DNA from: Acidobacteriota bacterium
GTDB lineage: Bacteria; Acidobacteriota; Thermoanaerobaculia; Thermoanaerobaculales; Sulfomarinibacteraceae
Assembly: GCA_022340665.1 (NCBI GenBank)
Contig: JAJDNM010000012.1
Location: forward strand, 27,078-91,077
Direction: 5' to 3'
Length of the DNA: 64,000 bases
Part shown: piece by piece, positions 1-64,000 of the stretch
Numbering within the stretch: position 1 is the first letter of the stretch
How the letters are laid out: each line of letters begins with the position of its first letter
Notes under the pieces: generated by a model
Told to the model about the DNA's origin: nothing
The model's database searches: none
Seen by the model: only the letters and a program-made list of their open reading frames with translations
Translations under genes and position numbers: made by a program

Positions 1-933
1 AAGACCCGAATAGACCAGGATACGGCGAATGCGTGCGGGCGTGGCCCCCAGCGCCTGCAGCATCCCCGAGGAGCGCTGCTTGTCGATGGCGAGTACCACC
101 AGCGCTGAGCTGACCTGAAACGAGGCCACCGCTATGACCAGGCTGAGGACCACGAAAAGGGACAGAGTCAGCCATCGGTGGGCGGCGAAAAGAGAGCTGT
201 TCATCTCCTGCCAGTCGGTGAACAGTAGACGAGGGTCGAGGTCGCTGAGTTTCTCCCTGGCCTCACCCACAGCCATCGGGTCGGTGAGCTCGATCTCGAT
301 CCCGGCAACAGCCGTATCCGGCAGCAACAACAGGGTGTCCGCCAGCGGGATCGTGATCCATTGTTCGTCGAACTCAGCGAATGCGAGACTGAAAGTTCCC
401 ACCACCTGGAGACGGAGGGCGGGCAGAATCCAGGAGTTTCCCGCGGGAGGGAGCCGAACAAGCGCGGTGTCTCCGGTCCCGAGTCCCACCTTCTGTGACA
501 GTCGCTCGCCAAGGACTGCAACCAGGCCGTCGCCTTTCGGCCAGTGTTCGAAGCCGGTGTAGGAGGGTGGGTCAGCCACCGCCTTGAGGGTGACGGGGAT
601 CGGACTGGTGGGTTCTGCGGGGTCGTCCAGGAGACCCGTCAGATAGGTGACCGGAGTTGCCCGCACGACTCCATCCTCCTCGGCGATTTGCAGGGAAAGG
701 TCATGGGCCTCTCCGGGCTCCAGCGAACCGAGGGCGAATCCGACCATGTGCGCGTTCCCACGTTGGAGGGCAGTTGCGATCGCACTCGAGTAGCCATTCA
801 TCAGGGCCAGTGTGATCACCAGCGCCGCGACGGCGACGGCAACGCTGATGAAGGCCGCCAGGGAGGTCCCGCGAAGCAGCACCCCGGTCCGCCGGCGGAG
901 AAAGCGCAGGGCGAGCTCGAGCTCCAGGTTCAC
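1..933 (-). CDS. LolC/LolE-type ABC transporter permease (FtsX family), 3' end cut by window
   Basis: Reading the minus strand from a GTG at 933 gives 311 open codons that run off the left edge. The N-terminus (ELALRFLRRRTG, then a long hydrophobic helix at about residues 20-50 ending in ALMNGY) is typical of the LolC/LolE lipoprotein-release permeases, whose first transmembrane segment is followed by a large periplasmic domain (here about 55-270). A second hydrophobic helix begins near 275 (LSLFVVLSLVIAVASF). The family extracts lipoproteins from the inner membrane with LolD. No LolD gene is visible, so a MacB-like exporter subunit is the alternative. The gene starts 47 bases downstream of arsM on the same strand. 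Confidence 0.82.
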   Translation of the reverse strand, partial: MNLELELALRFLRRRTGVLLRGTSLAAFISVAVAVAALVITLALMNGYSSAIATALQRGNAHMVGFALGSLEPGEAHDLSLQIAEEDGVVRATPVTYLTGLLDDPAEPTSPIPVTLKAVADPPSYTGFEHWPKGDGLVAVLGERLSQKVGLGTGDTALVRLPPAGNSWILPALRLQVVGTFSLAFAEFDEQWITIPLADTLLLLPDTAVAGIEIELTDPMAVGEAREKLSDLDPRLLFTDWQEMNSSLFAAHRWLTLSLFVVLSLVIAVASFQVSSALVVLAIDKQRSSGMLQALGATPARIRRILVYSGL

Positions 934-954
934 CGTGGCAGTCTACTTCAGACC

Positions 955-990
955 TTCGAAACGTTCGAACGTTCAACGTTCTAACGTTTT
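955..990. repeat. AACGTT-type repeat (family C) overlapping the arsM stop
   Basis: Degenerate copies of a TTCGAACGTT-like palindromic unit. The element covers the last codons of arsM: the final Arg codon and TAG stop are made from AACGTTAG. Similar elements occur at 10213, 16783, 23093 and 24770, each close to a stop codon. Confidence 0.75.
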
Positions 991-1832
991 CGGGCGCGAT
1001 AGGTCACCGACCGCACGATCCCCGCAACCGCGTTCCTCGATATCCCCTCCGATTCCATGATCGAGATGATCTCTGCCGGGGATGCCCTTTCAGTCATGTC
1101 GAGGAAATCGACATCTTTGAGGACCTCGACGTCGCCAAGACCCGCCTCATCGAGCATCTCGAAGTACCGTTCCCTGCGTTCGCCGCCGGCCACACATCCC
1201 ACGTACGCGAGCACGTTGTCACGGATGGCGTCCGGCAGTCTGCCGTCGAGCACGACGTCGGAAATCACCAGCCGACCGCCGGTGCGAAGCACACGGGCGA
1301 TCTCGGCGAAGACAAGCGCCTTGTCCGGCACCAGATTGATGACGCAATTGCTGGTCACGGCGTCCACGGAGGCATCTTCCACCGGCAGGTCCTCGAGTCT
1401 GCCTTCGCGGAAATCGACCTGATTGGCGCCTACGGCTATCGCGTTCTTTCGCGCAACTGAGAGCATTTCCGGCGTCATATCGACGCCGATGACCTTGCCC
1501 TCGGGCCCGACCTTGGCGGCGGCGATCAGCGCGTCGATGCCCGCTCCGGAACCGAGGTCAAGGACGGTCTCACCGAGCTCCAGATCGAGATGGTCGAGAG
1601 GGGCGCCGCAACCAAGTCCAAGGTTGGCGCCATCAGGAAGAAGATCGAGATCGACCTTGTCGTATCCGAGGGTGGTCGCGATCTCGACCGTGTTTCCACA
1701 GCAACTGGTTGGCTGCGGCCCGCAGCACGAAGTGCCGGCTGTCGCAAAGACTCCGTATCGTTCACGCACCTTCTTCACCACCGATTCGTCGTCGGTCTCG
1801 ATGTTGTCGGGCTGGAAATTTTCTTCACTCAT
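981..1832 (-). CDS. arsM: Arsenite S-adenosylmethionine methyltransferase ArsM
   Basis: The 283-residue protein has the ArsM layout: an N-terminal Cys-rich stretch (Cys36-37, Cys44-45), a Rossmann SAM-binding motif (LDLGSGAGID, about 91-100), and the conserved family cysteines at 75 (LGLGCGAP), 163 (TSNCVINLVPD) and 213 (VGCVAGG). In ArsM proteins the conserved cysteines bind As(III), which is methylated stepwise to methylarsenicals. The ATG is preceded by AGGAGG lying inside the upstream regulator gene, and the two genes overlap by 8 bases, so they are translationally coupled. The context supports arsenic-responsive expression. Confidence 0.93.
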   Translation of the reverse strand: MSEENFQPDNIETDDESVVKKVRERYGVFATAGTSCCGPQPTSCCGNTVEIATTLGYDKVDLDLLPDGANLGLGCGAPLDHLDLELGETVLDLGSGAGIDALIAAAKVGPEGKVIGVDMTPEMLSVARKNAIAVGANQVDFREGRLEDLPVEDASVDAVTSNCVINLVPDKALVFAEIARVLRTGGRLVISDVVLDGRLPDAIRDNVLAYVGCVAGGERRERYFEMLDEAGLGDVEVLKDVDFLDMTERASPAEIISIMESEGISRNAVAGIVRSVTYRARKR

Positions 1833-2349
1833 CGCTTCCTCCTGGGGAACAGGAATTTACCGTGGGCATGAGGTGGTCGTAGGCGCCGGGGCAACACGCT
1901 TCGGTCGCGCCTCGTACCGCCAATAGCAGATCCTCGAGCACCGACAGCGTTTCGGATGCCGTGCTCAGCGGCAGGCAATCGAGAACAGAACGGGCGAATG
2001 CCTGCTCCTGCCGCCTGACGTCTCCTGCAGCCGTCTCACCCGCTGCGGTAAGAGCGACCGTCTGGGCGCGGCCGTCGACCGGATCCGGTTCTTTCTCAAT
2101 CAACCCGCGCTCTTCGAGGCGAGCGAGGTTGCGGCTCAACGTGCTGGGAGCGATGCCGAGCCGGTTTCCGAGGTCACGCAGCCTCATTGCGCCGTCGGAC
2201 AGCGCGTCGAGGGTGGCAGCCTGGGCGACCGTCATGCCGCAACAGTTCATGTCGGCCCGCTCGGCGAGGGAAAAGCGGCGGACGAGAGCACGGATGATCT
2301 CGCGCAGCCGCTGTGCCTGGATGTCTGCCAGTGTGAAGGATTCAGCCAT
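1825..2349 (-). CDS. MarR-family transcriptional regulator with vicinal cysteine pairs (putative arsenic/thiol sensor)
   Basis: A winged-helix MarR fold is visible. The DNA-reading helix region RDLGNRLGIAPSTLSRNLAR and wing EKEPDPVDGRAQTVALT sit near residues 60-105. Cysteine pairs lie before the winged helix (NCCGMT) and near the C-terminus (EACCPG), with two further single Cys; vicinal thiols are common As(III) ligands. The gene overlaps arsM and is preceded by a 19-bp palindrome, so autorepression relieved by arsenite is a reasonable inference. I chose ATG 2349; an in-frame GTG at 2358 would add three residues. Either start leaves almost no leader after the promoter. Confidence 0.85.
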   Translation of the reverse strand: MAESFTLADIQAQRLREIIRALVRRFSLAERADMNCCGMTVAQAATLDALSDGAMRLRDLGNRLGIAPSTLSRNLARLEERGLIEKEPDPVDGRAQTVALTAAGETAAGDVRRQEQAFARSVLDCLPLSTASETLSVLEDLLLAVRGATEACCPGAYDHLMPTVNSCSPGGSDE

Positions 2350-2364
2350 CTCGCTCACGGAATT

Positions 2365-2395
2365 TATTTGTATAATACAAATATAAGCTTGTCAA
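2365..2395 (-). promoter_or_regulatory. Promoter and palindromic operator of the MarR-arsM operon
   Basis: Positions 2365-2383 form a perfect 9-1-9 inverted repeat (TATTTGTAT, A, ATACAAATA). On the minus strand a consensus -35 TTGACA occupies 2395-2390. The -10 candidates (TATACA at a 15-base or TACAAA at a 17-base spacing) lie inside the palindrome. A repressor bound there would block RNA polymerase, as is usual for MarR autoregulation. Confidence 0.75.
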
Positions 2396-2612
2396 GGGTG
2401 AGTCGCTATTCTTTCGATAGAACTGGATTTATGCTGTAAGTGTTCACGTGTAAGGGTTTAAAGATCAGAAGAGACGATTCCGCTCGCTCCGCCGAAAGCT
2501 ATTTCCGCCCTCGGTCCTCAAATCTCGACTCTGAGCTCACGGCTCGCAACTCTGGACTCCCGGCCCATCGCAGGTTTCAGCTATAGGGGTTTGGGTGTAC
2601 TATTCCGACCTT

Positions 2613-3962
2613 ATGGCGAAATGGTCACCCGATTCGTGGAAGAGCAAGCCTGCGGGACAGCAGCCGGTCTACCCGGACCAGGGAAACCTAACGGCCACCG
2701 TCGAGCAGCTTGCATCTCTTCCGCCGCTCGTCACCTCGTGGGAGATCGAACGGCTGCGAGCCCAGCTCGCCGACGCGGCTGTCGGCAAGCGATTCCTGCT
2801 CCAGGGAGGCGCCTGCGCGGAGCGATTCGATCAGTGCAACGCCAGCATCATCACCAATAAGATCAAGATTCTCTTGCAGATGAGCCTGGTGCTGACCTTC
2901 GGGCTCAAACGCCAGATCATCCGGGTCGGGCGATTCGCCGGCCAGTACGCGAAACCCAGAAGTTCTGACAGCGAAGAGCGAAACGGCGTCACGCTGCCGA
3001 GCTATCGGGGCGAGATCGTCAACGGACCGGAATTCACCGCCGAAGCTCGGACGCCCAATCCCAGGCGAATGCTTATCGGCTATGAGCACGCCGCCCTGAC
3101 CCTCAACTTCATTCGTTCGTTGGTGGATGGCGGTTTCGCTGATCTTCACCATCCCGAGTATTGGGACCTCGATTTCGTCAATCACTCTCCGCGAGCCAAG
3201 GAATACCAGGAGTTGGTGGCCCATCTTTCCGACTCGCTTCGTTTCATGGAAACGCTGGCGGGGATCCAGGCCGGGGAGATCAGTCGGGTCGATTTCTTCA
3301 CCAGCCACGAAGCGCTGCTCCTGCCCTATGAGCAGGCGGTGACGCGCCAAGTGCCGCGGCGGGAGGGCTGGTACAACCTCGGCACCCATCTACCCTGGGT
3401 CGGACTGCGGACTGCGGAGGTCGACGGCGCGCACGTCGATTATTTTCGCGGCATCCGCAATCCGATCGGCGTGAAGGTCGGCCCGTCGATGACGCCGGAA
3501 TGGCTTTTGGATTTGCTCGACATCCTCGATCCGGATATCGAACCGGGTCGTATCACGCTGATTCATCGCATGGGATACGACAAGGTGGCGCAAAGGCTCC
3601 CGCCCTTGATCGAGGCGGTTCAGCGAGCGGGACGGCTGGTCCTGTGGTGCTGCGACCCGATGCACGGCAACACCGAGAAGACGGCAAGCGGCCGCAAGAC
3701 CAGGAAGTTCGACAACATTCTTTCCGAGCTCGAACAGAGCTTCGACATCCATGCTCAACTCGAGTCCTATCTGGGCGGCGTTCATTTCGAGCTCTCGGGT
3801 GACAACGTCACCGAGTGCATCGGTGGGGCCCGAGGACTCTCGGAGGTCGATCTCGACCGCGCCTACGAATCGAGGGTCGACCCGAGGTTGAACTACGAAC
3901 AGGCGCTGGAAATGGCGATCCTGATCGGTCGAAAGGTCGAGAAGATGAACGGCAATTCCTGA
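2613..3962 (+). CDS. Class II 3-deoxy-7-phosphoheptulonate (DAHP) synthase
   Basis: Catalyses phosphoenolpyruvate plus erythrose 4-phosphate to DAHP, the first step of the shikimate pathway. The protein begins with the class II signature WSPDSW and continues through LQGGACAERF (metal-binding Cys), RMLIGYEHAALTLN, HLPWVGLRT, RNPIGVKVGPSM, WCCDPMHGNT and the closing SDNVTEC-like motif (SGDNVTECIGG). At 449 residues it matches the plant/actinobacterial class II length. A GTG at 2595 could add six residues, but ATG 2613 directly precedes the conserved start. It appears monocistronic; no other shikimate gene is near. Confidence 0.95.
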   Translation: MAKWSPDSWKSKPAGQQPVYPDQGNLTATVEQLASLPPLVTSWEIERLRAQLADAAVGKRFLLQGGACAERFDQCNASIITNKIKILLQMSLVLTFGLKRQIIRVGRFAGQYAKPRSSDSEERNGVTLPSYRGEIVNGPEFTAEARTPNPRRMLIGYEHAALTLNFIRSLVDGGFADLHHPEYWDLDFVNHSPRAKEYQELVAHLSDSLRFMETLAGIQAGEISRVDFFTSHEALLLPYEQAVTRQVPRREGWYNLGTHLPWVGLRTAEVDGAHVDYFRGIRNPIGVKVGPSMTPEWLLDLLDILDPDIEPGRITLIHRMGYDKVAQRLPPLIEAVQRAGRLVLWCCDPMHGNTEKTASGRKTRKFDNILSELEQSFDIHAQLESYLGGVHFELSGDNVTECIGGARGLSEVDLDRAYESRVDPRLNYEQALEMAILIGRKVEKMNGNS

Positions 3963-4043
3963 CGTTCGGTGACCGCCAGCGGCTGTCGACTGGATTCAGG
4001 AATTGCGGTGCTACACTCCCTTGGTTGAATTTGGGGGGGCCGC

Positions 4044-5633
4044 ATGCGCCATATCTGGGTTTTCGCTCTCGTCTCTGTTTTGTCTTTCATCATTCCCGCC
4101 GTTTCGGCAGAAGAAACCGTCGATCTCGATGCCGTCACGAAGATCCGAGACCAGGGTTTTCGCCACTCGAAGGTCATGGATTATGCGTGGCACCTGACCG
4201 AGGGAGTCGGTCCGCGACTCACCGGGACGCCTCAGGAACTCGAGGCCCATGAGTGGGCCAAGGGTGCGTTCGCCGAGTTGGGGATGGATGCCTGGGTCGA
4301 GGACTATGACTTCGGTCGTGGCTGGGTCGTGGATCGGGTTCAGGTTCGGATGACGAGCCCTTACATCCAGCCCCTCGAGGCCTTGCCCCAGGCGTGGACT
4401 CCGGGAACCGATGGAACGGTCCGTGGGCAAGTGGTCCGCGCAACCCTCGAATCCGAGGAGGATCTCGAGAAATGGACCGGCAAGCTGGCGGGCAAAATCG
4501 TGCTGCTGGAAGATGCCGCCGAACCGAAGCAAATCGATTCCCAGCTCTTCAAGCGCTGGAATGACGAGGGACTCGAGGAGCTTTCGAAGTACGACATTCC
4601 GAGCGAGCGGCGGAGCCAATGGCGCAAGCGGATGCTCAAGCGGTTCACGTTCTGGAAGAGGTATGCGACGTTCCTCGAAGACGAGGGCGTGGTGGCGACC
4701 ATCGAGCCGAGCTCCCGCGACAACGGTCTGGTCCGGGTTACCGGAAACAGGTCCAATCGCGAGAGCGAGAGACCGCTCGGGGTCGCCGGACTGGTGATGA
4801 CGACCGAACATTACAACCGTCTTATTCGGATGCTGGATCGGGAAATCGAGCCGGAGATCGAGATCGACGTCGAGGTGCGTTGGTTCGAGGAGCCCGGCAA
4901 GGCATACAACACAATCGCCGAGCTGGGCGGTTCGGACCTCGCCGGCGAAACCGTGATGGTCGGCGGCCACCTCGACTCCTGGCACTCCGGCACCGGCGCC
5001 ACCGACAACGGAGGCAACTGCGCGGTGGTCATGGAAGCACTGCGGATCCTCAAGGATGCGGGACTCCAACCGCGTCGAACGATCCGTGTCGGATTGTGGA
5101 GCGGCGAGGAACAGGGTTATCTCGGTTCGAGGGAGTACATCGAGCGCCACCTCGCCACGCGACCCGAGCATACCGACCCCGAACAGCTCGCTCTGCCAGA
5201 GTTCGCCCGCGAGCAGACGTGGCCCATCCAACCGACGGCTGAGCATGCCAAAGTTTCGGCGTATTTCAACATCGACAACGGCGGTGGCCGGATTCGGGGC
5301 ATCTACGCCCAGGAGAACGCCGGCGTCGTGCCGATCTTCAGGGCCTGGCTCGAGCCGTTCGCAGACGTTGGAGCGGACACAGTGACGATGGAGAACACCG
5401 GCGGGACCGATCACCAGCCGTTCGATTGGGTTGGCATCCCGGGCTTTCAATTCATCCAGGACGGCATGGACTACATGGGTCGTACGCACCACTCGAACGT
5501 CGACACCTACGATCATCTCGATGGGGATGACCTGAAGCAGTCTGCAGTGGTGCTCGCCTCATTCCTCTGGCACGCGGCCAACCGCGACGAGCTGCTCCCG
5601 CGCAAACCGATGCCGACCAAGCCCGAAGAGTGA
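4044..5633 (+). CDS. Secreted M28-family zinc metallopeptidase
   Basis: A 529-residue exported protein with a signal peptide (hydrophobic residues 4-20, probable cut after VSA22). A PA-like insert lies at about 115-290 (GKLAGKIVLLED), followed by the M28 catalytic domain. Expected zinc and catalytic residues are visible: His309 and Asp311 (GGHLDSW), Asp321 (TDNGGN), Glu355-Glu356 (SGEEQG), Asp411 (FNIDNGGG) and His482 or His483 (THHSNVDTYD). The family removes amino acids from peptides; substrate cannot be told. It probably acts in the periplasm. The stop codon touches a family A repeat. Confidence 0.92.
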   Translation: MRHIWVFALVSVLSFIIPAVSAEETVDLDAVTKIRDQGFRHSKVMDYAWHLTEGVGPRLTGTPQELEAHEWAKGAFAELGMDAWVEDYDFGRGWVVDRVQVRMTSPYIQPLEALPQAWTPGTDGTVRGQVVRATLESEEDLEKWTGKLAGKIVLLEDAAEPKQIDSQLFKRWNDEGLEELSKYDIPSERRSQWRKRMLKRFTFWKRYATFLEDEGVVATIEPSSRDNGLVRVTGNRSNRESERPLGVAGLVMTTEHYNRLIRMLDREIEPEIEIDVEVRWFEEPGKAYNTIAELGGSDLAGETVMVGGHLDSWHSGTGATDNGGNCAVVMEALRILKDAGLQPRRTIRVGLWSGEEQGYLGSREYIERHLATRPEHTDPEQLALPEFAREQTWPIQPTAEHAKVSAYFNIDNGGGRIRGIYAQENAGVVPIFRAWLEPFADVGADTVTMENTGGTDHQPFDWVGIPGFQFIQDGMDYMGRTHHSNVDTYDHLDGDDLKQSAVVLASFLWHAANRDELLPRKPMPTKPEE

Positions 5634-5741
5634 ATTCGGAATTCTGAAATAGGAATTCTGAATTCCCACCCACCCTCTCCCCGACCCGGAAGGTGGGGGG
5701 AGGGCGAGATTCAGAATTCCGAACTCCGAATTCCCAATTCG
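5634..5741. repeat. Hairpin repeat element, family A, with CCCACCC core
   Basis: The left arm consists of GAATTC-type units (GAATTCGGAATTCTGAAAT and so on), then a C-rich core (CCCACCCACCC) facing a G-rich strand (GGTGGGGGG), then a right arm of CAGAATTCCGAACTCC-type units complementary to the left arm. It starts at the M28 peptidase stop. Confidence 0.75.
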
Positions 5742-5782
5742 AGAGAAGCTTGATTTTCCCCGACAGTGTGTCGATCTGTCGG

Positions 5783-6454
5783 TCAGTCGTTCAGCTTCTT
5801 GTTCTTCCAGTACTTGGTGCCTGACAGGTCGGCGTTGAGCATCAAACCCTTCTCTGTGAGCTGGTAGATGGCGAGGCCGTTGACGAAGTCGGTCCTCACC
5901 TCGGTCGCAGCCTTCCCAGCCGCCGCTGTGGCCCCGGCGTCCGCCTGCCAGCCCTGGTTGACGAAGCTGTCGAATGTCTTCGGGTCCTCCATCAGGAACA
6001 CTACCTGGTACTTGTCGATGCCGGCCCCGAATCCAACGCCGCCGGTGCCCATCTTCATGTAGGTGCGTTCGCCGGTTTTCTTATTCACAGCCACCCCGTT
6101 GCCGCCACCGCCGGAGAATCCCCAGGCGAGCTTGAGGTTGTCGAAGACCGCCCAGCCATAGGCGTGGGAGTAGAGATCTTTCGCCTTGCTGTTCTCGGCG
6201 AAGAGCTCGTCGAGGCTCTCCTTGGCCATCGCATCGATCTTGGCCGCTTTGGCCTCCTGTTTCATCGTCTCCCACTCCGGCTCGTCGGCGGGTGCTTGCT
6301 GGGCCGGTGCTTGAGCCGCTGGCGCTTCATTTTTCACGGCCTCGGCCTCGCGGGCGACCTCGGTAGACTCCTCCTTCGAACAGCCCAGTCCGGGCAGAAC
6401 GAGCAGCCCGACGACCACCACCATCACGATGCCCATTGCCTCTTTCCTCATCAT
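5783..6454 (-). CDS. SYLF/YSC84-domain lipoprotein
   Basis: A 223-residue protein with a type II signal peptide (lipobox LGLGC at about 22-26), then an Ala/Pro/Glu-rich linker (about 30-60), then a SYLF (Ysc84) domain. The domain shows the typical hydrophobic glycine-rich segments YGWAVFDNLKLAWGFSGGGGNGVAV and MGTGGVGFGAG, and ends LNADLSGTKYW. SYLF domains bind lipids; bacterial members are envelope proteins of unclear role. Start is one of two adjacent ATGs after GGAGG. A 7-bp stem (5760-5782) abuts the stop but has no T run. Confidence 0.85.
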   Translation of the reverse strand: MMRKEAMGIVMVVVVGLLVLPGLGCSKEESTEVAREAEAVKNEAPAAQAPAQQAPADEPEWETMKQEAKAAKIDAMAKESLDELFAENSKAKDLYSHAYGWAVFDNLKLAWGFSGGGGNGVAVNKKTGERTYMKMGTGGVGFGAGIDKYQVVFLMEDPKTFDSFVNQGWQADAGATAAAGKAATEVRTDFVNGLAIYQLTEKGLMLNADLSGTKYWKNKKLND

Positions 6455-6711
6455 TATCCTCCTTGTGTATGCAGGCTTCGAGAGAGAAAGCTCACTATAG
6501 CGTAGAATGCGGCATCAACAAAGAAGTAGCCGGGCTATGATCTGACCGATGGCATCGGCAAGGACGGGCAGCTCCGCGACGAGTGCCTCTCGCGCATCCC
6601 GACACCCCTGCGATGCTGGAAGAATGAGGAAGCAGGAGTCTGGCAATCGGGAATCCCACTCCTCCTCATCCAACCTGAGGGGTGGGAGATCCAAAATTCG
6701 AAATTCGAAAT

Positions 6712-7638
6712 TCAGTTCGACAGCAACTTGATGTTTCCTGACGACGTGTCGACGTGCACATCGATTGCGTTCGGTCCGCCGTCGAGCTTGAGCTCGTCCT
6801 TTCCCCGAATCAGGGCGGGGAAGTCCGAGTGAATCCCCCCGGAGCTCACCTCTACCAGACCCGAGATCTTGGTGTATTCCGGGAAGGTCAGGGTCACGTT
6901 TCCGGACGACGCGCTTGCACGGACGGTGGTGTTGGGAGGGATCTCGTCCCATTGGGCCTTGATATTGCCCGAGGACGCGCTGAACTTCCCCACTCCGGTC
7001 AGACCGGAAACGTCGATGCTTCCAGACGAGGTGTCGACCTTTGCCAGCGCCGCGCCGCCTTCGAGGCGTACGGAGCCCGAAGAAGCATCAGCGGTGAATT
7101 CCGCCAGCGGGCGGGTCACGTTGGCGTGGATTGAGCCTGACGAGAGGTCTGAGTGCAGCTCTCGCATTGCGCCGTCGACCATCAAGCCCCCCGAAGAGGC
7201 ATCGAACGTGACTTTGGAGTTTCCGAAATCCCCGATGATCTTGGCTTCCCCAGATGAAGAGTCGATGAGTAGGTTGACGTCAGGAGGCATCAGGACGGTC
7301 ACCTGGCCTTTCGCCTTGACGTTCTTCCAGCTCCAGCCTTTGCTGCGCGTCGAGCGGATGAGGAGACGATTGCCCTGGTCTTCGAAGACTGGACTCAGGT
7401 CCTGGGCCGCCTTGGCCGATGAACTTCCGTCGCCCTTGACGGTGATATCGACGGTCACGTCGACCGATCCGCCGGGCTGAGTGCGCACCTCGACATTGTG
7501 GAACGACACGTCGACTACTACCGTGTCTCCCGGGCTGGCGTCGAAGCGGTGCTTTTTATGGATATCGATGTCGGCAGCGGCACTGCCGGCCAGCAGGAAA
7601 CACACAGCGGCTGCGATCAAGATGGAACGTACTCGCAT
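6712..7638 (-). CDS. DUF4097-family exported beta-repeat protein
   Basis: After a signal peptide (residues 1-24, ending AAADID) the protein consists of about eight repeats of roughly 20-25 residues. Each carries an SSG tripeptide (for example DASSGGLMVDG, DLSSGSIHANV, DTSSGSIDVSG, SASSGNIKAQW), giving a right-handed beta-solenoid-like DUF4097 fold. The ATG at 7638 follows AGGAGG; longer open frame upstream overlaps the preceding gene and lacks a signal. The family is often linked to envelope stress or adhesion genes, with no defined biochemistry. It follows the small lipoprotein gene by 56 bases and is probably cotranscribed. Confidence 0.85.
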   Translation of the reverse strand: MRVRSILIAAAVCFLLAGSAAADIDIHKKHRFDASPGDTVVVDVSFHNVEVRTQPGGSVDVTVDITVKGDGSSSAKAAQDLSPVFEDQGNRLLIRSTRSKGWSWKNVKAKGQVTVLMPPDVNLLIDSSSGEAKIIGDFGNSKVTFDASSGGLMVDGAMRELHSDLSSGSIHANVTRPLAEFTADASSGSVRLEGGAALAKVDTSSGSIDVSGLTGVGKFSASSGNIKAQWDEIPPNTTVRASASSGNVTLTFPEYTKISGLVEVSSGGIHSDFPALIRGKDELKLDGGPNAIDVHVDTSSGNIKLLSN

Positions 7639-7694
7639 GTCACATACCTCCTTCGTTCGCCGAAACGGGGGCTGTCCTCTGCCGTCACGGCCTT

Positions 7695-8183
7695 TTACTG
7701 CAACTTGAACGAAAAGTTGCGGCCGGTGTCGTTCGTGACCGTCACTCTGATGGACGAGTTGATGGTCTCGTCGGTCGACGTCGTGTTGCCGAGCATGCAC
7801 TCCGCGACCGCCCAGGGCATGGTGGCCTCGATCTTCCCGGAGCCCGCACCACGGATCACGAGATCGAATTTGCGGCCGCGCCTTCGACCTTCAACCGTGG
7901 CCTCACCGTCGCGATAGCTGGCGCGACTTCGCGGACCTCGGCCGTCCAGCGTTTCGAGGAGGGCCCTCATCTGACCATCAGCCCCTCCTTCGCACTCGAG
8001 GTTGGCGCCGATCAGATCCTCGACCAGACCACGGGCAACGGTCTCCGAGATCGCGACCGAGATCTCGTCGTCATCGACAGCCAGCTCGAAGTCGGACTTG
8101 GGCTCAGAACTTGCGCACGAGAACGAAAACGCAACGACCATCAGAATAATCAAGATGTGGCTGCATCGACATACCTTTGGCAT
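7695..8183 (-). CDS. Small lipoprotein of unknown function
   Basis: A 162-residue protein with a lipoprotein signal (MPKVCRCSHILIILMVVAF, lipobox SFSC at about 20-23). The mature part is acidic at first (FELAVDDDEISVAISE), then carries a basic RRRGRKFDLVIRGAG segment, with Cys in LECEGG and AECMLG. AGGAGGTCAA precedes the ATG. I do not recognise a family. It lies directly upstream of the DUF4097 gene on the same strand, so both may act together in the envelope. Confidence 0.75.
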   Translation of the reverse strand: MPKVCRCSHILIILMVVAFSFSCASSEPKSDFELAVDDDEISVAISETVARGLVEDLIGANLECEGGADGQMRALLETLDGRGPRSRASYRDGEATVEGRRRGRKFDLVIRGAGSGKIEATMPWAVAECMLGNTTSTDETINSSIRVTVTNDTGRNFSFKLQ

Positions 8184-8228
8184 TTGACCTCCTACCCGAT
8201 CTGGACAACGCAGAACGAGGGAAAAGGT

Positions 8229-9647
8229 TCAATCGAGTTCGAGGACCCGGATTAAATTGGTCCTGTCCGAGTATCCGAGAGGCAGTCCGGCGGTCACGAG
8301 GATCCGGTCACCCGATTTGCCGATCTCATGCCTCGTCAATTCTTCGAGGACCATGTCACCGAGGTCCAGGGTGTCGTCGATCGTCCTGCCGACTGCCGGG
8401 ATCACGCCCCAGGAGAGGTCGAGTTGACGAGCGACCTCTGCGGAAGTCGTGATTCCGAGGATTGGCGCAGCCGGGCGGTGGCGGGCGACCAAACGTGCGG
8501 TGCTGCCGGTCGAGGTCGTGGTCACGATGGCTGCTGCACCGATCGAGGCAGCTAGGTCGCAGGTCGCGCGACTGATTGCGCCGGTCAACTCCGGCACCAA
8601 GGGTGAGGTGGAGTCGGCGAGCATTTGGTCGTGGTCGATTTTCGCTTCAGCCTGCAGAGCGACCCGATGTAGGACGCCCACCGCTTCGGTAGGATAACGC
8701 CCGATCGCGGTTTCTTCGGACAACATCACGGCGTCCGTTCCATCGAGGACCGCGTTGGCGACGTCAGACGCCTCGGCACGCAGCGGGCGGGGGCTGTCGA
8801 CCATCGAGCGGAGCATCTGAGTGGCGGTGATCACGGGCCGCCCGGCGCGGCGAGAGGCAGCGATGATGTCCTTCTGGATCATCGGTACGGTCTCCGGGGG
8901 CATTTCGACGCCGAGGTCGCCTCGCGCGACCATCACGCCATCCACCGCTTCGAGGATGTGGTTCAGTCGTTCCACCGCCTGGGGTTTCTCGATCTTGGCG
9001 ATGAGCAGCGGCGGATGGCTCTGTTGGAGAAGACGTTTCCTAACCGGGGCGAGGTCATCCTCGTGCCGAACGAAGGAGAGGGCGACGAAATCCACACCCT
9101 CCTCGATCCCGACCTCGAGATCTTCACGGTCCTTTCCGGTGAACGCATCGACCCGAAGGTGTGCTTGAGGCAAGTTGACGCCCTTCCGGGAAGTCACGGT
9201 ACCGCCGATGACCACATCACACAGGAGACGGTCGTCCGCCACTTCGCGGACCTCGAGCTCGGCGAGGCCATCGGCGAGGAGGATCCGTTCGCCGACGCCC
9301 ACATCTTCGAGCAGGTACGGATAGCTGACGGGGATGACACCGTCCGCCACGCGCCCCCCGACGCCTAGCGCCACGGTTGAACCGGCTTCGAGGTGAACAC
9401 CCTCTTCCGGGAGGTGTCCGACCCGGATCTTGGGACCACCGAGGTCCTGCAGAATGCCGATCTCCCGTCCGGCGTTGCGCGAGAACTCGCGAATTCTCCG
9501 AATCGTTTCGCGGTGGGCTTCACGGTCACCGTGCGAGAAATTCAAACGAGCGACGTCCATCCCGGCCTCGATCAGTGCGGAGATCCCGTCTACCGAATCC
9601 GTGGCCGGGCCGAGGGTGCAGACGATCTTTGTTTTCCGTTGCTGCAT
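8229..9647 (-). CDS. pyk: Pyruvate kinase
   Basis: Transfers phosphate from phosphoenolpyruvate to ADP, the last step of glycolysis. The 472-residue sequence has all landmarks: TKIVCTLGPA at the N-terminus, ARLNFSHG, the B-domain insertion, the catalytic Lys region LLIAKIEKPQAVE, VMVARGDLGVE, TATQMLRSM and a C-terminal effector domain (VTTTSTGSTARLVARHRP). GGAGGCATC precedes the ATG. It lies singly, divergent from the GYD-domain gene across a family B repeat. It pairs functionally with the PPi-type phosphofructokinase at 56.9 kb. Confidence 0.97.
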   Translation of the reverse strand: MQQRKTKIVCTLGPATDSVDGISALIEAGMDVARLNFSHGDREAHRETIRRIREFSRNAGREIGILQDLGGPKIRVGHLPEEGVHLEAGSTVALGVGGRVADGVIPVSYPYLLEDVGVGERILLADGLAELEVREVADDRLLCDVVIGGTVTSRKGVNLPQAHLRVDAFTGKDREDLEVGIEEGVDFVALSFVRHEDDLAPVRKRLLQQSHPPLLIAKIEKPQAVERLNHILEAVDGVMVARGDLGVEMPPETVPMIQKDIIAASRRAGRPVITATQMLRSMVDSPRPLRAEASDVANAVLDGTDAVMLSEETAIGRYPTEAVGVLHRVALQAEAKIDHDQMLADSTSPLVPELTGAISRATCDLAASIGAAAIVTTTSTGSTARLVARHRPAAPILGITTSAEVARQLDLSWGVIPAVGRTIDDTLDLGDMVLEELTRHEIGKSGDRILVTAGLPLGYSDRTNLIRVLELD

Positions 9648-9687
9648 GATGCCTCCAAGGAGTCCGTGTCGGCGTCCAGAGTAGAAC

Positions 9688-9803
9688 GATACTGGATGCT
9701 AGATGCTTGATGCTGGATCCGCCCACCCCCTTGTGAGATCTTTGAAAGGAACTGCTTTCTCATGTATCGAGTATCCAGCATCGAGCATCCAGCATCCAGA
9801 ATC
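9688..9803. repeat. Hairpin repeat element, family B (GATGCTGGATGC arms, GCCCACCC core)
   Basis: The left arm repeats GGATGCTAGATGCTTGATGC. The core begins GGATCCGCCCACCCCC. The right arm carries the reverse complement (GAGTATCCAGCATCGAGCATCC). It lies between the divergent pyk and GYD-domain genes. Related copies are at 15506 and 43346. Confidence 0.75.
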
Positions 9804-9885
9804 CCGACGAGTTTTCGCCACTGAAGTGTGCATCACGACGACCAAGGTATTATCTTTGAAACGAAAACCGAACAGGAGGTGCCCG

Positions 9886-10188
9886 ATGCCGCGATTCGTC
9901 CTCATGACCCGTCTCGCTCCGGAGAGCCTGAAGGACGCAGATGTGCGTCGCGCCATGGGTAGGGCGTGGCTGAAGAAGGTCGAAGCCGCCTGTCCTGAGG
10001 TCGATTGGGTGGCACACTACGCCATCCTGGGCCCGTATGACTTCATGGACGTCTACGATGCTCCGTCGATCGAAACGGCCCACAAGGTCTCGCTGATCAC
10101 CCGGGCCGAGGGAGCGGTCTCGGCCGAGAGTTGGCAGGCGCTGGAGTACGACGACTTCCTGAAATTGCTCGAAGAAGTCGAACCCTGA
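9886..10188 (+). CDS. GYD-domain protein
   Basis: A 100-residue protein beginning MPRFVLMTRLAPE, with the GYD-family core VDWVAHYAILGPYDFMDVYDAPS (the GYD motif appears as GPYD) and a C-terminal helix. The ATG has a perfect AGGAGGT five bases upstream; the frame is open earlier but that stretch is family B repeat. GYD proteins are small ferredoxin-like (dimeric alpha-beta barrel) proteins of unknown role. It is followed by a family C repeat and the convergent parC gene. Confidence 0.88.
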   Translation: MPRFVLMTRLAPESLKDADVRRAMGRAWLKKVEAACPEVDWVAHYAILGPYDFMDVYDAPSIETAHKVSLITRAEGAVSAESWQALEYDDFLKLLEEVEP

Positions 10189-10212
10189 GCTGCGATTCAC
10201 GTGGTTATGCCA

Positions 10213-10251
10213 GAACGTTTAAACGTTCGAACGTTTCAAGGTTGAACGTTA
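10213..10251. repeat. AACGTT-type repeat (family C) at the parC stop
   Basis: Units GAACGTTTAAACGTTCGAAC and GTTGAACGTTAA. The parC TAA stop (10251-10249) lies inside the last unit. The self-complementary units can fold into short hairpins. Confidence 0.75.
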
Positions 10252-12249
10252 ATCCTCGAACGGCAACGCGACGTCCTCGCCGTCCATTGCCGGCCGTGAT
10301 TCTCCGCTGTTCGAGCCATTTCCGCCGTTGCCTCCGTTGTCGCCGTTCCTGATCCGTCTGACCTTGGAAGCTGGTTTGGACGCGAGGCGCCGTCCCCGGG
10401 CCGAGACGCCGGTTGGCTCGAGGATCGACAGGTCGAACTCCGCCTCGTGCACCCGCTGTCTCTTCTTGGGCACGAAGGTCACATGGATGACGTCATTGCA
10501 GTCGCCCGGGATCAGATAATCGACGCGGCCACTCTTGCCCTTGATGAGCTCGTACTCGCGATCGCGAATGAATGCCTTGATGTGGATCTTCTTGCCCCAG
10601 GCGATCTTGTCTTTGTCGCGGTACACGACGGTGAAGGGCGCGCCCTGCTCCTGGTCGAAAACCTCGGCGTGGATGGCCTTGTCCGGGATCAGCACCTTGT
10701 CATCGGGGCCGATAATCCGGAACGACCCGTCGCGGCTGACAATCAGGATGCGGTCATACTCGCTGACCGTGAACTGATACTTGGAGCCCTTGACCGCCGA
10801 GCCGAAGAAGCCGGTGTCCGGGTCGTACGAAACCTTTATGTTCTGGCGCGCAACCGCCCGCACGTCAACCGCCTGGAATGTCCCGATCTCCGATTGCCTG
10901 GGATAGAGCTCGCCGTAGGTCTCCAGCAGGTGCTCCAGGTAGACGATGGTGGTCGGTGTGAGCTTGCGGAGCTTGGCGCGGACACCCTTGATGGCCTTGA
11001 CCGTGGTCTTGAGGTCCTTTCGGTTCCTGTCGATGTCGTACCGGGAGATTCGCCGGATCTGGATCTTGAGAAGTCCGTCGATGTCCTCGTCGGTGACCTC
11101 GCGCTCAAGCTCCTCGAGGTGGGGCTCGAGACCCGTGCGGACAGCTGACACGACTCCTTTCGCAGTCTTGGCTTTTTCGATCCTTTTGTAGACCCGGTTC
11201 TCGATGAATATCCGTTCGAGGTCGAGCCAGTGCTTGCGGTCGCCGAGCTGATCGAGCTCGTACTGGAGCTCGGCCTTGATCAGGCCGCGCAGCTGGTCGG
11301 TGAGATAGCAGAGGACTTCGGAAACCCCCATTTCGACGGGCTGCCGATCCTTGATCATCACCATGTTGGAAGTCAGTGAGATCTCGCAGTCGGTGTGGGC
11401 GTAGAGCTGGGGAATGACTTCGTCCGCGTAGACACCGCGCGGCAGTTCGACTTCGATTTCGACCTCGTCAGTGGTGAAGTCGTTGATCCCGCTGATCTTG
11501 ACCTTGCCCTTCTGCGCGGCGGACTCGATCGACGCGATCAGGCTCTCGGTTGTGGTGCCGAAGGCGATCTCGCGGATCACGACCGTCTTCTTGTCGCGCT
11601 TGTTGACCCGTGCCCGCACCTTGATCTTGCCGACACCGTCGTCGTAGTCGCCGGTGTCGATGATCCCGCCGGTCGGGAAATCGGGATAGATTTCGAACGG
11701 CTCGTTCTTGAGGATCCTTATCTGCGCCTCGAGCAGCTCGCAGAAGTTGTGCGGGAGGATGCGGGTGGACATGCCGACCGCGATGCCCTCGGCACCGAGC
11801 ATCAGCAACACCGGCAGTTTGGCGGGAAGCGCCACCGGTTCCTCATTGCGTCCGTCGTAGCTCGGGCGGTACTCGGTCAGAGCCTTGCGGAAGAGCGTTT
11901 CCTTGGCGAGATCGGTGAGCCGGCACTCGATGTAGCGCGGTGCTGCCGGCGAGTGCCCGGTCACCGGATTGCCGAAGTTCCCCTGTTTTTCGATGAAGTA
12001 ATCCTTGTTCGCGAGCACGACAAGCGCGTCGCCGATCGAGGCATCTCCGTGGGGGTGGAGCTTCATGGTGTCACCGATGACGTTGGCGACCTTGTGGAAC
12101 TTGCCGTCATCCATCTTCGAAAGGGTGGCAAGGATGCGGCGTTGAACAGGCTTCAGCCCGTCACGGATATCAGGAATCGCACGATCGACGATCACGTAGC
12201 TCGCGTACTCGATGAAGTTCTGGCCCATCAGTGGGGCGATGCGTGTCAT
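10249..12249 (-). CDS. parC: DNA topoisomerase IV subunit A (GyrA/ParC family)
   Basis: The 666-residue protein begins in the winged-helix domain (GLKPVQRRILATL) and has the active-site tyrosine Tyr106 in the context APRYIE, which forms the transient 5'-phosphotyrosine link to DNA. The tower and coiled-coil regions follow (about 330-440). The C-terminal beta-pinwheel is short and lacks an obvious GyrA box, then comes a Gly/Asn-rich tail (NGGNGGNGSNSGE). The short length and the parE gene directly upstream favour topoisomerase IV, which decatenates daughter chromosomes, over gyrase. Its genomic partner ends 183 bases upstream. Confidence 0.9.
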   Translation of the reverse strand: MTRIAPLMGQNFIEYASYVIVDRAIPDIRDGLKPVQRRILATLSKMDDGKFHKVANVIGDTMKLHPHGDASIGDALVVLANKDYFIEKQGNFGNPVTGHSPAAPRYIECRLTDLAKETLFRKALTEYRPSYDGRNEEPVALPAKLPVLLMLGAEGIAVGMSTRILPHNFCELLEAQIRILKNEPFEIYPDFPTGGIIDTGDYDDGVGKIKVRARVNKRDKKTVVIREIAFGTTTESLIASIESAAQKGKVKISGINDFTTDEVEIEVELPRGVYADEVIPQLYAHTDCEISLTSNMVMIKDRQPVEMGVSEVLCYLTDQLRGLIKAELQYELDQLGDRKHWLDLERIFIENRVYKRIEKAKTAKGVVSAVRTGLEPHLEELEREVTDEDIDGLLKIQIRRISRYDIDRNRKDLKTTVKAIKGVRAKLRKLTPTTIVYLEHLLETYGELYPRQSEIGTFQAVDVRAVARQNIKVSYDPDTGFFGSAVKGSKYQFTVSEYDRILIVSRDGSFRIIGPDDKVLIPDKAIHAEVFDQEQGAPFTVVYRDKDKIAWGKKIHIKAFIRDREYELIKGKSGRVDYLIPGDCNDVIHVTFVPKKRQRVHEAEFDLSILEPTGVSARGRRLASKPASKVRRIRNGDNGGNGGNGSNSGESRPAMDGEDVALPFED

Positions 12250-12322
12250 TTCGGCTCCGGCATTTGCTGTGGGTGGTTCCAGGTGGTCGGCTTCGGCGAC
12301 AGCGTGCCCCTTGTGCGGACAC

Positions 12323-12424
12323 GAATTCGGAATTCGGAGTTAGGAATTAGGAATTCCCGAACTTCCCCCCGGCAGTACCCCACATCATTCTGAAACTCAA
12401 AACTCAAGACTCAAAACTCTCAAC
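12323..12424. repeat. Hairpin-like repeat element, family A variant, 3' of parE
   Basis: The left part has GAATTCGGAATTCGGAGTTA and AGGAATTAGGAATTC units. The C-rich core is CCCCCCGGCAGTACCCC. The right part has ACTCAAAACTCAAGACTC units, an imperfect counterpart. It lies between the parE stop and the parC start. Confidence 0.6.
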
Positions 12425-12432
12425 TTGCGACG

Positions 12433-14256
12433 TCACGCGATGTCCGCGATGAGGTTGTCGATAATGTACTCCTTACGGGCCGGAGTGTTCTTGCCCATGA
12501 AGAAGTCGAGCGCCCGCTTGACGTCGCCCAACGAGCCGGTCGTGACCCGCTTCATGTGGTCGTCGTCGGCGATGAACTGCTTGAACTCCGCAGGGGAGAT
12601 CTCGCCGAGTCCCTTGAAGCGCGTAATCTCGTGATTGCGCAAGCGCTCGGCGGCCTCGTCTCGCTCGGCCTCGGAAAAGCAGTAAACGGTTTCCTGTTTG
12701 TTGCGCACCCGGAAGATCGGGGTCTCGAGGATGAAGACGTGGCCGGTGAAAACCAGCTCTTCGAAAAAGCGCAGGAAGTAGGTGAGCAGCAAGTTGCGGA
12801 TGTGCATCCCGTCGACGTCCGCGTCGGTGGCGATGACCACTTTGTTGTAGCGCAGGCCCTCCATGTCCTCTTCGACACCGAGCGCCCGCATGATGTTGTA
12901 GAGCTCCTCGTTCTTGTAGACCGCCTCACGGCCGAGACCGTGGGTGTTGAGGGGCTTGCCTTTGAGCGAGTAGATGGCCTGGGTCTGAACGTCCCGGGCC
13001 TGGATCATGGCGCCGCCGGCCGAGTCGCCCTCGGTGAGGAAGATCGTCGTCTCCTCACGCCGGTCGCCCTTGACGTCCGAAAGGTGAACCTTGCAGTCGA
13101 TCAGCTTGGGGATGCGGATTGCGACCTTCTTCGCCCGCTCCTTCGCCTCCTTCTTGATTGCCGACAGCTCCTTGCGCACTCTCTGGTTGTTCTTGACCTT
13201 CTCGAGAAGCTTTTCGGCCTCCTTGGGCTCCTTGTGGAGCCACAGAACCACCTGGTCCTTCACCGAGTTGACAATCCAGGAACGGATCTCGGTCGAACCG
13301 AGCTTGTTCTTGGTTTGGGACTCGAAGACCGGGTCCTGAATCTTGACCGCCACCGCACCAACCAGGCCGTCACGCACGTCTTCACCCGCGAAGCCGTTCT
13401 TGGCGAACTCGTTGACGCCCTTCAGCACGCCCTCACGAAATGCGCTCTGGTGGGTACCGCCGTCTTTGGTGTACTGGCCGTTGACGAAGCTGAAATATGT
13501 CTCTCCGTAGGCGTGGGTGTGAGTGAAGGCGAACTCGAGCCGGTCGAGCTTGCAGTGGAAGGCGTCGTAGACGGTCGGCTCGCCGCCGAGTTCGTAGGCC
13601 AGGAGGTCGGCGAGGCCGTTCTTCGACACATATTTTTCGCCGTTGTAGTCGAGGGTCAGGCCGCTGTTGAGAAAGGCGTAATAGCGGAGGCGATGCTCGA
13701 GATACTCCTCCTGCCAACCGTAGTCCTCGAATATCTCGGGATCGGGGATGAAGCGGATGAAGGTGCCGTTTCTCTCCTTGGCCTTCGAGCCGCCCTTCTC
13801 CTCCTTCTTCCTGCCCTTGCTGAAGAGGCCGCGCTTGAACTTGCCGTCGCGATAGCTGATGACCTCGAAATCGGACGACAGGGCGTTGACCGCCTTGTTG
13901 CCGACTCCGTTGAGTCCGACCGAGAACTGGAACACATCGTCGTTGTACTTGCCGCCGGTGTTGATCTTGGAGACACAGTCGATGACTTTGCCGAGTGGAA
14001 TTCCACGGCCGTAGTCACGCACCGACACCTCGGGGCCATGGCGCTTGATGATGATGCGCTTACCGTGGCCCATGATGAACTCGTCAACGGCGTTGTCGAT
14101 GACCTCCTTGAGCATCACGTAGATGCCGTCGGCCGGGTTCGATCCGTCGCCGATGCGGCCGATGTACATACCGGTGCGTAGCCGGATGTGCTCGAGAGCG
14201 TCCAGGGTCTGGATGGTCTTCTCGTCGTAAATGATTTCCTGTTTGGAATTCGCCAT
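12433..14256 (-). CDS. parE: DNA topoisomerase IV subunit B (ParE)
   Basis: A 607-residue ATPase subunit. The GHKL ATP site carries Glu51 and Asn55 (KEVIDNAVDE), DYGRGIP and GLNGVGNKAVNAL. The TOPRIM domain has EGDSAGG starting at Glu409 and DADVDG at 478-483 for Mg2+ binding, then the C-terminal RFKGLGE motif. With ParC it passes one duplex through another using ATP. The length and lack of GyrB insertions match ParE. It is upstream of parC in the same direction. Confidence 0.93.
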   Translation of the reverse strand: MANSKQEIIYDEKTIQTLDALEHIRLRTGMYIGRIGDGSNPADGIYVMLKEVIDNAVDEFIMGHGKRIIIKRHGPEVSVRDYGRGIPLGKVIDCVSKINTGGKYNDDVFQFSVGLNGVGNKAVNALSSDFEVISYRDGKFKRGLFSKGRKKEEKGGSKAKERNGTFIRFIPDPEIFEDYGWQEEYLEHRLRYYAFLNSGLTLDYNGEKYVSKNGLADLLAYELGGEPTVYDAFHCKLDRLEFAFTHTHAYGETYFSFVNGQYTKDGGTHQSAFREGVLKGVNEFAKNGFAGEDVRDGLVGAVAVKIQDPVFESQTKNKLGSTEIRSWIVNSVKDQVVLWLHKEPKEAEKLLEKVKNNQRVRKELSAIKKEAKERAKKVAIRIPKLIDCKVHLSDVKGDRREETTIFLTEGDSAGGAMIQARDVQTQAIYSLKGKPLNTHGLGREAVYKNEELYNIMRALGVEEDMEGLRYNKVVIATDADVDGMHIRNLLLTYFLRFFEELVFTGHVFILETPIFRVRNKQETVYCFSEAERDEAAERLRNHEITRFKGLGEISPAEFKQFIADDDHMKRVTTGSLGDVKRALDFFMGKNTPARKEYIIDNLIADIA

Positions 14257-14436
14257 TTCGCCTCAGTTACACCCCTCGCCTGTGCCTAGAATAGCACCAC
14301 GACCATTGGCTCGACAGAGTTTTGATGGACGTAGCCGGTTCTGAGAATGAACGCACACGCCGTGCGCGTCGCCAATGATAGCCTACCGTGGAATAGGGAC
14401 GCCTGATTCTCAGGACGGACCCCTCGAAAGGAAGCA

Positions 14437-15489
14437 ATGAAGCCCACTCGAAGACACCGCAGGATGTTCGCCTTGATTTTGGTGCTGGCGGTTGCCGCAA
14501 CGGCAGCGGCCGAGGGTCAAGGGGACGGCACTGCAGCTGGAGCAGGTCATATCGGCTACGGGCCCTTCAGCCTTCGCGGTCAGTCGGCCTTCCAGGCACT
14601 GCGGCTCGGGATCCTGCCGAGATTGCCATCCAACCAGAGGCACGGCGAACACCAGCTGCAGATCGGCGCGACCTGGTCCAATATCTGGGTCATCGACGAA
14701 GAGTGGTTCGACCCGCAGAACGGGAGCTACGGCGACTACTTCCTCGATCATGAGACGCTCGATGCTCATGTTGCCTACGCCTACGGCGTCAGCGAAACGG
14801 TGCAGCTCGAAGTGGCGTACGAACAGCGGTGGCGGTTCGGCGGCAGCCTGGACGGACTTGTCGAAAATTTTCACGATCTGATCGGAATCAACCAGAACGG
14901 TCGGGATCTGGTTCCGCGCAACGGATTCGAAATCTACCTGGATCCCCTCGATGGGAACGGCGCGGTCCACCTCAACGATAGCTCGAAAGGGTCGTTTGCA
15001 CGCAACGTCCTCGTGACCTTCAACCACGAGATCAGCCAGGGCACCGGCAACTGGCCGGCGATCTCGTATGCCGTGACCGCGCGTCACTCGGATGCTGACT
15101 CGGATGGCGGCTCGGGATGGGCCGCAGCGCTGTCGGCCGGAGCGTCCCGTCGTTTCGGGAAGTTCTACCTTTATATCGCCGCCGGCTATGAGCGGTATTC
15201 GGATGACACGTTTTACGGAATCGAGCTTCCCGGCTCACAGCTCACCATCCTCGCGGCCGCGGAGTGGCGGTTCAAGCCACGCATGTCCCTGGTCTTCGAG
15301 TGGCTACGGATGAAGGACGAGGAGACGAGCACGGATTTCTTCCCCGAGATCTCCAATCAGATCATTTTCGGTTGGAAATGGGAGGTGCGTCAATCCGGGG
15401 TGATCGAGGTCGGGATGCTCCAGAACGGCGTGCCCTTTGACGGGAGCCCTGATTTCGGGTGGCACGCGGCGTTCACGCAGCGATTCTGA
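14437..15489 (+). CDS. DUF3187-family outer-membrane beta-barrel protein
   Basis: A 350-residue protein with a signal peptide (FALILVLAVAATAAAEG) followed by GPFSLRGQSAFQALRLGILPR, the usual beginning of DUF3187 proteins. It continues as alternating amphipathic strands (LEVAYEQRWRFGG, FYLYIAAGYERYS, MSLVFEWLRMKD) and ends HAAFTQRF, with an aromatic last residue typical of outer-membrane barrels. A GGAAG precedes the ATG. Function is unknown. The gene is alone on the plus strand and ends 17 bases before a family B repeat. Confidence 0.83.
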   Translation: MKPTRRHRRMFALILVLAVAATAAAEGQGDGTAAGAGHIGYGPFSLRGQSAFQALRLGILPRLPSNQRHGEHQLQIGATWSNIWVIDEEWFDPQNGSYGDYFLDHETLDAHVAYAYGVSETVQLEVAYEQRWRFGGSLDGLVENFHDLIGINQNGRDLVPRNGFEIYLDPLDGNGAVHLNDSSKGSFARNVLVTFNHEISQGTGNWPAISYAVTARHSDADSDGGSGWAAALSAGASRRFGKFYLYIAAGYERYSDDTFYGIELPGSQLTILAAAEWRFKPRMSLVFEWLRMKDEETSTDFFPEISNQIIFGWKWEVRQSGVIEVGMLQNGVPFDGSPDFGWHAAFTQRF

Positions 15490-15505
15490 CCACCCGTCCG
15501 AACAT

Positions 15506-15624
15506 TGGATCCTCGATGCTGGATGCTCGATGCTGGATCCGCCCATCCACCCGTGTTGACCCGATATGGCGAGTCAACTCGAACGATCGAGTATCGAGAA
15601 ACGAGAATCGAGGATCAAGAACCG
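15506..15624. repeat. Hairpin repeat element, family B
   Basis: The left arm is CTCGATGCTGGATGCTCGATG. The core is GGATCCGCCCATCCACCC. The right arm is GATCGAGTATCGAGAAACGAGAATCGAGG, partly drifted. It lies between two convergent stop codons (15489 and 15640). Confidence 0.72.
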
Positions 15625-15639
15625 ATGTTCGCGAAGCTC

Positions 15640-16758
15640 TCAGCGACCTCTCACCGGCTGCCACTCGTCCACCACCTCGGTACCGCGCAGGACGTGATAG
15701 CGGCCGAAGCAGGCTGAAGACAGGCAGGAATGGTTGGGGACGACGCGGATGCAAGTTCCGGGGCGGAGGGCCTCGACACCGGGGCCAGCCAGGGTCCCGT
15801 GCTCCTGGGTGAGTGCGACGAGGCGGAGGCCGGGTAGAGGGTGTTGGTCCCAGACAGTCACCGGCAGACCGTAACCGCACTCGGGATCGACATGGGTCGG
15901 ACTCCTGTCCAAGCTCAGGGCGAGCGCACCGGCGTCGATGACGGCACGCGAGCGGTCCGGATCGACGCTGATCACGGTCGCCAGAACCGAAAAGGCCACG
16001 TCATCCACATCACAGCTGCCGATTGCGAGCTGGAAGGCATCGAAAAAGACGTAGTTTCCGGGCCGGACCTCTGTGATTTGGGTGAGGTCGTCGACTGCAC
16101 GAATAGTCGGGGTCGAGCCGATGCTGACCTCGGGGATATCGACCCCAAGGTCGCGAATCTCGGCCGCGAATGCGGCCATCAGGTTTCGCTCTTCGCAGGC
16201 GATGTCGTACACCTCCGATCGAGAGCGCGCGGAGTAGGCGTGGCCGGCGTGAGTCAAGAGGCCGCGGAAATCGATGTGGTCGGAGTCCGCCAGCCGGCGT
16301 ACCAGGAACTGTGCGACATCGGTCGCAGGGTCGACGCCTGACCGTCCACCGCCGCAATCGACCTCGAGCAGGACCGGAAGGTGTGTTCGTCGCGAGGATG
16401 CAATCTCTTCGATCGCTCGCGCGGTCTCGGGGTGATCCACCAGTAGATTCAGGCTGTGGATCTCGGCGTGAAGATCCGCCGCGTCGTTGATCTTCTGTGG
16501 AGCGACGGGCACCGCATAAGTAATGTCGCTGAAGCCTCGCGCGGCGAACGCGTGGGCCTCGGCCAGAGTCGACACGGTGATGCCGCCGAAATGGAGACCG
16601 GTTTGAATTCGGGCGATCTCCACGCACCTGTGGGTCTTGACGTGGGGACGCAACCGCACGCCGAGCCGCAGAGCCTTTTCCGCCATTCTCCTGGCATTCG
16701 CCTCGAGCCGATCGAGGTCGACCAGCGCGCACGGTGTCGACAGCGCGTCAACCTGCAT
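15640..16758 (-). CDS. D-serine dehydratase/D-threonine aldolase-like PLP enzyme
   Basis: A fold-type III (alanine-racemase-like) PLP enzyme of 372 residues. Lys41 in RPHVKTHR is the expected Schiff-base lysine. The metal site motif near the C-terminus is PNHSC (His343, Cys345). In this family a His-Cys pair is reported for Zn-dependent eukaryotic-type D-serine dehydratase, whereas D-threonine aldolases have His-Asp; I therefore favour D-serine (or 3-hydroxy-D-Asp) dehydratase activity, but substrate is not proven. No Shine-Dalgarno is evident at the ATG. The gene is separated by a family C repeat from the acyl-CoA synthetase gene upstream on the same strand. Confidence 0.82.
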   Translation of the reverse strand: MQVDALSTPCALVDLDRLEANARRMAEKALRLGVRLRPHVKTHRCVEIARIQTGLHFGGITVSTLAEAHAFAARGFSDITYAVPVAPQKINDAADLHAEIHSLNLLVDHPETARAIEEIASSRRTHLPVLLEVDCGGGRSGVDPATDVAQFLVRRLADSDHIDFRGLLTHAGHAYSARSRSEVYDIACEERNLMAAFAAEIRDLGVDIPEVSIGSTPTIRAVDDLTQITEVRPGNYVFFDAFQLAIGSCDVDDVAFSVLATVISVDPDRSRAVIDAGALALSLDRSPTHVDPECGYGLPVTVWDQHPLPGLRLVALTQEHGTLAGPGVEALRPGTCIRVVPNHSCLSSACFGRYHVLRGTEVVDEWQPVRGR

Positions 16759-16782
16759 TGGCGGAGAGTATCAGAGCGCGGC

Positions 16783-16821
16783 GACGTTCGAACGTTGACC
16801 GTCAAAACGTTTAAACGTTTC
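16783..16821. repeat. AACGTT-type repeat (family C)
   Basis: Units GACGTTCGAACGTTGACCGT and AAAACGTTTAAACGTTT, 44 bases downstream of the acyl-CoA synthetase stop on the minus strand. Confidence 0.72.
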
Positions 16822-16864
16822 CCTCGTGGAATCCTCGGCGGTCGCCCTATCTCGGGCATTGCAG

Positions 16865-18832
16865 TTACTGGTACTTTCGGCGCAGCTCGCGGCGCACGAG
16901 CTTGTTGGAGGCGGTGCGGGGAAGGGATTCAACTACCACCAGATCGTGCAGCTTGAACAGGGGGTTGAGTTCCTGCGCGATGGTTGTGCCGAGGATTCTC
17001 TGCAAATCGTCCGGTGCACGGTCATCGGCAAGGACCGCGAAGACGACGAGCTGCTCAGCGCCTTCGCCTCCCGGCTGCACGCCTATCGCGGCCGCTTCGT
17101 ATACCGATGGGTGACTCTCGATGACCCGCTCGATCTCGAGCGACGAAACCTTGATGCCACCGAGATTCATGGTGTCGTCGGCGCGGCCCTGGGCGCGGAA
17201 ATACCCGCCCGGGAATCTGGCCACGAGATCTCCGTGGCGGCGCAGGACCTCTCCGTCGGGTCCGGCCGGGCATCCCTCGTAGTACACCTCGTCGTGGTCG
17301 CGGTTGAGCAATGTCTGCGAAAGCCCGATCGATGGAGGAACCAGGTACAGCTCGCCCTCCTCCCGCGCGGCTACGGGCTGTCCATCATCGTCGAGCACGA
17401 CGAGGTCCAGACCGAGCGCCGGGGTCGTGAAACTGGCGGGGGAGGCGGGCTGAAGAACCGTACCGGTGAGGTGGCCGCCGCCGATCTCGGTGCCGCCGCA
17501 GTATTCGATAATCGGTGCGCGATAACCGGTGCGGCTCATGAGCCACAGGTAGTCCTGCCGATTGGAGGGCTCTCCGGTCGAGCTCAGAACGTTGATGCGG
17601 GACCAGTCGATGCCGTCACAGGCGCCCGAGTCGCGCCAGGCGCGCACTAATGACGGCACGACGCCGAGCATGCTGACGCCGACTTTCGCGACGAATTCGG
17701 CGAAGCCCCGTCCCGTAGGAACACCCTCGTAGAGGGCGATGCAGCCACGGTTGATGAGGGTGGCGTAGATCAACCACGGGCCCATCATCCAGCCGATGTT
17801 GGTCGGCCAGGCGACCACGTCGCCACGCTGGATGTCATGGTGGAAGTGGCCATCCATTGCGCACTTCATCGGCGTCAGATGGGTCCACGGGATGGCCTTC
17901 GGGTCGCCGGTCGTGCCCGAGGAGAACAGGATGTTGGTGATTGCTTCAGGATGTGCGGTAAGTGCCTCGAACTCGGTTTCGTCGCTCAGGAAATCCCACC
18001 ATAGAATGTCTCCGTCGCGCAGGGACGCCACCGAGAAGTCCTCGGACGCGATCACGATCGCGCGCACGGAACCCGCGTCACGCACCGTGTCATAGAGCCC
18101 GATGGTGCGCGCGCCGCGCTCAAAGCTCGAAACAGTGATGATAGCGGCGGCATGCGATATCTCGAGACGGCGAGCGACCTCTGGAGCGGCGAAGCTGTCG
18201 GCGATCGAAACGACAACGCATCCAGCGCGAATGATTCCCAGATATGCGGCGACGCACTCGAGGTTCATCGGCATGTAGAGAGCGATGGCGTCGCCGGGTG
18301 AGAAGCCGGCAGCCGCGAGGCCGTTGGCGACCAGATTGGAGAGCATGTCGAGTTCATCGTAGGTGACCGCTTCCACCTGTTCGGATGCCTCGTGTCCGAT
18401 GACGACGGCGATCTCGAATCCGTCGTCCGGGAAGCAGCTGGAAACAATGTTGAGCTCTGCGCCTGGGAGCCATCTTGGCTGCCGGGCGCCTGCGGAGATA
18501 TCGAGAACCTGACTCGGCGGCCGGGAGAATACGACGCCGAGCCGATCGATGACTCGTTGCCAAAATTCGGCTCGGTTGGCGGAGGTCCAGCGGTGAAATG
18601 CGCGGTAGTCATCAAAACCGAGCTGGTTCATCAGCGCGGTGAGATTGGCGTGACGAACGCGGTCGTTCCCAGGCAACCAGACCGGCGGTGGGGGGAGAGA
18701 GAGATCGCGATTCGCGAAGATTTCGTTGAAACGTTCCCACTGCTCGTGAAAGGAGATTTCCGGATCTCGTTGGACGGTCTCGAGGTACCGCTGCCAGTTT
18801 TCCGCCTGTGGATCGTTGCCGAAATCCGTCAA
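16865..18832 (-). CDS. AMP-forming acyl-CoA/acetoacetyl-CoA synthetase-like enzyme
   Basis: An ANL-superfamily ligase of about 655 residues. It has an N-terminal ACAS-type extension (FHEQWERFNEIF, WLPGAELN), the P-loop-like ILFSSGTTGDPKAIPWTH, STGEPSN, YCGGTEIGGG, RHGDLVARFPGGYFRAQGRADD with the hinge Asp, and the C-terminal catalytic lysine region PRTASNKLVRRELR. The family activates carboxylates to acyl-CoA via acyl-AMP; the sequence resembles the acetyl/acetoacetyl-CoA synthetase branch and plant AAE17/18, so the substrate is open. The TTG at 18832 overlaps the TGA of the upstream gene (TTGA), giving a coupled start; the frame is open farther upstream but inside that gene. Confidence 0.85.
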   Translation of the reverse strand: MTDFGNDPQAENWQRYLETVQRDPEISFHEQWERFNEIFANRDLSLPPPPVWLPGNDRVRHANLTALMNQLGFDDYRAFHRWTSANRAEFWQRVIDRLGVVFSRPPSQVLDISAGARQPRWLPGAELNIVSSCFPDDGFEIAVVIGHEASEQVEAVTYDELDMLSNLVANGLAAAGFSPGDAIALYMPMNLECVAAYLGIIRAGCVVVSIADSFAAPEVARRLEISHAAAIITVSSFERGARTIGLYDTVRDAGSVRAIVIASEDFSVASLRDGDILWWDFLSDETEFEALTAHPEAITNILFSSGTTGDPKAIPWTHLTPMKCAMDGHFHHDIQRGDVVAWPTNIGWMMGPWLIYATLINRGCIALYEGVPTGRGFAEFVAKVGVSMLGVVPSLVRAWRDSGACDGIDWSRINVLSSTGEPSNRQDYLWLMSRTGYRAPIIEYCGGTEIGGGHLTGTVLQPASPASFTTPALGLDLVVLDDDGQPVAAREEGELYLVPPSIGLSQTLLNRDHDEVYYEGCPAGPDGEVLRRHGDLVARFPGGYFRAQGRADDTMNLGGIKVSSLEIERVIESHPSVYEAAAIGVQPGGEGAEQLVVFAVLADDRAPDDLQRILGTTIAQELNPLFKLHDLVVVESLPRTASNKLVRRELRRKYQ

Positions 18833-19563
18833 GATCGTTCCACCCGCACGACCTCCTCGTCGTCCAGGAGGTCGAGCAATCGGTCGGTGGCGGTCTTCAC
18901 GCATTCGACGTCGACGGACTCGATCGAGATCCAGAGCCGGTGGTCGAACCCCTCACCGAATCGGGGATAGGAGCCGATCTTGACCTCGGTGCATTCCTCA
19001 GCCACTTGGGCGAGCAACGGGGCGATCCGGCTCTCGTCCGAGTTCAGGAAGACTCCGTGTACCACCTTGGGTGTTCCGCTGAGCTCTCCACGGAGGCTCG
19101 GGAGCTTGGCTGCGAAGAGCCGGGGCACCCCTGGGAAGAGGTAGACGTTCTCGTAGACGACTAACGGCAGGAGACCGTCGTCGCCATGGAAGAGCCGCGA
19201 GCCCTCGGGCACGTCCGCCATCCGGAGGGCGGACTCTGTGAAGCGATCGCCCCAATAGCCGCGGATCATCTCCGCAATGTTCGGGTGGTTGACCACGCCG
19301 ATCCCGAACGCCTGGGCGACGCCCTGTACCGTGCGGTCGTCGTGGGTCGGGCCAACACCTCCCGAGGTGATGACGATGTCGAATTTCTCCGAACAGGCTG
19401 CGACCTCCGCTGCGATGGACTCGAGATCGTCGCCGATGATGACGATCCGCTCGAGATCGATCCCGAGATCGGCGAGGAAATCGATCAGCAGCGGGGTGTT
19501 GACGTCGCGAACCTTGGCGCTGAGGATCTCGTCGCCGATGATGATCGCCGCTGCCGTGGTCAT
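18829..19563 (-). CDS. CinA-type molybdopterin-binding (MoCF) domain protein
   Basis: A 244-residue protein beginning MTTAAAIIIGDEILSAKVRD, with TSGGVGPTHDDRT, the signature of the CinA N-terminal/MoeA-MoaB fold domain, and VYLFPGVP. In full CinA proteins this domain is an ADP-ribose/FAD pyrophosphatase-like unit fused to a C-terminal NMN amidase; that second domain is absent here. Stand-alone copies are usually annotated as competence/damage-inducible protein A. The ATG at 19563 is chosen because upstream codons belong to a repeat. It is coupled to the acyl-CoA synthetase gene by a four-base overlap. Confidence 0.85.
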   Translation of the reverse strand: MTTAAAIIIGDEILSAKVRDVNTPLLIDFLADLGIDLERIVIIGDDLESIAAEVAACSEKFDIVITSGGVGPTHDDRTVQGVAQAFGIGVVNHPNIAEMIRGYWGDRFTESALRMADVPEGSRLFHGDDGLLPLVVYENVYLFPGVPRLFAAKLPSLRGELSGTPKVVHGVFLNSDESRIAPLLAQVAEECTEVKIGSYPRFGEGFDHRLWISIESVDVECVKTATDRLLDLLDDEEVVRVERS

Positions 19564-19597
19564 CCAGCGAGTATAACGCTGCCCACCCGCCCAAGAC

Positions 19598-19664
19598 TGC
19601 CCACAGATGACACAGATATGCACAGATCCACACAGAATCGATCATCTGTGTCATATCTGTGGAC
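19598..19664. repeat. CACAGAT-type inverted repeat (family E) next to a GCCCACC core
   Basis: The left arm (CACAGATGACACAGATATGC) and right arm (ATCATCTGTGTCATATCTGTG) are near-perfect reverse complements around CAGATCCACACAGAATCG. The motif GCCCACCCGCCC lies just outside it at about 19580. It sits 3' of the NnrU gene. Confidence 0.75.
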
Positions 19665-19675
19665 GTAGATCGCTA

Positions 19676-20353
19676 TTAGAAGATTTCGCCTCCGAAAAAG
19701 CGATCGTGGAAGAAGAGGAGAGCGACAAAAGCGGCCGTCGAAATGAGAGCGAGCGGGAACGAGAGTTCGTCGAGAGCGAGGCGGTTGCGACCACGGAGTA
19801 TGGCACCGAAGGGCAGCACCGAGGTCTGTTTGCAGAACTCGGTGAACTCCTCACCCTTGTTCCGTTTATGGCGCGCGTCCAGGTGATACGGGCCGATGAT
19901 CCCGACGACGACGAACGACCCGAAAAAGGCGATGTCGCCGACTGTCCCGTTGGCCAGGAGGTGGGCCAGGCCCCAGAGGGCGAGGCCCATGTTCATCGGG
20001 TGGCGGGTGACACGGAGGATGCCGCGGGCCTCGGCCTTGGCCGGCATCATGCCGGCCGGGCTCGGTGTCGCCAGGAGCTGGAAGAGGAGGAAAAGCCCGA
20101 AGAACACCAACACGCCCGCGATGGTCCTCTCGGTCCAAAACGGAAGCTCCCACAGCACCGCACCGAGGTGCCGGTTCTGCCACCAGAGAACCGCGGCCGG
20201 ACCGAGGGTCAGGAAGGACACCACCGAGTAGAGTCCTCGGAACGGCCACTCGCCGATCGTGTCCACCACACCGTGCCGGATCGGGTCGTGCGACAGCCCG
20301 AGGTGGGTCACCACGAAAAGGGCCGAGAACAGGACGACCAGTGTGAGGGTCAT
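19676..20353 (-). CDS. NnrU-family integral membrane protein
   Basis: A 225-residue protein with about six hydrophobic helices. The isoprenylcysteine-methyltransferase-like motif GILRVTRHPMNMGLALWGLAH (about 110-130) and the downstream GPYHLDARHKRNKG are characteristic of NnrU. NnrU was named from denitrification loci, but many members belong to the broader membrane methyltransferase superfamily. No nitrogen-oxide gene is near, so no pathway is assigned. It lies alone between two repeat elements. Confidence 0.82.
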   Translation of the reverse strand: MTLTLVVLFSALFVVTHLGLSHDPIRHGVVDTIGEWPFRGLYSVVSFLTLGPAAVLWWQNRHLGAVLWELPFWTERTIAGVLVFFGLFLLFQLLATPSPAGMMPAKAEARGILRVTRHPMNMGLALWGLAHLLANGTVGDIAFFGSFVVVGIIGPYHLDARHKRNKGEEFTEFCKQTSVLPFGAILRGRNRLALDELSFPLALISTAAFVALLFFHDRFFGGEIF

Positions 20354-20373
20354 GGGGGGAGTATAGCTTTGTT

Positions 20374-20405
20374 GAATTAGGAATTAGGAATTAGGAATTA
20401 GGAAT
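20374..20405. repeat. GAATTAG tandem repeat (family A, single arm)
   Basis: Four consecutive units of a 7-base GAATTAG repeat, just 3' of the glycosyltransferase stop (minus strand). Only one arm of the element seems to remain. Confidence 0.75.
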
Positions 20406-20418
20406 GGAAGAAATCGCT

Positions 20419-22056
20419 TCAGTCCGATTCCTCCGGGAGGAAGAGCATTTCGATTGTGGCGTCAGGGGGTGGGAGAGCGGGGACTCCCGGCTCGCGATGC
20501 CAGTTGCCCGATTTCGAGAGGTACGTGTCGAGTGCTTCATCGTAGGCGCCACCGATCAAGCGGATGCTCTGACCCACGCGCGAGGCCGACCACACCGGGC
20601 CCCGGGTCACCGACCACACGACCCGGCAGTACTCCTCGAGGTCGGGGTCTTCGAGCGACAGATGCCCGGACTGGAGGCTGTCCTCGTAGCCCTTCGGGAT
20701 GCGTCGTTCGAAATGGCCGATCCTCGACTCCGACATCGCAGGCAAATGGCTCAGTAGGGGATCGCCGAGGGCGTTGACGTCGAGAACGTGAACGTTCGGC
20801 CCGCCGTAGTAACCGACCACTCCAACCGCGATCGCCCGCATGACCGAATGGCCGGTCTCACCGAGCCCCCGCGCAGCGCGAACCCAGGAAACCCTTTGGA
20901 TCGGGCGGCCGTCGTGGAGTGCCGCGAGGGAGAGTGCAGGCGCATAGACTCGTCGTTCGTCGGCGATTCCGTTGCGGCTGATGTTGTCCCTCACAAACCC
21001 GTCGAATCCGATGACGTGAAAGAAGACCAGGATCACAGCTGCGGCGCACACGCCTGGGAATCTGTCGGACAGCGGCCTCTCCTCTTTACCGTTGGCGCGG
21101 ATCGACTCGACCACGGCGAGAAACACAGGGACCGCAAAGAACCGCCCGCTCATGAAATCGCCGCCGATGATGACGATGTAGACCAGGTAAAGGACAATTC
21201 CGGCGGCAGCCAGACGGGCTTGGAGATCCCCGCGGCGAACGATCAGGATGAGGAGGCAGGTGACAAGCCCGACCGCCCCGGCCGGGTCACGGAGAACGAA
21301 GTCGACGGCGTATTGAAGCCCCTGGAGGACCCTGCCGAAGAACGGCAGACCCGTGTTCAGTTTTGCCAGCGCGGTGTTCGGGACCAGGCTGCCATAGTAG
21401 ACCAACGAAAAGGTCTCCCAGAGGGCGAAGACTGCTGCTGCTGCGGCCACCGGTACCGTTGCCCGACGGATGCCCTTCCTGCACACCCAGGCAATGCAAA
21501 GAGGGGCCACGATGAGCACGAAGTCTTGGCGGGTCAGTACCACGGTGGCCGCCAGCAGGGGCACCCAGCGGTCCCAACGACTCCATTCGGGTCGAAGGCC
21601 TCCGCACGCCAGGATCAACAGGACGAGCAGGAGATAGGCGAGAGGGCCCTCGAGACCGGAGGTTGCGAACTGCACCACTGCCTTCGAGGCCGGAATCAAC
21701 AGCGCGAGGAGCACGAGATCGAGCTCGTTGCGGTGGGGTCTGGGCACGATGAGGGCGAAGGCCATGATCGAAAGGAAGACGGATAGCCATATTGCGGCCA
21801 GCGGCAGATTCGAAAAGACGCCGCCGACGACAACCAGTACAAGACACCAGAGCGGGTGGGTGAAGACCTGAACACGATCGACAACGTTCCATCGGAGCCC
21901 AAAGCCGTTGTGAATGTTGTCGACCACCCTGAAGGTGATGAAGGCGTCATCGCACAGCCACGCGTCGCGGATCACCAGCCAGGCGAAGACAGCGATCACG
22001 GCAATGAAGACGGCCCAGCGGATGTGGCGTTGCGAGAGGGGGGATTCTCCGTTCAC
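20419..22056 (-). CDS. GT-C-type membrane glycosyltransferase, AftB-like
   Basis: A 545-residue polytopic protein with about ten membrane helices in the first 330 residues and a soluble C-terminal domain. The first extracytoplasmic loop has the GT-C acidic motif CDDAFITFRVVDN followed by GFGLRWNVVDRVQVFTHPLW. This and the later FVRDNISRNGIADERR resemble mycobacterial AftB-type (polyprenyl-phosphate arabinofuranose) transferases. It would transfer a lipid-linked sugar outside the inner membrane; acceptor and donor are unknown. Start is GTG. It follows epmA by 39 bases in the same direction and may be cotranscribed. Confidence 0.8.
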   Translation of the reverse strand: MNGESPLSQRHIRWAVFIAVIAVFAWLVIRDAWLCDDAFITFRVVDNIHNGFGLRWNVVDRVQVFTHPLWCLVLVVVGGVFSNLPLAAIWLSVFLSIMAFALIVPRPHRNELDLVLLALLIPASKAVVQFATSGLEGPLAYLLLVLLILACGGLRPEWSRWDRWVPLLAATVVLTRQDFVLIVAPLCIAWVCRKGIRRATVPVAAAAAVFALWETFSLVYYGSLVPNTALAKLNTGLPFFGRVLQGLQYAVDFVLRDPAGAVGLVTCLLILIVRRGDLQARLAAAGIVLYLVYIVIIGGDFMSGRFFAVPVFLAVVESIRANGKEERPLSDRFPGVCAAAVILVFFHVIGFDGFVRDNISRNGIADERRVYAPALSLAALHDGRPIQRVSWVRAARGLGETGHSVMRAIAVGVVGYYGGPNVHVLDVNALGDPLLSHLPAMSESRIGHFERRIPKGYEDSLQSGHLSLEDPDLEEYCRVVWSVTRGPVWSASRVGQSIRLIGGAYDEALDTYLSKSGNWHREPGVPALPPPDATIEMLFLPEESD

Positions 22057-22095
22057 GACGACTCAATGGTAACGGAAGTCGGAGGCGGAGAGGAG

Positions 22096-23070
22096 TCAGG
22101 CCCGATCGATCGGGAACGATACGACCTTTGAGAGGTCGCGGGTGCCGGAGGCCACCATGAGCAGGCGATCGACGCCGAGAGCCACGCCCGCGCATTCCGG
22201 CAAGCCGTGCGCGAGAGCGGCGAGCAGGCGCCCATCTACCGGAATCTCGGGCAGTTCTCGCCCTGTTCTCGCCTCGAGGTCCGCCTCGAATCGGCGCTGC
22301 TGCTCCGCCGGATCCGTCAGCTCATGGTAGCCGTTTGCGAGCTCGACGCCCTCGACGAAGACCTCGAAGCGCTCCGCAAACGGTGGGTCGCCGTCCCGCA
22401 CCCTGGCCAGGGCCGCCTGCGATGCCGGGTAGTCATGAATGATCGTCGGCTGGCAGTGGCCGAGCCTGGGTTCGATGACGTGCGTCAACACGAGGTCGAG
22501 CAAATCGTCCCTCGACAGATCAGCGAAGTTCTCGACGCCGAACTCTTCGACCAGTCGCCGAAGTGCATCATCCGTGTCGGCGAATGGGTTGACATTTGCG
22601 TAGCGCTCGAAGGCCTCGGTGTAGGTGATGCGTTCAGACGATCTACTACCGAGGAGAAACGCCAACAGTGCGTCGATTTCATCCATGAGGTGATAGTGGT
22701 CCCATCCGGGGCGGTACCATTCAAGGATCGTAAATTCCGGGTTGTGGCGGCTTCCGGCCTCGCCATCACGAAATGCCTTACAGACCTGGAATATCGGACC
22801 GCTATCAGCAGCCAGAAGCCTCTTCATCGCGAACTCGGGTGAGGTCTGGAGGTAGAGCGTGCGGCCGTCAGCGGCTCCAGGCCCCCTGTACTGGCAGCTC
22901 AGGGCGTGGAGGTGGAGGTCGGTGACCGGGGCCGAGCCGAGGAGCGGCGTTTCGACCTCCATCACACCTCGTTCGGAAAAGAAGGTGCGGATCTTGGCGA
23001 GGATCTGGGCGCGAAGGCGGAGAGCATCCTCGGAAGCTGTCGGGCGCCAATCAGGCGGCAGGTCGACCAT
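22096..23070 (-). CDS. epmA: EF-P beta-lysyltransferase (lysyl-tRNA synthetase-like EpmA)
   Basis: A 324-residue class II aminoacyl-tRNA-synthetase-like protein lacking the N-terminal anticodon-binding domain. This separates EpmA/GenX/PoxA from LysRS. Class II motifs are visible: motif 1 region VMEVETPLL, motif 2 FQVCKAFRDGEAGSRHNPEFTILEWYRP, and motif 3 GVALGVDRLLMVASG. EpmA attaches (R)-beta-lysine to a conserved lysine of elongation factor P, which is encoded by the next gene upstream (62 bases away). The divergent epmB completes the pair of enzymes. Confidence 0.95.
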   Translation of the reverse strand: MVDLPPDWRPTASEDALRLRAQILAKIRTFFSERGVMEVETPLLGSAPVTDLHLHALSCQYRGPGAADGRTLYLQTSPEFAMKRLLAADSGPIFQVCKAFRDGEAGSRHNPEFTILEWYRPGWDHYHLMDEIDALLAFLLGSRSSERITYTEAFERYANVNPFADTDDALRRLVEEFGVENFADLSRDDLLDLVLTHVIEPRLGHCQPTIIHDYPASQAALARVRDGDPPFAERFEVFVEGVELANGYHELTDPAEQQRRFEADLEARTGRELPEIPVDGRLLAALAHGLPECAGVALGVDRLLMVASGTRDLSKVVSFPIDRA

Positions 23071-23092
23071 TGATGCTCACGGTAGGAAAGGT

Positions 23093-23127
23093 TCTCACGT
23101 TCAAACGCCGAAACGTTCCAACGTTGG
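23093..23127. repeat. AACGTT-type repeat (family C) 3' of efp
   Basis: Units CACGTTCAAACGCCGAAACG and TTCCAACGTTGG, beginning five bases after the efp stop (minus strand). Confidence 0.7.
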
Positions 23128-23132
23128 TTCCG

Positions 23133-23696
23133 TTAGGCGCGAGAGACATATTCCCCGGTGCGAGTATCCACCTTGATTTTCTCGCCGATCTGGACGAAAA
23201 GCGGTACACGGATGACCGCACCCGTCTCGGTGGTCGCGGGTTTATTGCCGCCGGAAGAGGTATCGCCCTTGACTCCGGGATCGGTTTCGGTGATCTCGAG
23301 GATGACGAAATTGGGGGGCGTGACGACGATCGGATTGCCTTCCCACAAGGTCACCATGCAGAGATCCTCCTCCTTGAGCCACTGCTGAGAATCACCGACC
23401 GCGTTGCTGTCGGCTTCGACCTGCTCGTAGGACTCCTGGTCCATGAAGGTCCAGGTGCGTCCGTCCGTGTAAAGGTACTGCATCTCTTTTTCCATCACGT
23501 CGGCGCCTTCGAAGGAGTCAGATGCCTTGAGCGTCTTTTCGTTGACTCGCTCTGTCTTGAAGTTCTTGTACTTGACCTTGGTGAAGGCCTGGCCCTTGCC
23601 CGGCTTGACGAAATCGGTGCCGACGATCACGCACGGGTCTCCGTCGACCATGATCTTGAGTCCGACCTTGACCTGATTCATGTTGTAGGAAGCCAT
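23133..23696 (-). CDS. efp: Elongation factor P
   Basis: A 187-residue EF-P with three beta-barrel domains. It eases peptide-bond formation at polyproline stretches. The loop PGKGQAF places Lys34, the residue beta-lysylated by EpmA, exactly as in E. coli, matching the adjacent modification genes. The ATG at 23696 follows AAGGAG; a longer open frame upstream has no support. The C-terminal motif [16 protein letters not shown] is the standard EF-P signature. Upstream, 53 bases separate it from the divergent epmB start. Confidence 0.97.
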
Positions 23697-23749
23697 ATTT
23701 CGATCTCCTTGCTTGCGCCGATCATACCGAAGCTGCGAGACTGAGCCGG

Positions 23750-24766
23750 ATGAAACGGAAGCATGAAGCCCCCTGGTCAACCGGCGCATGGAGGAAGCAG
23801 CTCGCCGATGTCATTACCGACGTGGGCGAGCTGCTGCAGATCCTCGAGCTCCAAGGCGGCACTCCGACGGGAATACCCTCCGCCCTGCGCAGATTCCCGC
23901 TCAGGGTACCACGTGCGTTCGTCGATCGGATGCGGCGAGGTGACCCTGCTGATCCGTTGCTGAGACAGGTCCTGCCGATTCTCGAGGAGGATCGCAAAGT
24001 GCCGGGTTTCACCACCGATCCTGTCGGCGAGTTGGTGTCGCCGCCTCGAGACGCCGTGCTCCAGAAATACCGCGGGCGCGCGCTGCTCATGGTCACAGGC
24101 ACCTGTGCAGTCCACTGCCGCTACTGTTTCAGGCGCCATTCTCCCTGTGCCGACCGTGAAACAGTTGCACGGGTTTTCGATGCTGCGATCCGCAGGATCG
24201 CCGCAGATCCAACGATCGCCGAAGTCATCCTCTCCGGCGGAGATCCGCTGACCCTGCCCGATACCGAACTTGGAGTGCTGGCGATGCGGCTGGCAGCGTT
24301 GCCGAACGTCCGGCGGCTGCGGATCCACAGCAGGATGCCAATCGTATTACCACAGAGGGTGGACACGAGACTCACGACCTGGATTGGTGGCCTTGAGGTG
24401 CCGGCAATCGTCGTGGTGCACGTCAACCACGCCAACGAGATCGATGATGACGTGCGGCGCGCCCTTGCCGCGCTGGCTGCGACCGGAGCGATCCTGCTCA
24501 ACCAGGCGGTGCTGCTCCGAGGCGTCAATGACACGGCGGATGTGCTTTCGAACCTCAGCCAATCACTTTTCGACGCCGACGTGCTGCCCTACTACCTCCA
24601 CATGCTGGACGCGGTAGAAGGAGCAGCCCACTTTCGGGTGCCGGACGAGGCGGCGAAGAACCTCTACGGGGAGCTGACCGCGAGGCTGCCGGGCTACCTG
24701 GTGCCGAAGCTGGTGCGGGAGGTCCCGGGCGCACCCGCCAAGATCGGCGTGGACCTTTGGTCGTGA
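23750..24766 (+). CDS. epmB: EF-P lysine 2,3-aminomutase EpmB (radical SAM, PLP)
   Basis: A 338-residue radical SAM protein with the Fe-S motif CAVHCRYC (Cys119, Cys123, Cys126), followed by the [14 protein letters not shown] insert, [10 protein letters not shown], and the C-terminal PLP-lysine region [15 protein letters not shown]. EpmB converts L-lysine to (R)-beta-lysine for EpmA. The short length (versus about 410 for catabolic KamA) and the efp/epmA neighbourhood support EpmB. It is divergent from efp, with both promoters necessarily in a 53-base gap. No epmC hydroxylase gene is present. Confidence 0.94.
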
Positions 24767-24769
24767 ATC

Positions 24770-24825
24770 GTTCGAACGTTGCAACGTCGAACGTTCAAAC
24801 GTCAAACGTTAGGCGTTCAAATGTG
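24770..24825. repeat. AACGTT-type repeat array (family C) between convergent stops
   Basis: About six degenerate units (TTCGAACGTTGCAACGTCG, GAACGTTCAAACGTCAAACG, TTAGGCGTTCAAATG). It begins right after the epmB stop and runs into the stop end of the convergent gene (24817), supplying that gene's last codons. Confidence 0.75.
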
Positions 24826-25686
24826 TGAACGCAGAATCGGCCGCGTGAGGCACGTGGCTCCGCCCTCGGCCTTGAGTGAAAGCTCCTTACCGCGGTAAGT
24901 GAGCACCTCGCAGCCGGCGGCTTCGAGTCGTTTCCTGGTGACTGGATTCCCTTCGATCATCAGACACTTTCGCGGCGCCAGGGCGAGCACGTTCGGGCCC
25001 ATGGTTGGATACTCCTCGTCGGGGACCTCGACCAGGTCGATGCCACGTTCCGCGAGAGCCTCGACGAACGGCACCGGCAGCAGGGGGAGATAGACCACCG
25101 CCAGATCGAGGTCCAGCATGGAAATGAACGACATCAGGTGGAGACAGGATTCGGGTCCGTCTCCGTGCGGCAGCTGCACCTCGAGGGTTTCGGCGCCGAG
25201 CGGCCGGAGAGCGGCGGTGAGTTGGCGCAGACCTTCTGTGTTGGTCCGGTAACCGCGGCCGACGGCCAGGGTGTCGTGGTCCAGCCACATGAGATCGCCG
25301 CCCTCGGCTGTGGCCTCGCCTTCGAGGGTGGTAAGGGTCGGCACTCCCAGTTCTTCCAGAGTCGCTCCGATCGCGATTTCTTCGCCGCGCCGCTGCTTCT
25401 TGCCCATGCGCAGGATGATCGACCCCTCGTCGGTGATGATCACCGGGTCATGGGTGAAGATGCTGTCGGCGAGCTCGGGCAAGGGGGTGTCGTGATAGAG
25501 CACTTCACAGCCCGCTTGGCGGAGTGTGGCGACCAGATCGTCGTGCTCTCGTTGCGCTTCCGGGAGATTGGGCTGCGATATGTAATGCCATTGATCCGGG
25601 TCCGCATTTCCGAAGGCTTCGTCGGGGCGTCGAACCAGGACCCGTCGAAGCGGATCGACCATGCTCTGACATCCGTACGCTTTCAC
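24817..25686 (-). CDS. Amidinotransferase/dimethylargininase (DDAH)-like guanidino hydrolase
   Basis: A 289-residue beta/alpha-propeller enzyme of the guanidino-group-modifying superfamily. Substrate and catalytic landmarks are FTHDP (Asp80), EGGD (128-131), His183 in CLHLMSF and nucleophile Cys279 in GGATCLTRPI. Family members hydrolyse arginine, methylarginines or related compounds, or transfer amidino groups; the sequence alone does not settle the substrate. GTG start after GGAGGAAAAACC. It overlaps the NFACT-R gene by four bases (GTGA), so they are translated together. Confidence 0.88.
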   Translation of the reverse strand: MKAYGCQSMVDPLRRVLVRRPDEAFGNADPDQWHYISQPNLPEAQREHDDLVATLRQAGCEVLYHDTPLPELADSIFTHDPVIITDEGSIILRMGKKQRRGEEIAIGATLEELGVPTLTTLEGEATAEGGDLMWLDHDTLAVGRGYRTNTEGLRQLTAALRPLGAETLEVQLPHGDGPESCLHLMSFISMLDLDLAVVYLPLLPVPFVEALAERGIDLVEVPDEEYPTMGPNVLALAPRKCLMIEGNPVTRKRLEAAGCEVLTYRGKELSLKAEGGATCLTRPILRSHI

Positions 25687-26123
25687 GGTTTTTCCTCCTC
25701 ATCGAGCCGTCGGGGTCTGGCATATATGGTCGTGAAGCGCCGCAGGCGGACTTTGCCCGGTGCGAGGCCACGCGACTTGCTGACGTCCCCGGCGCGCGCC
25801 ATGTGGACCGCAACCTTGCCGCCGCGACGAGCTTTGGAGTATGCGGCGGCCAACGCGGCGGCGAAGCGCTTGGTTTCGCGCGGCGGCGCATCGAGTCGGT
25901 CCGGGTTACGAACCACGACGTGCGAGCCGGACTCGCCGGCGACGTGAAACCAGAAGTCTCCTGGGGCCGCGAGCTTGAGTGACAAGACATCATTGTCGCG
26001 GGCTGTCCGGCCGACAAGGATGATCATACCGTCCGGGCTTTTCGCTACCCGAGCGACCGATTTCCCCCGCCAGATCCCGGCATCTGGGTCGGTTTCGCCT
26101 CGAGGCTCGTTGACTTTTCCCAC
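25683..26123 (-). CDS. Stand-alone NFACT-R (DUF814) RNA-binding domain protein
   Basis: A 146-residue protein with the core of the NFACT-R domain known from RqcH/Fbp proteins: a GMIILVGRTARDNDVLSLKLA strand-helix region, then FWFHVAGESGSHVVVRNP and the basic KVRLRRFTTIY segment. RqcH proteins carry this domain after NFACT-N/HhH and coiled-coil parts that bind the 50S subunit; none of those is present here. A separate NFACT-R protein probably binds RNA, but its role is open. GTG start; coupled to the guanidino hydrolase gene downstream. Confidence 0.85.
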   Translation of the reverse strand: MGKVNEPRGETDPDAGIWRGKSVARVAKSPDGMIILVGRTARDNDVLSLKLAAPGDFWFHVAGESGSHVVVRNPDRLDAPPRETKRFAAALAAAYSKARRGGKVAVHMARAGDVSKSRGLAPGKVRLRRFTTIYARPRRLDEEEKP

Positions 26124-26131
26124 GCCCGTAT

Positions 26132-26222
26132 CTTATCCGCTCCCGATTCCGCTCCCGATTCCGACCGAATGAAGAGGCGAGTGAGTCCTTTGGCTGGCCA
26201 TCGGGATCGGGTGCGGGATCGA
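26132..26222. repeat. CCCGATTCCG-type inverted repeat (family D) 3' of the GDPD gene
   Basis: The left arm is CCGCTCCCGATTCCGCTCCC. The right arm is ATCGGGATCGGGTGCGGGAT. The arms are complementary around GAAGAGGCGAGTGAGTCC. Similar GATCCCG/CGGGATC units occur at 31360, 32990 and 41751. Confidence 0.7.
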
Positions 26223-26231
26223 ACGGGCGGA

Positions 26232-26993
26232 TCAGCGGCGATCATGGAAAACCGGCGCGATCAGCGCCGGATCATCGCTCATGATTCCGGTCGCTCCGAG
26301 GTCCAGTAGCCGGCGCGCTTCGTCTGGATCGTCCACCACCCAGTATTCGACCCGTAGACCGAGATCCCGGCAACGTCTGATGAACGACCCGCCATCGAGT
26401 CGGATTCCGCCCCTTGCCACCGGGATGTGAGCGGCATCGCCCTTGATGTGGCGTTTCGCCAACGCGCCAGGGAGAAAACGAACCAACGCGACTTCCTGCT
26501 TCGACAGGGTCGTTCTCCCCGGATAGCCGAGTGCGCGGATTCGGTTGACGACCGGGGTGCTGAAGCTTGCCAGCGTCACTCGCTGCTCAGCGTTGTGCCG
26601 GGCCACTACCTCGAGCAGGCCGGGAACCACCCGGGGATCGTTCGGCTTGAGGTCGACGCTCATCGGCACGTCCGGGAAGGCCTCCAATGTTTCCGACAGG
26701 GTCGGCACGCTATGGTCGACGAGATCGGCGCACTCGAACCCGGCCCCTACATTCCAACTCCTCACTTGGGCCAGAGTACAGGTTCTGATCTGCTCGCTGA
26801 CGCCGGCCATTCGCTGGCCATCATCGTCGTGTGCGACCACGAAGTGGCCGTCCGCCGTCGGGTGGACATCGAGCTCCAGTGCATTCGCGCCGTCCGCCAG
26901 CGCCCGCTCGAAGGCCGGCAGGGTGTTCTCCGGTAGACGAGCGCGTGCTCCTCGGTGGCCGTAGAGCCGAAGTTTGAACTGTTTCGTGTTCAT
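26232..26993 (-). CDS. Glycerophosphodiester phosphodiesterase (GDPD)
   Basis: A 253-residue TIM-barrel enzyme with the GDPD signature: His13-Arg14 (GHRGARARLPENTLPAF), Glu40 and Asp42 (LELDVHPTADG) and His55 (VVAHDDD), then MSVDLKPND and the C-terminal WVVDDPDEARRLLDLGATGIMSDDP. It hydrolyses glycerophosphodiesters to sn-glycerol 3-phosphate plus an alcohol. No signal peptide is seen, so it resembles the cytosolic UgpQ type. It lies downstream of the suf operon in the same direction, separated by 130 bases of repeat. Confidence 0.92.
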   Translation of the reverse strand: MNTKQFKLRLYGHRGARARLPENTLPAFERALADGANALELDVHPTADGHFVVAHDDDGQRMAGVSEQIRTCTLAQVRSWNVGAGFECADLVDHSVPTLSETLEAFPDVPMSVDLKPNDPRVVPGLLEVVARHNAEQRVTLASFSTPVVNRIRALGYPGRTTLSKQEVALVRFLPGALAKRHIKGDAAHIPVARGGIRLDGGSFIRRCRDLGLRVEYWVVDDPDEARRLLDLGATGIMSDDPALIAPVFHDRR

Positions 26994-27012
26994 TGAATGA
27001 CTATTAAAACAC

Positions 27013-27126
27013 CGCAGCCTCTAATTGGAAATTGAGAATCAGAAAGTCGAAGGGCCACCCACTCGTGACGCGCGATGGTGAGGAGAGTTCAGAATTCCGA
27101 ATTCAGAATTCCGAAATCCGAATTCA
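27013..27126. repeat. Family A repeat element at the sufT stop
   Basis: The right arm (TTCAGAATTCCGAATTCAG and AATTCCGAAATCCGAATTC) reaches into the sufT stop at 27124. The left part (ATTGGAAATTGAGAATCAG) is a degraded partner. A CCACCCACTCG core lies between. Confidence 0.65.
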
Positions 27127-27432
27127 AAACATGCCGAGCTCGAGCTTGGCGGCTTCGGACATCATGTCCGGGTCCCAAGGCGGGTCCCAGGTGATCTCGA
27201 CCGTGGCCGATGTGACACCCTCGATCGCCGCTACCTTCTCTTCGACCTCGGGCGGCAGGCTTTCAGCAACGGGGCACATCGGCGAGGTCAGGGTCATGAG
27301 CACGTGGATGTTGGCCTCGTCATCAACGTTGACCTCGTAGATCAGACCGATCTCGTAGATGTTGACGGGAATCTCGGGGTCGAAAATCGTTTTCAAAACG
27401 CCGATGATTTGATCGCGCAGGGTAGAACTCAT
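27124..27432 (-). CDS. sufT: SufT-like MIP18-family Fe-S assembly protein (DUF59)
   Basis: A 102-residue MIP18/DUF59 protein: FDPEIPVNIYEIGLIYEV, then MTLTSPMCPVAESLP with the conserved Cys near 53, and the C-terminal WDPPWDPDMMSEAAKLELGMF. SufT family proteins help mature Fe-S proteins, and stand-alone copies commonly end suf operons. It follows sufU by 137 bases containing a family A repeat, in the same direction, so it is probably the last gene of the suf transcript, though the repeat may reduce read-through. Confidence 0.9.
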   Translation of the reverse strand: MSSTLRDQIIGVLKTIFDPEIPVNIYEIGLIYEVNVDDEANIHVLMTLTSPMCPVAESLPPEVEEKVAAIEGVTSATVEITWDPPWDPDMMSEAAKLELGMF

Positions 27433-27447
27433 TGTCGTGCTGATCCC

Positions 27448-27577
27448 GAATTAGGAATTAGGAATTAGGAATGAGGAATTAGGAATGCCGCCCACAAACC
27501 CGAGACGATGGCGGGGAGTCACGACGCCCGAAGGGCGTCCGTAATTCCTAATGCCTAACTCCTCATTCCTCATTCTG
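27448..27577. repeat. Hairpin repeat element, family A, overlapping the sufU stop
   Basis: The left arm is GAATTAGGAATTAGGAATT with AGGAATGAGG units. The core is GCCGCCCACAAACCCG followed by a small GACGCCC-GAA-GGGCGTC hairpin. The right arm (ATTCCTAATGCCTAACTCC, TCATTCCTCATTCTG) is the reverse complement and contains the sufU TGA. Confidence 0.78.
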
Positions 27578-28016
27578 TTGTCACCGACTCGTCGTCGCCA
27601 TCCATAGCAGCGTTGAGCGTGTGCCAGGCGAGGGTGGCGCACTTGACTCGGACCGGGTACTCGCGCACGCCCTCGAAGACCTGCAGCTTGCCGAGTTCGA
27701 CCCCCTGCTCCTTGGCGACGCCGGTGAGCATGTCATGGAAGCCGTCGAAGATCTCCTTGACCTCGGCCACTGACCTGCCCTTGACCGATTCGGTCATCAG
27801 CGAGGTCGAGGCGGTGCAGATGGCGCAGCCCTCACCCTGGAAGCTGATCTCCTCGATAACCCCGTCCTCGATCCGCAGGTAAACCTTGACTGTGTCGCCG
27901 CAGAGCGGGTTGTGGCCGTCGGCAGTTCGTGTCGCGCAGTCCATGACGTAGCAGTTCCGCGGCTTCTTGTTGTGATCGAGGATGATTTCCTGGTAGAGCT
28001 CGCGCATGTCGGACAT
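27570..28016 (-). CDS. sufU: SufU Fe-S assembly scaffold / zinc-dependent sulfur acceptor
   Basis: A 148-residue IscU-fold protein beginning MRELYQEIILDHNKKPRN. SufU-type metal ligands are visible: Cys39 and Asp41 (NPLCGD), Cys64 (GEGCAIC) and Cys126 (VRVKCATLAWHT). The insert typical of SufU is present between about 80 and 118. In Gram-positives SufU takes persulfide from SufS. The start overlaps the sufS stop by one base (TGATG). The last codons lie in a family A repeat. Confidence 0.94.
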   Translation of the reverse strand: MSDMRELYQEIILDHNKKPRNCYVMDCATRTADGHNPLCGDTVKVYLRIEDGVIEEISFQGEGCAICTASTSLMTESVKGRSVAEVKEIFDGFHDMLTGVAKEQGVELGKLQVFEGVREYPVRVKCATLAWHTLNAAMDGDDESVTTE

Positions 28017-29269
28017 CAGCCGAAGACCTCCTGGACTTTTTTCAGCCCTGTCACGAGTGCGTCGATTTCGCGCTCGGTGTTGTAAAGAGCGAATGAAGCC
28101 CTCACGGTCGCCGACAATCCGTAGCGAGCCATCACCGGCTGTGCGCAGTGGTGGCCGGCGCGGACGGCGACGCCCTCGCTGTCGAGGATGGTCCCGATAT
28201 CGTGAGGGTGGATACCGTCGACGACGAAGGACAGGACCGACGCCTTGTCGCGAGCCGTTCCAACAAGCCGGACGCCGGGCACCTCGAGCACCGCCTCGGT
28301 GGCGGCGGCCAGCAACTCGGCTTCGTGAGCGGCAACCGCGTCGAGCCCGATATCCTCGAGATACATCAGCGCAGCCGCGAAGCCGATTGCGCCTTCGATG
28401 TTGGGCGTGCCGGCCTCGAAGCGGTGAGGTGGCTCGGCGTAGGTGGTGCGGTCGAAGCTCACCGACAGGATCATGTCGCCGCCGCCCTGATAGGGCACCA
28501 TGTCGAGCAGATGCTCGCGCTTGCCGTAAAGAGCGCCGATACCGGTCGGCCCGTAGGCCTTGTGGGCCGAACAGACGAAGAAGTCACAGTCGAGGTCCCT
28601 GACGTCGACCGATAGATGAGGCAGCGCCTGAGCACCGTCGACCAGAACCGGTACGCCGCGGTGGTGGGCGATCTTGATGATCTCGCGCACCGGGTTGATC
28701 GTTCCGAGGGCGTTGGAGACGTGGACGATTCCGACGATTCTGGTGCGCTCTGACAGTAGCTTCTCATACTCATCGAGCACGATGTCCCCGTCGTCGTCGA
28801 TCGGGATCACCTTGAGATTGGCGCCCTTCTCCTCGCACAGAAGCTGCCAGGGCACGATGTTGGAGTGGTGCTCCATATGGGATATCAGGATCTCGTCGCC
28901 AGCCTCGAGTCGGGGGCGAAGAAAGCTCCAGGCGACCAGGTTGATGCCTTCGGTGGTCGAACGCGTGAAGACAATCTCGCGACTGTCGGCCGCCCCGAGG
29001 TGAGTCTTGATCGTTGTCCGGGCCTGTTCGTAGGCGACCGTGGCACGTTGCGACAGCAGGTGAACGCCTCGATGCACGTTCGAGCAATCACGCTCGTAGA
29101 AGCTGCGAACGGCATCGATGACTGCCCGCGGTTTTTGGGTTGTGGCAGCGTTGTCGAGATACGCGAGTGGGTGACCGTGCGATTCCTGGTGGAGCGCCGG
29201 GAAGTCGGAACGAATCTTCTCGACATCGAGGGTCGTCGCGCCGGCCGCGGTCGCGGTTGATATGGTCAC
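28016..29269 (-). CDS. sufS: Cysteine desulfurase SufS
   Basis: A 417-residue group II cysteine desulfurase. It releases sulfur from L-cysteine as a persulfide for Fe-S cluster assembly. PLP lysine Lys237 sits in SAHKAYGP and catalytic Cys375 in RAGHHCAQP. DNAATTQKP, RSTTEGIN and VDGAQALPH complete the signature. GTG start overlapping the sufD stop (GTGA), so the two are translationally coupled. Confidence 0.95.
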   Translation of the reverse strand: MTISTATAAGATTLDVEKIRSDFPALHQESHGHPLAYLDNAATTQKPRAVIDAVRSFYERDCSNVHRGVHLLSQRATVAYEQARTTIKTHLGAADSREIVFTRSTTEGINLVAWSFLRPRLEAGDEILISHMEHHSNIVPWQLLCEEKGANLKVIPIDDDGDIVLDEYEKLLSERTRIVGIVHVSNALGTINPVREIIKIAHHRGVPVLVDGAQALPHLSVDVRDLDCDFFVCSAHKAYGPTGIGALYGKREHLLDMVPYQGGGDMILSVSFDRTTYAEPPHRFEAGTPNIEGAIGFAAALMYLEDIGLDAVAAHEAELLAAATEAVLEVPGVRLVGTARDKASVLSFVVDGIHPHDIGTILDSEGVAVRAGHHCAQPVMARYGLSATVRASFALYNTEREIDALVTGLKKVQEVFG

Positions 29270-30563
29270 TCGGAGTTCGCCTTGTCGGTCATCGCAGCGA
29301 GGCGTTCGGCGACCACGTCTTCGAGGCGTTGCCGAAGGTCGGTTACCGGGATGCGGTCGAGGATCTCGCCGGCGAAGGCCAGCGTCAGGAGTTGGGCCGC
29401 CTCGTCGCGACCGATGCCGCGTGAGCGCAGGTAGAAGACGGCCTCCTCGTCGAGCTGACCGACTGTGGATCCGTGGGTGCAGCGGACATCGTCGGCAAAG
29501 ATTTCGAGCTGCGGGTTGGAGTTGACGACCGCGTCCTCGGAAAGCAACAGGTTTCGGTTCGACTGGTTGGCGTCAGTCTTCTGGGCGTCCTGGTCGACGA
29601 TGATCCGGCCGTTGAAGACCGCTTTGGCTCGACCGCCGAGGATGCCTTTGTAGAGCTGATGGCTCTCGCAGTTTGGCGAGGCGTGGCGCATCGTCAGGTG
29701 GGTGTCGGCCTGTTGCTTGTCATCTCCGAGATAGAGGCCGTCGAGGGATGCATTCGCGCCTTCACCCTCGAGCACCACACCGATATCGGTGCGAGCCAAC
29801 GCACCGCCGAGAGAGATCGCCTGGGCGGAGTATCGGCTGCCGGCGGCCAGTCGAGCCTGGCGCACCGCCAGGTGGTGGGCCGATGGGTGTTCCTCCTGGA
29901 CGATGACGTGATCCAGAGTGGAGTTCTCGGCAAGAACCACCTCGGTTACCGGACAGCTGAGGGAAGAAACTTTGCCGACGTGATGCTCGACCACGGTTGC
30001 CCGGCTGCCAGCCTCGGCGACAATCAGGATTCGAGGCGCGTTGAGGGTTGGTCGCGCATCGGTGCCGGAGACGAAGATCAACTGGATCGGGCGCTCCAGC
30101 TCGACGCCGGTGGGCAGGTGGATGAACGCGCCGTCGGCGATGAGAGCGGAGTTGAGCGCTGCGAAGGGATGTTGATCGAGGGGCGCCAGGCTCCCGAGGT
30201 GCTGGGCAACGGTCTCTGATCCCGAGGTGGCGCCGATCACGAGATTGGAAACGACCACGCCGTCTGGACGATCGCCGATCTGGGATACATCTGGCGAGGA
30301 AATGCCGTCGACGAAGACCAACAGGTGGGCATCGGCGAGCTGCCATTGAGTCACATCCACGCGGGGTGCGACCGCTCTGGGAGCGACAAAATCTGTATCA
30401 CCGATCCCTGTGAGGCGCGTGAATCGCCAGGCTTCCTGTCGCCTGTTCGGCAGGCCCTGTTCCGCAAAGCTCTCGCGGCCCTTGAGCCGCAGCCCCTGTA
30501 ACAGCTCTGGCGCCGGCAGAGCGGCGGCTGCGTCGAGAGCGTCCGAAAAAGCAGTCGTCTGTG

Positions 30564-30567
<4 letters not shown>
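29266..30567 (-). CDS. sufD: Fe-S cluster assembly protein SufD
   Basis: A 433-residue SufB/SufD family protein: an N-terminal helical region (RRQEAWRFTRL), a beta-helix core with HLPTGVELERPIQLIF, and the C-terminal signature HGSTVGQLDEEAVFYLRSRGIGRDEAAQLL. SufD pairs with SufB and SufC as the scaffold complex. The ATG at 30567 overlaps the sufC stop (ATGA); the frame is open upstream but inside sufC. Confidence 0.94.
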
Positions 30568-31334
<767 letters not shown>

Positions 31335-31359
31335 GAGTTCTCCGTAACAAATGAATCGT

Positions 31360-31420
31360 TCTTCCGATCCCGAAAACTGCCTTCCATGCCACACGTCGGG
31401 TACGGGATCGGGAGCGGAGT
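31360..31420. repeat. Family D repeat between sufB and sufC
   Basis: Inverted GATCCCG and CGGGATCGGGAGCGG units spaced by about 30 bases, starting three bases after the sufB stop. A hairpin here could tune the sufB:sufC ratio. Confidence 0.6.
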
Positions 31421-31422
31421 GG

Positions 31423-32865
<1,443 letters not shown>

Positions 32866-33216
32866 CTTCCCCTCGATACGACGCGACAAATGCTCGCGGT
32901 GACGTCTTCATATCGCCGACCCCGCCTCGTTGAGACCCGGTTTCACGCCGGCACCTTCTAGAATCGTGAAAACGGTGAACATATTCCTCCCCCGTCGATC
33001 CCGATCCCGTGCCCGCTCCCGCTCCCGACGATATCTGGAACGGGCAGACAATATGAATTGGAGCCGGGCGGGTTGACGGTCCGAGAATCGGCAGCGAAAT
33101 CTGCTGAATAACCCTATTGGATTGAACCTGCCGGCTGCTGCAGGGGGATATTCGGGAGTGGAATCGGGAACGGGCGCGGGATCGGAAAGGCTGAGCGGAA
33201 GCTCGAGTGTGGTGAA
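32866..33216. other. Intergenic control region between suf operon and amidohydrolase gene
   Basis: A 351-base divergent gap. It holds inverted family D repeat arms (GATCCCGATCCCGTGCCC near 32998 and GGGAACGGGCGCGGGATCGG near 33165) about 170 bases apart, and a short open frame at 32908-32982. Promoters for sufB and the plus-strand gene should be here but I cannot place them convincingly. Confidence 0.5.
32908..32982 (-). CDS. Possible 24-residue leader peptide upstream of sufB
   Basis: An ATG at 32982 preceded by GGGGGAGG (short spacing) opens 24 codons, MFTVFTILEGAGVKPGLNEA and four more residues, then TGA, 42 bases before the sufB ATG. No cysteine or Trp/His run suggests classical attenuation. 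It may be chance. Confidence 0.25.
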   Translation of the reverse strand: MFTVFTILEGAGVKPGLNEAGSAI

Positions 33217-33969
33217 ATGTCCCCCATGAAGATTCACCTTTCACGTTGGGTCTGCACTGATGTCGAATCGAATCTGAACCGTTTTCGAGAAGAGGCTGTT
33301 GGAGCGGCAACGGGCGGCGCAGAAATCGTCGTCTTTCCCGAGCTCTTCCTGACGGGGTATTCGCGGCCGCTCGATCCGCAGAAGGCGAGGGAGGTGTTCG
33401 AGGAGATTTCGAATGCAGTGCCGGGTGCGCTGTTCGTCTTCGGGTCAATCAGCGAGGCCCGGCATAATCGGGTCACGGTGTGGACGCGAGGGTCCCAGCT
33501 CGCCTTCTACGACAAGGTTCATCTCTTTCAGCCCAACGGCGAGGACGAGCTGTGGGAAGTTGGCGGCAGCTACGTGGCGTTCGAGTGGCGGGATCTTCGC
33601 ATCGGTTTGATGAACTGCAACGACATCCGTTTTCCGGAACAGGCGCGCGCGCTCAAGCTCGGGGCGCTTTGCGATGCGCTCATCGTGCCGGCCTGGTGGC
33701 CGTGGCGGCGCGACCACATCTGGAGCACTCTGTTGCAGGCGAGGGCGGCCGAGAACCAGCTCTGGGTACTCGGCTGTTGTATCGCCGGATCGATCGGGGG
33801 GGGCGAGTTCGCCGGGGCGGGCAATCACGTCTTCGATCCGTCGGGCGAACCGGTCCGCACCGCCGACGACCGGACCTACGAGCTCGACTTCGAAAACCCA
33901 CCACCCACCGTCGTCGATCCCATTGAGCGCTACGTCGAAATCGATCGCGTCGAAATAGTTAAGAATTAG
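33217..33969 (+). CDS. Carbon-nitrogen hydrolase (nitrilase superfamily)
   Basis: A 250-residue nitrilase-fold amidohydrolase with the catalytic triad visible: Glu42 (VVFPELFLTGY), Lys100 (FYDKVHLF) and Cys134 (LMNCNDIRFPE). The superfamily cleaves amides or nitriles through a Cys thioester; the sequence fits the aliphatic amidase/omega-amidase-like branches, but the substrate is unclear. An in-frame ATG nine bases on (MKIHLS) is an alternative start. The last codons and stop run into a repeat element. Confidence 0.9.
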   Translation: MSPMKIHLSRWVCTDVESNLNRFREEAVGAATGGAEIVVFPELFLTGYSRPLDPQKAREVFEEISNAVPGALFVFGSISEARHNRVTVWTRGSQLAFYDKVHLFQPNGEDELWEVGGSYVAFEWRDLRIGLMNCNDIRFPEQARALKLGALCDALIVPAWWPWRRDHIWSTLLQARAAENQLWVLGCCIAGSIGGGEFAGAGNHVFDPSGEPVRTADDRTYELDFENPPPTVVDPIERYVEIDRVEIVKN

Positions 33970-34053
33970 GAGTTTAGAGTTGAGAGATCCCGCCCGCCCC
34001 TCACAAGGCGGCGGGTGGGCGGGGGATAACTCTCAACTCTCAATTCTCAATTT
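33963..34053. repeat. Hairpin repeat element between convergent stops (family A variant)
   Basis: The arms contain a perfect 11-base inverted pair (AGAGTTGAGAG and CTCTCAACTCT). Inside it is a CCCGCCCGCCCC core opposite GGGTGGGCGGGGG. It joins the stop of the amidohydrolase gene and ends eight bases before the lon stop, so it may act on both convergent transcripts. Confidence 0.78.
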
Positions 34054-34060
34054 ACTTCGA

Positions 34061-36523
34061 TCAGTGCTGAAGGCCGGGGGACGACCCCTTCTTCGGATCC
34101 GAGTTGGTGAACTGCAGCCTGCCTTCGCGGAACTCGCCGCCACGCAGGGTGTGTGCGAGCGCCTCCCCGAGCTCTTCCACCATGTGGAAGGTCAGCCGGT
34201 CCCGGACTTCCTCCGGCAGGTCTTCGAGGTCGGCTTCGTTGACCTTTGGCAGGACGATGGTCGTGATGCCCGCGCGAACTGCACCCAGGATCTTTTCCTT
34301 GACGCCGCCGATCGGCAGAACACGTCCGGAGAGGGTGATCTCCCCGGTCATCGCTACATCGTTGCGCGCAGGTCGCCCGGACAACGCCGACACCAGAGCG
34401 GTAGCCATGGTGACTCCGGCCGATGGCCCGTCCTTCGGAATGGCGCCGGCCGGCACGTGGATGTGGACATCCTGCTCGAATGCCTTGTCCCGGATGAAGA
34501 GTTCATCGGCGTGTGCCTTGGCATAGGTCCAGGCAGCCTGTGCGGACTCCTTCATGACGTCGCCGAGCTGTCCGGTGAGAACGAGGTTGCCCTTGCCCGC
34601 CATCGGCGAGGCTTCGACGAACATGATGTCGCCACCGACCGGGGTGTAGAACATCCCGGTTGCGACGCCGATCTGATCGCTGTCCGCCGCCTGCTCGGGG
34701 TGGACCTTGGGCCGGCCGAGCAGCTCATGGACCTCCTTGGCTGAAATCTCGGCGAACTCGAGCTCTTGCGCCGCAATCTTGCGCGCCACCTTGCGGGCGA
34801 GGCGACCGATCTCGCGTTCGAGTTGGCGCACGCCCGACTCGCGCGTATAGCCGGTAATGACCTCGTGCACGGCGTCGTCCGTGATGACGATCTGCCCGTT
34901 GGTCAGTCCGGTTTGTTTGATCTGTCTCGGTGTCAGGTAACGCCTGGCGATCTCGAGCTTCTCGGCTTCGGTGTAGCCGGCGAACTCGACCACCTCCATA
35001 CGATCCTGCAGCGGGCCCGGGATGTTCTGCAGGTAGTTGGCGGTGCAGATGAACTGCACATCCGAAAGGTCGAAGGGCACGCCCAGATAGTGATCGGTGA
35101 AGCTGTCGTTCTGGGCCGGGTCGAGAACTTCGAGCAACGCTGCACCCGGGTCGCCCTGGTACGACGCACCGAGCTTATCGACCTCATCGAGCAGAAAGAC
35201 GGGGTTCTTCGAGCCTGCCTGCTTCATGCCCTGGATGATTCGGCCAGGCATGGCGCCGACGTAGGTGCGACGGTGGCCCCGCACGTCGGCCTCGTCGCGC
35301 ACGCCGCCGAGCGATATGCGCACATACTCGCGGTCCATCGCGCGGGCGATGCTCTTCGCAACCGAGGTCTTCCCGACTCCGGGAGGCCCGGCGAAGAGCA
35401 GGATGGGGTTTCGGCTCGCGGTGTCGTGGATCGAAGGTTCTTCGGACTCCTCCTCCACCTCGAAGAGCTCTGCATCGGCCTCCGCTTGTTCGGCCTTCTT
35501 CTGTAAAATCCGGACCGCCAGGAACTCGAGAATCCGGTCCTTGACGTCGCCAAGGGCGTAGTGGTCCTCTTCGAGGATCTCCGCCGCTCGCGCAACGTCC
35601 ATCCGTTCTTCGGAGCGTCCCGTCCAGGGCAGCTCGCAGATGGTTTCGAGATAGGTGCGGATGACCTGGGCCTCCATGCCTTCGGGCCCCATGCGTTCGA
35701 GACGCCCGAGTTCGCGGTCGACCTCCTTGCGAGCAGCCTGCGGAAGTTCGAGAGCTTCCACCTTTTGGCGCAGCCCTTCGAGGTCTTCGCGACCGCCGTC
35801 CTCGCCTAGCTCGCGCTGGATCGCCTTGAGCTGTTGCCGAAGAAACATTTCCCGCTGACGGTCACCCAGCTCCTCCTGGACCTGGGACTTGATGTCCTCC
35901 CGCGCGTCGAGAACTGCGACGGCTTTCTGAATGAGGAGCAGAACGGAGCGGAGCCGATCTTCCACCGACAATGCTTCGAGCAGCTTCTGTGCTTCCGCAG
36001 GTTTGAGATCGAGATGACCGGAAACGAGGTCGGCAAATCGTCCTGGTTCCGTCGTTTCGGCGAGAAATTGCTGCACTGCCTCCTTGGGCATGCCGGCCCG
36101 GCGGCCAAGCTCGGCGGCCCGCTCTCGAGTCTCGTGATAGAGAGCGGTGAAGGCGGGTGCCTCGGAGTCGATCGGCGGTAGTTCTTCCGCAGGGTGCACG
36201 GATGCCACCAGGTATTCGTCCTGCTCCTCGTAGCGCACCGCGACCGCTCGGTAGTCGCCGTTCAGCAGCAGCCGCATCCCCGAAGGTCCGCGCTGGACCG
36301 GTCCGATGGTCGCGACCGTTCCCATGTTGTAGAGGATTTCTGGTGTGACTTCCTCGAGGTTTTCCCGTTGGGAGACCACGAAAATCTGCTTGTCTTCGGT
36401 ACGCAGAGCGGCCTCGATGGCACGCAGGGTTCCTGGTCGTCCGGCAGCGATGGGCGACGTGACCTCGGGGAAAAGGACCGCCTCCCGCAGGGGTATGACC
36501 GGCAGGGTCGTGATTTCTGTCAT
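34061..36523 (-). CDS. lon: ATP-dependent protease Lon
   Basis: An 820-residue LonA: an N-terminal LAN domain (TLPVIPLREAVLFPEVTSPI), coiled-coil, the AAA+ module with Walker A GPPGVGKT (about 377-384), FLLDEVDKLG, and the C-terminal protease domain. The catalytic dyad is Ser701 (PKDGPSAG) and Lys744 (second Lys of GGVKEK). It degrades misfolded and regulatory proteins in the cytoplasm. Compared with E. coli Lon there is an acidic insertion of about 26 residues (AEADAELFEVEEESEE) just before Walker A. A possible heat-shock-like promoter lies upstream. Confidence 0.96.
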   Translation of the reverse strand: MTEITTLPVIPLREAVLFPEVTSPIAAGRPGTLRAIEAALRTEDKQIFVVSQRENLEEVTPEILYNMGTVATIGPVQRGPSGMRLLLNGDYRAVAVRYEEQDEYLVASVHPAEELPPIDSEAPAFTALYHETRERAAELGRRAGMPKEAVQQFLAETTEPGRFADLVSGHLDLKPAEAQKLLEALSVEDRLRSVLLLIQKAVAVLDAREDIKSQVQEELGDRQREMFLRQQLKAIQRELGEDGGREDLEGLRQKVEALELPQAARKEVDRELGRLERMGPEGMEAQVIRTYLETICELPWTGRSEERMDVARAAEILEEDHYALGDVKDRILEFLAVRILQKKAEQAEADAELFEVEEESEEPSIHDTASRNPILLFAGPPGVGKTSVAKSIARAMDREYVRISLGGVRDEADVRGHRRTYVGAMPGRIIQGMKQAGSKNPVFLLDEVDKLGASYQGDPGAALLEVLDPAQNDSFTDHYLGVPFDLSDVQFICTANYLQNIPGPLQDRMEVVEFAGYTEAEKLEIARRYLTPRQIKQTGLTNGQIVITDDAVHEVITGYTRESGVRQLEREIGRLARKVARKIAAQELEFAEISAKEVHELLGRPKVHPEQAADSDQIGVATGMFYTPVGGDIMFVEASPMAGKGNLVLTGQLGDVMKESAQAAWTYAKAHADELFIRDKAFEQDVHIHVPAGAIPKDGPSAGVTMATALVSALSGRPARNDVAMTGEITLSGRVLPIGGVKEKILGAVRAGITTIVLPKVNEADLEDLPEEVRDRLTFHMVEELGEALAHTLRGGEFREGRLQFTNSDPKKGSSPGLQH

Positions 36524-36564
36524 GAATGCCTCCTGTGGTGTGCTCCCACCACCGTGTGTTCAAG

Positions 36565-36590
36565 ATGATACGCCGCGTCCCATGGGTCAA
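36565..36590 (-). promoter_or_regulatory. Candidate lon promoter with 14-base spacer
   Basis: On the minus strand GCTTGACC (TTGACC at 36590-36585) and TATCAT (36570-36565) are separated by 14 bases, 42 bases before the lon ATG. The short spacer and CTTGA -35 recall sigma-32 promoters, but the -10 is not the CCCCAT type, so this is tentative. Confidence 0.35.
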
Positions 36591-36798
36591 GCCCCTGAAC
36601 GCGTGTATTATCCTAAACCTGAGTATAGTCTTATCATATTCCCGGAATTTGACTGATTTTTTGACTGTTGCCTTCTGAGGGTTGAGACGCCACCCGATCT
36701 GTTCCAAAGGGTCGGTCCGAACTCAATACTCAGTGCGGAAACGCAAATCTGAACAGGTGGTTGGGATGGGCTGATACCATTCGCGAGCGGAGGTTTGG

Positions 36799-37581
36799 TT
36801 GATTTATCGACAACAACAAAAGGGTGGTGTGGCGTTTGGTGGTTTCGCAGGATCCGGCCTGCCTGTGCCAAAGGACCTCGTCGGCATCCTGGTCGCCCTT
36901 TTCGTCACGTTTTCGCTCCAGTTTTTCGAGGCGACGGCCGCAATTCCGGCGATCCTGAGGCTCACGCCCGCAGTTTTTCGCGGATTCGTGTGGCAGATCT
37001 TCACCTATCCCGCGGTCGGATTCGGGAGATCCGGCCTGTGGTTCCTGGTTTCGCTCTTGATCCTCTTCTGGTTCGGCCGGGATGTTTTTTGGCGCCTCGG
37101 TCGGCAGCGCTTCTGGCTCTTATTGGTGCGAGCAGCGGTTGGCGCGGCGATCGTCGCGGTTGCGGTGCAGTTGTTCCAGAACCTGGCCGGGGTCGGTGCG
37201 GCGGGTTTCGGTGCGTTCCAGCTGATGCAGGGCCAACGGATTCTGCTCGCCATCGTGATCGCCGCCTTTGCCACTCTCTGGGGAGAGGCGACGATTCTGC
37301 TCTTCTTCGTGTTGCCGCTCAAGGCCAGGTGGTTTCTCTGGCTCGAGATTCTTTTCGCCTTCATCGGGTTCCTCGAGTCCAAGGACTTTGCCGGCTTCTG
37401 CGGCATCTCGATGGCCGTGTTCCTGACCTACTCGGGCCTCAAGATTGGCGGTGCCGGTGGCGTCTATCACGATTGGCGCAAGCGAGCGGAACGGTTCATC
37501 CTCGAACGGCGCCTCGACAACCTCAAGCGGAAGCGACGGTTTGATGTGATCGACGGCAAAAAGGACGACTACATTCACTAG
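36799..37581 (+). CDS. Rhomboid-like integral membrane protein lacking catalytic residues
   Basis: A 260-residue protein with about six hydrophobic helices. The segment FRGFVWQIFTYPAVGFGRSGLWFLVSLLILFWFGRDV matches the rhomboid pattern in which a WQ-hxTY region is followed by helix 2 with a glycine. The protease motif GxSG and the catalytic His are absent; the corresponding region reads GAAGFGAFQL. It may therefore be a rhomboid pseudoprotease. The C-terminus is a basic cytosolic tail (RRLDNLKRKRRFD). Start is TTG five bases after GGAGG; no ATG occurs in the frame. Confidence 0.72.
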   Translation: MIYRQQQKGGVAFGGFAGSGLPVPKDLVGILVALFVTFSLQFFEATAAIPAILRLTPAVFRGFVWQIFTYPAVGFGRSGLWFLVSLLILFWFGRDVFWRLGRQRFWLLLVRAAVGAAIVAVAVQLFQNLAGVGAAGFGAFQLMQGQRILLAIVIAAFATLWGEATILLFFVLPLKARWFLWLEILFAFIGFLESKDFAGFCGISMAVFLTYSGLKIGGAGGVYHDWRKRAERFILERRLDNLKRKRRFDVIDGKKDDYIH

Positions 37582-37701
37582 GCCGACAAAGCGAAAAGGA
37601 GCAGAGGGGAAGAGGCGAATTTTCCTTTTCTCCTCCGCCCCTCTTCCCCTCTGCGGTGAAACACAGTTGCGCGGATCGGATGCTTCAAGTGCCAAAGAAA
37701 A

Positions 37702-37721
37702 GCCCGGGTGAAAACCCGGGC
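37702..37721 (-). terminator. Intrinsic terminator of the fadL-SGNH operon
   Basis: A perfect stem GCCCGGGT / ACCCGGGC with a four-base loop. On the minus strand it is followed by TTTTCTTT, 21 bases after the SGNH hydrolase stop. An additional imperfect inverted repeat (GAGGGGAAGAGGCG / CGCCCCTCTTCCCCTC) lies at about 37602-37656 behind the plus-strand rhomboid-like gene. Confidence 0.85.
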
Positions 37722-37741
37722 GAGTTCTTTCCGAATTGGTG

Positions 37742-39133
37742 TCAGCGTCGACCTACCGGTTTGCGCCTCACGTCGCCGCGTGGACGATCCGATCGGTCCG
37801 TACTCGGTCGGCGAATTCGAGGTGTCCGTTCGAGCTTCGGTACGAAGAGATCGTTGAGTGTCTTGAAAGCCTCCTTCGACATGACGACTTCCTTGACCTT
37901 GCGCGGTGAGACGCCTGTGGACTGCCAATCACCCTCGAAGAGCACCGAGCCCATATCGACGCGCGGAATCTGGTTTCCAAACTCGGTGTTGATGAACCGG
38001 ATCAGCTCATCGGCCAGCAGCGCATAGCCGATGCGTTGCGGGTGAAGGCCGTCGTACGAGAAGATGCCACCGAGCAGGAAATCGGTCGAAAGTGTCGTCG
38101 TTGCACCGAACGTCGGTACGGTTTCGCCGCTCGCGAGGCCGGCAAAAAGGCCATTGGCATCGAAGACCGGATAGCCGAAGGCGGCTGCTGTCTCTTCGAT
38201 CACAGCGTTCAGGCCGTCGATCTGCGCGTCGATCGCCTCGACTTCGGCGGCCCGCAATACCACACCGGGCTCGCCGGTGAGGAAGTCGAGATCGTCCGGC
38301 AGCGGCGGTCCACCGGGCAGGCCGTAACCCTGGGCGATCAACGCGCTCGCGCCAAGGGTCACGAAGTCGCCGTCGGTCAGCGGCCCGGTATCGGCGACCA
38401 GGTACCAGCGTCCCAGGTCGGGGATGTCAACGTAGGGATCGACAGTTGTAACGAAGGGAGTCTGGGTGGAGTAAGGCAGGTTGAAAAGCACGATGTCGGC
38501 CGTCGTGTTGGCCGCCAGGGCGCCGATGGCGTTGTTGTAGAGCCCGGCGAAGAGCTCGACCGGCGTCATGGTTATACCGTCGGCGGCGGTTGCGGCGATC
38601 ACCGCACCGAGCACATCGTTGTTGCCGATCCATACGGTCATGAAGGTGGGCTGCGCCCCGATGGCGAATTCGAGCGCGGTGTTGATCCCGTTGCGGAGGA
38701 CGATATCGAAGAAGACGGTGTCGAAGTTGCCCTGCTCGAGGTTGGTGAGGTCGCCGGTCTGGAAGATCATGTCGTAAAGCGTCGCGGTCGGAATGCCGAG
38801 ATTGTTGTAGGGGTAGGGGTATTCGTAGTTGTAGGGCATGCCGGGTTCGAGACTTACCGGCTGAATCACGGGAGCCGGAGCCAGGCTGACGAGCTCCAAC
38901 ATCGGTCCAATGCCCGGCTCGGAAATATACGGTTGTTCAAAGGTGCTTGCCCCAGCCTGTCGGGCCAACACCGCCGGGAAAGAGCGGTCCTGGTACCAGT
39001 CCATGAGCGAGGCCGAGGCCAAGCCCGCGGTCATGCTGTCACCGAGGGCCACGTAATTCGTGAGGTCGACCTGCGCCGCGACAGGCGGCGCGAGGAGGGC
39101 GACCAGACAGGTTGCGAGAATTGTCTTTTTCAT
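37742..39133 (-). CDS. Exported SGNH/GDSL-family hydrolase
   Basis: A 463-residue exported protein with a signal peptide (cut near VAA20). Block I is VALGDSMTAG with nucleophile Ser33, block III WIGNND has Asn171 or Asn172, and block V SYDGLHPQ has Asp361 and His364. The fold is an esterase/lipase. Long inserts rich in Pro/Tyr lie near 88-115, and a basic tail of about 40 residues (RRPSTDRSDRPRGDVRR) follows the domain. ATG 39133 follows GGAGG. It is 14 bases downstream of the FadL-type gene, so the pair probably hydrolyses and imports lipid-like substrates. Confidence 0.85.
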   Translation of the reverse strand: MKKTILATCLVALLAPPVAAQVDLTNYVALGDSMTAGLASASLMDWYQDRSFPAVLARQAGASTFEQPYISEPGIGPMLELVSLAPAPVIQPVSLEPGMPYNYEYPYPYNNLGIPTATLYDMIFQTGDLTNLEQGNFDTVFFDIVLRNGINTALEFAIGAQPTFMTVWIGNNDVLGAVIAATAADGITMTPVELFAGLYNNAIGALAANTTADIVLFNLPYSTQTPFVTTVDPYVDIPDLGRWYLVADTGPLTDGDFVTLGASALIAQGYGLPGGPPLPDDLDFLTGEPGVVLRAAEVEAIDAQIDGLNAVIEETAAAFGYPVFDANGLFAGLASGETVPTFGATTTLSTDFLLGGIFSYDGLHPQRIGYALLADELIRFINTEFGNQIPRVDMGSVLFEGDWQSTGVSPRKVKEVVMSKEAFKTLNDLFVPKLERTPRIRRPSTDRSDRPRGDVRRKPVGRR

Positions 39134-39147
39134 TGGCGTCCTCCTTT

Positions 39148-40443
39148 TCAAAACTTGAAGCCCATGCTCATGTGGAGCAGCGGCGAGTTGCCCTCATACG
39201 TGCCGTTGAAGCCATCGTGCTGATTGCCACCGGTCGACCGAGACTCGAGTTTGACGTACTCGTATGCAATATCGAACCGGAAGCTGTCGGAGTGGTAACC
39301 GAACCCTCCCATGTAGGATTTGCGACTCCCATCACCGAGCATAGGGGACATGGCTTCGACCGGTTGCGGCGTTTCGTCCTCGAGGTAACCGAGTCGAAGA
39401 TCCCAGTGTTGGCTGGCCCGTAGCTCGATACCGACGCGCCACTGGTATGCGTCCTCCCAATTTTCTTCCTGGACCGTGTCGAACTCCGGGTTCTCCGGGA
39501 AGGTGATCGGCAGGCTTTCATACACGGACCAGCCCATGACGCCGTACTGGCCCGAGATCATGAACCTCTCGTTTTGCCAGGCCAGGCCTACATTCCAGAA
39601 GTCGGGGAAGGCGATCGACGCCTCGATAGGGACTTCGTCCTCGAACGGAAAGACGGTGCCGAGGAGCCCGTCAAAATCCGGGTATCCGGTCGGCATCTGG
39701 GTGAACGTCGCCAGGCCGTCACCGACGATCTTGAACTCCGAGCGGTAGGAGGCGCCGAAACTGAAACCACCACCGATCTTCCACAGAATGCCGGCGTTCC
39801 ACGCCCAGTCCGAGTTGATCCCGTCGCCCTTGAGGTGTGCTTGGGCCACTTCCGTGAGTCGCTGGTTGTAGGGGTTGATGAGACCCACGTTTTGGTACAA
39901 CTCGATGGTCGCCATCATATAGTCGACGCCGACTCCAAACGCGAAGTTCTCGCTCAGTTGGTAGGCGAGGCTGACGCCCGCGTCGAAGACCATCAGATCG
40001 GTCTTCTTCGCGATGAAATTCCCGAGGAAATCGTCCTCCCATTCGGTACCCAGTCCGAACGGGGTAATGAGGGCAACGCTGATTTCGAGACGATCATTGA
40101 TCGGGATGCCGAGAAAGACGTGTGGTGGAAAGAAGGTCTGCTCCACCTGCTCCGCGACGTAACCCTCGCCGGGATACGGCGAGGACCCGTAAAACGTCTG
40201 CTCGGGCCAGATCAACGCGCCGCCGAAGAGTAGTTGAACCCCCTCATCCGTCTGGAAGGCCATACCGGCCGGATTCCAGAACAGAGTCGAAGGATCGTCG
40301 CCCACCGCGACCATGGTACCGGCCATACCGGCCTGCCGGCCGCCGACCTCGAAGAGGGCGAATCCGGAGCCCCAGCTGAGAGCCGGCGCCACCAGAACCA
40401 TCGCCGCCACCAGAAGAACGCGTCTGCGATTCTTGGGGATCAC
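39148..40443 (-). CDS. FadL/OMPP1/TodX-family outer-membrane channel
   Basis: A 431-residue protein with a signal peptide ending near SWG, after which SGFALFEVGGRQAGMAGTMVA gives the N-terminal hatch typical of FadL proteins. DDPSTLFWNPAGMA contains the family NPAG motif. It ends MSMGFKF with an aromatic last residue, as for barrel insertion. FadL proteins import long-chain fatty acids or other hydrophobic compounds by lateral diffusion. GTG start after AGGAGG and a six-base spacer. First gene of a two-gene operon with the SGNH hydrolase. Confidence 0.92.
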   Translation of the reverse strand: MIPKNRRRVLLVAAMVLVAPALSWGSGFALFEVGGRQAGMAGTMVAVGDDPSTLFWNPAGMAFQTDEGVQLLFGGALIWPEQTFYGSSPYPGEGYVAEQVEQTFFPPHVFLGIPINDRLEISVALITPFGLGTEWEDDFLGNFIAKKTDLMVFDAGVSLAYQLSENFAFGVGVDYMMATIELYQNVGLINPYNQRLTEVAQAHLKGDGINSDWAWNAGILWKIGGGFSFGASYRSEFKIVGDGLATFTQMPTGYPDFDGLLGTVFPFEDEVPIEASIAFPDFWNVGLAWQNERFMISGQYGVMGWSVYESLPITFPENPEFDTVQEENWEDAYQWRVGIELRASQHWDLRLGYLEDETPQPVEAMSPMLGDGSRKSYMGGFGYHSDSFRFDIAYEYVKLESRSTGGNQHDGFNGTYEGNSPLLHMSMGFKF

Positions 40444-40731
40444 ATCGAACCTCCTTCCGCTGCTGCAGCTATCGATGCTTCAAAAGCCGTTCCATGCTAC
40501 GGCGGCGAATTCAGGCCGTCAACAGAATCGGCGGATGCCTGAGTAAGAGGTTGGAAACGCCGCCTCATCGCGCATAAGGGATCGTGAGAAAAATTCTCGG
40601 TAGGCGATCCGCTCGTCAAACCGCCTGACCATGGATATAGGATTTTCGAATATTGAGATTCGTCCCGCTCGGCCACTTCAAGACCTTCTCAGTTGGAACT
40701 CCAACTCGCGCGCAGGATCCCCGGGGTGCGG

Positions 40732-41724
40732 TCAACGCCAGTCGGGCTCCGGTTCGGGCTTGTTGTCGATGATCTCCTCGATGCGGTCGAGGATCTCTGG
40801 ATCGAGGCTCTGGAAAACGTCCAACGCCTTCATGTTTTCGCGCACCTGCTCGACGCGCGAGGCGCCGGTGATGACCGTGCTCACGTTGGGATTGGCGAGA
40901 CACCAGGCAATCGCGAGCTGAGCCATGGTGCAGTCGAGCTCTTTGGCGATCACGGTGAGTTCCTTCACCTTGGCGATCTTGGCTTCGGCTTCTGGTCCCT
41001 CGAGTCTCGAGCGCAGCCACTCGTAACCTTCGAGCGTGCTGCGGCTGCCCTCGGGGATGCCGTCGCTGTACTTGCCGGTGAGGAGACCACTCGCGAGCGG
41101 CGACCAGATCGTGGTGCCGAGGCCGATGCGATCGTAGAGCGGTGCATACTCGCGCTCGAACCGATCGCGGTGGAAGAGGTTGTATTGCGGCTGCTCCATC
41201 AGCGGCGGGACCAAGCGCTCACGCCGGGCGACGTGGTAGGCCTCGAGAATGCGATCGGCCGGCCACTCGCTGGTGCCCCAGTAGAGGGCTTTTCCCTGGT
41301 CGATGAGGTGATTCATTGCGCGAACCGTCTCCTCCACCGGGGTGTGGAGATCGGCACGGTGGCAAAAGACGAGATCGACGTAGTCGAGCTGAAGTCGCGC
41401 CAGGGCCGCATCGGTACCCTCGAAAATATGCTTTTTCGAGAGTCCGCGGTCGTTTGGCCCTTCACCGCCCCAGAAGATTTTCGTCGAAATGACGTAGTCA
41501 GACCGTTTCCACCCCGATTTTGCGAGCACCGCACCCATGATCTGCTCGGCCACTCCGTTGGCGTAGACCTCGGCGTTGTCGAAAAAGTTGACCCCGGCAT
41601 CCCACGCCGCGTGCATGCACTCTGCAGCCTTGGATTCGTCCATTTGCGGGCCGAATGTGACCCAGGCGCCGAAGCTGAGAGCCGAGACCTTGAGACCCGA
41701 AGCACCGAGAAAGCGATATTCCAT
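40732..41724 (-). CDS. Aldo/keto reductase (Kv-beta-like)
   Basis: A 330-residue AKR beginning [21 protein letters not shown], closest in style to the potassium-channel beta-subunit/YghZ group. The catalytic tetrad is Asp49, Tyr54, Lys82 and His122 ([26 protein letters not shown]). The C-terminal NADPH-binding region includes [15 protein letters not shown]. It reduces aldehydes or ketones with NADPH; the substrate is unknown. GGAGC precedes the ATG at 41724. The 288 bases between this stop and the FadL start hold nothing I can identify. Confidence 0.93.
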
Positions 41725-41750
41725 GTTTGCTCCTTTCGCGATCTCAGATG

Positions 41751-41785
41751 ATAACGAATCCGATCCCGATCCCGATCCCGAAATA
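41751..41785. repeat. GATCCC tandem repeat (family D)
   Basis: Three to four copies of GATCCC (ATCCGATCCCGATCCCGATC), 27 bases upstream of the aldo/keto reductase ATG. The following 200 bases to 42000 are C-rich (CCCGCCAACCCACCCACCC) with an inverted pair ACGGCAGGACGG / CCGTTCTGCCGT, and hold no credible gene. Confidence 0.65.
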
Positions 41786-42000
41786 ACGGATGAGAGTTCA
41801 GCGTGAAGCGTCAACCACCCTCCCATCCTTCAACGCAGAGGCGCAAAGCCCGCCAACCCACCCACCCATGGCCCAACGGCTTCCCCCACCCGCCCGACCA
41901 CGGCAGGACGGCTCACCGCGCCTACTGGCGGTTCGAACGTTGGGTTGTTGGCCCGCCGGGCCGTTCTGCCGTCGAGCCGTCAAGCCCAAAGCCCCAGGCC

Positions 42001-43293
42001 TCAAGCCCGCATCGCCGGAGCGAGGTAGGTATTCGCGCCGATCCGTCCGATCAACAGCGCCGCTGCGGCGGCTATCGCGCCGATTGCATCGTAGATCGTG
42101 ATGGCCACAGCCATGATCAGCACGGCGACGACGACCTCGACGATGGTTGCCCACGTAATGCGATTGGTGGTGTTTCGGACCACCATGACCGCGCGTTGAA
42201 AACTGAGCAGCGCAGTCAGGCCCGGCATGATCGCGAGGATCCGGGTCGGGGGGAGCGCAAAGGTGGCGAGCTCGTTGGCAAGACCCGAAATCCCCTCGAA
42301 CCAGAATGAGGCCAGAGGTGTCCAGGCGATGACCGAAAGCCCTCCAGCCACGCCAAAACTCAGGAACAACCCGAAGCGACGGAGCGCGACGTATCCCTCC
42401 TGCTCGTCTCCGACCAGGGCGATCACGACCTCCTGGTAGGCGAGCCCGAGGCTTCGGAAGATGAACACCAGCGAACCGATCACCGGCAGGACGGCCAGTG
42501 ATTCGAGGGACATCCGAGAATTGCCGACGAAGAAGGTCACGACCGGATGGATGCCGAGGCTCAGCAGGGTGGTGAGAGCGAGAGGGTAGTAGAACCGTGT
42601 CAGAGAGGCCCAGCTCGCTGCGGCACCGGTGGCATCTCCGGTGGTGCCCAGCAGGGTTCGTAGAGCGCCGGCCACCATCAAGCGGCTGGTCATCGCTTCC
42701 GCAATCACCCCCGTTGAAAGAGCTGCCGCGCCGACCGAGGCGCCCTCGACGAGGTCGAGGCGGGCAAGCGTGAAGGCGGTGCCGAACATGGCGCCAAGGC
42801 GAATCACCGTTCCGTAGGCAACCCGCCGCGTGAGACCGGACCTGATGAGCACTCCCTGGTAGAGCCGGCGACTTCCGATCGCGGCGGGCCAGGGGAGGAG
42901 GATCAGAAGAGCGACGTGGGTCCGTGAGGCTACCTCTGCTGGAAGCCCGATGAGCCCGTCCGCAATGGCGTTGAAAACCGGAGGGAGAAGGATCACACCC
43001 ATCGCAACGGTCACCGCAGCATTGAGCACGAGGGTGAACGTGCGTAGCCGGATGTAGGACCGGCGGTTCCGAGCCAGGGCAGTGGCCGCGGACATCAGCA
43101 TGATCACCGGCGCCTCGGCCACCAAGGCGAGTGAGAACGCGACCCCGTAGGCCGCGAGGTTGTAGGTGGGCTCGGCCAGACGAGCGATGACGGCGGCGAG
43201 AAAAGGTCCTTCGACCGCCATCATCAGCCAGGTGGCTGCAAGCGGCAGCCAGAAGCGGAAGATGCGGTCCTGGGTCAAGGATCCTTCGCTCAT
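42001..43293 (-). CDS. MATE/Ank-like multi-pass membrane transporter
   Basis: A 430-residue protein with about twelve hydrophobic helices. The N-terminus (FRFWLPLAATWLMMAVEGPFLAAVIARL) and the repeated layout resemble progressive-ankylosis (ANKH-like) proteins and the MOP flippase superfamily. The charged segment YQGVLIRSGLTRRVAYGTVIR lies at the domain centre. Substrate is unknown. Start MSEGSL at 43293; the frame is open upstream, but that part is a family B repeat. The mtrB terminator precedes it, so it probably has its own promoter. Confidence 0.75.
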   Translation of the reverse strand: MSEGSLTQDRIFRFWLPLAATWLMMAVEGPFLAAVIARLAEPTYNLAAYGVAFSLALVAEAPVIMLMSAATALARNRRSYIRLRTFTLVLNAAVTVAMGVILLPPVFNAIADGLIGLPAEVASRTHVALLILLPWPAAIGSRRLYQGVLIRSGLTRRVAYGTVIRLGAMFGTAFTLARLDLVEGASVGAAALSTGVIAEAMTSRLMVAGALRTLLGTTGDATGAAASWASLTRFYYPLALTTLLSLGIHPVVTFFVGNSRMSLESLAVLPVIGSLVFIFRSLGLAYQEVVIALVGDEQEGYVALRRFGLFLSFGVAGGLSVIAWTPLASFWFEGISGLANELATFALPPTRILAIMPGLTALLSFQRAVMVVRNTTNRITWATIVEVVVAVLIMAVAITIYDAIGAIAAAAALLIGRIGANTYLAPAMRA

Positions 43294-43345
43294 CGGACGC
43301 GGAGGATAACAGCAGAACGACGAATCTGGAACGACTCGTATTCTG

Positions 43346-43429
43346 CGGATGCTCGATACTGGATGCTCGATCTGCCCACCCAACCCGAAGGGGGATGTCC
43401 AGCATCGAGCATCCAGTTTCCAGTATCGG
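43346..43429. repeat. Hairpin repeat element, family B
   Basis: The left arm is GGATGCTCGATACTGGATGC. The core is GCCCACCCAACCCGAAGGGG. The right arm is CCAGCATCGAGCATCCAG with TCCAGTATC. The arms are reverse complements. It lies between the mtr terminator and the transporter start. Confidence 0.78.
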
Positions 43430-43451
43430 GCGGGTGGGAGGGGGCGCGAAA

Positions 43452-43473
43452 AAGGGGGCCTTGCGGCCCCCTT
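43452..43473 (-). terminator. Intrinsic terminator of the mtr operon
   Basis: A nine-base perfect stem (AAGGGGGCC / GGCCCCCTT) with loop TTGC. On the minus strand the second stem strand runs into TTTTTCGCG, 29 bases after the mtrB stop. Confidence 0.88.
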
Positions 43474-43501
43474 GGTAAAACCAATATCCGAAGGAATGCT
43501 C

Positions 43502-45448
43502 TCAGCGTCTCCAGCGGAGGTAGATGCCGTATCGGTCGGCATCGTAGTCGGCAATCGGGAACATATCCTCGCTGTAATCCCAGTTCTCGTACTCGCCGGC
43601 GATTCCGATGCTCTTGGTGATATCGACGGCGACCCTCGCCATCGCCCGATCCATCTCGAACGGGAAGCTCCCGGAGTTCTCGAACGTCGAATAGGCTGCG
43701 TCGATCGTGAGCAGCCAGATCTTCCACGTCAATCCACCGTCAAAAAGATCGCCCTCCTCGACGTATGTCGAGGGCACGATCTCGAAGCTCTGCGGAAGGC
43801 GGATCGGCATTTCGGTATCGGTCGAGTAACTGTCATACGCGAGGCGCAGCGCGAGGTTGTCGGTCGGGTTGATGTTGAGGTCGACGGCGTATCGTTCCGT
43901 CTCGGCCTCGTATCCGATGTCAGATGCGTCGTTGTCGGAGCTTATCGCTTCGGCCGTCAGCAACACCCGAAAGACGCGACTGATCGACCAGTCGAACCGT
44001 CCGCGAATGCGCAGGCGGTCGTTGAAATCGGTGCGGACGATGACGTCGTCAGCGTCCTGTCCGACCACATCCAGCAGAATTTTGAAATCTCCGAAGGAGG
44101 CCATGCCACCGACGTCGAACGACGTGATGCTGCGCTCGTACTCGCCTTCCTGCCCTACCGGCAGCACGATCTGCGACACATCAGCCGAGAGGTCGAGGTC
44201 CTGATCGTTGATCGCGGCCTCGGCCCACAGCGAGAAGGCGCCAAGGTTGCGGAAGTCGAACCTCAGATTGGCAATGCTGTCTTCCCGCTCGTAGCCAGAT
44301 TCCGCTTCGACCAGGGTTTCGATGTCCTCGGGATCGAGTCCGCCGAAGTTCAGGGTGTCCGAGAACAGGCTCGTGATCATCGACCAGCCCTCGAGCTGGC
44401 GGTCACGGATCTCGTAGCCGACCTGCATCCCCACGTTTTGGCTGATGTCCCAATCGAATCGCGCTTCGCCGCGCCAGAAGGGGTTGTCAGTCCGGCTCCG
44501 CACCGACTGGTCGAGTCCCTGGAAGAATCGGGACAGCTGGAATGAGACCAGGCTTCCAGTGAGCGATTCGTCCATAGTGGTGTCGCCCTCGGCGTCGGCG
44601 CGGACGTAGGAGGCGACGAAGCGGCTGGTTTCGGTCACCCTCCCGGTGATGTGGAAGGTGGTGACGGGTGTGTCGGCTGTTGTCCTGTTGGTGCGGTCGA
44701 AGGCGTCGAGCGCGATCTCTTGTCCGAGGATGGTTCCAGGATTGTTGCCGGCACTTTCGCCGGGGGCGAGGGTCTGACGATCCGTCCCCTCGAAGTCACG
44801 CCATCCCTGGATGAGGGTTCCCTGGAACCAGTTGGTCGCGAAATCCAGTCCGACGTAGTACTCGGTTTCCGTCTCATCGAGGTTGGATGCAACCTGGAAA
44901 TCGTCGCCGCCGACACTGTACGTGGTCCGGCCCGGTCCGTCATATTGGTTCCTACGGTAGCCAACGATCGGAGTGAGTGGCCGTCCCGGGAGGATCTCGA
45001 TCCGCAGATCGAGGAGGTTCCTCTTGCGGTCCCAGGTGTGTTGACCGGGAACCACACCGTCGCCGAAAAACGGATTGGCGAAGGCGGGCAACGCGCTGTA
45101 TGCGCGCAGCTCCTGGTAGAAGAGGTGAAGGCGATAGACGTCACCGAGTCCCATGTCGAGCCGGAAACGGCCGGCTGGGCTGCCACCGAAACCGGAAGCG
45201 TCGATCCGGAGTCGGTCGGCGATGCCCGCTTCTCCCGAAGCATCGACGAAGTTGAGGGTGAAGTTGCGCAGCACGAACCCGTCGTCCTCGTCGATCTGGG
45301 TTCGGTACATGTCCTCGTTGCCGCTGACATCGATCGACTGATACCCGAACTCGATGTCGAAGCCGGTCGATTGTGCGGCCGCCGACGGCACCCAGGAGGC
45401 GACGAGGATCAGAGCGCAGGCGGTGATCGACAGGCGATATATATTCAT
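43502..45448 (-). CDS. mtrB: MtrB/PioB-family outer-membrane porin of an electron conduit
   Basis: A 648-residue exported protein (signal peptide to about VPSAAAQ) made almost entirely of alternating amphipathic strands with Asp/Arg-rich turns. It ends GIYLRWRR. Length and position directly after a decaheme MtrA-type gene identify an MtrB/PioB-like barrel, the sheath through which MtrA passes the outer membrane. The N-terminal CxxC-type motif of Shewanella MtrB is not seen; the mature protein has no Cys near its start. ATG follows GTAGGAGGTG and lies 11 bases after mtrA. Confidence 0.86.
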   Translation of the reverse strand: MNIYRLSITACALILVASWVPSAAAQSTGFDIEFGYQSIDVSGNEDMYRTQIDEDDGFVLRNFTLNFVDASGEAGIADRLRIDASGFGGSPAGRFRLDMGLGDVYRLHLFYQELRAYSALPAFANPFFGDGVVPGQHTWDRKRNLLDLRIEILPGRPLTPIVGYRRNQYDGPGRTTYSVGGDDFQVASNLDETETEYYVGLDFATNWFQGTLIQGWRDFEGTDRQTLAPGESAGNNPGTILGQEIALDAFDRTNRTTADTPVTTFHITGRVTETSRFVASYVRADAEGDTTMDESLTGSLVSFQLSRFFQGLDQSVRSRTDNPFWRGEARFDWDISQNVGMQVGYEIRDRQLEGWSMITSLFSDTLNFGGLDPEDIETLVEAESGYEREDSIANLRFDFRNLGAFSLWAEAAINDQDLDLSADVSQIVLPVGQEGEYERSITSFDVGGMASFGDFKILLDVVGQDADDVIVRTDFNDRLRIRGRFDWSISRVFRVLLTAEAISSDNDASDIGYEAETERYAVDLNINPTDNLALRLAYDSYSTDTEMPIRLPQSFEIVPSTYVEEGDLFDGGLTWKIWLLTIDAAYSTFENSGSFPFEMDRAMARVAVDITKSIGIAGEYENWDYSEDMFPIADYDADRYGIYLRWRR

Positions 45449-45459
45449 CGATTCACCTC

Positions 45460-46329
45460 CTACCTGGTCAGCAACGGCGACGTGTTGGACCCGTGGATCT
45501 TCACGTGGCACGTTGTGCAGTTCTGGTATCGCGGGCTTCGCAGGTCGTGGATTGACGGGGGCTGCGAGCCGAGCGTGCCGCCCTCGATCGGGCTGTGACA
45601 TTCCAGACACAGATGGGCGACACGGGCCCTGGTCAGGGACATCGGATTGACCGAGCCGTGCGGCTCGTGGCAGCTCAGACAGTCGCCGGTCATACCGGTC
45701 ACGTGCGGATAAACGAAGGGACCGCGCTTCTCGGCGTGGCAGGAGAGGCACGCGATCTCACCCGAGCGATCCACCTTGAGGCTGTGCCTGCCCCGGCCGC
45801 CGTGCGGGTTGTGGCAGGAAACGCACTGCAAGCCGCCGCGATCGAGTTTGTGTCCGAAAGCCTTTTCGAACGAACCGGCAGGTGAGGGGTGGCAGCTCGC
45901 ACAGAGCTCGTTGGCCGCATCCTCGAGCATCTTCGGCTGTGACGTGCCGCTCGCGTGCACGTTGTGGCAGGAGATGCAGGTGACGGCGGCCCCGGAATGC
46001 ACCGAGTTCTTGGAGAACATGGTCCGTGTGTTGCCGTGGCAGGACAGACAGAGCATCTCGCCATCCGCACCTTCGGGCTTGCCGATCAGCGACGCATCGC
46101 CGCCCTCCTCCATGTGACGTTCGCCGTGACCGTGGCAGGTGACGCAGGACGGCCCACCTCGTTCCTTGATCGCGTGCACCGTCGTCTGGAAATCGGCTGC
46201 GATCTCTTCGTGGCAGACGGCGCAGTCCTCCGAGGGATCGCTCCCCTGGGCCTCCGCCGTCGCTCCGGTACCGAGGCCGAACGCAGCCGCTATCGCAGCC
46301 CCGGCCACCATGTACGTGAGTTTTTTCAT
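45460..46329 (-). CDS. mtrA: MtrA/DmsE-family periplasmic decaheme cytochrome c
   Basis: A 289-residue exported protein (signal peptide to about residue 28) with exactly ten CxxCH heme motifs between residues 36 and 275 (CAVCH, CVTCH, CLSCH, CISCH, CASCH, CVSCH, CLSCH, CLSCH, CLECH, CTTCH). The regular alternation with HNxHG-type histidines (CHNVHASG, CHNPHGG, CHEPHGS) supplies the distal ligands, as in MtrA/DmsE. It should span the MtrB barrel and carry electrons from periplasm to the cell surface. Second gene of the operon. Confidence 0.94.
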   Translation of the reverse strand: MKKLTYMVAGAAIAAAFGLGTGATAEAQGSDPSEDCAVCHEEIAADFQTTVHAIKERGGPSCVTCHGHGERHMEEGGDASLIGKPEGADGEMLCLSCHGNTRTMFSKNSVHSGAAVTCISCHNVHASGTSQPKMLEDAANELCASCHPSPAGSFEKAFGHKLDRGGLQCVSCHNPHGGRGRHSLKVDRSGEIACLSCHAEKRGPFVYPHVTGMTGDCLSCHEPHGSVNPMSLTRARVAHLCLECHSPIEGGTLGSQPPSIHDLRSPRYQNCTTCHVKIHGSNTSPLLTR

Positions 46330-46398
46330 ACCCGTTCTTCCTTTCCAGCTGGCACGCGACCCACCGCTCCTGCGGCGGGTCGCGCGGACACGGGTTTC

Positions 46399-48513
46399 CT
46401 AGTGAGCATGGGCGCTGTCGACCGAGAACTCGCGATCTTCTCCGTGGCACGAGCCACAGGACTCACCGAAAGGCGCCGTTTGGGTGTAGGCGTGGGCCGC
46501 GGCGTCGACGCTGTCGTGGCACGCCAGGCAGGCGGCGGCCGCCGGCTGAGTGGGCGAGTAGAAGCTGCGTTCGGTGGTCACCTCCATCGTTCCCGCGGGC
46601 AGAGGCACGTTGTAGGTGCCGTCGAGGTGGCACATCGTGCACGTCCGTCGGTCAGCGGGGAACTCGACGTGGTTGTAGTTGTTCACAGAGCCGCGGTAGC
46701 CATAGACCGTGAAATCTGCGCTCAGCTCTGCGCCGGTGTGGAGACGATGGATCAGCCAACGGAAGTCGATCGACTCAGGCGGCAGCTCTTCCTCAGGGCG
46801 GACCTCCTCGTCGCTGTTGTTAGGTCGGTGACAAAAGACGCACTCCTGGATGCTGAAGCGTTGGCCGCCGTGCAGCGACAACGCGCCGTGGCAAACATTG
46901 CAGTTGTCGATCGCCACCACTTCGCGCCGCGGCATCGCCTCGTTGTCGGTCACCGCGGCGTAGAAGATCGGGTTGATCGCGCCCTCTGTCACTTCGAGAC
47001 CCTCGAACGAGAGGTCGTCGATCACCGAGGTTCGGCGGACATCGGCGGAGAAGCCCCAGGTGCCGGTCGCGTCCTCGGGGATCGGGTCCTCGAAGGCCAT
47101 CATGTACTCGTCACCGACCAGGGTCGCGTCGCGCCCGTCGACCGAGATGTCGATCGAGTGGTCGATGGTGTCACCGATGGGACCGGCCATCCTCAGGGTC
47201 AGGGTGCGGAGGCCGGAGATCGGGTCGACCAGCGTCCCGTCGTCGTTGGTCAGGCGGAAGTACACGGTCGGCGCGCTGCCAGGAGCGACATCGGTCACGT
47301 CGGTGATCTCCATGTTGAGGCCGGCGAGCTGCATCGATTGGGCCGGAATCGTGTGCGCGCCCATGACCGAGATGTCGAACTCGGTTCCACTGTCGGGCAC
47401 GTGACAGGCGGCACACAGGCTGTCGTCGGTCTGGGCCACGGGGTGATTCTCGCCAGTCTCCCACACGATATCGTCGTGGCACGAGCCGCAGGCGTCGCGG
47501 TTGGGCCGGGCATACCAGATGTAGCTCTCGGGCGTGTCCGGAGCGTGGCAGGTGTCGCAGTTGCGAATGTCCTGCGTCCACTCCACCTCTGAGTAATCGT
47601 TCACCGACTGGTTGTGGCCGATGATCTGGTAGGGGATACCGGCCTGAACGCTCGGCAGGTCGGCTCCCGTGTGGATCTTGTGGATCATCTGCTTGAAGTC
47701 GACCGAGTTGCCGGTGTCCGGATCCCAGGTCTGCTTGTTGTGGCACAACATGCAGAGCTTGACTTCCCGGCGGGTCCCGCCGTGGAACGCCAATTGCTCG
47801 TGGCAGCCGTTGCAGGTGGCGTCGAGCATGCCTTGCCACTGGTCGACGACGTCGCCCCCGTCAGGCACGAAGTCGAACTCGACGTTGTCGTACTGTCGGG
47901 TCTCGAGCGGTGTGTCCCTCAGATCGCGGGTTGCGTAGATGCCGAGCGTGTGGGTCACCGACATGTCGTAGCCCTCGGGCAGCTCGGTGGCGAAGATATA
48001 TCGGAGGCGGCCCATCTCGAGGTCTTCGGTAGTGCCGCCTCGGTCGGTCGAGGCCTGATCGGCGGTGTCACCTGTGATCGGGCTGGTCTGGGCCCGCGTG
48101 GTGTAGGCGACGTAATCGCGCCGAACGGCGTCGTACCAGGCGAGAATGAAGCTGAAGCTGATCGGCCCCGGCGTCTGGACACCGGCACGATCGAGCGGCG
48201 CTCCCATGTCGTCAGCGAAGCTGATCTCGACCACCGGGTGGCGATCCGCCGGGATTTGGATGTCCTCCACCGTGACGTGAATTCCCGGCCGGATGTATTG
48301 GAGCTGTTTCTCGGTGAGGTAGAACTCTTTCTGATTCTTGGTGTATTGGACCCTCGGATGACTGGGTGCCAGGCGACCCGACGATCTCCTGGCCGACGCG
48401 GGCGCTCTGATCGACTCGTGCGCCTTCACCATCCCCGGGCTCTGGCCCATCGGTACTGTCGTGACTCCCGCCGTCGCCAGAATCACCAGGGTCTTTGTGA
48501 TCGTAAACATCAT
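46399..48513 (-). CDS. OmcA/MtrC-family extracellular decaheme cytochrome c
   Basis: A roughly 704-residue protein with ten CxxCH motifs in two groups of five (CNGCH, CMLCH, CDTCH, CGSCH, CAACH; then CNVCH, CVFCH, CTMCH, CLACH, CGSCH), each preceded by a beta-rich domain, the OmcA/MtrC plan. Typical phrases are HIHTGADLP-like MIHKIHTGADLPSV, LIHRLHTGAELS and CHGALSLHGGQRF. Such proteins are the terminal reductases for metal oxides or electrodes. The signal peptide (TITKTLVILATAGVTTVPMG) has no lipobox Cys, unlike Shewanella MtrC. ATG 48513 or 48510 follows AAGGAGG. First gene of the operon. Confidence 0.92.
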   Translation of the reverse strand: MMFTITKTLVILATAGVTTVPMGQSPGMVKAHESIRAPASARRSSGRLAPSHPRVQYTKNQKEFYLTEKQLQYIRPGIHVTVEDIQIPADRHPVVEISFADDMGAPLDRAGVQTPGPISFSFILAWYDAVRRDYVAYTTRAQTSPITGDTADQASTDRGGTTEDLEMGRLRYIFATELPEGYDMSVTHTLGIYATRDLRDTPLETRQYDNVEFDFVPDGGDVVDQWQGMLDATCNGCHEQLAFHGGTRREVKLCMLCHNKQTWDPDTGNSVDFKQMIHKIHTGADLPSVQAGIPYQIIGHNQSVNDYSEVEWTQDIRNCDTCHAPDTPESYIWYARPNRDACGSCHDDIVWETGENHPVAQTDDSLCAACHVPDSGTEFDISVMGAHTIPAQSMQLAGLNMEITDVTDVAPGSAPTVYFRLTNDDGTLVDPISGLRTLTLRMAGPIGDTIDHSIDISVDGRDATLVGDEYMMAFEDPIPEDATGTWGFSADVRRTSVIDDLSFEGLEVTEGAINPIFYAAVTDNEAMPRREVVAIDNCNVCHGALSLHGGQRFSIQECVFCHRPNNSDEEVRPEEELPPESIDFRWLIHRLHTGAELSADFTVYGYRGSVNNYNHVEFPADRRTCTMCHLDGTYNVPLPAGTMEVTTERSFYSPTQPAAAACLACHDSVDAAAHAYTQTAPFGESCGSCHGEDREFSVDSAHAH

Positions 48514-48978
48514 TCTGCCTCCTTGCTGTACTCCGCACGATTCACACAATCGCGCCGGCTCGCCGACATCTGACTGCGTAGAAACACATGAGAAGAGTGG
48601 TTTTTTCTGCGCCGTGTGGGGGTCGTTTCGATCTGTCGTGCACACGATTCGGGGCACTCGTCAACAGTGGAGTGCGACAATCGTGCGTTTTGAGATTGAC
48701 TGATTGTGGAATCGAGTTTATGCAGATCGGGAAACGGGAGTCTCAACCATTGCATGACTGTGACAGAGTGAAGCTTTTTCAATTGATTGTCAATACAAAT
48801 GATCGAATAGACAATTAGTTATATTAGTTCAAGATCAGAACATGATTCATGCTTTGTTTACAAGTGTTTGAAACTCTTGCGGATGCTCGAACTCGAATTC
48901 GCATTGTCAGTATCAAATTGAGATTGAGCATCTTTTGGAGTCCAAGGTGATTGAACCTTGCACCCGAGGAGGGGGGCG
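48514..48978. promoter_or_regulatory. AT-rich divergent control region of the mtr operon
   Basis: A 465-base gap, notably AT-rich from about 48660 to 48900 against GC-rich surroundings. Minus-strand -35-like hexamers are TTGACA (48793-48788) and TTGAAC (near 48832), the latter 17 bases before a TATTCG. Short inverted motifs TTGTC/GACAA flank 48788-48813. No gene is supported inside. It probably carries promoters and a binding site for both the mtr operon and the plus-strand gene. Confidence 0.5.
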
Positions 48979-50046
48979 GTGAAACTGCCTCCTATGGTGA
49001 GCCGTTCAAAAACACTTGTTGTAGGCGTCGTAACCACGATCCTTCTGATCGTCGCTCTTGCAATCGTAATGCGGGATCGGCTGCGGTGCGCGGGATTTCC
49101 CGGTCCATCCGTATCGGCGAATGAGGTGCCCGCCGAAGCCGCCGCGGAGGGAACACTCCGCATCGCCTCGTGGAACGTGCGCAACTTTCCCCTCGACGAG
49201 CGTCCTCAGGAGGCTGATCTCGGGTATTCCCGCCGCACGAACATCTGTGATTTCGAAGCTGTGCTCGGTGGCCTGAAGGCGGATCTCTTCGGCCTCCAGG
49301 AGGTCAACGACATCCGTCGTTTCGGCCCGATCCTCGAGCGCGCCTGCGCTGGGAGGCCGATGCAGGTCAGATACTCCGCCCGCGGGGGGAGATTCGGTCA
49401 GCACCTCGCAATCGCGTGGGACGATTCGGCCCTCGAGCTGGTTGGAACCCCGGTTGACATCGTTGGGCTCGCGCTCGATCCCGGAATGAGGCCGGCGTTC
49501 GCCGGATATCTGCGGAGCCGCCGCGCCGGTGGCGTTGATTTCACTGTCGTGGTCGTTCATCTGGAGTCCGGGCCCGGGAACTTCGGCCAGCGGAGGAGCC
49601 AGAATCGGGCATTGGCCGCCTGGATCGAGGGCCGGATCGAGGAGATTGGCGATCCGGACTTCGTCGTCCTCGGTGACTTCAACACGATCGGCTCACCCCG
49701 CGGCGGTGTCGAGGGAGAACTCCAGTCGGTCGACGCAGTACTCGGCCGAGTCGGACTCGAACGACTGGAGAATTCGCTCGGCTGCACCTCGTATTGGGAA
49801 GGTCCGGGAGACCGCGACGGTGTCCAGACGCCTTCCCTGATAGATCACGTGTTTGTCCGTGGCTTCGGGCCGGAGATGATTGCCGCGCCCCTCGAGGTGT
49901 GGCTCCATTGCTCGAGATGGCAGTGCGGTGAGTTCATTTCCCGGCCCGGAGGAGAAGACGGCACTTTCTGGGACGTGTCCGATCATTGCCCGCTGACCTT
50001 CGAGATTCGCGATGCAAATCTCGAAGGTCAGAATTCTGAATTTTGA
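48979..50046 (+). CDS. Endonuclease/exonuclease/phosphatase-family protein, membrane-anchored
   Basis: A 355-residue protein with an N-terminal membrane helix (TLVVGVVTTILLIVALAIVM) and an EEP (DNase I-like) domain. Motifs seen: IASWNVRNFP (Asn), LFGLQEVND (metal Glu), VVVHLESGPGN (His), VLGDFNTIG (Asp/Asn) and DVSDHCPLTFEI (Asp-His). It probably cleaves phosphodiesters in the periplasm. Start GTG 48979 has GAGGAGG six bases upstream; ATG 48994 is the alternative. The Shine-Dalgarno can pair perfectly with CCTCCT at 48988-48993. The last residues (GQNSEF) are encoded by repeat sequence. Confidence 0.85.
   Translation: MKLPPMVSRSKTLVVGVVTTILLIVALAIVMRDRLRCAGFPGPSVSANEVPAEAAAEGTLRIASWNVRNFPLDERPQEADLGYSRRTNICDFEAVLGGLKADLFGLQEVNDIRRFGPILERACAGRPMQVRYSARGGRFGQHLAIAWDDSALELVGTPVDIVGLALDPGMRPAFAGYLRSRRAGGVDFTVVVVHLESGPGNFGQRRSQNRALAAWIEGRIEEIGDPDFVVLGDFNTIGSPRGGVEGELQSVDAVLGRVGLERLENSLGCTSYWEGPGDRDGVQTPSLIDHVFVRGFGPEMIAAPLEVWLHCSRWQCGEFISRPGGEDGTFWDVSDHCPLTFEIRDANLEGQNSEF
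49994..50030. repeat. Perfect 14-bp inverted repeat inside the 3' end of the EEP gene
   Basis: TGACCTTCGAGATT, a nine-base loop, then AATCTCGAAGGTCA. It lies in the last 53 bases of the coding sequence and directly abuts a family A element. There is no T run after it. Confidence 0.9.
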
Positions 50047-50125
50047 ATTCTGAATTCTGAATGTCGATCAGGCGACGCGTCTTTCTCATTGGGGGTGTGG
50101 GCGGGGATTCCGAATTCCGAAATCT
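50030..50125. repeat. Hairpin repeat element, family A, overlapping the EEP gene stop
   Basis: The left arm is AGAATTCTGAATTTTGAATT with TCTGAATTCTGAATG, containing the stop codon. The G-rich core is GGGGGTGTGGGCGGGG. The right arm is ATTCCGAATTCCGAAATC. Confidence 0.75.
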
Positions 50126-50137
50126 CCGTGCGCCTGT

Positions 50138-53100
50138 ATGATGTGCGCGGATTCTGAGATGAACACCCTTTTGAACCGATCCTGGAACGGCGCCCTTCGA
50201 GAATTCCACGTCGCGCGTGCAGTGCGCGATGCATATGGACTTGACGACACACTTTTCTCTTCCACCGGCAACGTGGTGTTCGCCGATTTCCGCGCTGCGA
50301 GGGAGTTCGCCCATCGCATCAACCAACGGCGGCCGCCGGAGCACGCGGTCGGCGCGAGCGACATTTACGCTCTGGGCCTGATCGACGAGGCCCTCCACCT
50401 CCTGATCGCCCGCCATCGCCGAGAGAGATCTCCTGAACTCTGGACCGAGGCAGTCGAACTGTTGACCGGGAGTATTGGGGCCGGCCCGTTGGAGCAGCTG
50501 TTGTGGGCATTCGTCGAGGAGTTCCCCCCGACGGCCGTGTACGGCGGAGATATTTCGGCAAGAGAATTCCTCGAGGGCGAGACGGCCGGTGAGTCTCACC
50601 GGGAGGCGGTCCTCGAAGAGCTGGTTCTGTTGTCGCTCGCAAACCGGAACCCGGCCTTTGCGCCCTACCGCGAGTTTTTTGACGACAGCAGTCTCCGAGA
50701 GTCCACCGCGTATGGCGAGGCCGTCCGGCGTCTCGATTCTTTTCTCTCGGCAGCGGAATCCTCTGGCCCGAGAGGCGAGAGTCTGCTGGACCTCCTGTTG
50801 GCGCCGGTTCGGGCCGCCCCGGACTCCCTGCAGGGGCAGCTCGAGTTCATCCGCACTTCCTGGGCGGAGCTGTTGGGTCCCGACCTCGCCCGCATTCTCG
50901 GTGGCCTCGACTTCCTGGCCGAGGAGCATCGGGCGTGGTTTCCGGCCGGACCCGGGGTGGTCGAACCGCCGGACTACGGCATTCTCGCGGAGACCGGCGA
51001 GAGATATTCGGCAGACCGCGACTGGATGCCTCGGCTGGTATTGCTGGCGAAGAACGCCCATGTCTGGCTGGCGCAGCTGAGCCGCTCCAGCGGGGCCACG
51101 ATCACCACCTTGGACGGTATCCCCGACTCCGAGCTCGAGCGTCTGGCGAACTGGGGATTTACAGGTTTGTGGCTGATCGGGGTGTGGGAGCGAAGCCGGG
51201 CGTCCGAGAGAATCAAGCGCCGCATGGGTGATGAAGACGCGGTCGCATCCGCGTACTCACTCGAGGACTACCGGATCGCAGATGCGCTCGGCGGTGAAGC
51301 CGCCTTCGAAAACCTGAGCGAGCGGGCGTGGCGGTACGGCATCCGCCTCTCGACCGACATGGTCCCCAACCACATGGGCATCGATTCTCGGTGGGTCATC
51401 AATCACCCGGACTGGTTCCTGTCGCTCGACCACTCACCCTATCCGACGTACAGCTTCAACGGGCCGGATCTGTCGGACGATCCCAGGGTTGGGATATTCA
51501 TCGAGGACCACTACTGGGACCGCTCCGATGCGGCGGTGGTCTTCAAGCGGGTGGACCGCGAGACAGGCGATGAACGATTCGTCTATCACGGCAATGACGG
51601 CACCTCGATGCCGTGGAACGACACCGCTCAGCTCGACTACCTCAAGCCCGAGGTTCGCGAGGCGGTGATCCAGACCATCCTGGCGGTGGCCCGGCGATCA
51701 CCAGTCATACGCTTCGATGCAGCCATGACGCTGGCGCGACAGCACTACCATCGCCTGTGGTTCCCGGAGCCCGGAGCCGCGGGCGCGGTGCCCTCGCGGG
51801 CCCAGTTTTCCCTTACTCGCGCGGAGTTCGACCAAGCGATGCCTCGCGAATTCTGGCGAGAGGTCGTCGATCGGGTGGCCGAGGAGGCGCCCGACACCCT
51901 TTTACTGGCCGAGGCTTTCTGGCTCCTCGAGGGATATTTCGTGCGCACCCTCGGCATGCACCGGGTATACAACTCGGCATTCATGAACATGTTGCGCGAC
52001 GAGCGCAACGCCGAATACCGGCAGCTGATCAAATCCACTCTCGAGTTCGACCCTCGGATCCTCAAGCGATACGTCAACTTCATGTCGAATCCCGACGAGA
52101 AGACGGCGATTGACCAGTTCGGCACCGAGGACAAGTACTTCGGCGTGGCAACCCTGATGGCCACGATGCCGGGACTGCCGATGTTCGGCCACGGCCAGAT
52201 CGAAGGCCTGGCCGAAAAGTACGGGATGGAATTTCAGCGACCGCGTTGGGACGAGTCGACGAATGACGGGCTTGTCTGGCGGCACGAGCTCCAGCTCTTC
52301 CCGCTTCTGCGGCGGCGTCATTTTTTTGCGGAGGTTGATCGCTTCCTGCTGTACGACTTCCTGACCGAAGACGGGACGGTCGACGAAAACGTCTTTGCCT
52401 ACTCGAACGACATCGGTGGAGAGCGAAGCCTGGTCGTGTACAACAACCGTTTCGGTGAGACGCGAGGACGGCTGCTCGAATCCACTGCCGTTGTCGAGAG
52501 CACGGATTCCGAGCAGAAGAACCTGGTGCGGAGATCTCTGGCGGACGGTCTGCGGCTGCCCGAAGGCGACGGCAGTTGGGTGATATTCAAAGATGCCATC
52601 TCGGGTCTCGAACACGTGAAGTCGTGCTGCGAACTCCGACGGGCCGGTTTCCGGTTCGAGCTCGACGCGTATCGCCTTCACTGCCTTGTCGATTTTCGTG
52701 AGGTGGCTGAGGATGATGACCACCCTTGGGGCGAACTCGCTGGTCATCTGCAGAACCGCGGCGTGCGAAGCGTCGATGACGCCCTAGGACAGTGGCGGGC
52801 GGCAGCCATCCTCGAGCCATTTCGACGCATGCTCTCCCCGGAGACGCTCGAGCGATTGGCCTCGAGCGAACACTCGAAGAGTGCGGAGTCCGAGTTCTTC
52901 GATGTCGCACGCACCGAGGTCGGCGAGCTGCTCGAGGCTGTCCAGAAAGAGGCCGGCAAGGATGACGCGAAAGGTGGAGCGCTGACCGAAAGCCGCATCC
53001 TCACCGAGCTTGAGACCGTGTTCGATCTTGCACGGTTTGCTCGGGACGACGAGGATCACGGACGGGACAACGGCTGGATTGGCGAGCTCGGGGATGCTCT

Positions 53101-53653
53101 CGAAGATCCGGCGAGTTGGGCGATGGTCGTGACCTGGGTCATCGCCCGCCACCTGGGAGAAATCGCGGGCGTCGGAAAGAGGTCGGAAGCGACCCGTCAG
53201 CTCTACGCCGATTGGCACCTGCGTTCGACATTGGTCGACGTCGTGGTGGCCCTCGGTCGCTCCGAGGGCGATGCCAGGCGCGTGGCGGAAATAGTTGATC
53301 TTATGATCCAATCTGTCGAACGGAGACCGCGGGGGTCGGGGCTGGAGGGTCTGGGTTCGGTCCTGGCCACGCTTGTGGACGGTGAATCCGGCCGCCGCCA
53401 GCTGCGCGTCAATCGCCACGACGATGTCCTGTGGTTCCATCGCGAGTCGTTCGAAGAGCTGCTCCTGTGGGTGCTTTTGGGATGGGTTTCCGATGCTGTC
53501 GTGGAGGACAGTGCGACGGCCCCGGCGACGGTCACAGCTGCTGCGGCCGTTCTCGAAACCCTCGCTGAGGCTGCGGAAGCCTCCGCTTATCAGTTGGCCG
53601 ACTTCCTCGAAATCTTGGCGGCTGCCGACGACATCGCGAAGTCGAACGGGTGA
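50138..53653 (+). CDS. Very large GH13-like (alpha-amylase superfamily) protein with extra N- and C-terminal domains
   Basis: A 1171-residue protein whose central part (about 310-780) is a GH13 TIM barrel: Asp407-His412 (TDMVPNH), nucleophile candidate Asp527 (VIRFDAAM), acid/base Glu592 (LLAEAFW) and the third acid Asp653 in SNPDEKTA. The usual region IV NHD is replaced by NPD. About 310 helical residues precede and about 390 follow the barrel, with no family I recognise. There is no signal peptide, so it is cytoplasmic. Substrate unknown; alpha-glucan or trehalose-type metabolism is a guess. ATG 50159 is an alternative start; no clear ribosome site. It overlaps the next gene by four bases. 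Confidence 0.8.
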   Translation: MMCADSEMNTLLNRSWNGALREFHVARAVRDAYGLDDTLFSSTGNVVFADFRAAREFAHRINQRRPPEHAVGASDIYALGLIDEALHLLIARHRRERSPELWTEAVELLTGSIGAGPLEQLLWAFVEEFPPTAVYGGDISAREFLEGETAGESHREAVLEELVLLSLANRNPAFAPYREFFDDSSLRESTAYGEAVRRLDSFLSAAESSGPRGESLLDLLLAPVRAAPDSLQGQLEFIRTSWAELLGPDLARILGGLDFLAEEHRAWFPAGPGVVEPPDYGILAETGERYSADRDWMPRLVLLAKNAHVWLAQLSRSSGATITTLDGIPDSELERLANWGFTGLWLIGVWERSRASERIKRRMGDEDAVASAYSLEDYRIADALGGEAAFENLSERAWRYGIRLSTDMVPNHMGIDSRWVINHPDWFLSLDHSPYPTYSFNGPDLSDDPRVGIFIEDHYWDRSDAAVVFKRVDRETGDERFVYHGNDGTSMPWNDTAQLDYLKPEVREAVIQTILAVARRSPVIRFDAAMTLARQHYHRLWFPEPGAAGAVPSRAQFSLTRAEFDQAMPREFWREVVDRVAEEAPDTLLLAEAFWLLEGYFVRTLGMHRVYNSAFMNMLRDERNAEYRQLIKSTLEFDPRILKRYVNFMSNPDEKTAIDQFGTEDKYFGVATLMATMPGLPMFGHGQIEGLAEKYGMEFQRPRWDESTNDGLVWRHELQLFPLLRRRHFFAEVDRFLLYDFLTEDGTVDENVFAYSNDIGGERSLVVYNNRFGETRGRLLESTAVVESTDSEQKNLVRRSLADGLRLPEGDGSWVIFKDAISGLEHVKSCCELRRAGFRFELDAYRLHCLVDFREVAEDDDHPWGELAGHLQNRGVRSVDDALGQWRAAAILEPFRRMLSPETLERLASSEHSKSAESEFFDVARTEVGELLEAVQKEAGKDDAKGGALTESRILTELETVFDLARFARDDEDHGRDNGWIGELGDALEDPASWAMVVTWVIARHLGEIAGVGKRSEATRQLYADWHLRSTLVDVVVALGRSEGDARRVAEIVDLMIQSVERRPRGSGLEGLGSVLATLVDGESGRRQLRVNRHDDVLWFHRESFEELLLWVLLGWVSDAVVEDSATAPATVTAAAAVLETLAEAAEASAYQLADFLEILAAADDIAKSNG

Positions 53654-54639
53654 TGGATCTTCGCCCGCTGTGCCGTCCCTTACCGCTCATCCTGATCGCG
53701 CTCTTCCTCGGGGTGGCGATCGTCGACCTTGTTCACTCAGTCCGTGAGGAGCCTCTTCCGCCCCCGCAGCTCGGAGAGCCGGGTGATGCGCGATTCACAG
53801 CAGAGGAACCGGTCATCGATTTCCGACCGGACCGCTCGGACCCTTCGGTCGAGCTGCTGCCGGCGCCGGTGCTCGAGGAAGGCGCCTGGATGCGCCCGGA
53901 AAAGCGTGGTGTGTGGGCCAAGGGAGAATCGGCCGAGATCGAGCTCGACCTCCATTCTGGTGGGTATCGAGCCCTGGTATTGGAGTGCCTGCCGGCGGGC
54001 GGTAGACGGCCCGTCCGCTCGCTGCATTTGACTGTCAATGGGACCGACTGCGGAACCCTTGACACAGTCACCGGCTGGCAATGGCTCCGATTCGAGCTTC
54101 CGGTCGGGGCCGTGCCGCCGGGATCCAACCGGTTTGCACTGACATTTCCGGATCGAGCGGGGGTGCCGCGGAAACGTCGGGCGCTTTTGGTTCGCAAGCT
54201 CGGACTCTTCCTCGAACACGAAGCCGGCACATCGGCTTTCGACAACATCCGCCAGGTCCTGGTCGATCTGGAAACAGGGCGAGCGACGATCAGGCGATCG
54301 GGGATCCTCGAGATTCCAGTCAGCCTGGAGGAGCGGACCGATGCACTTCAAATGCGCTTCCGGTTTCCATCCGGCGCCGGCCGTGCAGAGGTGTCGGTTT
54401 CACGCAACGCCGAAGACGGTGCCGGAACCGTCGATGCGCCACGGAGAACGATGGATGCTGCGCAAGGGGCGTCAGGTCGCATCCGGATACCGCTCCACGG
54501 CCGCCGGGGCCTGTACGTCGTGAGAGTTCGGGCCCAACTTGAGGGGGCGGACGCTTCTCTGGTGATCTCGTCGTTGCAGCTGGTCGAGGAAGGTGATCCT
54601 ACCCGTCGTCCGGTGGGCGCGAGTTCTCACCTGAACTGA
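53650..54639 (+). CDS. Membrane-anchored protein of unknown function coupled to the GH13-like gene
   Basis: A 329-residue protein with one N-terminal hydrophobic helix (LPLILIALFLGVAIVDLVHS) followed by an extracytoplasmic part rich in beta-strand patterns (YRALVLECLPAGG, SLHLTVNGTDCGTLDTVTGW, RFALTFPDRAGVP). This is reminiscent of jelly-roll carbohydrate-binding or glycan-modifying proteins, but no family is recognised. GTG start overlapping the GH13 stop (GTGA), or ATG one codon on. The 3' end overlaps the convergent DUF6116 gene by 41 bases. Confidence 0.72.
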   Translation: MMDLRPLCRPLPLILIALFLGVAIVDLVHSVREEPLPPPQLGEPGDARFTAEEPVIDFRPDRSDPSVELLPAPVLEEGAWMRPEKRGVWAKGESAEIELDLHSGGYRALVLECLPAGGRRPVRSLHLTVNGTDCGTLDTVTGWQWLRFELPVGAVPPGSNRFALTFPDRAGVPRKRRALLVRKLGLFLEHEAGTSAFDNIRQVLVDLETGRATIRRSGILEIPVSLEERTDALQMRFRFPSGAGRAEVSVSRNAEDGAGTVDAPRRTMDAAQGASGRIRIPLHGRRGLYVVRVRAQLEGADASLVISSLQLVEEGDPTRRPVGASSHLN

Positions 54640-54886
54640 GAGTTGGGTCGATTTCATCAGCAGGGGTGATGTCCCGCGGCTCTGGGTCGGGCTCACCTCG
54701 CTTCTTGAAGGTGGCGGCGATGAAGGTGAGGATGGCCAGCGTCAGTTCGTCGATCAGAGGTATAGGGTCCGCAACCACGAGATCGACCAGAAACAGACCT
54801 CCGAGAATCAAGAAGAGGTAGGGATATCGCATCCGCGGCAGATAGCGGTTGATCAACGTCGTGATTGGAGAGATGCGTGGTGACAT
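54599..54886 (-). CDS. DUF6116-like small membrane protein
   Basis: A 95-residue protein with a basic N-terminus (INRYLPRMRYPYLF), then two hydrophobic helices (LFLILGGLFLVDLVVADPIP, LIDELTLAILTFIAATF) and an acidic/Pro tail after KKRGEPDPEPRD. The pattern RxRxPxLF, DLxxPDxIPxxDE is that of DUF6116 (small proteins known mostly from diderms; function unknown). GGAG precedes the ATG. It overlaps the preceding gene tail to tail. Confidence 0.75.
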   Translation of the reverse strand: MSPRISPITTLINRYLPRMRYPYLFLILGGLFLVDLVVADPIPLIDELTLAILTFIAATFKKRGEPDPEPRDITPADEIDPTLSSGENSRPPDDG

Positions 54887-54903
54887 CAGTTTCTTCTCCA
54901 GTC

Positions 54904-55692
54904 TTACGTGCTGTCCTCTTCGTCAGCCGCGTCGATGTTCCCTTTTGGCTGGTAGGAAGAGAAAATGCTGGGCTTGCCGTACAACCCGGATGCCTTGACG
55001 ACCAGGACCTGGTTCAGCGGGACTCCCTCGATCCATTTCAGGAGCCTGTCATGCAGACGTCGCAGATCGTCGGGTTCCAGTTCGATGGATTGCGAAGCGA
55101 GGAAATCTCCGAGCAGATCCTTGGTCTCGTCGGTGAGCTCTGAGATGCCTTTGAAAGTCTGCAGGAGCGGTTTGTTTTCAGTGTCCTCGAGCACCAACCG
55201 TGCGCTCGGATCGATTTTCAGGTCCTGGGACGAGCCGATACCGTCGACGTATCTGCCGGCGATGGCCGGCATCGGTTCATCGGCGGCCATCGACTCCAGG
55301 AGGTCGTCCGTTACACGACACATCAAGGCGAGCGAGCTGTGGATCGAGTGGATGGCTTCTCTACAGTCTCCCGGCGCCTTGGCGGGTTCCTGGGCGGCGA
55401 ACCACCCCGTGAGCTGTCCGAGGAATTGGTCGAATTTTGCCAGGCGGTCGGCTGAAATTTCGGCTGCTGGAGCAAGCTTTGGCGGCAGATCCACCTGAAT
55501 CTCGGGATCGGGATCTTCACCGATCTTTTCCGCCAGAATCTCGGCCAACGCCCCAGCTCGAGCTCTGATCGCCGTGGCCATGGTCTCGCCACCATCCCCG
55601 ACCTTCCAGTCACGACGTTCGCCGATGAAGGTGGAAATGCGCTCGATATTCCGCGCCGCCTTCTCGAGTTCGTCGATCGTGATACCCGCCAT
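54904..55692 (-). CDS. Conserved-looking hypothetical soluble protein
   Basis: A 262-residue acidic, largely helical protein (ITIDELEKAARNIERISTFI, AIRARAGALAEILAEKIG, LTDETKDLLGDFLASQSIEL). It has no signal peptide or membrane helix and ends with an acidic tail (NIDAADEEDST). I do not recognise a family. It is 17 bases upstream of the DUF6116 gene on the same strand and divergent from pyrC, so it probably forms a small operon with DUF6116. Confidence 0.65.
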   Translation of the reverse strand: MAGITIDELEKAARNIERISTFIGERRDWKVGDGGETMATAIRARAGALAEILAEKIGEDPDPEIQVDLPPKLAPAAEISADRLAKFDQFLGQLTGWFAAQEPAKAPGDCREAIHSIHSSLALMCRVTDDLLESMAADEPMPAIAGRYVDGIGSSQDLKIDPSARLVLEDTENKPLLQTFKGISELTDETKDLLGDFLASQSIELEPDDLRRLHDRLLKWIEGVPLNQVLVVKASGLYGKPSIFSSYQPKGNIDAADEEDST

Positions 55693-55772
55693 GTTGCACC
55701 CGCTTCTTGTGGATTCTGCATTCTATCGGTTCCTCTGTCAAAATATGCGATCATGCCGGAGGATTGGCTTTA

Positions 55773-56819
55773 ATGGAGCTTCGGATCGCCACCCCGGACG
55801 ACTGGCACCTCCATCTTCGTGATGGAGAGCCGATGAAGGACATCGTCGCTCACAGCGCGCGGACCTTCGGCCGTGCTGTCGTGATGCCCAATCTGCGACC
55901 GCCGATCACCACCGTCGCCGATGCTCGCGCCTACCGACGACGCATCTGCAATGCAATTCCGGAGGGACTACCGTTCGAACCGCTGATGACCCTCTACCTG
56001 ACTGACAAGACGCCGCCTTCCGAGATCATCGAGGCCGCGGCGGATGCAATCATGGCGGGTGTCAAGCTCTATCCCGCGGGTGCCACGACGAACTCGGACG
56101 CCGGAGTGACCGACCTCGAGCGGGTGCTGCCTGTCCTCGAGGCGATGTCGGACCACGGCCTTCCGTTGCTCGTCCACGGAGAAGTCGCTGATTCTGGGGT
56201 CGACATCTTCGATCGGGAGATGGTCTTCATCGAGAACGTCCTCTCGCCTCTCATCGATCGGGTGCCTGGTCTCAGGGTGGTCCTGGAACACATCACCACG
56301 GCAGAAGCGGTCGGATGGGTGCTCCAGGCACGTTCCGGCGTGGCAGCCACGATCACCCCGCATCACCTGATGCTCGACCGAAACGCGATCTTCAACAACG
56401 GCATCAACCCACATCACTACTGCCTCCCGATTTTGAAGAGGGACACCGATCGGGAGGCATTGCTCTGGGCAGCCACCAGCGGCAGCCCGCGCTTCTTCCT
56501 CGGAACCGACAGCGCACCCCACGCTCGAAATGCAAAGGAGTGCGCGCACGGATGCGCGGGCATGTTTTCTGCCCACGCTGCCATCGAGTTCTATGCCGAG
56601 GTCTTCGAAGAGGCGGGTGCCCTCGATTTTCTCGAGGGCTTCGCGTCGTTTCACGGTGCGGATTTCTACGGCCTGCCACGGAATGAAGGCTTCGTCACAC
56701 TGGTTCGGGAGGAGTGGAGCGTGCCAAGCGAATTCGACTTCGGTGATGCCGAGGTGGTGCCCCTTGGTGCCGGTGGCACCGTGCGTTGGCGGCTGGTCGA
56801 GAGGAAAAAACCGAGCTAA
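55773..56819 (+). CDS. pyrC: Dihydroorotase (type II, PyrC)
   Basis: A 348-residue amidohydrolase that closes carbamoyl-aspartate to dihydroorotate in pyrimidine synthesis. The metal ligands are all visible: His12 and His14 (WHLHLRDG), carboxylated Lys98 (GVKLYPAG), His135 (LVHGE), His173 (LEHITT) and Asp246 (GTDSAPH). Length and sequence match the E. coli PyrC class. ATG 55773 (MELRIATPDDWHLH) is preceded by GGAGG at a ten-base distance. The pfp start lies 65 bases downstream. Confidence 0.97.
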   Translation: MELRIATPDDWHLHLRDGEPMKDIVAHSARTFGRAVVMPNLRPPITTVADARAYRRRICNAIPEGLPFEPLMTLYLTDKTPPSEIIEAAADAIMAGVKLYPAGATTNSDAGVTDLERVLPVLEAMSDHGLPLLVHGEVADSGVDIFDREMVFIENVLSPLIDRVPGLRVVLEHITTAEAVGWVLQARSGVAATITPHHLMLDRNAIFNNGINPHHYCLPILKRDTDREALLWAATSGSPRFFLGTDSAPHARNAKECAHGCAGMFSAHAAIEFYAEVFEEAGALDFLEGFASFHGADFYGLPRNEGFVTLVREEWSVPSEFDFGDAEVVPLGAGGTVRWRLVERKKPS

Positions 56820-56884
56820 ATTCGAGCATGCGCGAGCCGATTTCATTGGTTCGGCGGCGCGTCGCGATGCTCAAGGAGAGTGAA

Positions 56885-58090
56885 ATGCCGAAAACGAAGA
56901 AGTACCGTGGAACGATCGGAATCCTGACTGGTGGTGGCGATGTGCCTGGTCTCAACCCGGCCATCCGAGCCGTCACCGTGCGGGCCCTTCGTGAAGGCTT
57001 CAGGGTTCTCGGGATTCGCCGCGGATGGGCCGGATTGATCGAAATCGATCGTGATCGAAAGAACGGGTCCGACTACGTTATAGACCTTACCGAAGAGGTC
57101 GTGAACAAGGTCGGCCGGACGGGCGGGACCTTCCTTCACAGCTCGAGAACCCGACCGTCACACGTGCCGCAGACTGCCCTTCCGGATCACCTCAGAAGTC
57201 GTTACACGGAGGACGTCAACGATCTCACGGAGGAGGTGCTGGCCAACATCGAGTATCTCGGGATCGACACGATGGTACCGATTGGCGGCGACGACACACT
57301 CTCCTACGGTGTCCATCTGCACAGAAAAGGCGTGCCGGTGATCGCGCTTCCCAAGACGATGGACAACGACGTTCCAGGCACTGACTACTGCATCGGATTC
57401 TCGACCTGCGTCACCCGTACGATCGCAATGACCCATGCCCTGCGGACATCTGCCGGAAGTCACGAGCGGTTTCTGGTGATCGAGGTTTTCGGAAGGTACG
57501 CGGGCTTCACCGCATTGTTGCCAACGATGGCCGGTGCCGCCAACCGCTGCGTCATTCCGGAGCACCCCTTCGACATCGAGCACCTGTGCGAGCTGCTGTC
57601 CCGGGACCGCGAAAAGAACCCTTCAAAATACAGCGTTGTGCTGGTTTCGGAGGGTGCGACCTTCACCGGTGAGTCAGAGATGGTGTACGAGGATCAGGAG
57701 AAGGACATGTACGGCCACAAGAAGCTGGGCGGCGTCGGCGATCGTGTGGCCAGGGCCCTGCGTGAGTGTTCGCCGAAGTTCAACAACGGCCGTCGGGTCA
57801 ATGTCATCAACCAGCGGCTCGGGTACCTGGTGCGCTCGGGTGACCCGGACGCTCTCGACTCGGTGGTGCCCATGGCCTTCGGCAACCTCGCGATGGACCT
57901 GATTCTGGATGGAGTGTCCGGTCGTCTGGTAAATGTGCGCAACGGTCGCTACGACAACGTGCCAATCGATGTGGTGACGAGCCGGAAGAAAGTCGTGGAC
58001 GTGGGCAAGTTCTACAACACCGAACGCCTGCGGCCAAAGTACACGCGCTTCGAAGGCGCACCGGTGTTCATCATGACCAGCGACTACTGA
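56885..58090 (+). CDS. pfp: Phosphofructokinase, PPi-dependent type by signature residues
   Basis: A 401-residue PFK. IGILTGGGDVPGLNPAIR gives the phosphate-binding N-terminus. The donor-specificity positions read GGDD (134-137, Asp137 where ATP enzymes have Gly) and PKTMDND (Lys157 where ATP enzymes have Gly). Both mark pyrophosphate-dependent enzymes, which phosphorylate fructose 6-phosphate reversibly. MAFGNLAMDLI and the sugar-binding RLGYLVRSGDPDALD follow. AAGGAG precedes ATG 56885; an open frame upstream overlaps pyrC and is not supported. Confidence 0.92.
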   Translation: MPKTKKYRGTIGILTGGGDVPGLNPAIRAVTVRALREGFRVLGIRRGWAGLIEIDRDRKNGSDYVIDLTEEVVNKVGRTGGTFLHSSRTRPSHVPQTALPDHLRSRYTEDVNDLTEEVLANIEYLGIDTMVPIGGDDTLSYGVHLHRKGVPVIALPKTMDNDVPGTDYCIGFSTCVTRTIAMTHALRTSAGSHERFLVIEVFGRYAGFTALLPTMAGAANRCVIPEHPFDIEHLCELLSRDREKNPSKYSVVLVSEGATFTGESEMVYEDQEKDMYGHKKLGGVGDRVARALRECSPKFNNGRRVNVINQRLGYLVRSGDPDALDSVVPMAFGNLAMDLILDGVSGRLVNVRNGRYDNVPIDVVTSRKKVVDVGKFYNTERLRPKYTRFEGAPVFIMTSDY

Positions 58091-58094
58091 TGCC

Positions 58095-58235
58095 AAATTA
58101 GGAGTTAGGAGTTAGGAATTAGGAATCCCGCGCACCCGCCGACAGTATTTCGGATTTCGGATTTCCCACCCGCGCCCCCAGAGAATGGGGGGGGTGGTTG
58201 GGAATTCCTGATTCCTCGTTCCTAATTCCTCATTC
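58095..58235. repeat. Hairpin repeat element, family A, 3' of pfp
   Basis: The left arm is AATTAGGAGTTAGGAGTTAG with GAATTAGGAATCC. The core holds CACCCGCCGACAG and CCCACCCGCGCCCCCAG opposite GGGGGGGGTGG. The right arm is GAATTCCTGATTCCTCGTTC with CTAATTCCTCATTC. It ends six bases before the gloA Shine-Dalgarno. Confidence 0.78.
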
Positions 58236-58250
58236 AAACCGGAGGTGAAC

Positions 58251-58634
58251 GTGAGGCTTTTACACACAATGATTCGCGTCGGTGATCTCGACACGTCGAT
58301 TGCTTTCTACACGGAGGCGCTGGGGATGGAACTCCTCCGCAAGCACGACTATCCGGAGGGGAAGTTCACCCTGGCGTTCGTCGGCTACGGTGACGAGGAG
58401 TCGAACACCGTTCTCGAGCTCACCCACAACTGGGACACCACTTCGTATGAGCTTGGGACAGGCTTTGGTCACATCGCCATCGGCACCGATGACATTGTTG
58501 GCGCCTGCAACCGGGTACGCGAGTACGGCGGCGAGGTGACTCGCGAACCGGGTCCGATGAAGCACGGCACGACCGTCATTGCGTTCGTTAAGGATCCGGA
58601 CGGGTATACCATCGAGTTCATTGAGAGGAATTAG
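58251..58634 (+). CDS. gloA: Lactoylglutathione lyase (glyoxalase I)
   Basis: A 127-residue glyoxalase I very close to the E. coli enzyme: [20 protein letters not shown], then [23 protein letters not shown] and [13 protein letters not shown]. Metal ligands map to His5, Glu in LELTHNW, His in FGHIA and the Glu in IEFIE. The short form lacking Zn-type insertions suggests a Ni/Co enzyme. It converts the methylglyoxal-glutathione hemithioacetal to lactoylglutathione. GTG 58251 follows GGAGG and five bases; GTG 58245 is less well placed. The stop lies in a repeat. Confidence 0.95.
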
Positions 58635-58798
58635 GAATGAGGAATTAGGAATGAGGAATTTGGAATGAGGAATTAGGAATGCCGCCTACTTGGCAAATCG
58701 CATTTTGGATTTCGAATTTCGAATTTCGGATTTTCCATCCTCACCCCCAGAGAACGGGAGGGGGGCTGGGAATTCCTCATTCCTAACTCCTCATTCCA
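58626..58798. repeat. Long hairpin repeat element, family A, at the gloA stop
   Basis: The left arm has seven or more alternating GGAATTA / GGAATGA units. Next come a GCCGCCTACTTGG core, an inner arm of GGATTTCGAATTTCGAATTT units, a C/G-rich pair (TCACCCCCAG / GGGAGGGGGGC), and a right arm ATTCCTCATTCCTAACTCC. It overlaps the gloA 3' end. Confidence 0.8.
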
Positions 58799-58852
58799 GA
58801 TTCGTGTATTTGATCGCTTGTCCTCGGCAATGCGCTTCTGTAGTGTGCGGCC

Positions 58853-60016
58853 ATGATCGAGCTCGGCAGGAATCAGTCGCTGGTTGCGACTTGCGCTCGT
58901 GGGCTCGAGACGGTGCTGGCCGACGAGCTACGCGTCCTGGGTGCCGGTGGTGTCGCGCCGGACCGTGGTTCGGTCCTGTTCTCCGGGGATCTGCGGACTG
59001 TCTACGACGTCAATCTCAGGTTGAGAACGGCGATGCGGGTGCTGGTGCCTCTGGTGCGCGGCGAAGTCAGGTCGCGGGAGGGTCTCTACGACCTGGCGGC
59101 GTCGATCGCCTGGGAGGCGGTAATTGCCGACGGCCAGACCCTGGCGGTCGAAGTCGTCGGGCGGCATCGCGCCTTCCGCAACACCAACTTCGCCGGCCAG
59201 GTAGTGAAGGACGCGGCGGTCGACCGGCTGCGGGAACGGCGAGGTCGGCGGCCCGACGTTGATCGCGAAAACCCGGACATCCGCCTCCACCTGCGTTTGG
59301 TCGAGAAAGGTGCCAGCACGCTCAGCCTGGATTCCAGCGGCGAGCCGCTGTCCCATCGGGGCTACCGGCCACGGGGTGGGCCGGCTCCCCTTGCGGAGAC
59401 TCTGGCCGCGGGGATTCTCTTGCTCGCCGGGTACGACGGCTCCGAACCGTTGCTCGACCCGATGTGCGGTACAGGTACATTTGCGGTCGAGGCGGCTTTG
59501 ATCGCAACCGGGACCCCACCCGGCCTGCACCGCGAGTTCGCCTTCGAAAAATGGGCTGCACACGATTCGAGGGCTTTCGGAGAGGTCCAGCACGAGGCGA
59601 GTCACGGTCATCGTGATGCGTCTCAGCCGATTGTTGCGCGGGACCGTGCCGATCGGTCGGTCCGGTCGACGCGGCGCAATCTCAAGGCGGCATGGATGGA
59701 CCCCTGGGTCGAGGTCGAGCAGCGCGACGCGCTCGATCTGCTGCTGCCGTGGGGTTCGGGCGGGATGATCGTGGCCAACCCACCGTACGGCAAGAGGGTG
59801 GGTGAGGTCGACCGGCTGTACGGATTCTACCGACGCTTCGGGGACAGCCTCAAGAAGCAGGCGACCGGCGCGACGGCGTGGATTCTCGCCGGCGAGCCGC
59901 GGCTCGCCAAGGTCATCGGACTCAAGCCCTCTCGGCGCATCCCTCTCTTCAATGGCCCGATCGAGTGTCGCCTTTTGAAGTTCGAGATGTACGAGGGAAG
60001 TAGGAAGAATCGTTGA
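58853..60016 (+). CDS. THUMP-domain SAM-dependent rRNA methyltransferase (RlmL/TrmN-like)
   Basis: A 387-residue protein with a THUMP-type N-terminal half (ATCARGLETVLADELRVLGA, VEVVGRHRAFRNTNFAGQVVKDAAVDRL) and a Rossmann methyltransferase half. DPMCGTGTFAVEAAL binds SAM and NPPYGKR is the N6A/N2G-type catalytic motif. The arrangement matches the N-terminal module of RlmL (23S rRNA m2G2445). The rest of RlmL (the RlmK domain) is absent, as in many bacteria. It is a single gene between a repeat and the radical SAM operon. Confidence 0.88.
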   Translation: MIELGRNQSLVATCARGLETVLADELRVLGAGGVAPDRGSVLFSGDLRTVYDVNLRLRTAMRVLVPLVRGEVRSREGLYDLAASIAWEAVIADGQTLAVEVVGRHRAFRNTNFAGQVVKDAAVDRLRERRGRRPDVDRENPDIRLHLRLVEKGASTLSLDSSGEPLSHRGYRPRGGPAPLAETLAAGILLLAGYDGSEPLLDPMCGTGTFAVEAALIATGTPPGLHREFAFEKWAAHDSRAFGEVQHEASHGHRDASQPIVARDRADRSVRSTRRNLKAAWMDPWVEVEQRDALDLLLPWGSGGMIVANPPYGKRVGEVDRLYGFYRRFGDSLKKQATGATAWILAGEPRLAKVIGLKPSRRIPLFNGPIECRLLKFEMYEGSRKNR

Positions 60017-60061
60017 TTCCGGTCCGTCATCTGGGTCGGCGGTCAACCGTCGACCCCCGTA

Positions 60062-61171
60062 TCAACGCACGCCGGCGAACCCGGCGTTCTCTTTCACGAA
60101 AGGTCTGAAGAACGCGTCTTTTTTCATGTGACAGGTCTGGCAACTGCCCACCGGACATCCCATTCGGAGCCCCTTCGATATGTCCCTGAGACGGTCTGAT
60201 TCCGCAATTTCCCGGTAGCCATCACGAGGAACTATGGCGATGGGTTCCGCTTCCCAAAATGGGCACGGCAGAACGGCCCCGTTTGGGCGGATGAGGAGAA
60301 GTCTGCCGGGAAACGAGCACCCGTTGAGCAGTTCGTGGAGGGTTCGACGCCAGCTATCCGCACCCTGGATTCCGGAACTGATCAACCAGATCTTGTGTGT
60401 GATCTTTCCAGCCACCGACCGCCGTGTGTTTGGCTCCGGGTCCATTGCCGGGTATGCGCTCAAGCGAAGGCCGCGCGAGGTCGCTTCACGCGCCACACGC
60501 CAGAGCTCTTCCATGAGCTCTGCTCGCTCAACATAGCTGAGCAGTTCGCCACGGTTGTCGACACCTTCGGTCGGGACAACGAATCGGACGTCGATCTCAT
60601 GCGCTCCGATTGAAGCCGCAAAACGGGGCAGCGATCTCAGCTGGTCCCGGTTCGACCGCATCCAGGTAAATGTCACGCGCAGCTCGGGCTGCGGACGTGA
60701 TCCAGCGGCTCGGACCCGCTTCAGCAGGTCGAGGCGTGAATGGAGTCGCTGCCAGGACGCACCGGCACGAATCTTCTCGTAGGTCTGCCGGGTCGTGCCG
60801 TCGATCGAGACGGCAACAGTGCGTACCCCGTTTTCGACGATCGCACGCGCCTTGGCCTCGGTGAGGGCCAACAGATTCGTCTGCAACCAGATATTCGGAA
60901 CGCGGTGACCATGGCACGTGCGCAGCCACCTCGAGAAATCCGGATGGAGCAGAGGTTCGGCAGAGCAGCCGAGTCCGAGCGTGTGGGTGAGCGGAAGCAG
61001 ATCTGAGGCAATTGTTCGAAAAACCGCCCCACTCATATCACCGTTCGCTCCGGGTTCGAGATCGTATGGTCTGAAACGGAGCAGGTCCGTGGAGGAGAAG
61101 CAGCACATCGTGCATCGGATGTTGCACCGGCTCGTGAGGTCGAGAATGAGCTCGAGGTGACGGTGCCTCAT
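60062..61171 (-). CDS. Radical SAM protein with SPASM-like C-terminal cysteines
   Basis: A 369-residue radical SAM enzyme: CNIRCTMC (Cys16, Cys20, Cys23) binds the SAM cluster, with GLGCSAEPLLHPDF and VSIDGTTRQTYEKIRAGASW typical of the family. Cysteines near the C-terminus (NGCSFPG, VLPCPFW, GCPVGSCQTCHM) could ligate an auxiliary cluster, as in SPASM proteins. The substrate is unknown. It is the last gene of a three-gene chain with ATGA overlaps; its partners are membrane proteins, so it may modify a lipid, glycan or peptide they handle. Confidence 0.85.
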   Translation of the reverse strand: MRHRHLELILDLTSRCNIRCTMCCFSSTDLLRFRPYDLEPGANGDMSGAVFRTIASDLLPLTHTLGLGCSAEPLLHPDFSRWLRTCHGHRVPNIWLQTNLLALTEAKARAIVENGVRTVAVSIDGTTRQTYEKIRAGASWQRLHSRLDLLKRVRAAGSRPQPELRVTFTWMRSNRDQLRSLPRFAASIGAHEIDVRFVVPTEGVDNRGELLSYVERAELMEELWRVAREATSRGLRLSAYPAMDPEPNTRRSVAGKITHKIWLISSGIQGADSWRRTLHELLNGCSFPGRLLLIRPNGAVLPCPFWEAEPIAIVPRDGYREIAESDRLRDISKGLRMGCPVGSCQTCHMKKDAFFRPFVKENAGFAGVR

Positions 61172-62538
61172 GAAATCGCCTCGCGGATACCTGCGCCGTG
61201 CGTCGCGTCGTTGCCAGCCGAAAAGACGACCACCCCGAGACCGAGGATCCAGGCCGAAACCGCGGTCTGGATGAGGCGCGGAAAGGTCCACACGATGAGT
61301 TCCAAGGGGTCGCCGACGGCATGAAGATAGTAGATGACGGCAAAGAGGGGGACTCCGAACGCGGTCGCCAGACCCGGTAGCGCCCGAGAGAGTGGCCTCC
61401 ATCCCATCAGCAGCAAGGAGATCAGCGGCACGAACCAGCCGACTGCGGCAGGCCCCGTGGCGAGCAGCCGGCCGCAGACGCGGAGGACCAGATCGATGTT
61501 GACGAAGCTGATGACGAAGGCCTTTTCACGAATCGGGTCAGCGAGGGGAAGATCGTGGGTGACCCGCACGGCCGCCCAGATCGCCAGGGCCACAAACGCC
61601 GGTGAGATCAGGGTCAACGCCTCTCGGACAACTCGCGGCCTCTTCCATATGAGGTCTCGCGTCGTAGTGCCGCCGATGATCAGGGCTGCCACGACACCAC
61701 CTTCGCTCTTGGTGAAGACGGCTCCCGCCAGAGCGATCGCTGCGACCCAGCGCAGTTGCCGCGGACCGCTGGCGGGCTCCGTCAGAATGACGACGAGGGC
61801 AATTGAAACGCAGAGCAATAGAAAACCGTCGGCGTTCCCGCCGGAAAACGAGGCCGTCGCCATTGACATCAGCACGCCGTACCAGAAACAGGTCACGACA
61901 GCTGCCGCGGGCATTCCGAGGCGAGTTTCGAGAACGGAGAAGATCACCGCGGCTGCAGCACTCAGACATATCCAGGTGAGCGACGAAATCGCGAGCCATG
62001 GCATCGATCCCGCAATCATCGAGCCCCATCCGAGGAGGACCGGCCACAGGGGAGGGTAGTTTGGGTGGAGGTGAATCATGTACGGCTGCCGCAGCAGATC
62101 GAAATCGATGCCCCGCTCGAGCGCGAAATGAACGGCCTTGACTCCCCAGAAATACGACAGATCGGCGGACGTTGCCGCGCCGGCGGCAAAGGACAAAAGG
62201 CCGGCAGCTGCAATCAGAAGAATGGTGACCGACACCACCCGGGTTTCGTATCCGACCGTTGTCCGAGGAGCGGGAAGCATCGGGGTTTCCGTTCGTGTCG
62301 TCAGAAGAGCGGCCACGAGTGTGAGGACTGTAATGAAGATGATGAACCATGGTGACCAACGGAAACCGAAGGCGGATTCTACCGTCAGGATGGCCGCAAC
62401 GGCGAGCGAACCGGTTGCCCATGCCAGCGAAGTCCTGGCTGCAAACGAGTAGCCTCTCAAAGTTCGATGAAAGGCGACCGGAAGGCCCACGGCGCAGGGC
62501 ACGCCAATGATTGCCGCCAGAAAGACTGCTAGCGTCAT
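61168..62538 (-). CDS. Multi-pass membrane protein, possible GT-C-fold glycosyltransferase
   Basis: A 456-residue protein with about twelve hydrophobic helices. The loop SYFWGVKAVHFALERGIDFDLL and YMIHLHPNYPPLWPVLL, followed by FSGGNADGFLLL, resemble the first large loop of GT-C sugar transferases (NYPPL phrase), but no catalytic DD/DE motif is certain. The ATG overlaps the previous gene, and its stop overlaps the radical SAM gene (ATGA on both sides), so the three are translated together. Confidence 0.75.
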   Translation of the reverse strand: MTLAVFLAAIIGVPCAVGLPVAFHRTLRGYSFAARTSLAWATGSLAVAAILTVESAFGFRWSPWFIIFITVLTLVAALLTTRTETPMLPAPRTTVGYETRVVSVTILLIAAAGLLSFAAGAATSADLSYFWGVKAVHFALERGIDFDLLRQPYMIHLHPNYPPLWPVLLGWGSMIAGSMPWLAISSLTWICLSAAAAVIFSVLETRLGMPAAAVVTCFWYGVLMSMATASFSGGNADGFLLLCVSIALVVILTEPASGPRQLRWVAAIALAGAVFTKSEGGVVAALIIGGTTTRDLIWKRPRVVREALTLISPAFVALAIWAAVRVTHDLPLADPIREKAFVISFVNIDLVLRVCGRLLATGPAAVGWFVPLISLLLMGWRPLSRALPGLATAFGVPLFAVIYYLHAVGDPLELIVWTFPRLIQTAVSAWILGLGVVVFSAGNDATHGAGIREAIS

Positions 62539-62984
62539 GGTCGGAATGTCAGGCGTTCTCGGAGGGTCCCTCCAGGAACCGACGCGACGAACGTCTCACC
62601 CTTCCTGGTGCCCCGGGAGTCGCCGTACACGAGGACGAAACGGGCGGACGCACCGGCAGGGACCTTTTCGCCGTAGTACGACGACGGCATCAGCCGAGAT
62701 TCCGCAAGCAGTCCGACCGACATCATGGCAAGGCTCATTTCGACATCACGATCGCCGGCGACAACGGTGAATGAGGAATTCTGTGGGATCAGCGGCGCCG
62801 CCTCATGGAGAAAGCGCCACTGCTCGGCGTGCCCCGTTCCGGTGTTGTCAAATGGAGTGCGTTGTGACTGCTCGAGATCGTCGCGCCAAAGAGGTTGGGC
62901 GAGCAGCATCACAAGTGAGATCAGGGCGCCAAACCACCAGAGGCGCATCGCCCGACGCCGATGTCTTTCGGGTGCGGGAATCAT
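62535..62984 (-). CDS. Small single-pass membrane protein of unknown function
   Basis: A 149-residue protein with a basic N-terminus (ERHRRRAMRLWWF), one membrane helix (GALISLVMLLAQPLW) and a roughly 110-residue extracytoplasmic part with strand-like segments (NSSFTVVAGDRDVEMSLAMM, ASARFVLVYGDSRG). No family recognised. First gene of the three-gene chain; its TGA overlaps the next ATG. Start at 62984 is preferred over a later ATG at 62948, though neither has a strong ribosome site. Confidence 0.68.
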   Translation of the reverse strand: MIPAPERHRRRAMRLWWFGALISLVMLLAQPLWRDDLEQSQRTPFDNTGTGHAEQWRFLHEAAPLIPQNSSFTVVAGDRDVEMSLAMMSVGLLAESRLMPSSYYGEKVPAGASARFVLVYGDSRGTRKGETFVASVPGGTLRERLTFRP

Positions 62985-63068
62985 GACCCGAGCGTAGCAG
63001 AGAATTCGATGAACGAGACGACATCTCAATTGATGCGGTGTGCGAGCCGGGCCGGGATCGGCTGCACG

Positions 63069-63095
63069 AAAAAGGGCCGCCCGAAGGCGGCCCTT
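63069..63095 (-). terminator. Intrinsic terminator of the right-edge cytochrome gene
   Basis: A ten-base perfect stem AAGGGCCGCC / GGCGGCCCTT with a four-base loop (TTCG on the minus strand), followed on the minus strand by TTTTTCG. It lies 21 bases after the cytochrome stop. Confidence 0.9.
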
Positions 63096-63115
63096 ATGAT
63101 GGATTGATCCGACCC

Positions 63116-64000
63116 CTACGGACAGGTCGCGAATGCGGTGGTGTCAGTCACCGCGTTGGCCGGTTGCCCGAGCGGGTTGTTGTACTCGATCTCCTCTCCG
63201 CTCTTGCCGTAGGTCTTGACGAACCCGGTCAGGGTGTCGGTGACCCGGGTCGTGAACTCGACATTGGTGGTGGCGGCGAAGAAGACCCAGTAGTGATCGT
63301 TGACGGAACAGCCGTTGAGGACCTTGAACAGCATCTCCCAGTTGTCCTCTCTGAAGAAGTAGAAGATGCCCGAGTCGTCGGAGCCACACTCCGTGACCAT
63401 GCCGGAACCGGTGTTGCCGTCCTGGTCTCTCCAGGTGACCTCGACCTTGAAGCGCCCGCCCTGGAGGCACATGGTGTCGGCGTCGGGCGCGCAGGGTTCG
63501 AGCCCGCTCGCGAGTGCGGCGGTCGACCTGTCGAGGATCTCGAAGGTGAAGAGCGGGTTGTGGACGCCGAGGCTGCCGTCGGAGTGCAGCAGGTTGTAGT
63601 TCCACCCCGCTTTGATCAGGAAGGGGTTGGCGTGGCGGTAGAGATCGAGGGCTTCGCCCATCGGCGGCACGACGTCGATGTCCGACATGCGCGTCAAGCC
63701 GATGGAGGTGCCGTCGGTGAGCTCGAGCGCCATCGCCTGCCGGCCGTGGCTTTCGCCGAACTCGATTTCGGCGATCTGACCGGCATCGGTGATGGTCGCG
63801 TCACCGTTGACGTCGATCGTGTTGCCCGCCTCGGTGAGCTCATCGATCAGGTTGTAGAGAGCGTTCTCGATCATGTCCTGCAGCTGAATCAATTGCTCTT
63901 CGACGGGCCCCTGGATTGTGTCCGCGGTGAGGTTGGTGTGGCAATTCTGGCAGATGTCCGCGGAAGCGTAGAAGGTGTGATTGGTCCCGCCAAGGTTGTA
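63116..64000 (-). CDS. Multiheme cytochrome c, C-terminal part (5' end outside window)
   Basis: The frame is open from the right edge for 294 codons. A CQNCH heme motif is at 63938-63952, and the protein is presumably a longer multiheme cytochrome. Next comes a helix (QLQDMIENALYNLIDELT) and a dockerin-like calcium loop (DVNGDATITDAGQI). The C-terminal half (GGRFKVEVTWRDQDGNTGSG, FYFFREDNWEMLFKVLNG, YWVFFAATTNVEFTTRVTDT) is a beta domain I associate with secreted Acidobacteriota proteins. It may be part of the extracellular electron transfer repertoire together with the mtr operon 15 kb away. Confidence 0.8.
   Translation of the reverse strand, partial: YNLGGTNHTFYASADICQNCHTNLTADTIQGPVEEQLIQLQDMIENALYNLIDELTEAGNTIDVNGDATITDAGQIAEIEFGESHGRQAMALELTDGTSIGLTRMSDIDVVPPMGEALDLYRHANPFLIKAGWNYNLLHSDGSLGVHNPLFTFEILDRSTAALASGLEPCAPDADTMCLQGGRFKVEVTWRDQDGNTGSGMVTECGSDDSGIFYFFREDNWEMLFKVLNGCSVNDHYWVFFAATTNVEFTTRVTDTLTGFVKTYGKSGEEIEYNNPLGQPANAVTDTTAFATCP

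Follow-up and report, generated by a model that had tools for sequence, protein, structure and literature searches.

The 64,000-nt stretch of acidobacterial DNA analyzed here (the window) raises the question of what kind of element places short inverted repeat arrays of differing sequence around a similar C- and G-rich center between genes. The original prediction proposed that repeat families with different arms share one architecture, attributable to mobile hairpins, RNA 3′ structures or a protein target and not to chance low complexity. Chance was indeed ruled out by Markov resamples, a scan of repeat periods, and the core-side counts given below. The window holds 20 arrays of period 7, whereas five first-order Markov resamples averaged 0.0, and an 857-kb sample of the same genome (21.7% of the total) holds 184, compared with 0–20 for each other period (4 to 30, multiples of 7 excluded), period 7 being the sole strongly enriched one. 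A few words make up most arrays in this sample, and array length peaks at 31–34 nt. Around a quarter of the intergenic gaps in the sampled fifth of the genome (gene calls made for this analysis) carry 7-base repeat arrays, a density that leans high because some sampled contigs were picked from those with GGAATTA matches. Searches of viral contigs with two element patterns gave no exact matches.

The arms described by the original prediction were found at the places it listed. An element with CACAGAT arms at 19598 was excluded as not belonging, because it is missing from the period-7 list and its C-rich stretch lies beyond the arms. The list was also incomplete, and four more elements (6620–6713, 12323–12425, 20374–20405, and 27015–27125) were added. 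Elements measure ∼90–180 bp, lie in gaps between genes, and have no coding capacity. In window coordinates they are:

5632..5740: GAATT element with left arm 5632–5664, C/G core, and right arm 5709–5740; the gene that ends at 5633 has a TGA stop, within which the left arm begins
6620..6713 (start approximate): element with a decayed left arm and a C-rich/GGGGTGGG core; the right arm, at 6694–6713, is (AAATTCG)3
9688..9807: GATRC element with arm 9688–9718, CCGCCCACCCCC, a diverged body, and arm 9764–9807
12323..12425: mixed-arm element, GAATT-CG/AG on the left and GAGTT-type (AAACTCA) on the right of a C-rich core
15506..15625: GATRC element with arm 15506–15540, CCGCCCATCCACCC, a diverged body, and arm 15586–15625
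20374..20405: lone (GAATTAG)4.6 array with neither core nor partner
27015..27125: element with a decayed left arm, a GGGCCACCCAC core, and right arm 27084–27125
27448..27575: GAATT/GAATG-AG element with left arm 27448–27486, a CCGCCCAC core, and right arm 27542–27575
33963..34052: GAGTT-GA element with core hairpin CCCGCCCGCCCC...GGCGGGTGGGCGGGGG
43341..43427: GATRC element with a CTGCCCACCCAACCC core; an ordinary terminator-like hairpin comes after it
50028..50124: GAATT-CT element with left arm 50028–50062, a core that has just its G-rich half, and a short right arm 50107–50124
58098..58235: chained element with left modules of GGAATTA type and then ATTTCGG type, a CCCACCC...GGGTGG core, and one right arm at 58204–58235
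58626..58803: built likewise as a chain, with left modules 58626–58680 and 58702–58733, core, and right arm 58771–58803

An arm consists of four to five units, each combining a five-base word with a two-base linker, where the word is GAATT, GAGTT, or GGATT (GRRTT kind) or GATAC or GATGC (GATRC kind), and the arms adjoin a core of the form CCC[A/G]CCC...GGG[T/C]GGG. Among 108 core-anchored GRRTT arms in the 857-kb sample, 26 pairs face each other at up to 160 nt (500 null placements averaged 3.1 and never exceeded 9), while the same arms form no pairs in the opposite, back-to-back order and only three head-to-tail. Start-to-start spacing is 69–85 nt in 25 of the 26 facing pairs, and in 18 both arms belong to one class (shuffled mean 8.0, maximum 15). 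The proposal of one architecture with differing arms is supported. The two arms of an element need not match, as at 12323–12425 (GAATTCG/GAATTAG on the left, AAACTCA on the right).

Of 249 arrays, 44 were set aside before the core was counted (25 other, 19 ambiguous). A C-rich motif lies within 20 nt on the partner-facing side of 95/155 GRRTT arrays and on the far side of 11/155; the background is 6.3% of random 20-mers from element-free gaps and 6.7% of shuffled ones. The core of the GRRTT kind is therefore more frequent than shuffled intergenic sequence would predict. A shared core, as the original prediction had it, is supported with corrections: beside GATRC arrays the motif is indifferent to side (19/50 core side, 17/50 far side), with C-rich stretches flanking the left arms on both sides and none by the tails when judged by eye; the CACAGAT element falls outside the set; and the element at 50028 shows just the G-rich half.

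The elements were also compared with those of four congeners with incomplete genomes (G001 to G004), which are 66–86% identical to this genome over aligned segments. Three copies of one body in G001, identified among 24 loci by a 12–14-base string shared at one end and resembling each other at the other end independently of that string, carry three different arm heptamers (AAATTCG, AATTCCG, and AACTCAA). The arms are thus interchangeable in the strict sense, as had been suggested; the GATRC linkers, which differ between species as given below, speak for the same exchange, though from few chains. The core also varies, this body having CGCCTCCCCGCGCCGRT where others have GGGTGGG.

A body outside the heptamers, CCTTGACAATTCAGCNNGACGAYTTATCGATTYGTTGA, is matched by profile at 28 places in this genome, two of them weakly (E about 0.002); 28 is a count and not a density, since 10 came from the sample and 18 from the 20 places fetched by similarity. 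Limited to the sample, an initial scan had found 11 matches, two of them weak, and the similarity search scored 40 of the 98 first-look candidates from this genome. The congeners match this profile only in parts, G004 alone giving a match of near full length, and that a weak one. A separate version of the body, with other heptamers, is present in G003 (ten matches at E 3.3e-9 or better, source copy included); this genome matches it well over the left 32–48 bases only. Element copies look old, with a median body identity of 78%, although one pair is identical across 38 bases.

Unit variants also recur at fixed positions, clearly in the GAGTT class (20 arms; 614 vs. 464+-16, 0/2000 shuffles) and more weakly in GAATT-AG (37 arms; 1568 vs. 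1475+-26, 10/2000 shuffles). The GAGTT left-arm master GAGTTCTYAGTTTTGAGTTTTGAGTT has 11 exact copies here and 14, 6, 1, and 3 in G001, G002, G003, and G004. Matches with one or two mismatches consist in part of plain GAGTTTT arrays; the reversed control gave 10+11 matches here, and in G003 it gave 8+2 against a real count of 14+7. A strand bias of this master was considered and not retained: the CT[C/T]AG arms in the sample are all on the plus strand, and the genome-wide picture is unclear, with 36 forward and 26 reverse at up to two mismatches and, among the exact copies, 9 forward and 2 reverse, contig orientation being arbitrary. Taken together, the fixed unit variants, the body in 28 copies, and the species-specific expansions point to a probable dispersal of whole elements.

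Our best reading is that these are non-autonomous elements resembling REPINs and MITEs, with a predicted mover acting in trans; of the options originally offered, mobile elements are the best supported. The elements carry no genes of their own and are scattered through the genome, and we consider it probable that the whole inverted doublet is the unit that spreads, moved in trans by a predicted enzyme. The mover was sought among two protein families. Retroposition, an idea derived from uniform 3′ heptamer tails, was rejected because the reverse transcriptase profile PF00078 has no match in this genome. Y1 transposases gave 13 matches over five genomes, five of them here and none in G001 (65% complete), a genome rich in elements. 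Six of the 13 loci were examined, and an array was seen at one, at its far edge only; mobilization by RAYTs, although possible, is not supported by these loci.

Orthologous gaps (excluding gaps >700 nt and pairs in which both gaps were <60 nt) were occupied in 11 of 12 cases when the window gap was occupied and in 12 of 29 when it was empty (p 0.005, the gaps not being independent). It follows that many of the sites could be ancestral rather than newly inserted. Some G003 and G004 stretches were retrieved through matches that partly reflect the elements themselves. The lone array at 20374..20405 corresponds to a two-unit remnant in G002, and at the 50028..50124 gap G004 carries GAATT-AG and G003 carries GAATT-TC. 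Neither an empty site nor a target duplication was observed in the genomes searched, which include no close strain; the congeners are too divergent for an insertion to be delimited.

Position relative to genes bears on a different explanation, in which the elements are functional 3′ ends, either bidirectional terminators or transcript-protecting RNA stem-loops formed by the heptamer arms and the GC stem. GRRTT arrays do abut stop codons (median distance 4 nt from the upstream stop in 63 tandem gaps, 50 of them within 25 nt), gaps of 40–149 nt carry arrays at 23/50 convergent and 28/130 tandem but 0/29 divergent sites, and the core is self-complementary by eye. However, divergent gaps of 150–249 nt are occupied as often (13/27) as convergent (8/16) and tandem ones (33/75), and 9/26 GATRC elements lie between divergent genes. 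The proposal that the arms co-vary as RNA stems was rejected: compensatory changes show no excess, shuffled arms pairing at least as well as real ones in 496/500 shuffles, and the covariation score is not above shuffles, both results holding in two alignments. In alignment A1 (11 rows, with L147, L111, and L143 having other or decayed right arms), column pairs 22–102 and 27–97 are unpaired in most copies, and the mismatched arms at 12323..12425 persist at the orthologous G001 site, which carries the same arm classes. What comes after the GC core in the alignments is an arm and not a T tract, and at gathering scores the window has no Rfam match. As to replacement of terminators by the elements, there was no clear difference between gene ends with and without arrays in ordinary terminator-like hairpins (13/137 vs. 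27/198, p 0.30, whole 3′ ends scored) or in fold energy of the first 120 nt (−38.8 and −36.6). At 43341 an ordinary hairpin has been retained in this genome, G001, and G004, and the element in that gap is of the GATRC kind here but GAATT-AG in G004. We therefore regard functional 3′ ends as unlikely. Insertion into TGA stops was also considered and dropped, as array-adjacent stops (48 TGA, 21 TAG, 9 TAA) show no TGA excess over the overall set (499, 150, 72). A possible promoter within the GATRC body, which contains TTGACA, was considered too: the body points at a co-directional downstream gene in 18/26 cases with both flanks called, but by eye it has no conserved −10 box.

Two further accounts dispense with transposition or with selfishness. 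Heptamers could expand in place by polymerase slippage, with template switching producing the second arm. Linkers are even along a chain (110/178 neighbors equal vs. 25 shuffled), GATRC tails are uniform within a copy and different between copies, the exact class differs in 8 of the 11 co-occupied orthologous gaps, and heptamers are the most abundant such repeat class in most surveyed genomes, for which slippage was proposed in the available part of that survey (PMC4679880). Yet the few dominant words form chains in congeners too, variants sit at set unit positions across unlinked copies, a body outside the heptamers is common to the 28 copies, and arm complementarity, which template switching should raise, is slightly below that of shuffles; growth in place seems improbable to us. 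We assign still less likelihood to paired binding arrays under selection, in which a chromosomal regulator or nucleoid protein would read one five-base word per seven bases. The tight spacing of facing arms and the continued occupancy of orthologous gaps would suit such a protein, as would the GATRC word, which is kept while its linker varies by species (TG/TC here, GA in 7/7 G003 chains, CG or CA in 3/3 G004 chains, from few chains, with none in the small G001 and G002 samples). Heptamer pairs in Geobacter are annotated as predicted global regulator sites (PMC2700814, as far as the accessible text goes). A site behind stops, with none in short divergent gaps, is ill-suited to a promoter regulator, the species-specific expansions fit a selfish element better, and no such protein is known.

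If the elements are mobile, copying would proceed by transposition, arms may be swapped when elements recombine via their shared core, and slippage within an arm could even out its units. The position behind the stop codon would be kept as the place least costly to insert into, and the units may form an array of docking sites for the putative mover. More tentatively, and with considerable doubt, these elements may belong to a modular mobile class of exchangeable arm cassettes, with one five-base docking word per seven bases and a free two-base spacer, read by a single putative mover in trans that disregards the spacer, of which the Xanthomonas and Geobacter arrays would be other branches. Unrelated bodies and words would then combine freely around a C/G-rich core. 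The excess of heptamers in bacteria has been reported so far without a settled cause. Here the arrays belong to dispersed modular elements that follow a rule for which other genomes can be screened: a constant word, a variable linker, and arms that face each other across a common core. If one protein both reads the word and moves the DNA, a widespread class of tandem repeat would be a trace of mobile DNA, with slippage not its sole cause.

The heptanucleotide STRRs of cyanobacteria are likewise dispersed intergenic arrays but, unlike those described here, are plain direct arrays, not known to have a core or facing partner. The TAACTGA repeats of Beggiatoaceae are abundant intergenic arrays of 2–6 units; they differ in being direct arrays mostly upstream of start codons, with one inverted case and no core mentioned in the portion of the report available (PMC4679880). 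REPINs are inverted doublets that spread as extragenic, non-autonomous elements and, like those here, occur in families, subfamilies, clusters, and dimers of unlike halves; in the partial sources, REPs carry a tag (GTAG or CGTC) and have one short stem (PMC3116915, PMC3733652). The overrepresentation of a doublet with fixed spacing is a shared feature as well. Here the halves are heptamer arrays, consensus sequences of 11 GAGTT and 16 GAATT elements contain neither tag by eye, and the six Y1 loci examined had no neighboring pair. The facing arms and the lack of coding capacity correspond to the terminal inverted repeats and gene-less state by which MITEs are defined.

Our literature searches brought up no paper on the core-and-arm element, those retrieved with the arm strings being judged unrelated from title and opening of the abstract alone. 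The original view that no named class fits was nevertheless too strong, since published pairs in Geobacter and Xanthomonas resemble the elements, judging from the accessible parts of both reports. In Geobacter metallireducens, class 3 predicted regulator sites comprise five tandem heptamers (16 sequences, consensus MTYCTGA), and site classes are mostly paired on opposite strands, as here, but that text mentions no shared C/G core or arm exchange (PMC2700814). The (GGGAATC)n repeats of Xanthomonas come closer, being inverted pairs near stop codons with period 7, most often four units, mostly intergenic, and convergent on opposite strands in 70 and 75 cases (PMC4692102). Like the GRRTT kind here, they lie nearer the 5′ neighboring ORF (average 28 vs. 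160 nt), at most 50 bp from or over its stop codon, with few between divergent ORFs; here the scarcity between divergent genes holds in gaps of 40–149 nt (0/29) but not in those of 150–249 nt (13/27). As far as that source goes, every Xanthomonas unit contains a GGG tract, as in quadruplex-forming arrays, and a single word serves throughout (PMC4692102), whereas our units are GRRTT-NN or GATRC-NN with no GGG tract, the G/C core is separate, several words and linkers surround one core, and bodies are homologous between copies. Inverted heptamer pairs near stops are thus already in print for Xanthomonas; the modular build is new here.

The repeats form a real, modular and dispersed superfamily. 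Those that the original prediction had reported from the window were confirmed in place, and a self-similarity scan at fixed shifts found 20 period-7 arrays (tandem 7-base repeats) there, plus arrays at multiples of 7, against a mean of 0.0 period-7 arrays in five first-order Markov resamples. Across an 857-kb sample of the same genome (the window and 40 stretches), period 7 gave 184 arrays and periods 14, 21 and 28 gave 116, 58 and 24; every remaining period from 4 to 30 gave 0 to 20 each. The pattern GGAATTA × 3.7, at ≤3 mismatches, matched 154 + 134 times in the 3.95-Mb genome and 0 + 0 times when reversed. It was present in six of 58 relatives, namely the four congeners (216, 113, 65, and 536 matches) plus G006 and G017, which belong to a different genus of the family (3 and 1); the reversed control gave 12 matches in one relative (G014) and none in the others. 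Relatives of the window's phosphofructokinase suggest that its source is a Thermoanaerobaculales-like acidobacterium. Twelve period-7 arrays also occurred among 80 loci fetched with that gene, most of them from different phyla and built of different words. Heptamer arrays of CGTGATG, TTTTCAG, GGTAATA, CCTTACT, and AATTGAG were seen at loci L064, L066, L081, L095, and L108, from Chloroflexi, Bacteroidales, a deltaproteobacterium, and Saprospiraceae.

The repeat unit is best read as a five-base word plus a two-base linker, the words being GAATT, GAGTT, and GGATT (GRRTT kind) or GATAC and GATGC (GATRC kind). In this genome the linkers of one arm are uniform: neighboring linkers were identical in 110 of 178 GRRTT cases (25 when shuffled) and in 68 of 96 GATRC cases (55 when shuffled). 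Array lengths peak at 31–34 nt, equal to five words and four linkers, and units point toward the core, with CCC[A/G]CCC at left and GGG[T/C]GGG at right; modules are sometimes chained, e.g., in the elements at 58098 and 58626. The expectation that the core would be commoner than in shuffled sequence held for GRRTT arrays: of 155, 95 had a C-rich motif on the side toward the core and 11 had one on the opposite side (background 6.3% in element-free gaps and 6.7% in shuffles). The two sides of GATRC arrays were alike (19/50 and 17/50). Among 246 strict CCC[A/G]CCC or GGG[T/C]GGG sites in gaps, 150 lay within 25 nt of an array; arrays with 25-nt margins make up 20% of gap sequence.

Two facing arms around a core, the doublet, form the likely spreading unit. 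Neighbors within 160 nt among 108 core-anchored GRRTT arms comprised 26 facing, three head-to-tail, and no back-to-back pairs, compared with a mean of 3.1 and a maximum of 9 facing pairs in 500 null placements. Start-to-start distance was 69–85 nt in 25 of the 26, and both arms belonged to one class in 18 (8.0 when shuffled). The remaining 56 arms had no facing partner passing the same test.

The element copies have a common descent. In the GAGTT class, given variants are tied to given units at a set distance from the core. The sequence of left arms is GAGTTTTGAGTTCTYAGTTTTGAGTTTTGAGTT and right arms carry a different variant, an order (20 arms) reached by none of 2000 within-arm unit shuffles. 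The 37 GAATT-AG arms show the same effect more weakly (10/2000). The exact GAGTT left-arm master has 11 copies in this genome and 14, 6, 1, and 3 in the congeners G001–G004. At ≤2 mismatches, where some matches are plain GAGTTTT arrays, it has 36 + 26 here and 40 + 57, 10 + 4, 14 + 7, and 13 + 20 in the congeners, against 10 + 11 and 2 + 7, 0 + 0, 8 + 2, and 1 + 1 for reversed masters. Between its C-rich core and its tail, the GATRC element carries a conserved body, CCTTGACAATTCAGCNNGACGAYTTATCGATTYGTTGA, which a profile search located at 28 places in this genome; congeners yielded partial matches only, apart from a single weak match of nearly full length in G004 (73%, E 0.0017). The element's 3′ tail consists of tandem heptamers, uniform inside most copies and varying between them (ATCCAGC, ATCCAAC, ATCGAGC, or ATCGAGA). 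The window's own GATRC elements have diverged bodies and fall outside the 28 matches. At the start of the body, CCCCTTGACAA resembles a −35 box (e.g., L271, L275, and, in this genome, G000:C90:83239) and also occurs in G006 (L248) ahead of an apparent start codon, a reading by eye. In 18 of 26 cases, the body runs in the same direction as the gene downstream of it.

That arms are interchangeable, as originally proposed, is seen in G001, where one body ending in CGCCTCCCCGCGCCGRT carries three arrays at the same junction, AAATTCG, AATTCCG, and AACTCAA (L223, L226, and L168). Over 58 aligned bases the three bodies, which were found via their end string and also have GCGCRCCCARRCGCGGG at the opposite end in common, scored 23.5 to 30.5 (maximum of 12 in 500 shuffles). 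None of the other loci examined contained the end string TCGCCTCCCCGCGCCGA, and the GCGCRCCCARRCGCGGG...CGCCTCCCCGCGCCGRT body may be a G001-specific family. The proposed shared core stands as a common C/G-rich core but, on the evidence of this body, is not invariant. Across species, the GATRC word and body start are kept (CCCCTTGACA or near in most copies seen) and the linker changes on both sides: in this genome 32 of 35 chains have TG and 15 have TC, in G003 all seven have GA, and in G004 all three have CG and two have CA; small samples of G001 and G002 held no GATRC chains. G003 has its own expanded version (ten matches at E 3.3e-9 or better, including the source copy), which matches this genome well over its left 32–48 bases and otherwise in a single weak match over bases 19–86 (72%, E 0.05). 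A GGGTGGGCGGGGG core in G017 precedes (ACGAGCA)4 (L267).

Arrays occupy 139 of 556 sample gaps (convergent 36/94, tandem 80/364, divergent 23/98). Gaps of 40–149 nt held them in 23/50 convergent, 28/130 tandem, and 0/29 divergent cases, and gaps of 150–249 nt in 8/16, 33/75, and 13/27; longer divergent gaps are therefore not avoided. In tandem gaps, GRRTT elements sit a median of 4 nt past the stop codon of the upstream gene, with 50 of 63 no more than 25 nt away, and a median of 57 nt ahead of the next start; GATRC elements show no such closeness to the stop (n = 17, median 55). Where an array lies within 12 nt of a gene end, it overlaps that end in 40 of 78. For window gaps holding arrays, 11 of 12 comparable G001–G004 gaps were occupied too, versus 12 of 29 for empty window gaps (Fisher p 0.005, with several species per gap and hence non-independent cases). 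The exact arm class was common to three of 11 co-occupied gaps, with near classes such as GAATT-AG and GAATG-AG scored as different. Behind the phosphofructokinase gene (56786–58090), the gap has GGAATTA-type arms here, TTTCGAA in G003, and both GGAATTA and AACTCAA in G001; a more distant relative (L032) has an ordinary hairpin there.

A separate dispersed family of AACGTT palindromes, with roughly two-base spacing, lies at gene ends in the window:
948–989, AACGTT palindromes
10210–10251, AACGTT palindromes
16771–16812, AACGTT palindromes
24763–24804, AACGTT palindromes
It also occurs in gaps of G003 and G004, and at gap 23070–23133 it stands where the four congeners have a GAGTT element. The CACAGAT inverted repeat (19586–19663), which the original prediction placed in the same architecture, lacks period 7 and looks like another dispersed palindrome family; it has 83–89% matches in G001, G002, and G004, and CACAGAG versions occur at gap 16758–16865 in G002 and G003.

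A covarying RNA family, with arms co-varying as stems, is rejected, arm covariation being at or below the shuffled level: 0.125 and 0.077 against shuffled means of 0.129 and 0.090 for alignments of 11 GAGTT elements (three rows with other or decayed right arms) and 16 GAATT elements. Arms paired in 82.7 and 81.2% of cells, and 496 of 500 shuffles paired no worse in either set, although part of the GAATT deficit may stem from mixed orientations of an asymmetric element. Sliding the partner by 1–3 columns lowered pairing to 22–53%, and the arms are therefore complementary as such; mismatches recur at fixed pairs. The test gives no sign of selection to maintain arm complementarity and is still compatible with hairpin formation. 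Ordinary terminator-like hairpins occurred at 13 of 137 array-bearing gene ends versus 27 of 198 that lack an array (p 0.30). One such hairpin, GGGGGCCTTGCGGCCCCC (43450–43475), lies past the element at 43341–43427 and is kept in G001 and G004.

The most likely reading of the superfamily is mobile DNA that resembles REPINs or MITEs, with a predicted mover, an enzyme acting in trans. No candidate mover was found among PF00078 and PF01797 matches in this genome and its congeners: PF00078 matched once in G003, once in G004, and not at all here or in G001 and G002, and PF01797 had five matches here and 0, 1, 1, and 6 in G001–G004. The six PF01797 loci examined showed a single array, on the edge of its locus.

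No report in the literature searched combines a common C/G core with the five-plus-two rule for units and with arms that can be exchanged on homologous bodies. Among known systems, GGGAATC arrays of Xanthomonas occur as inverted pairs close to stop codons (PMC4692102), and sites of five heptamers occur in pairs in Geobacter (PMC2700814).
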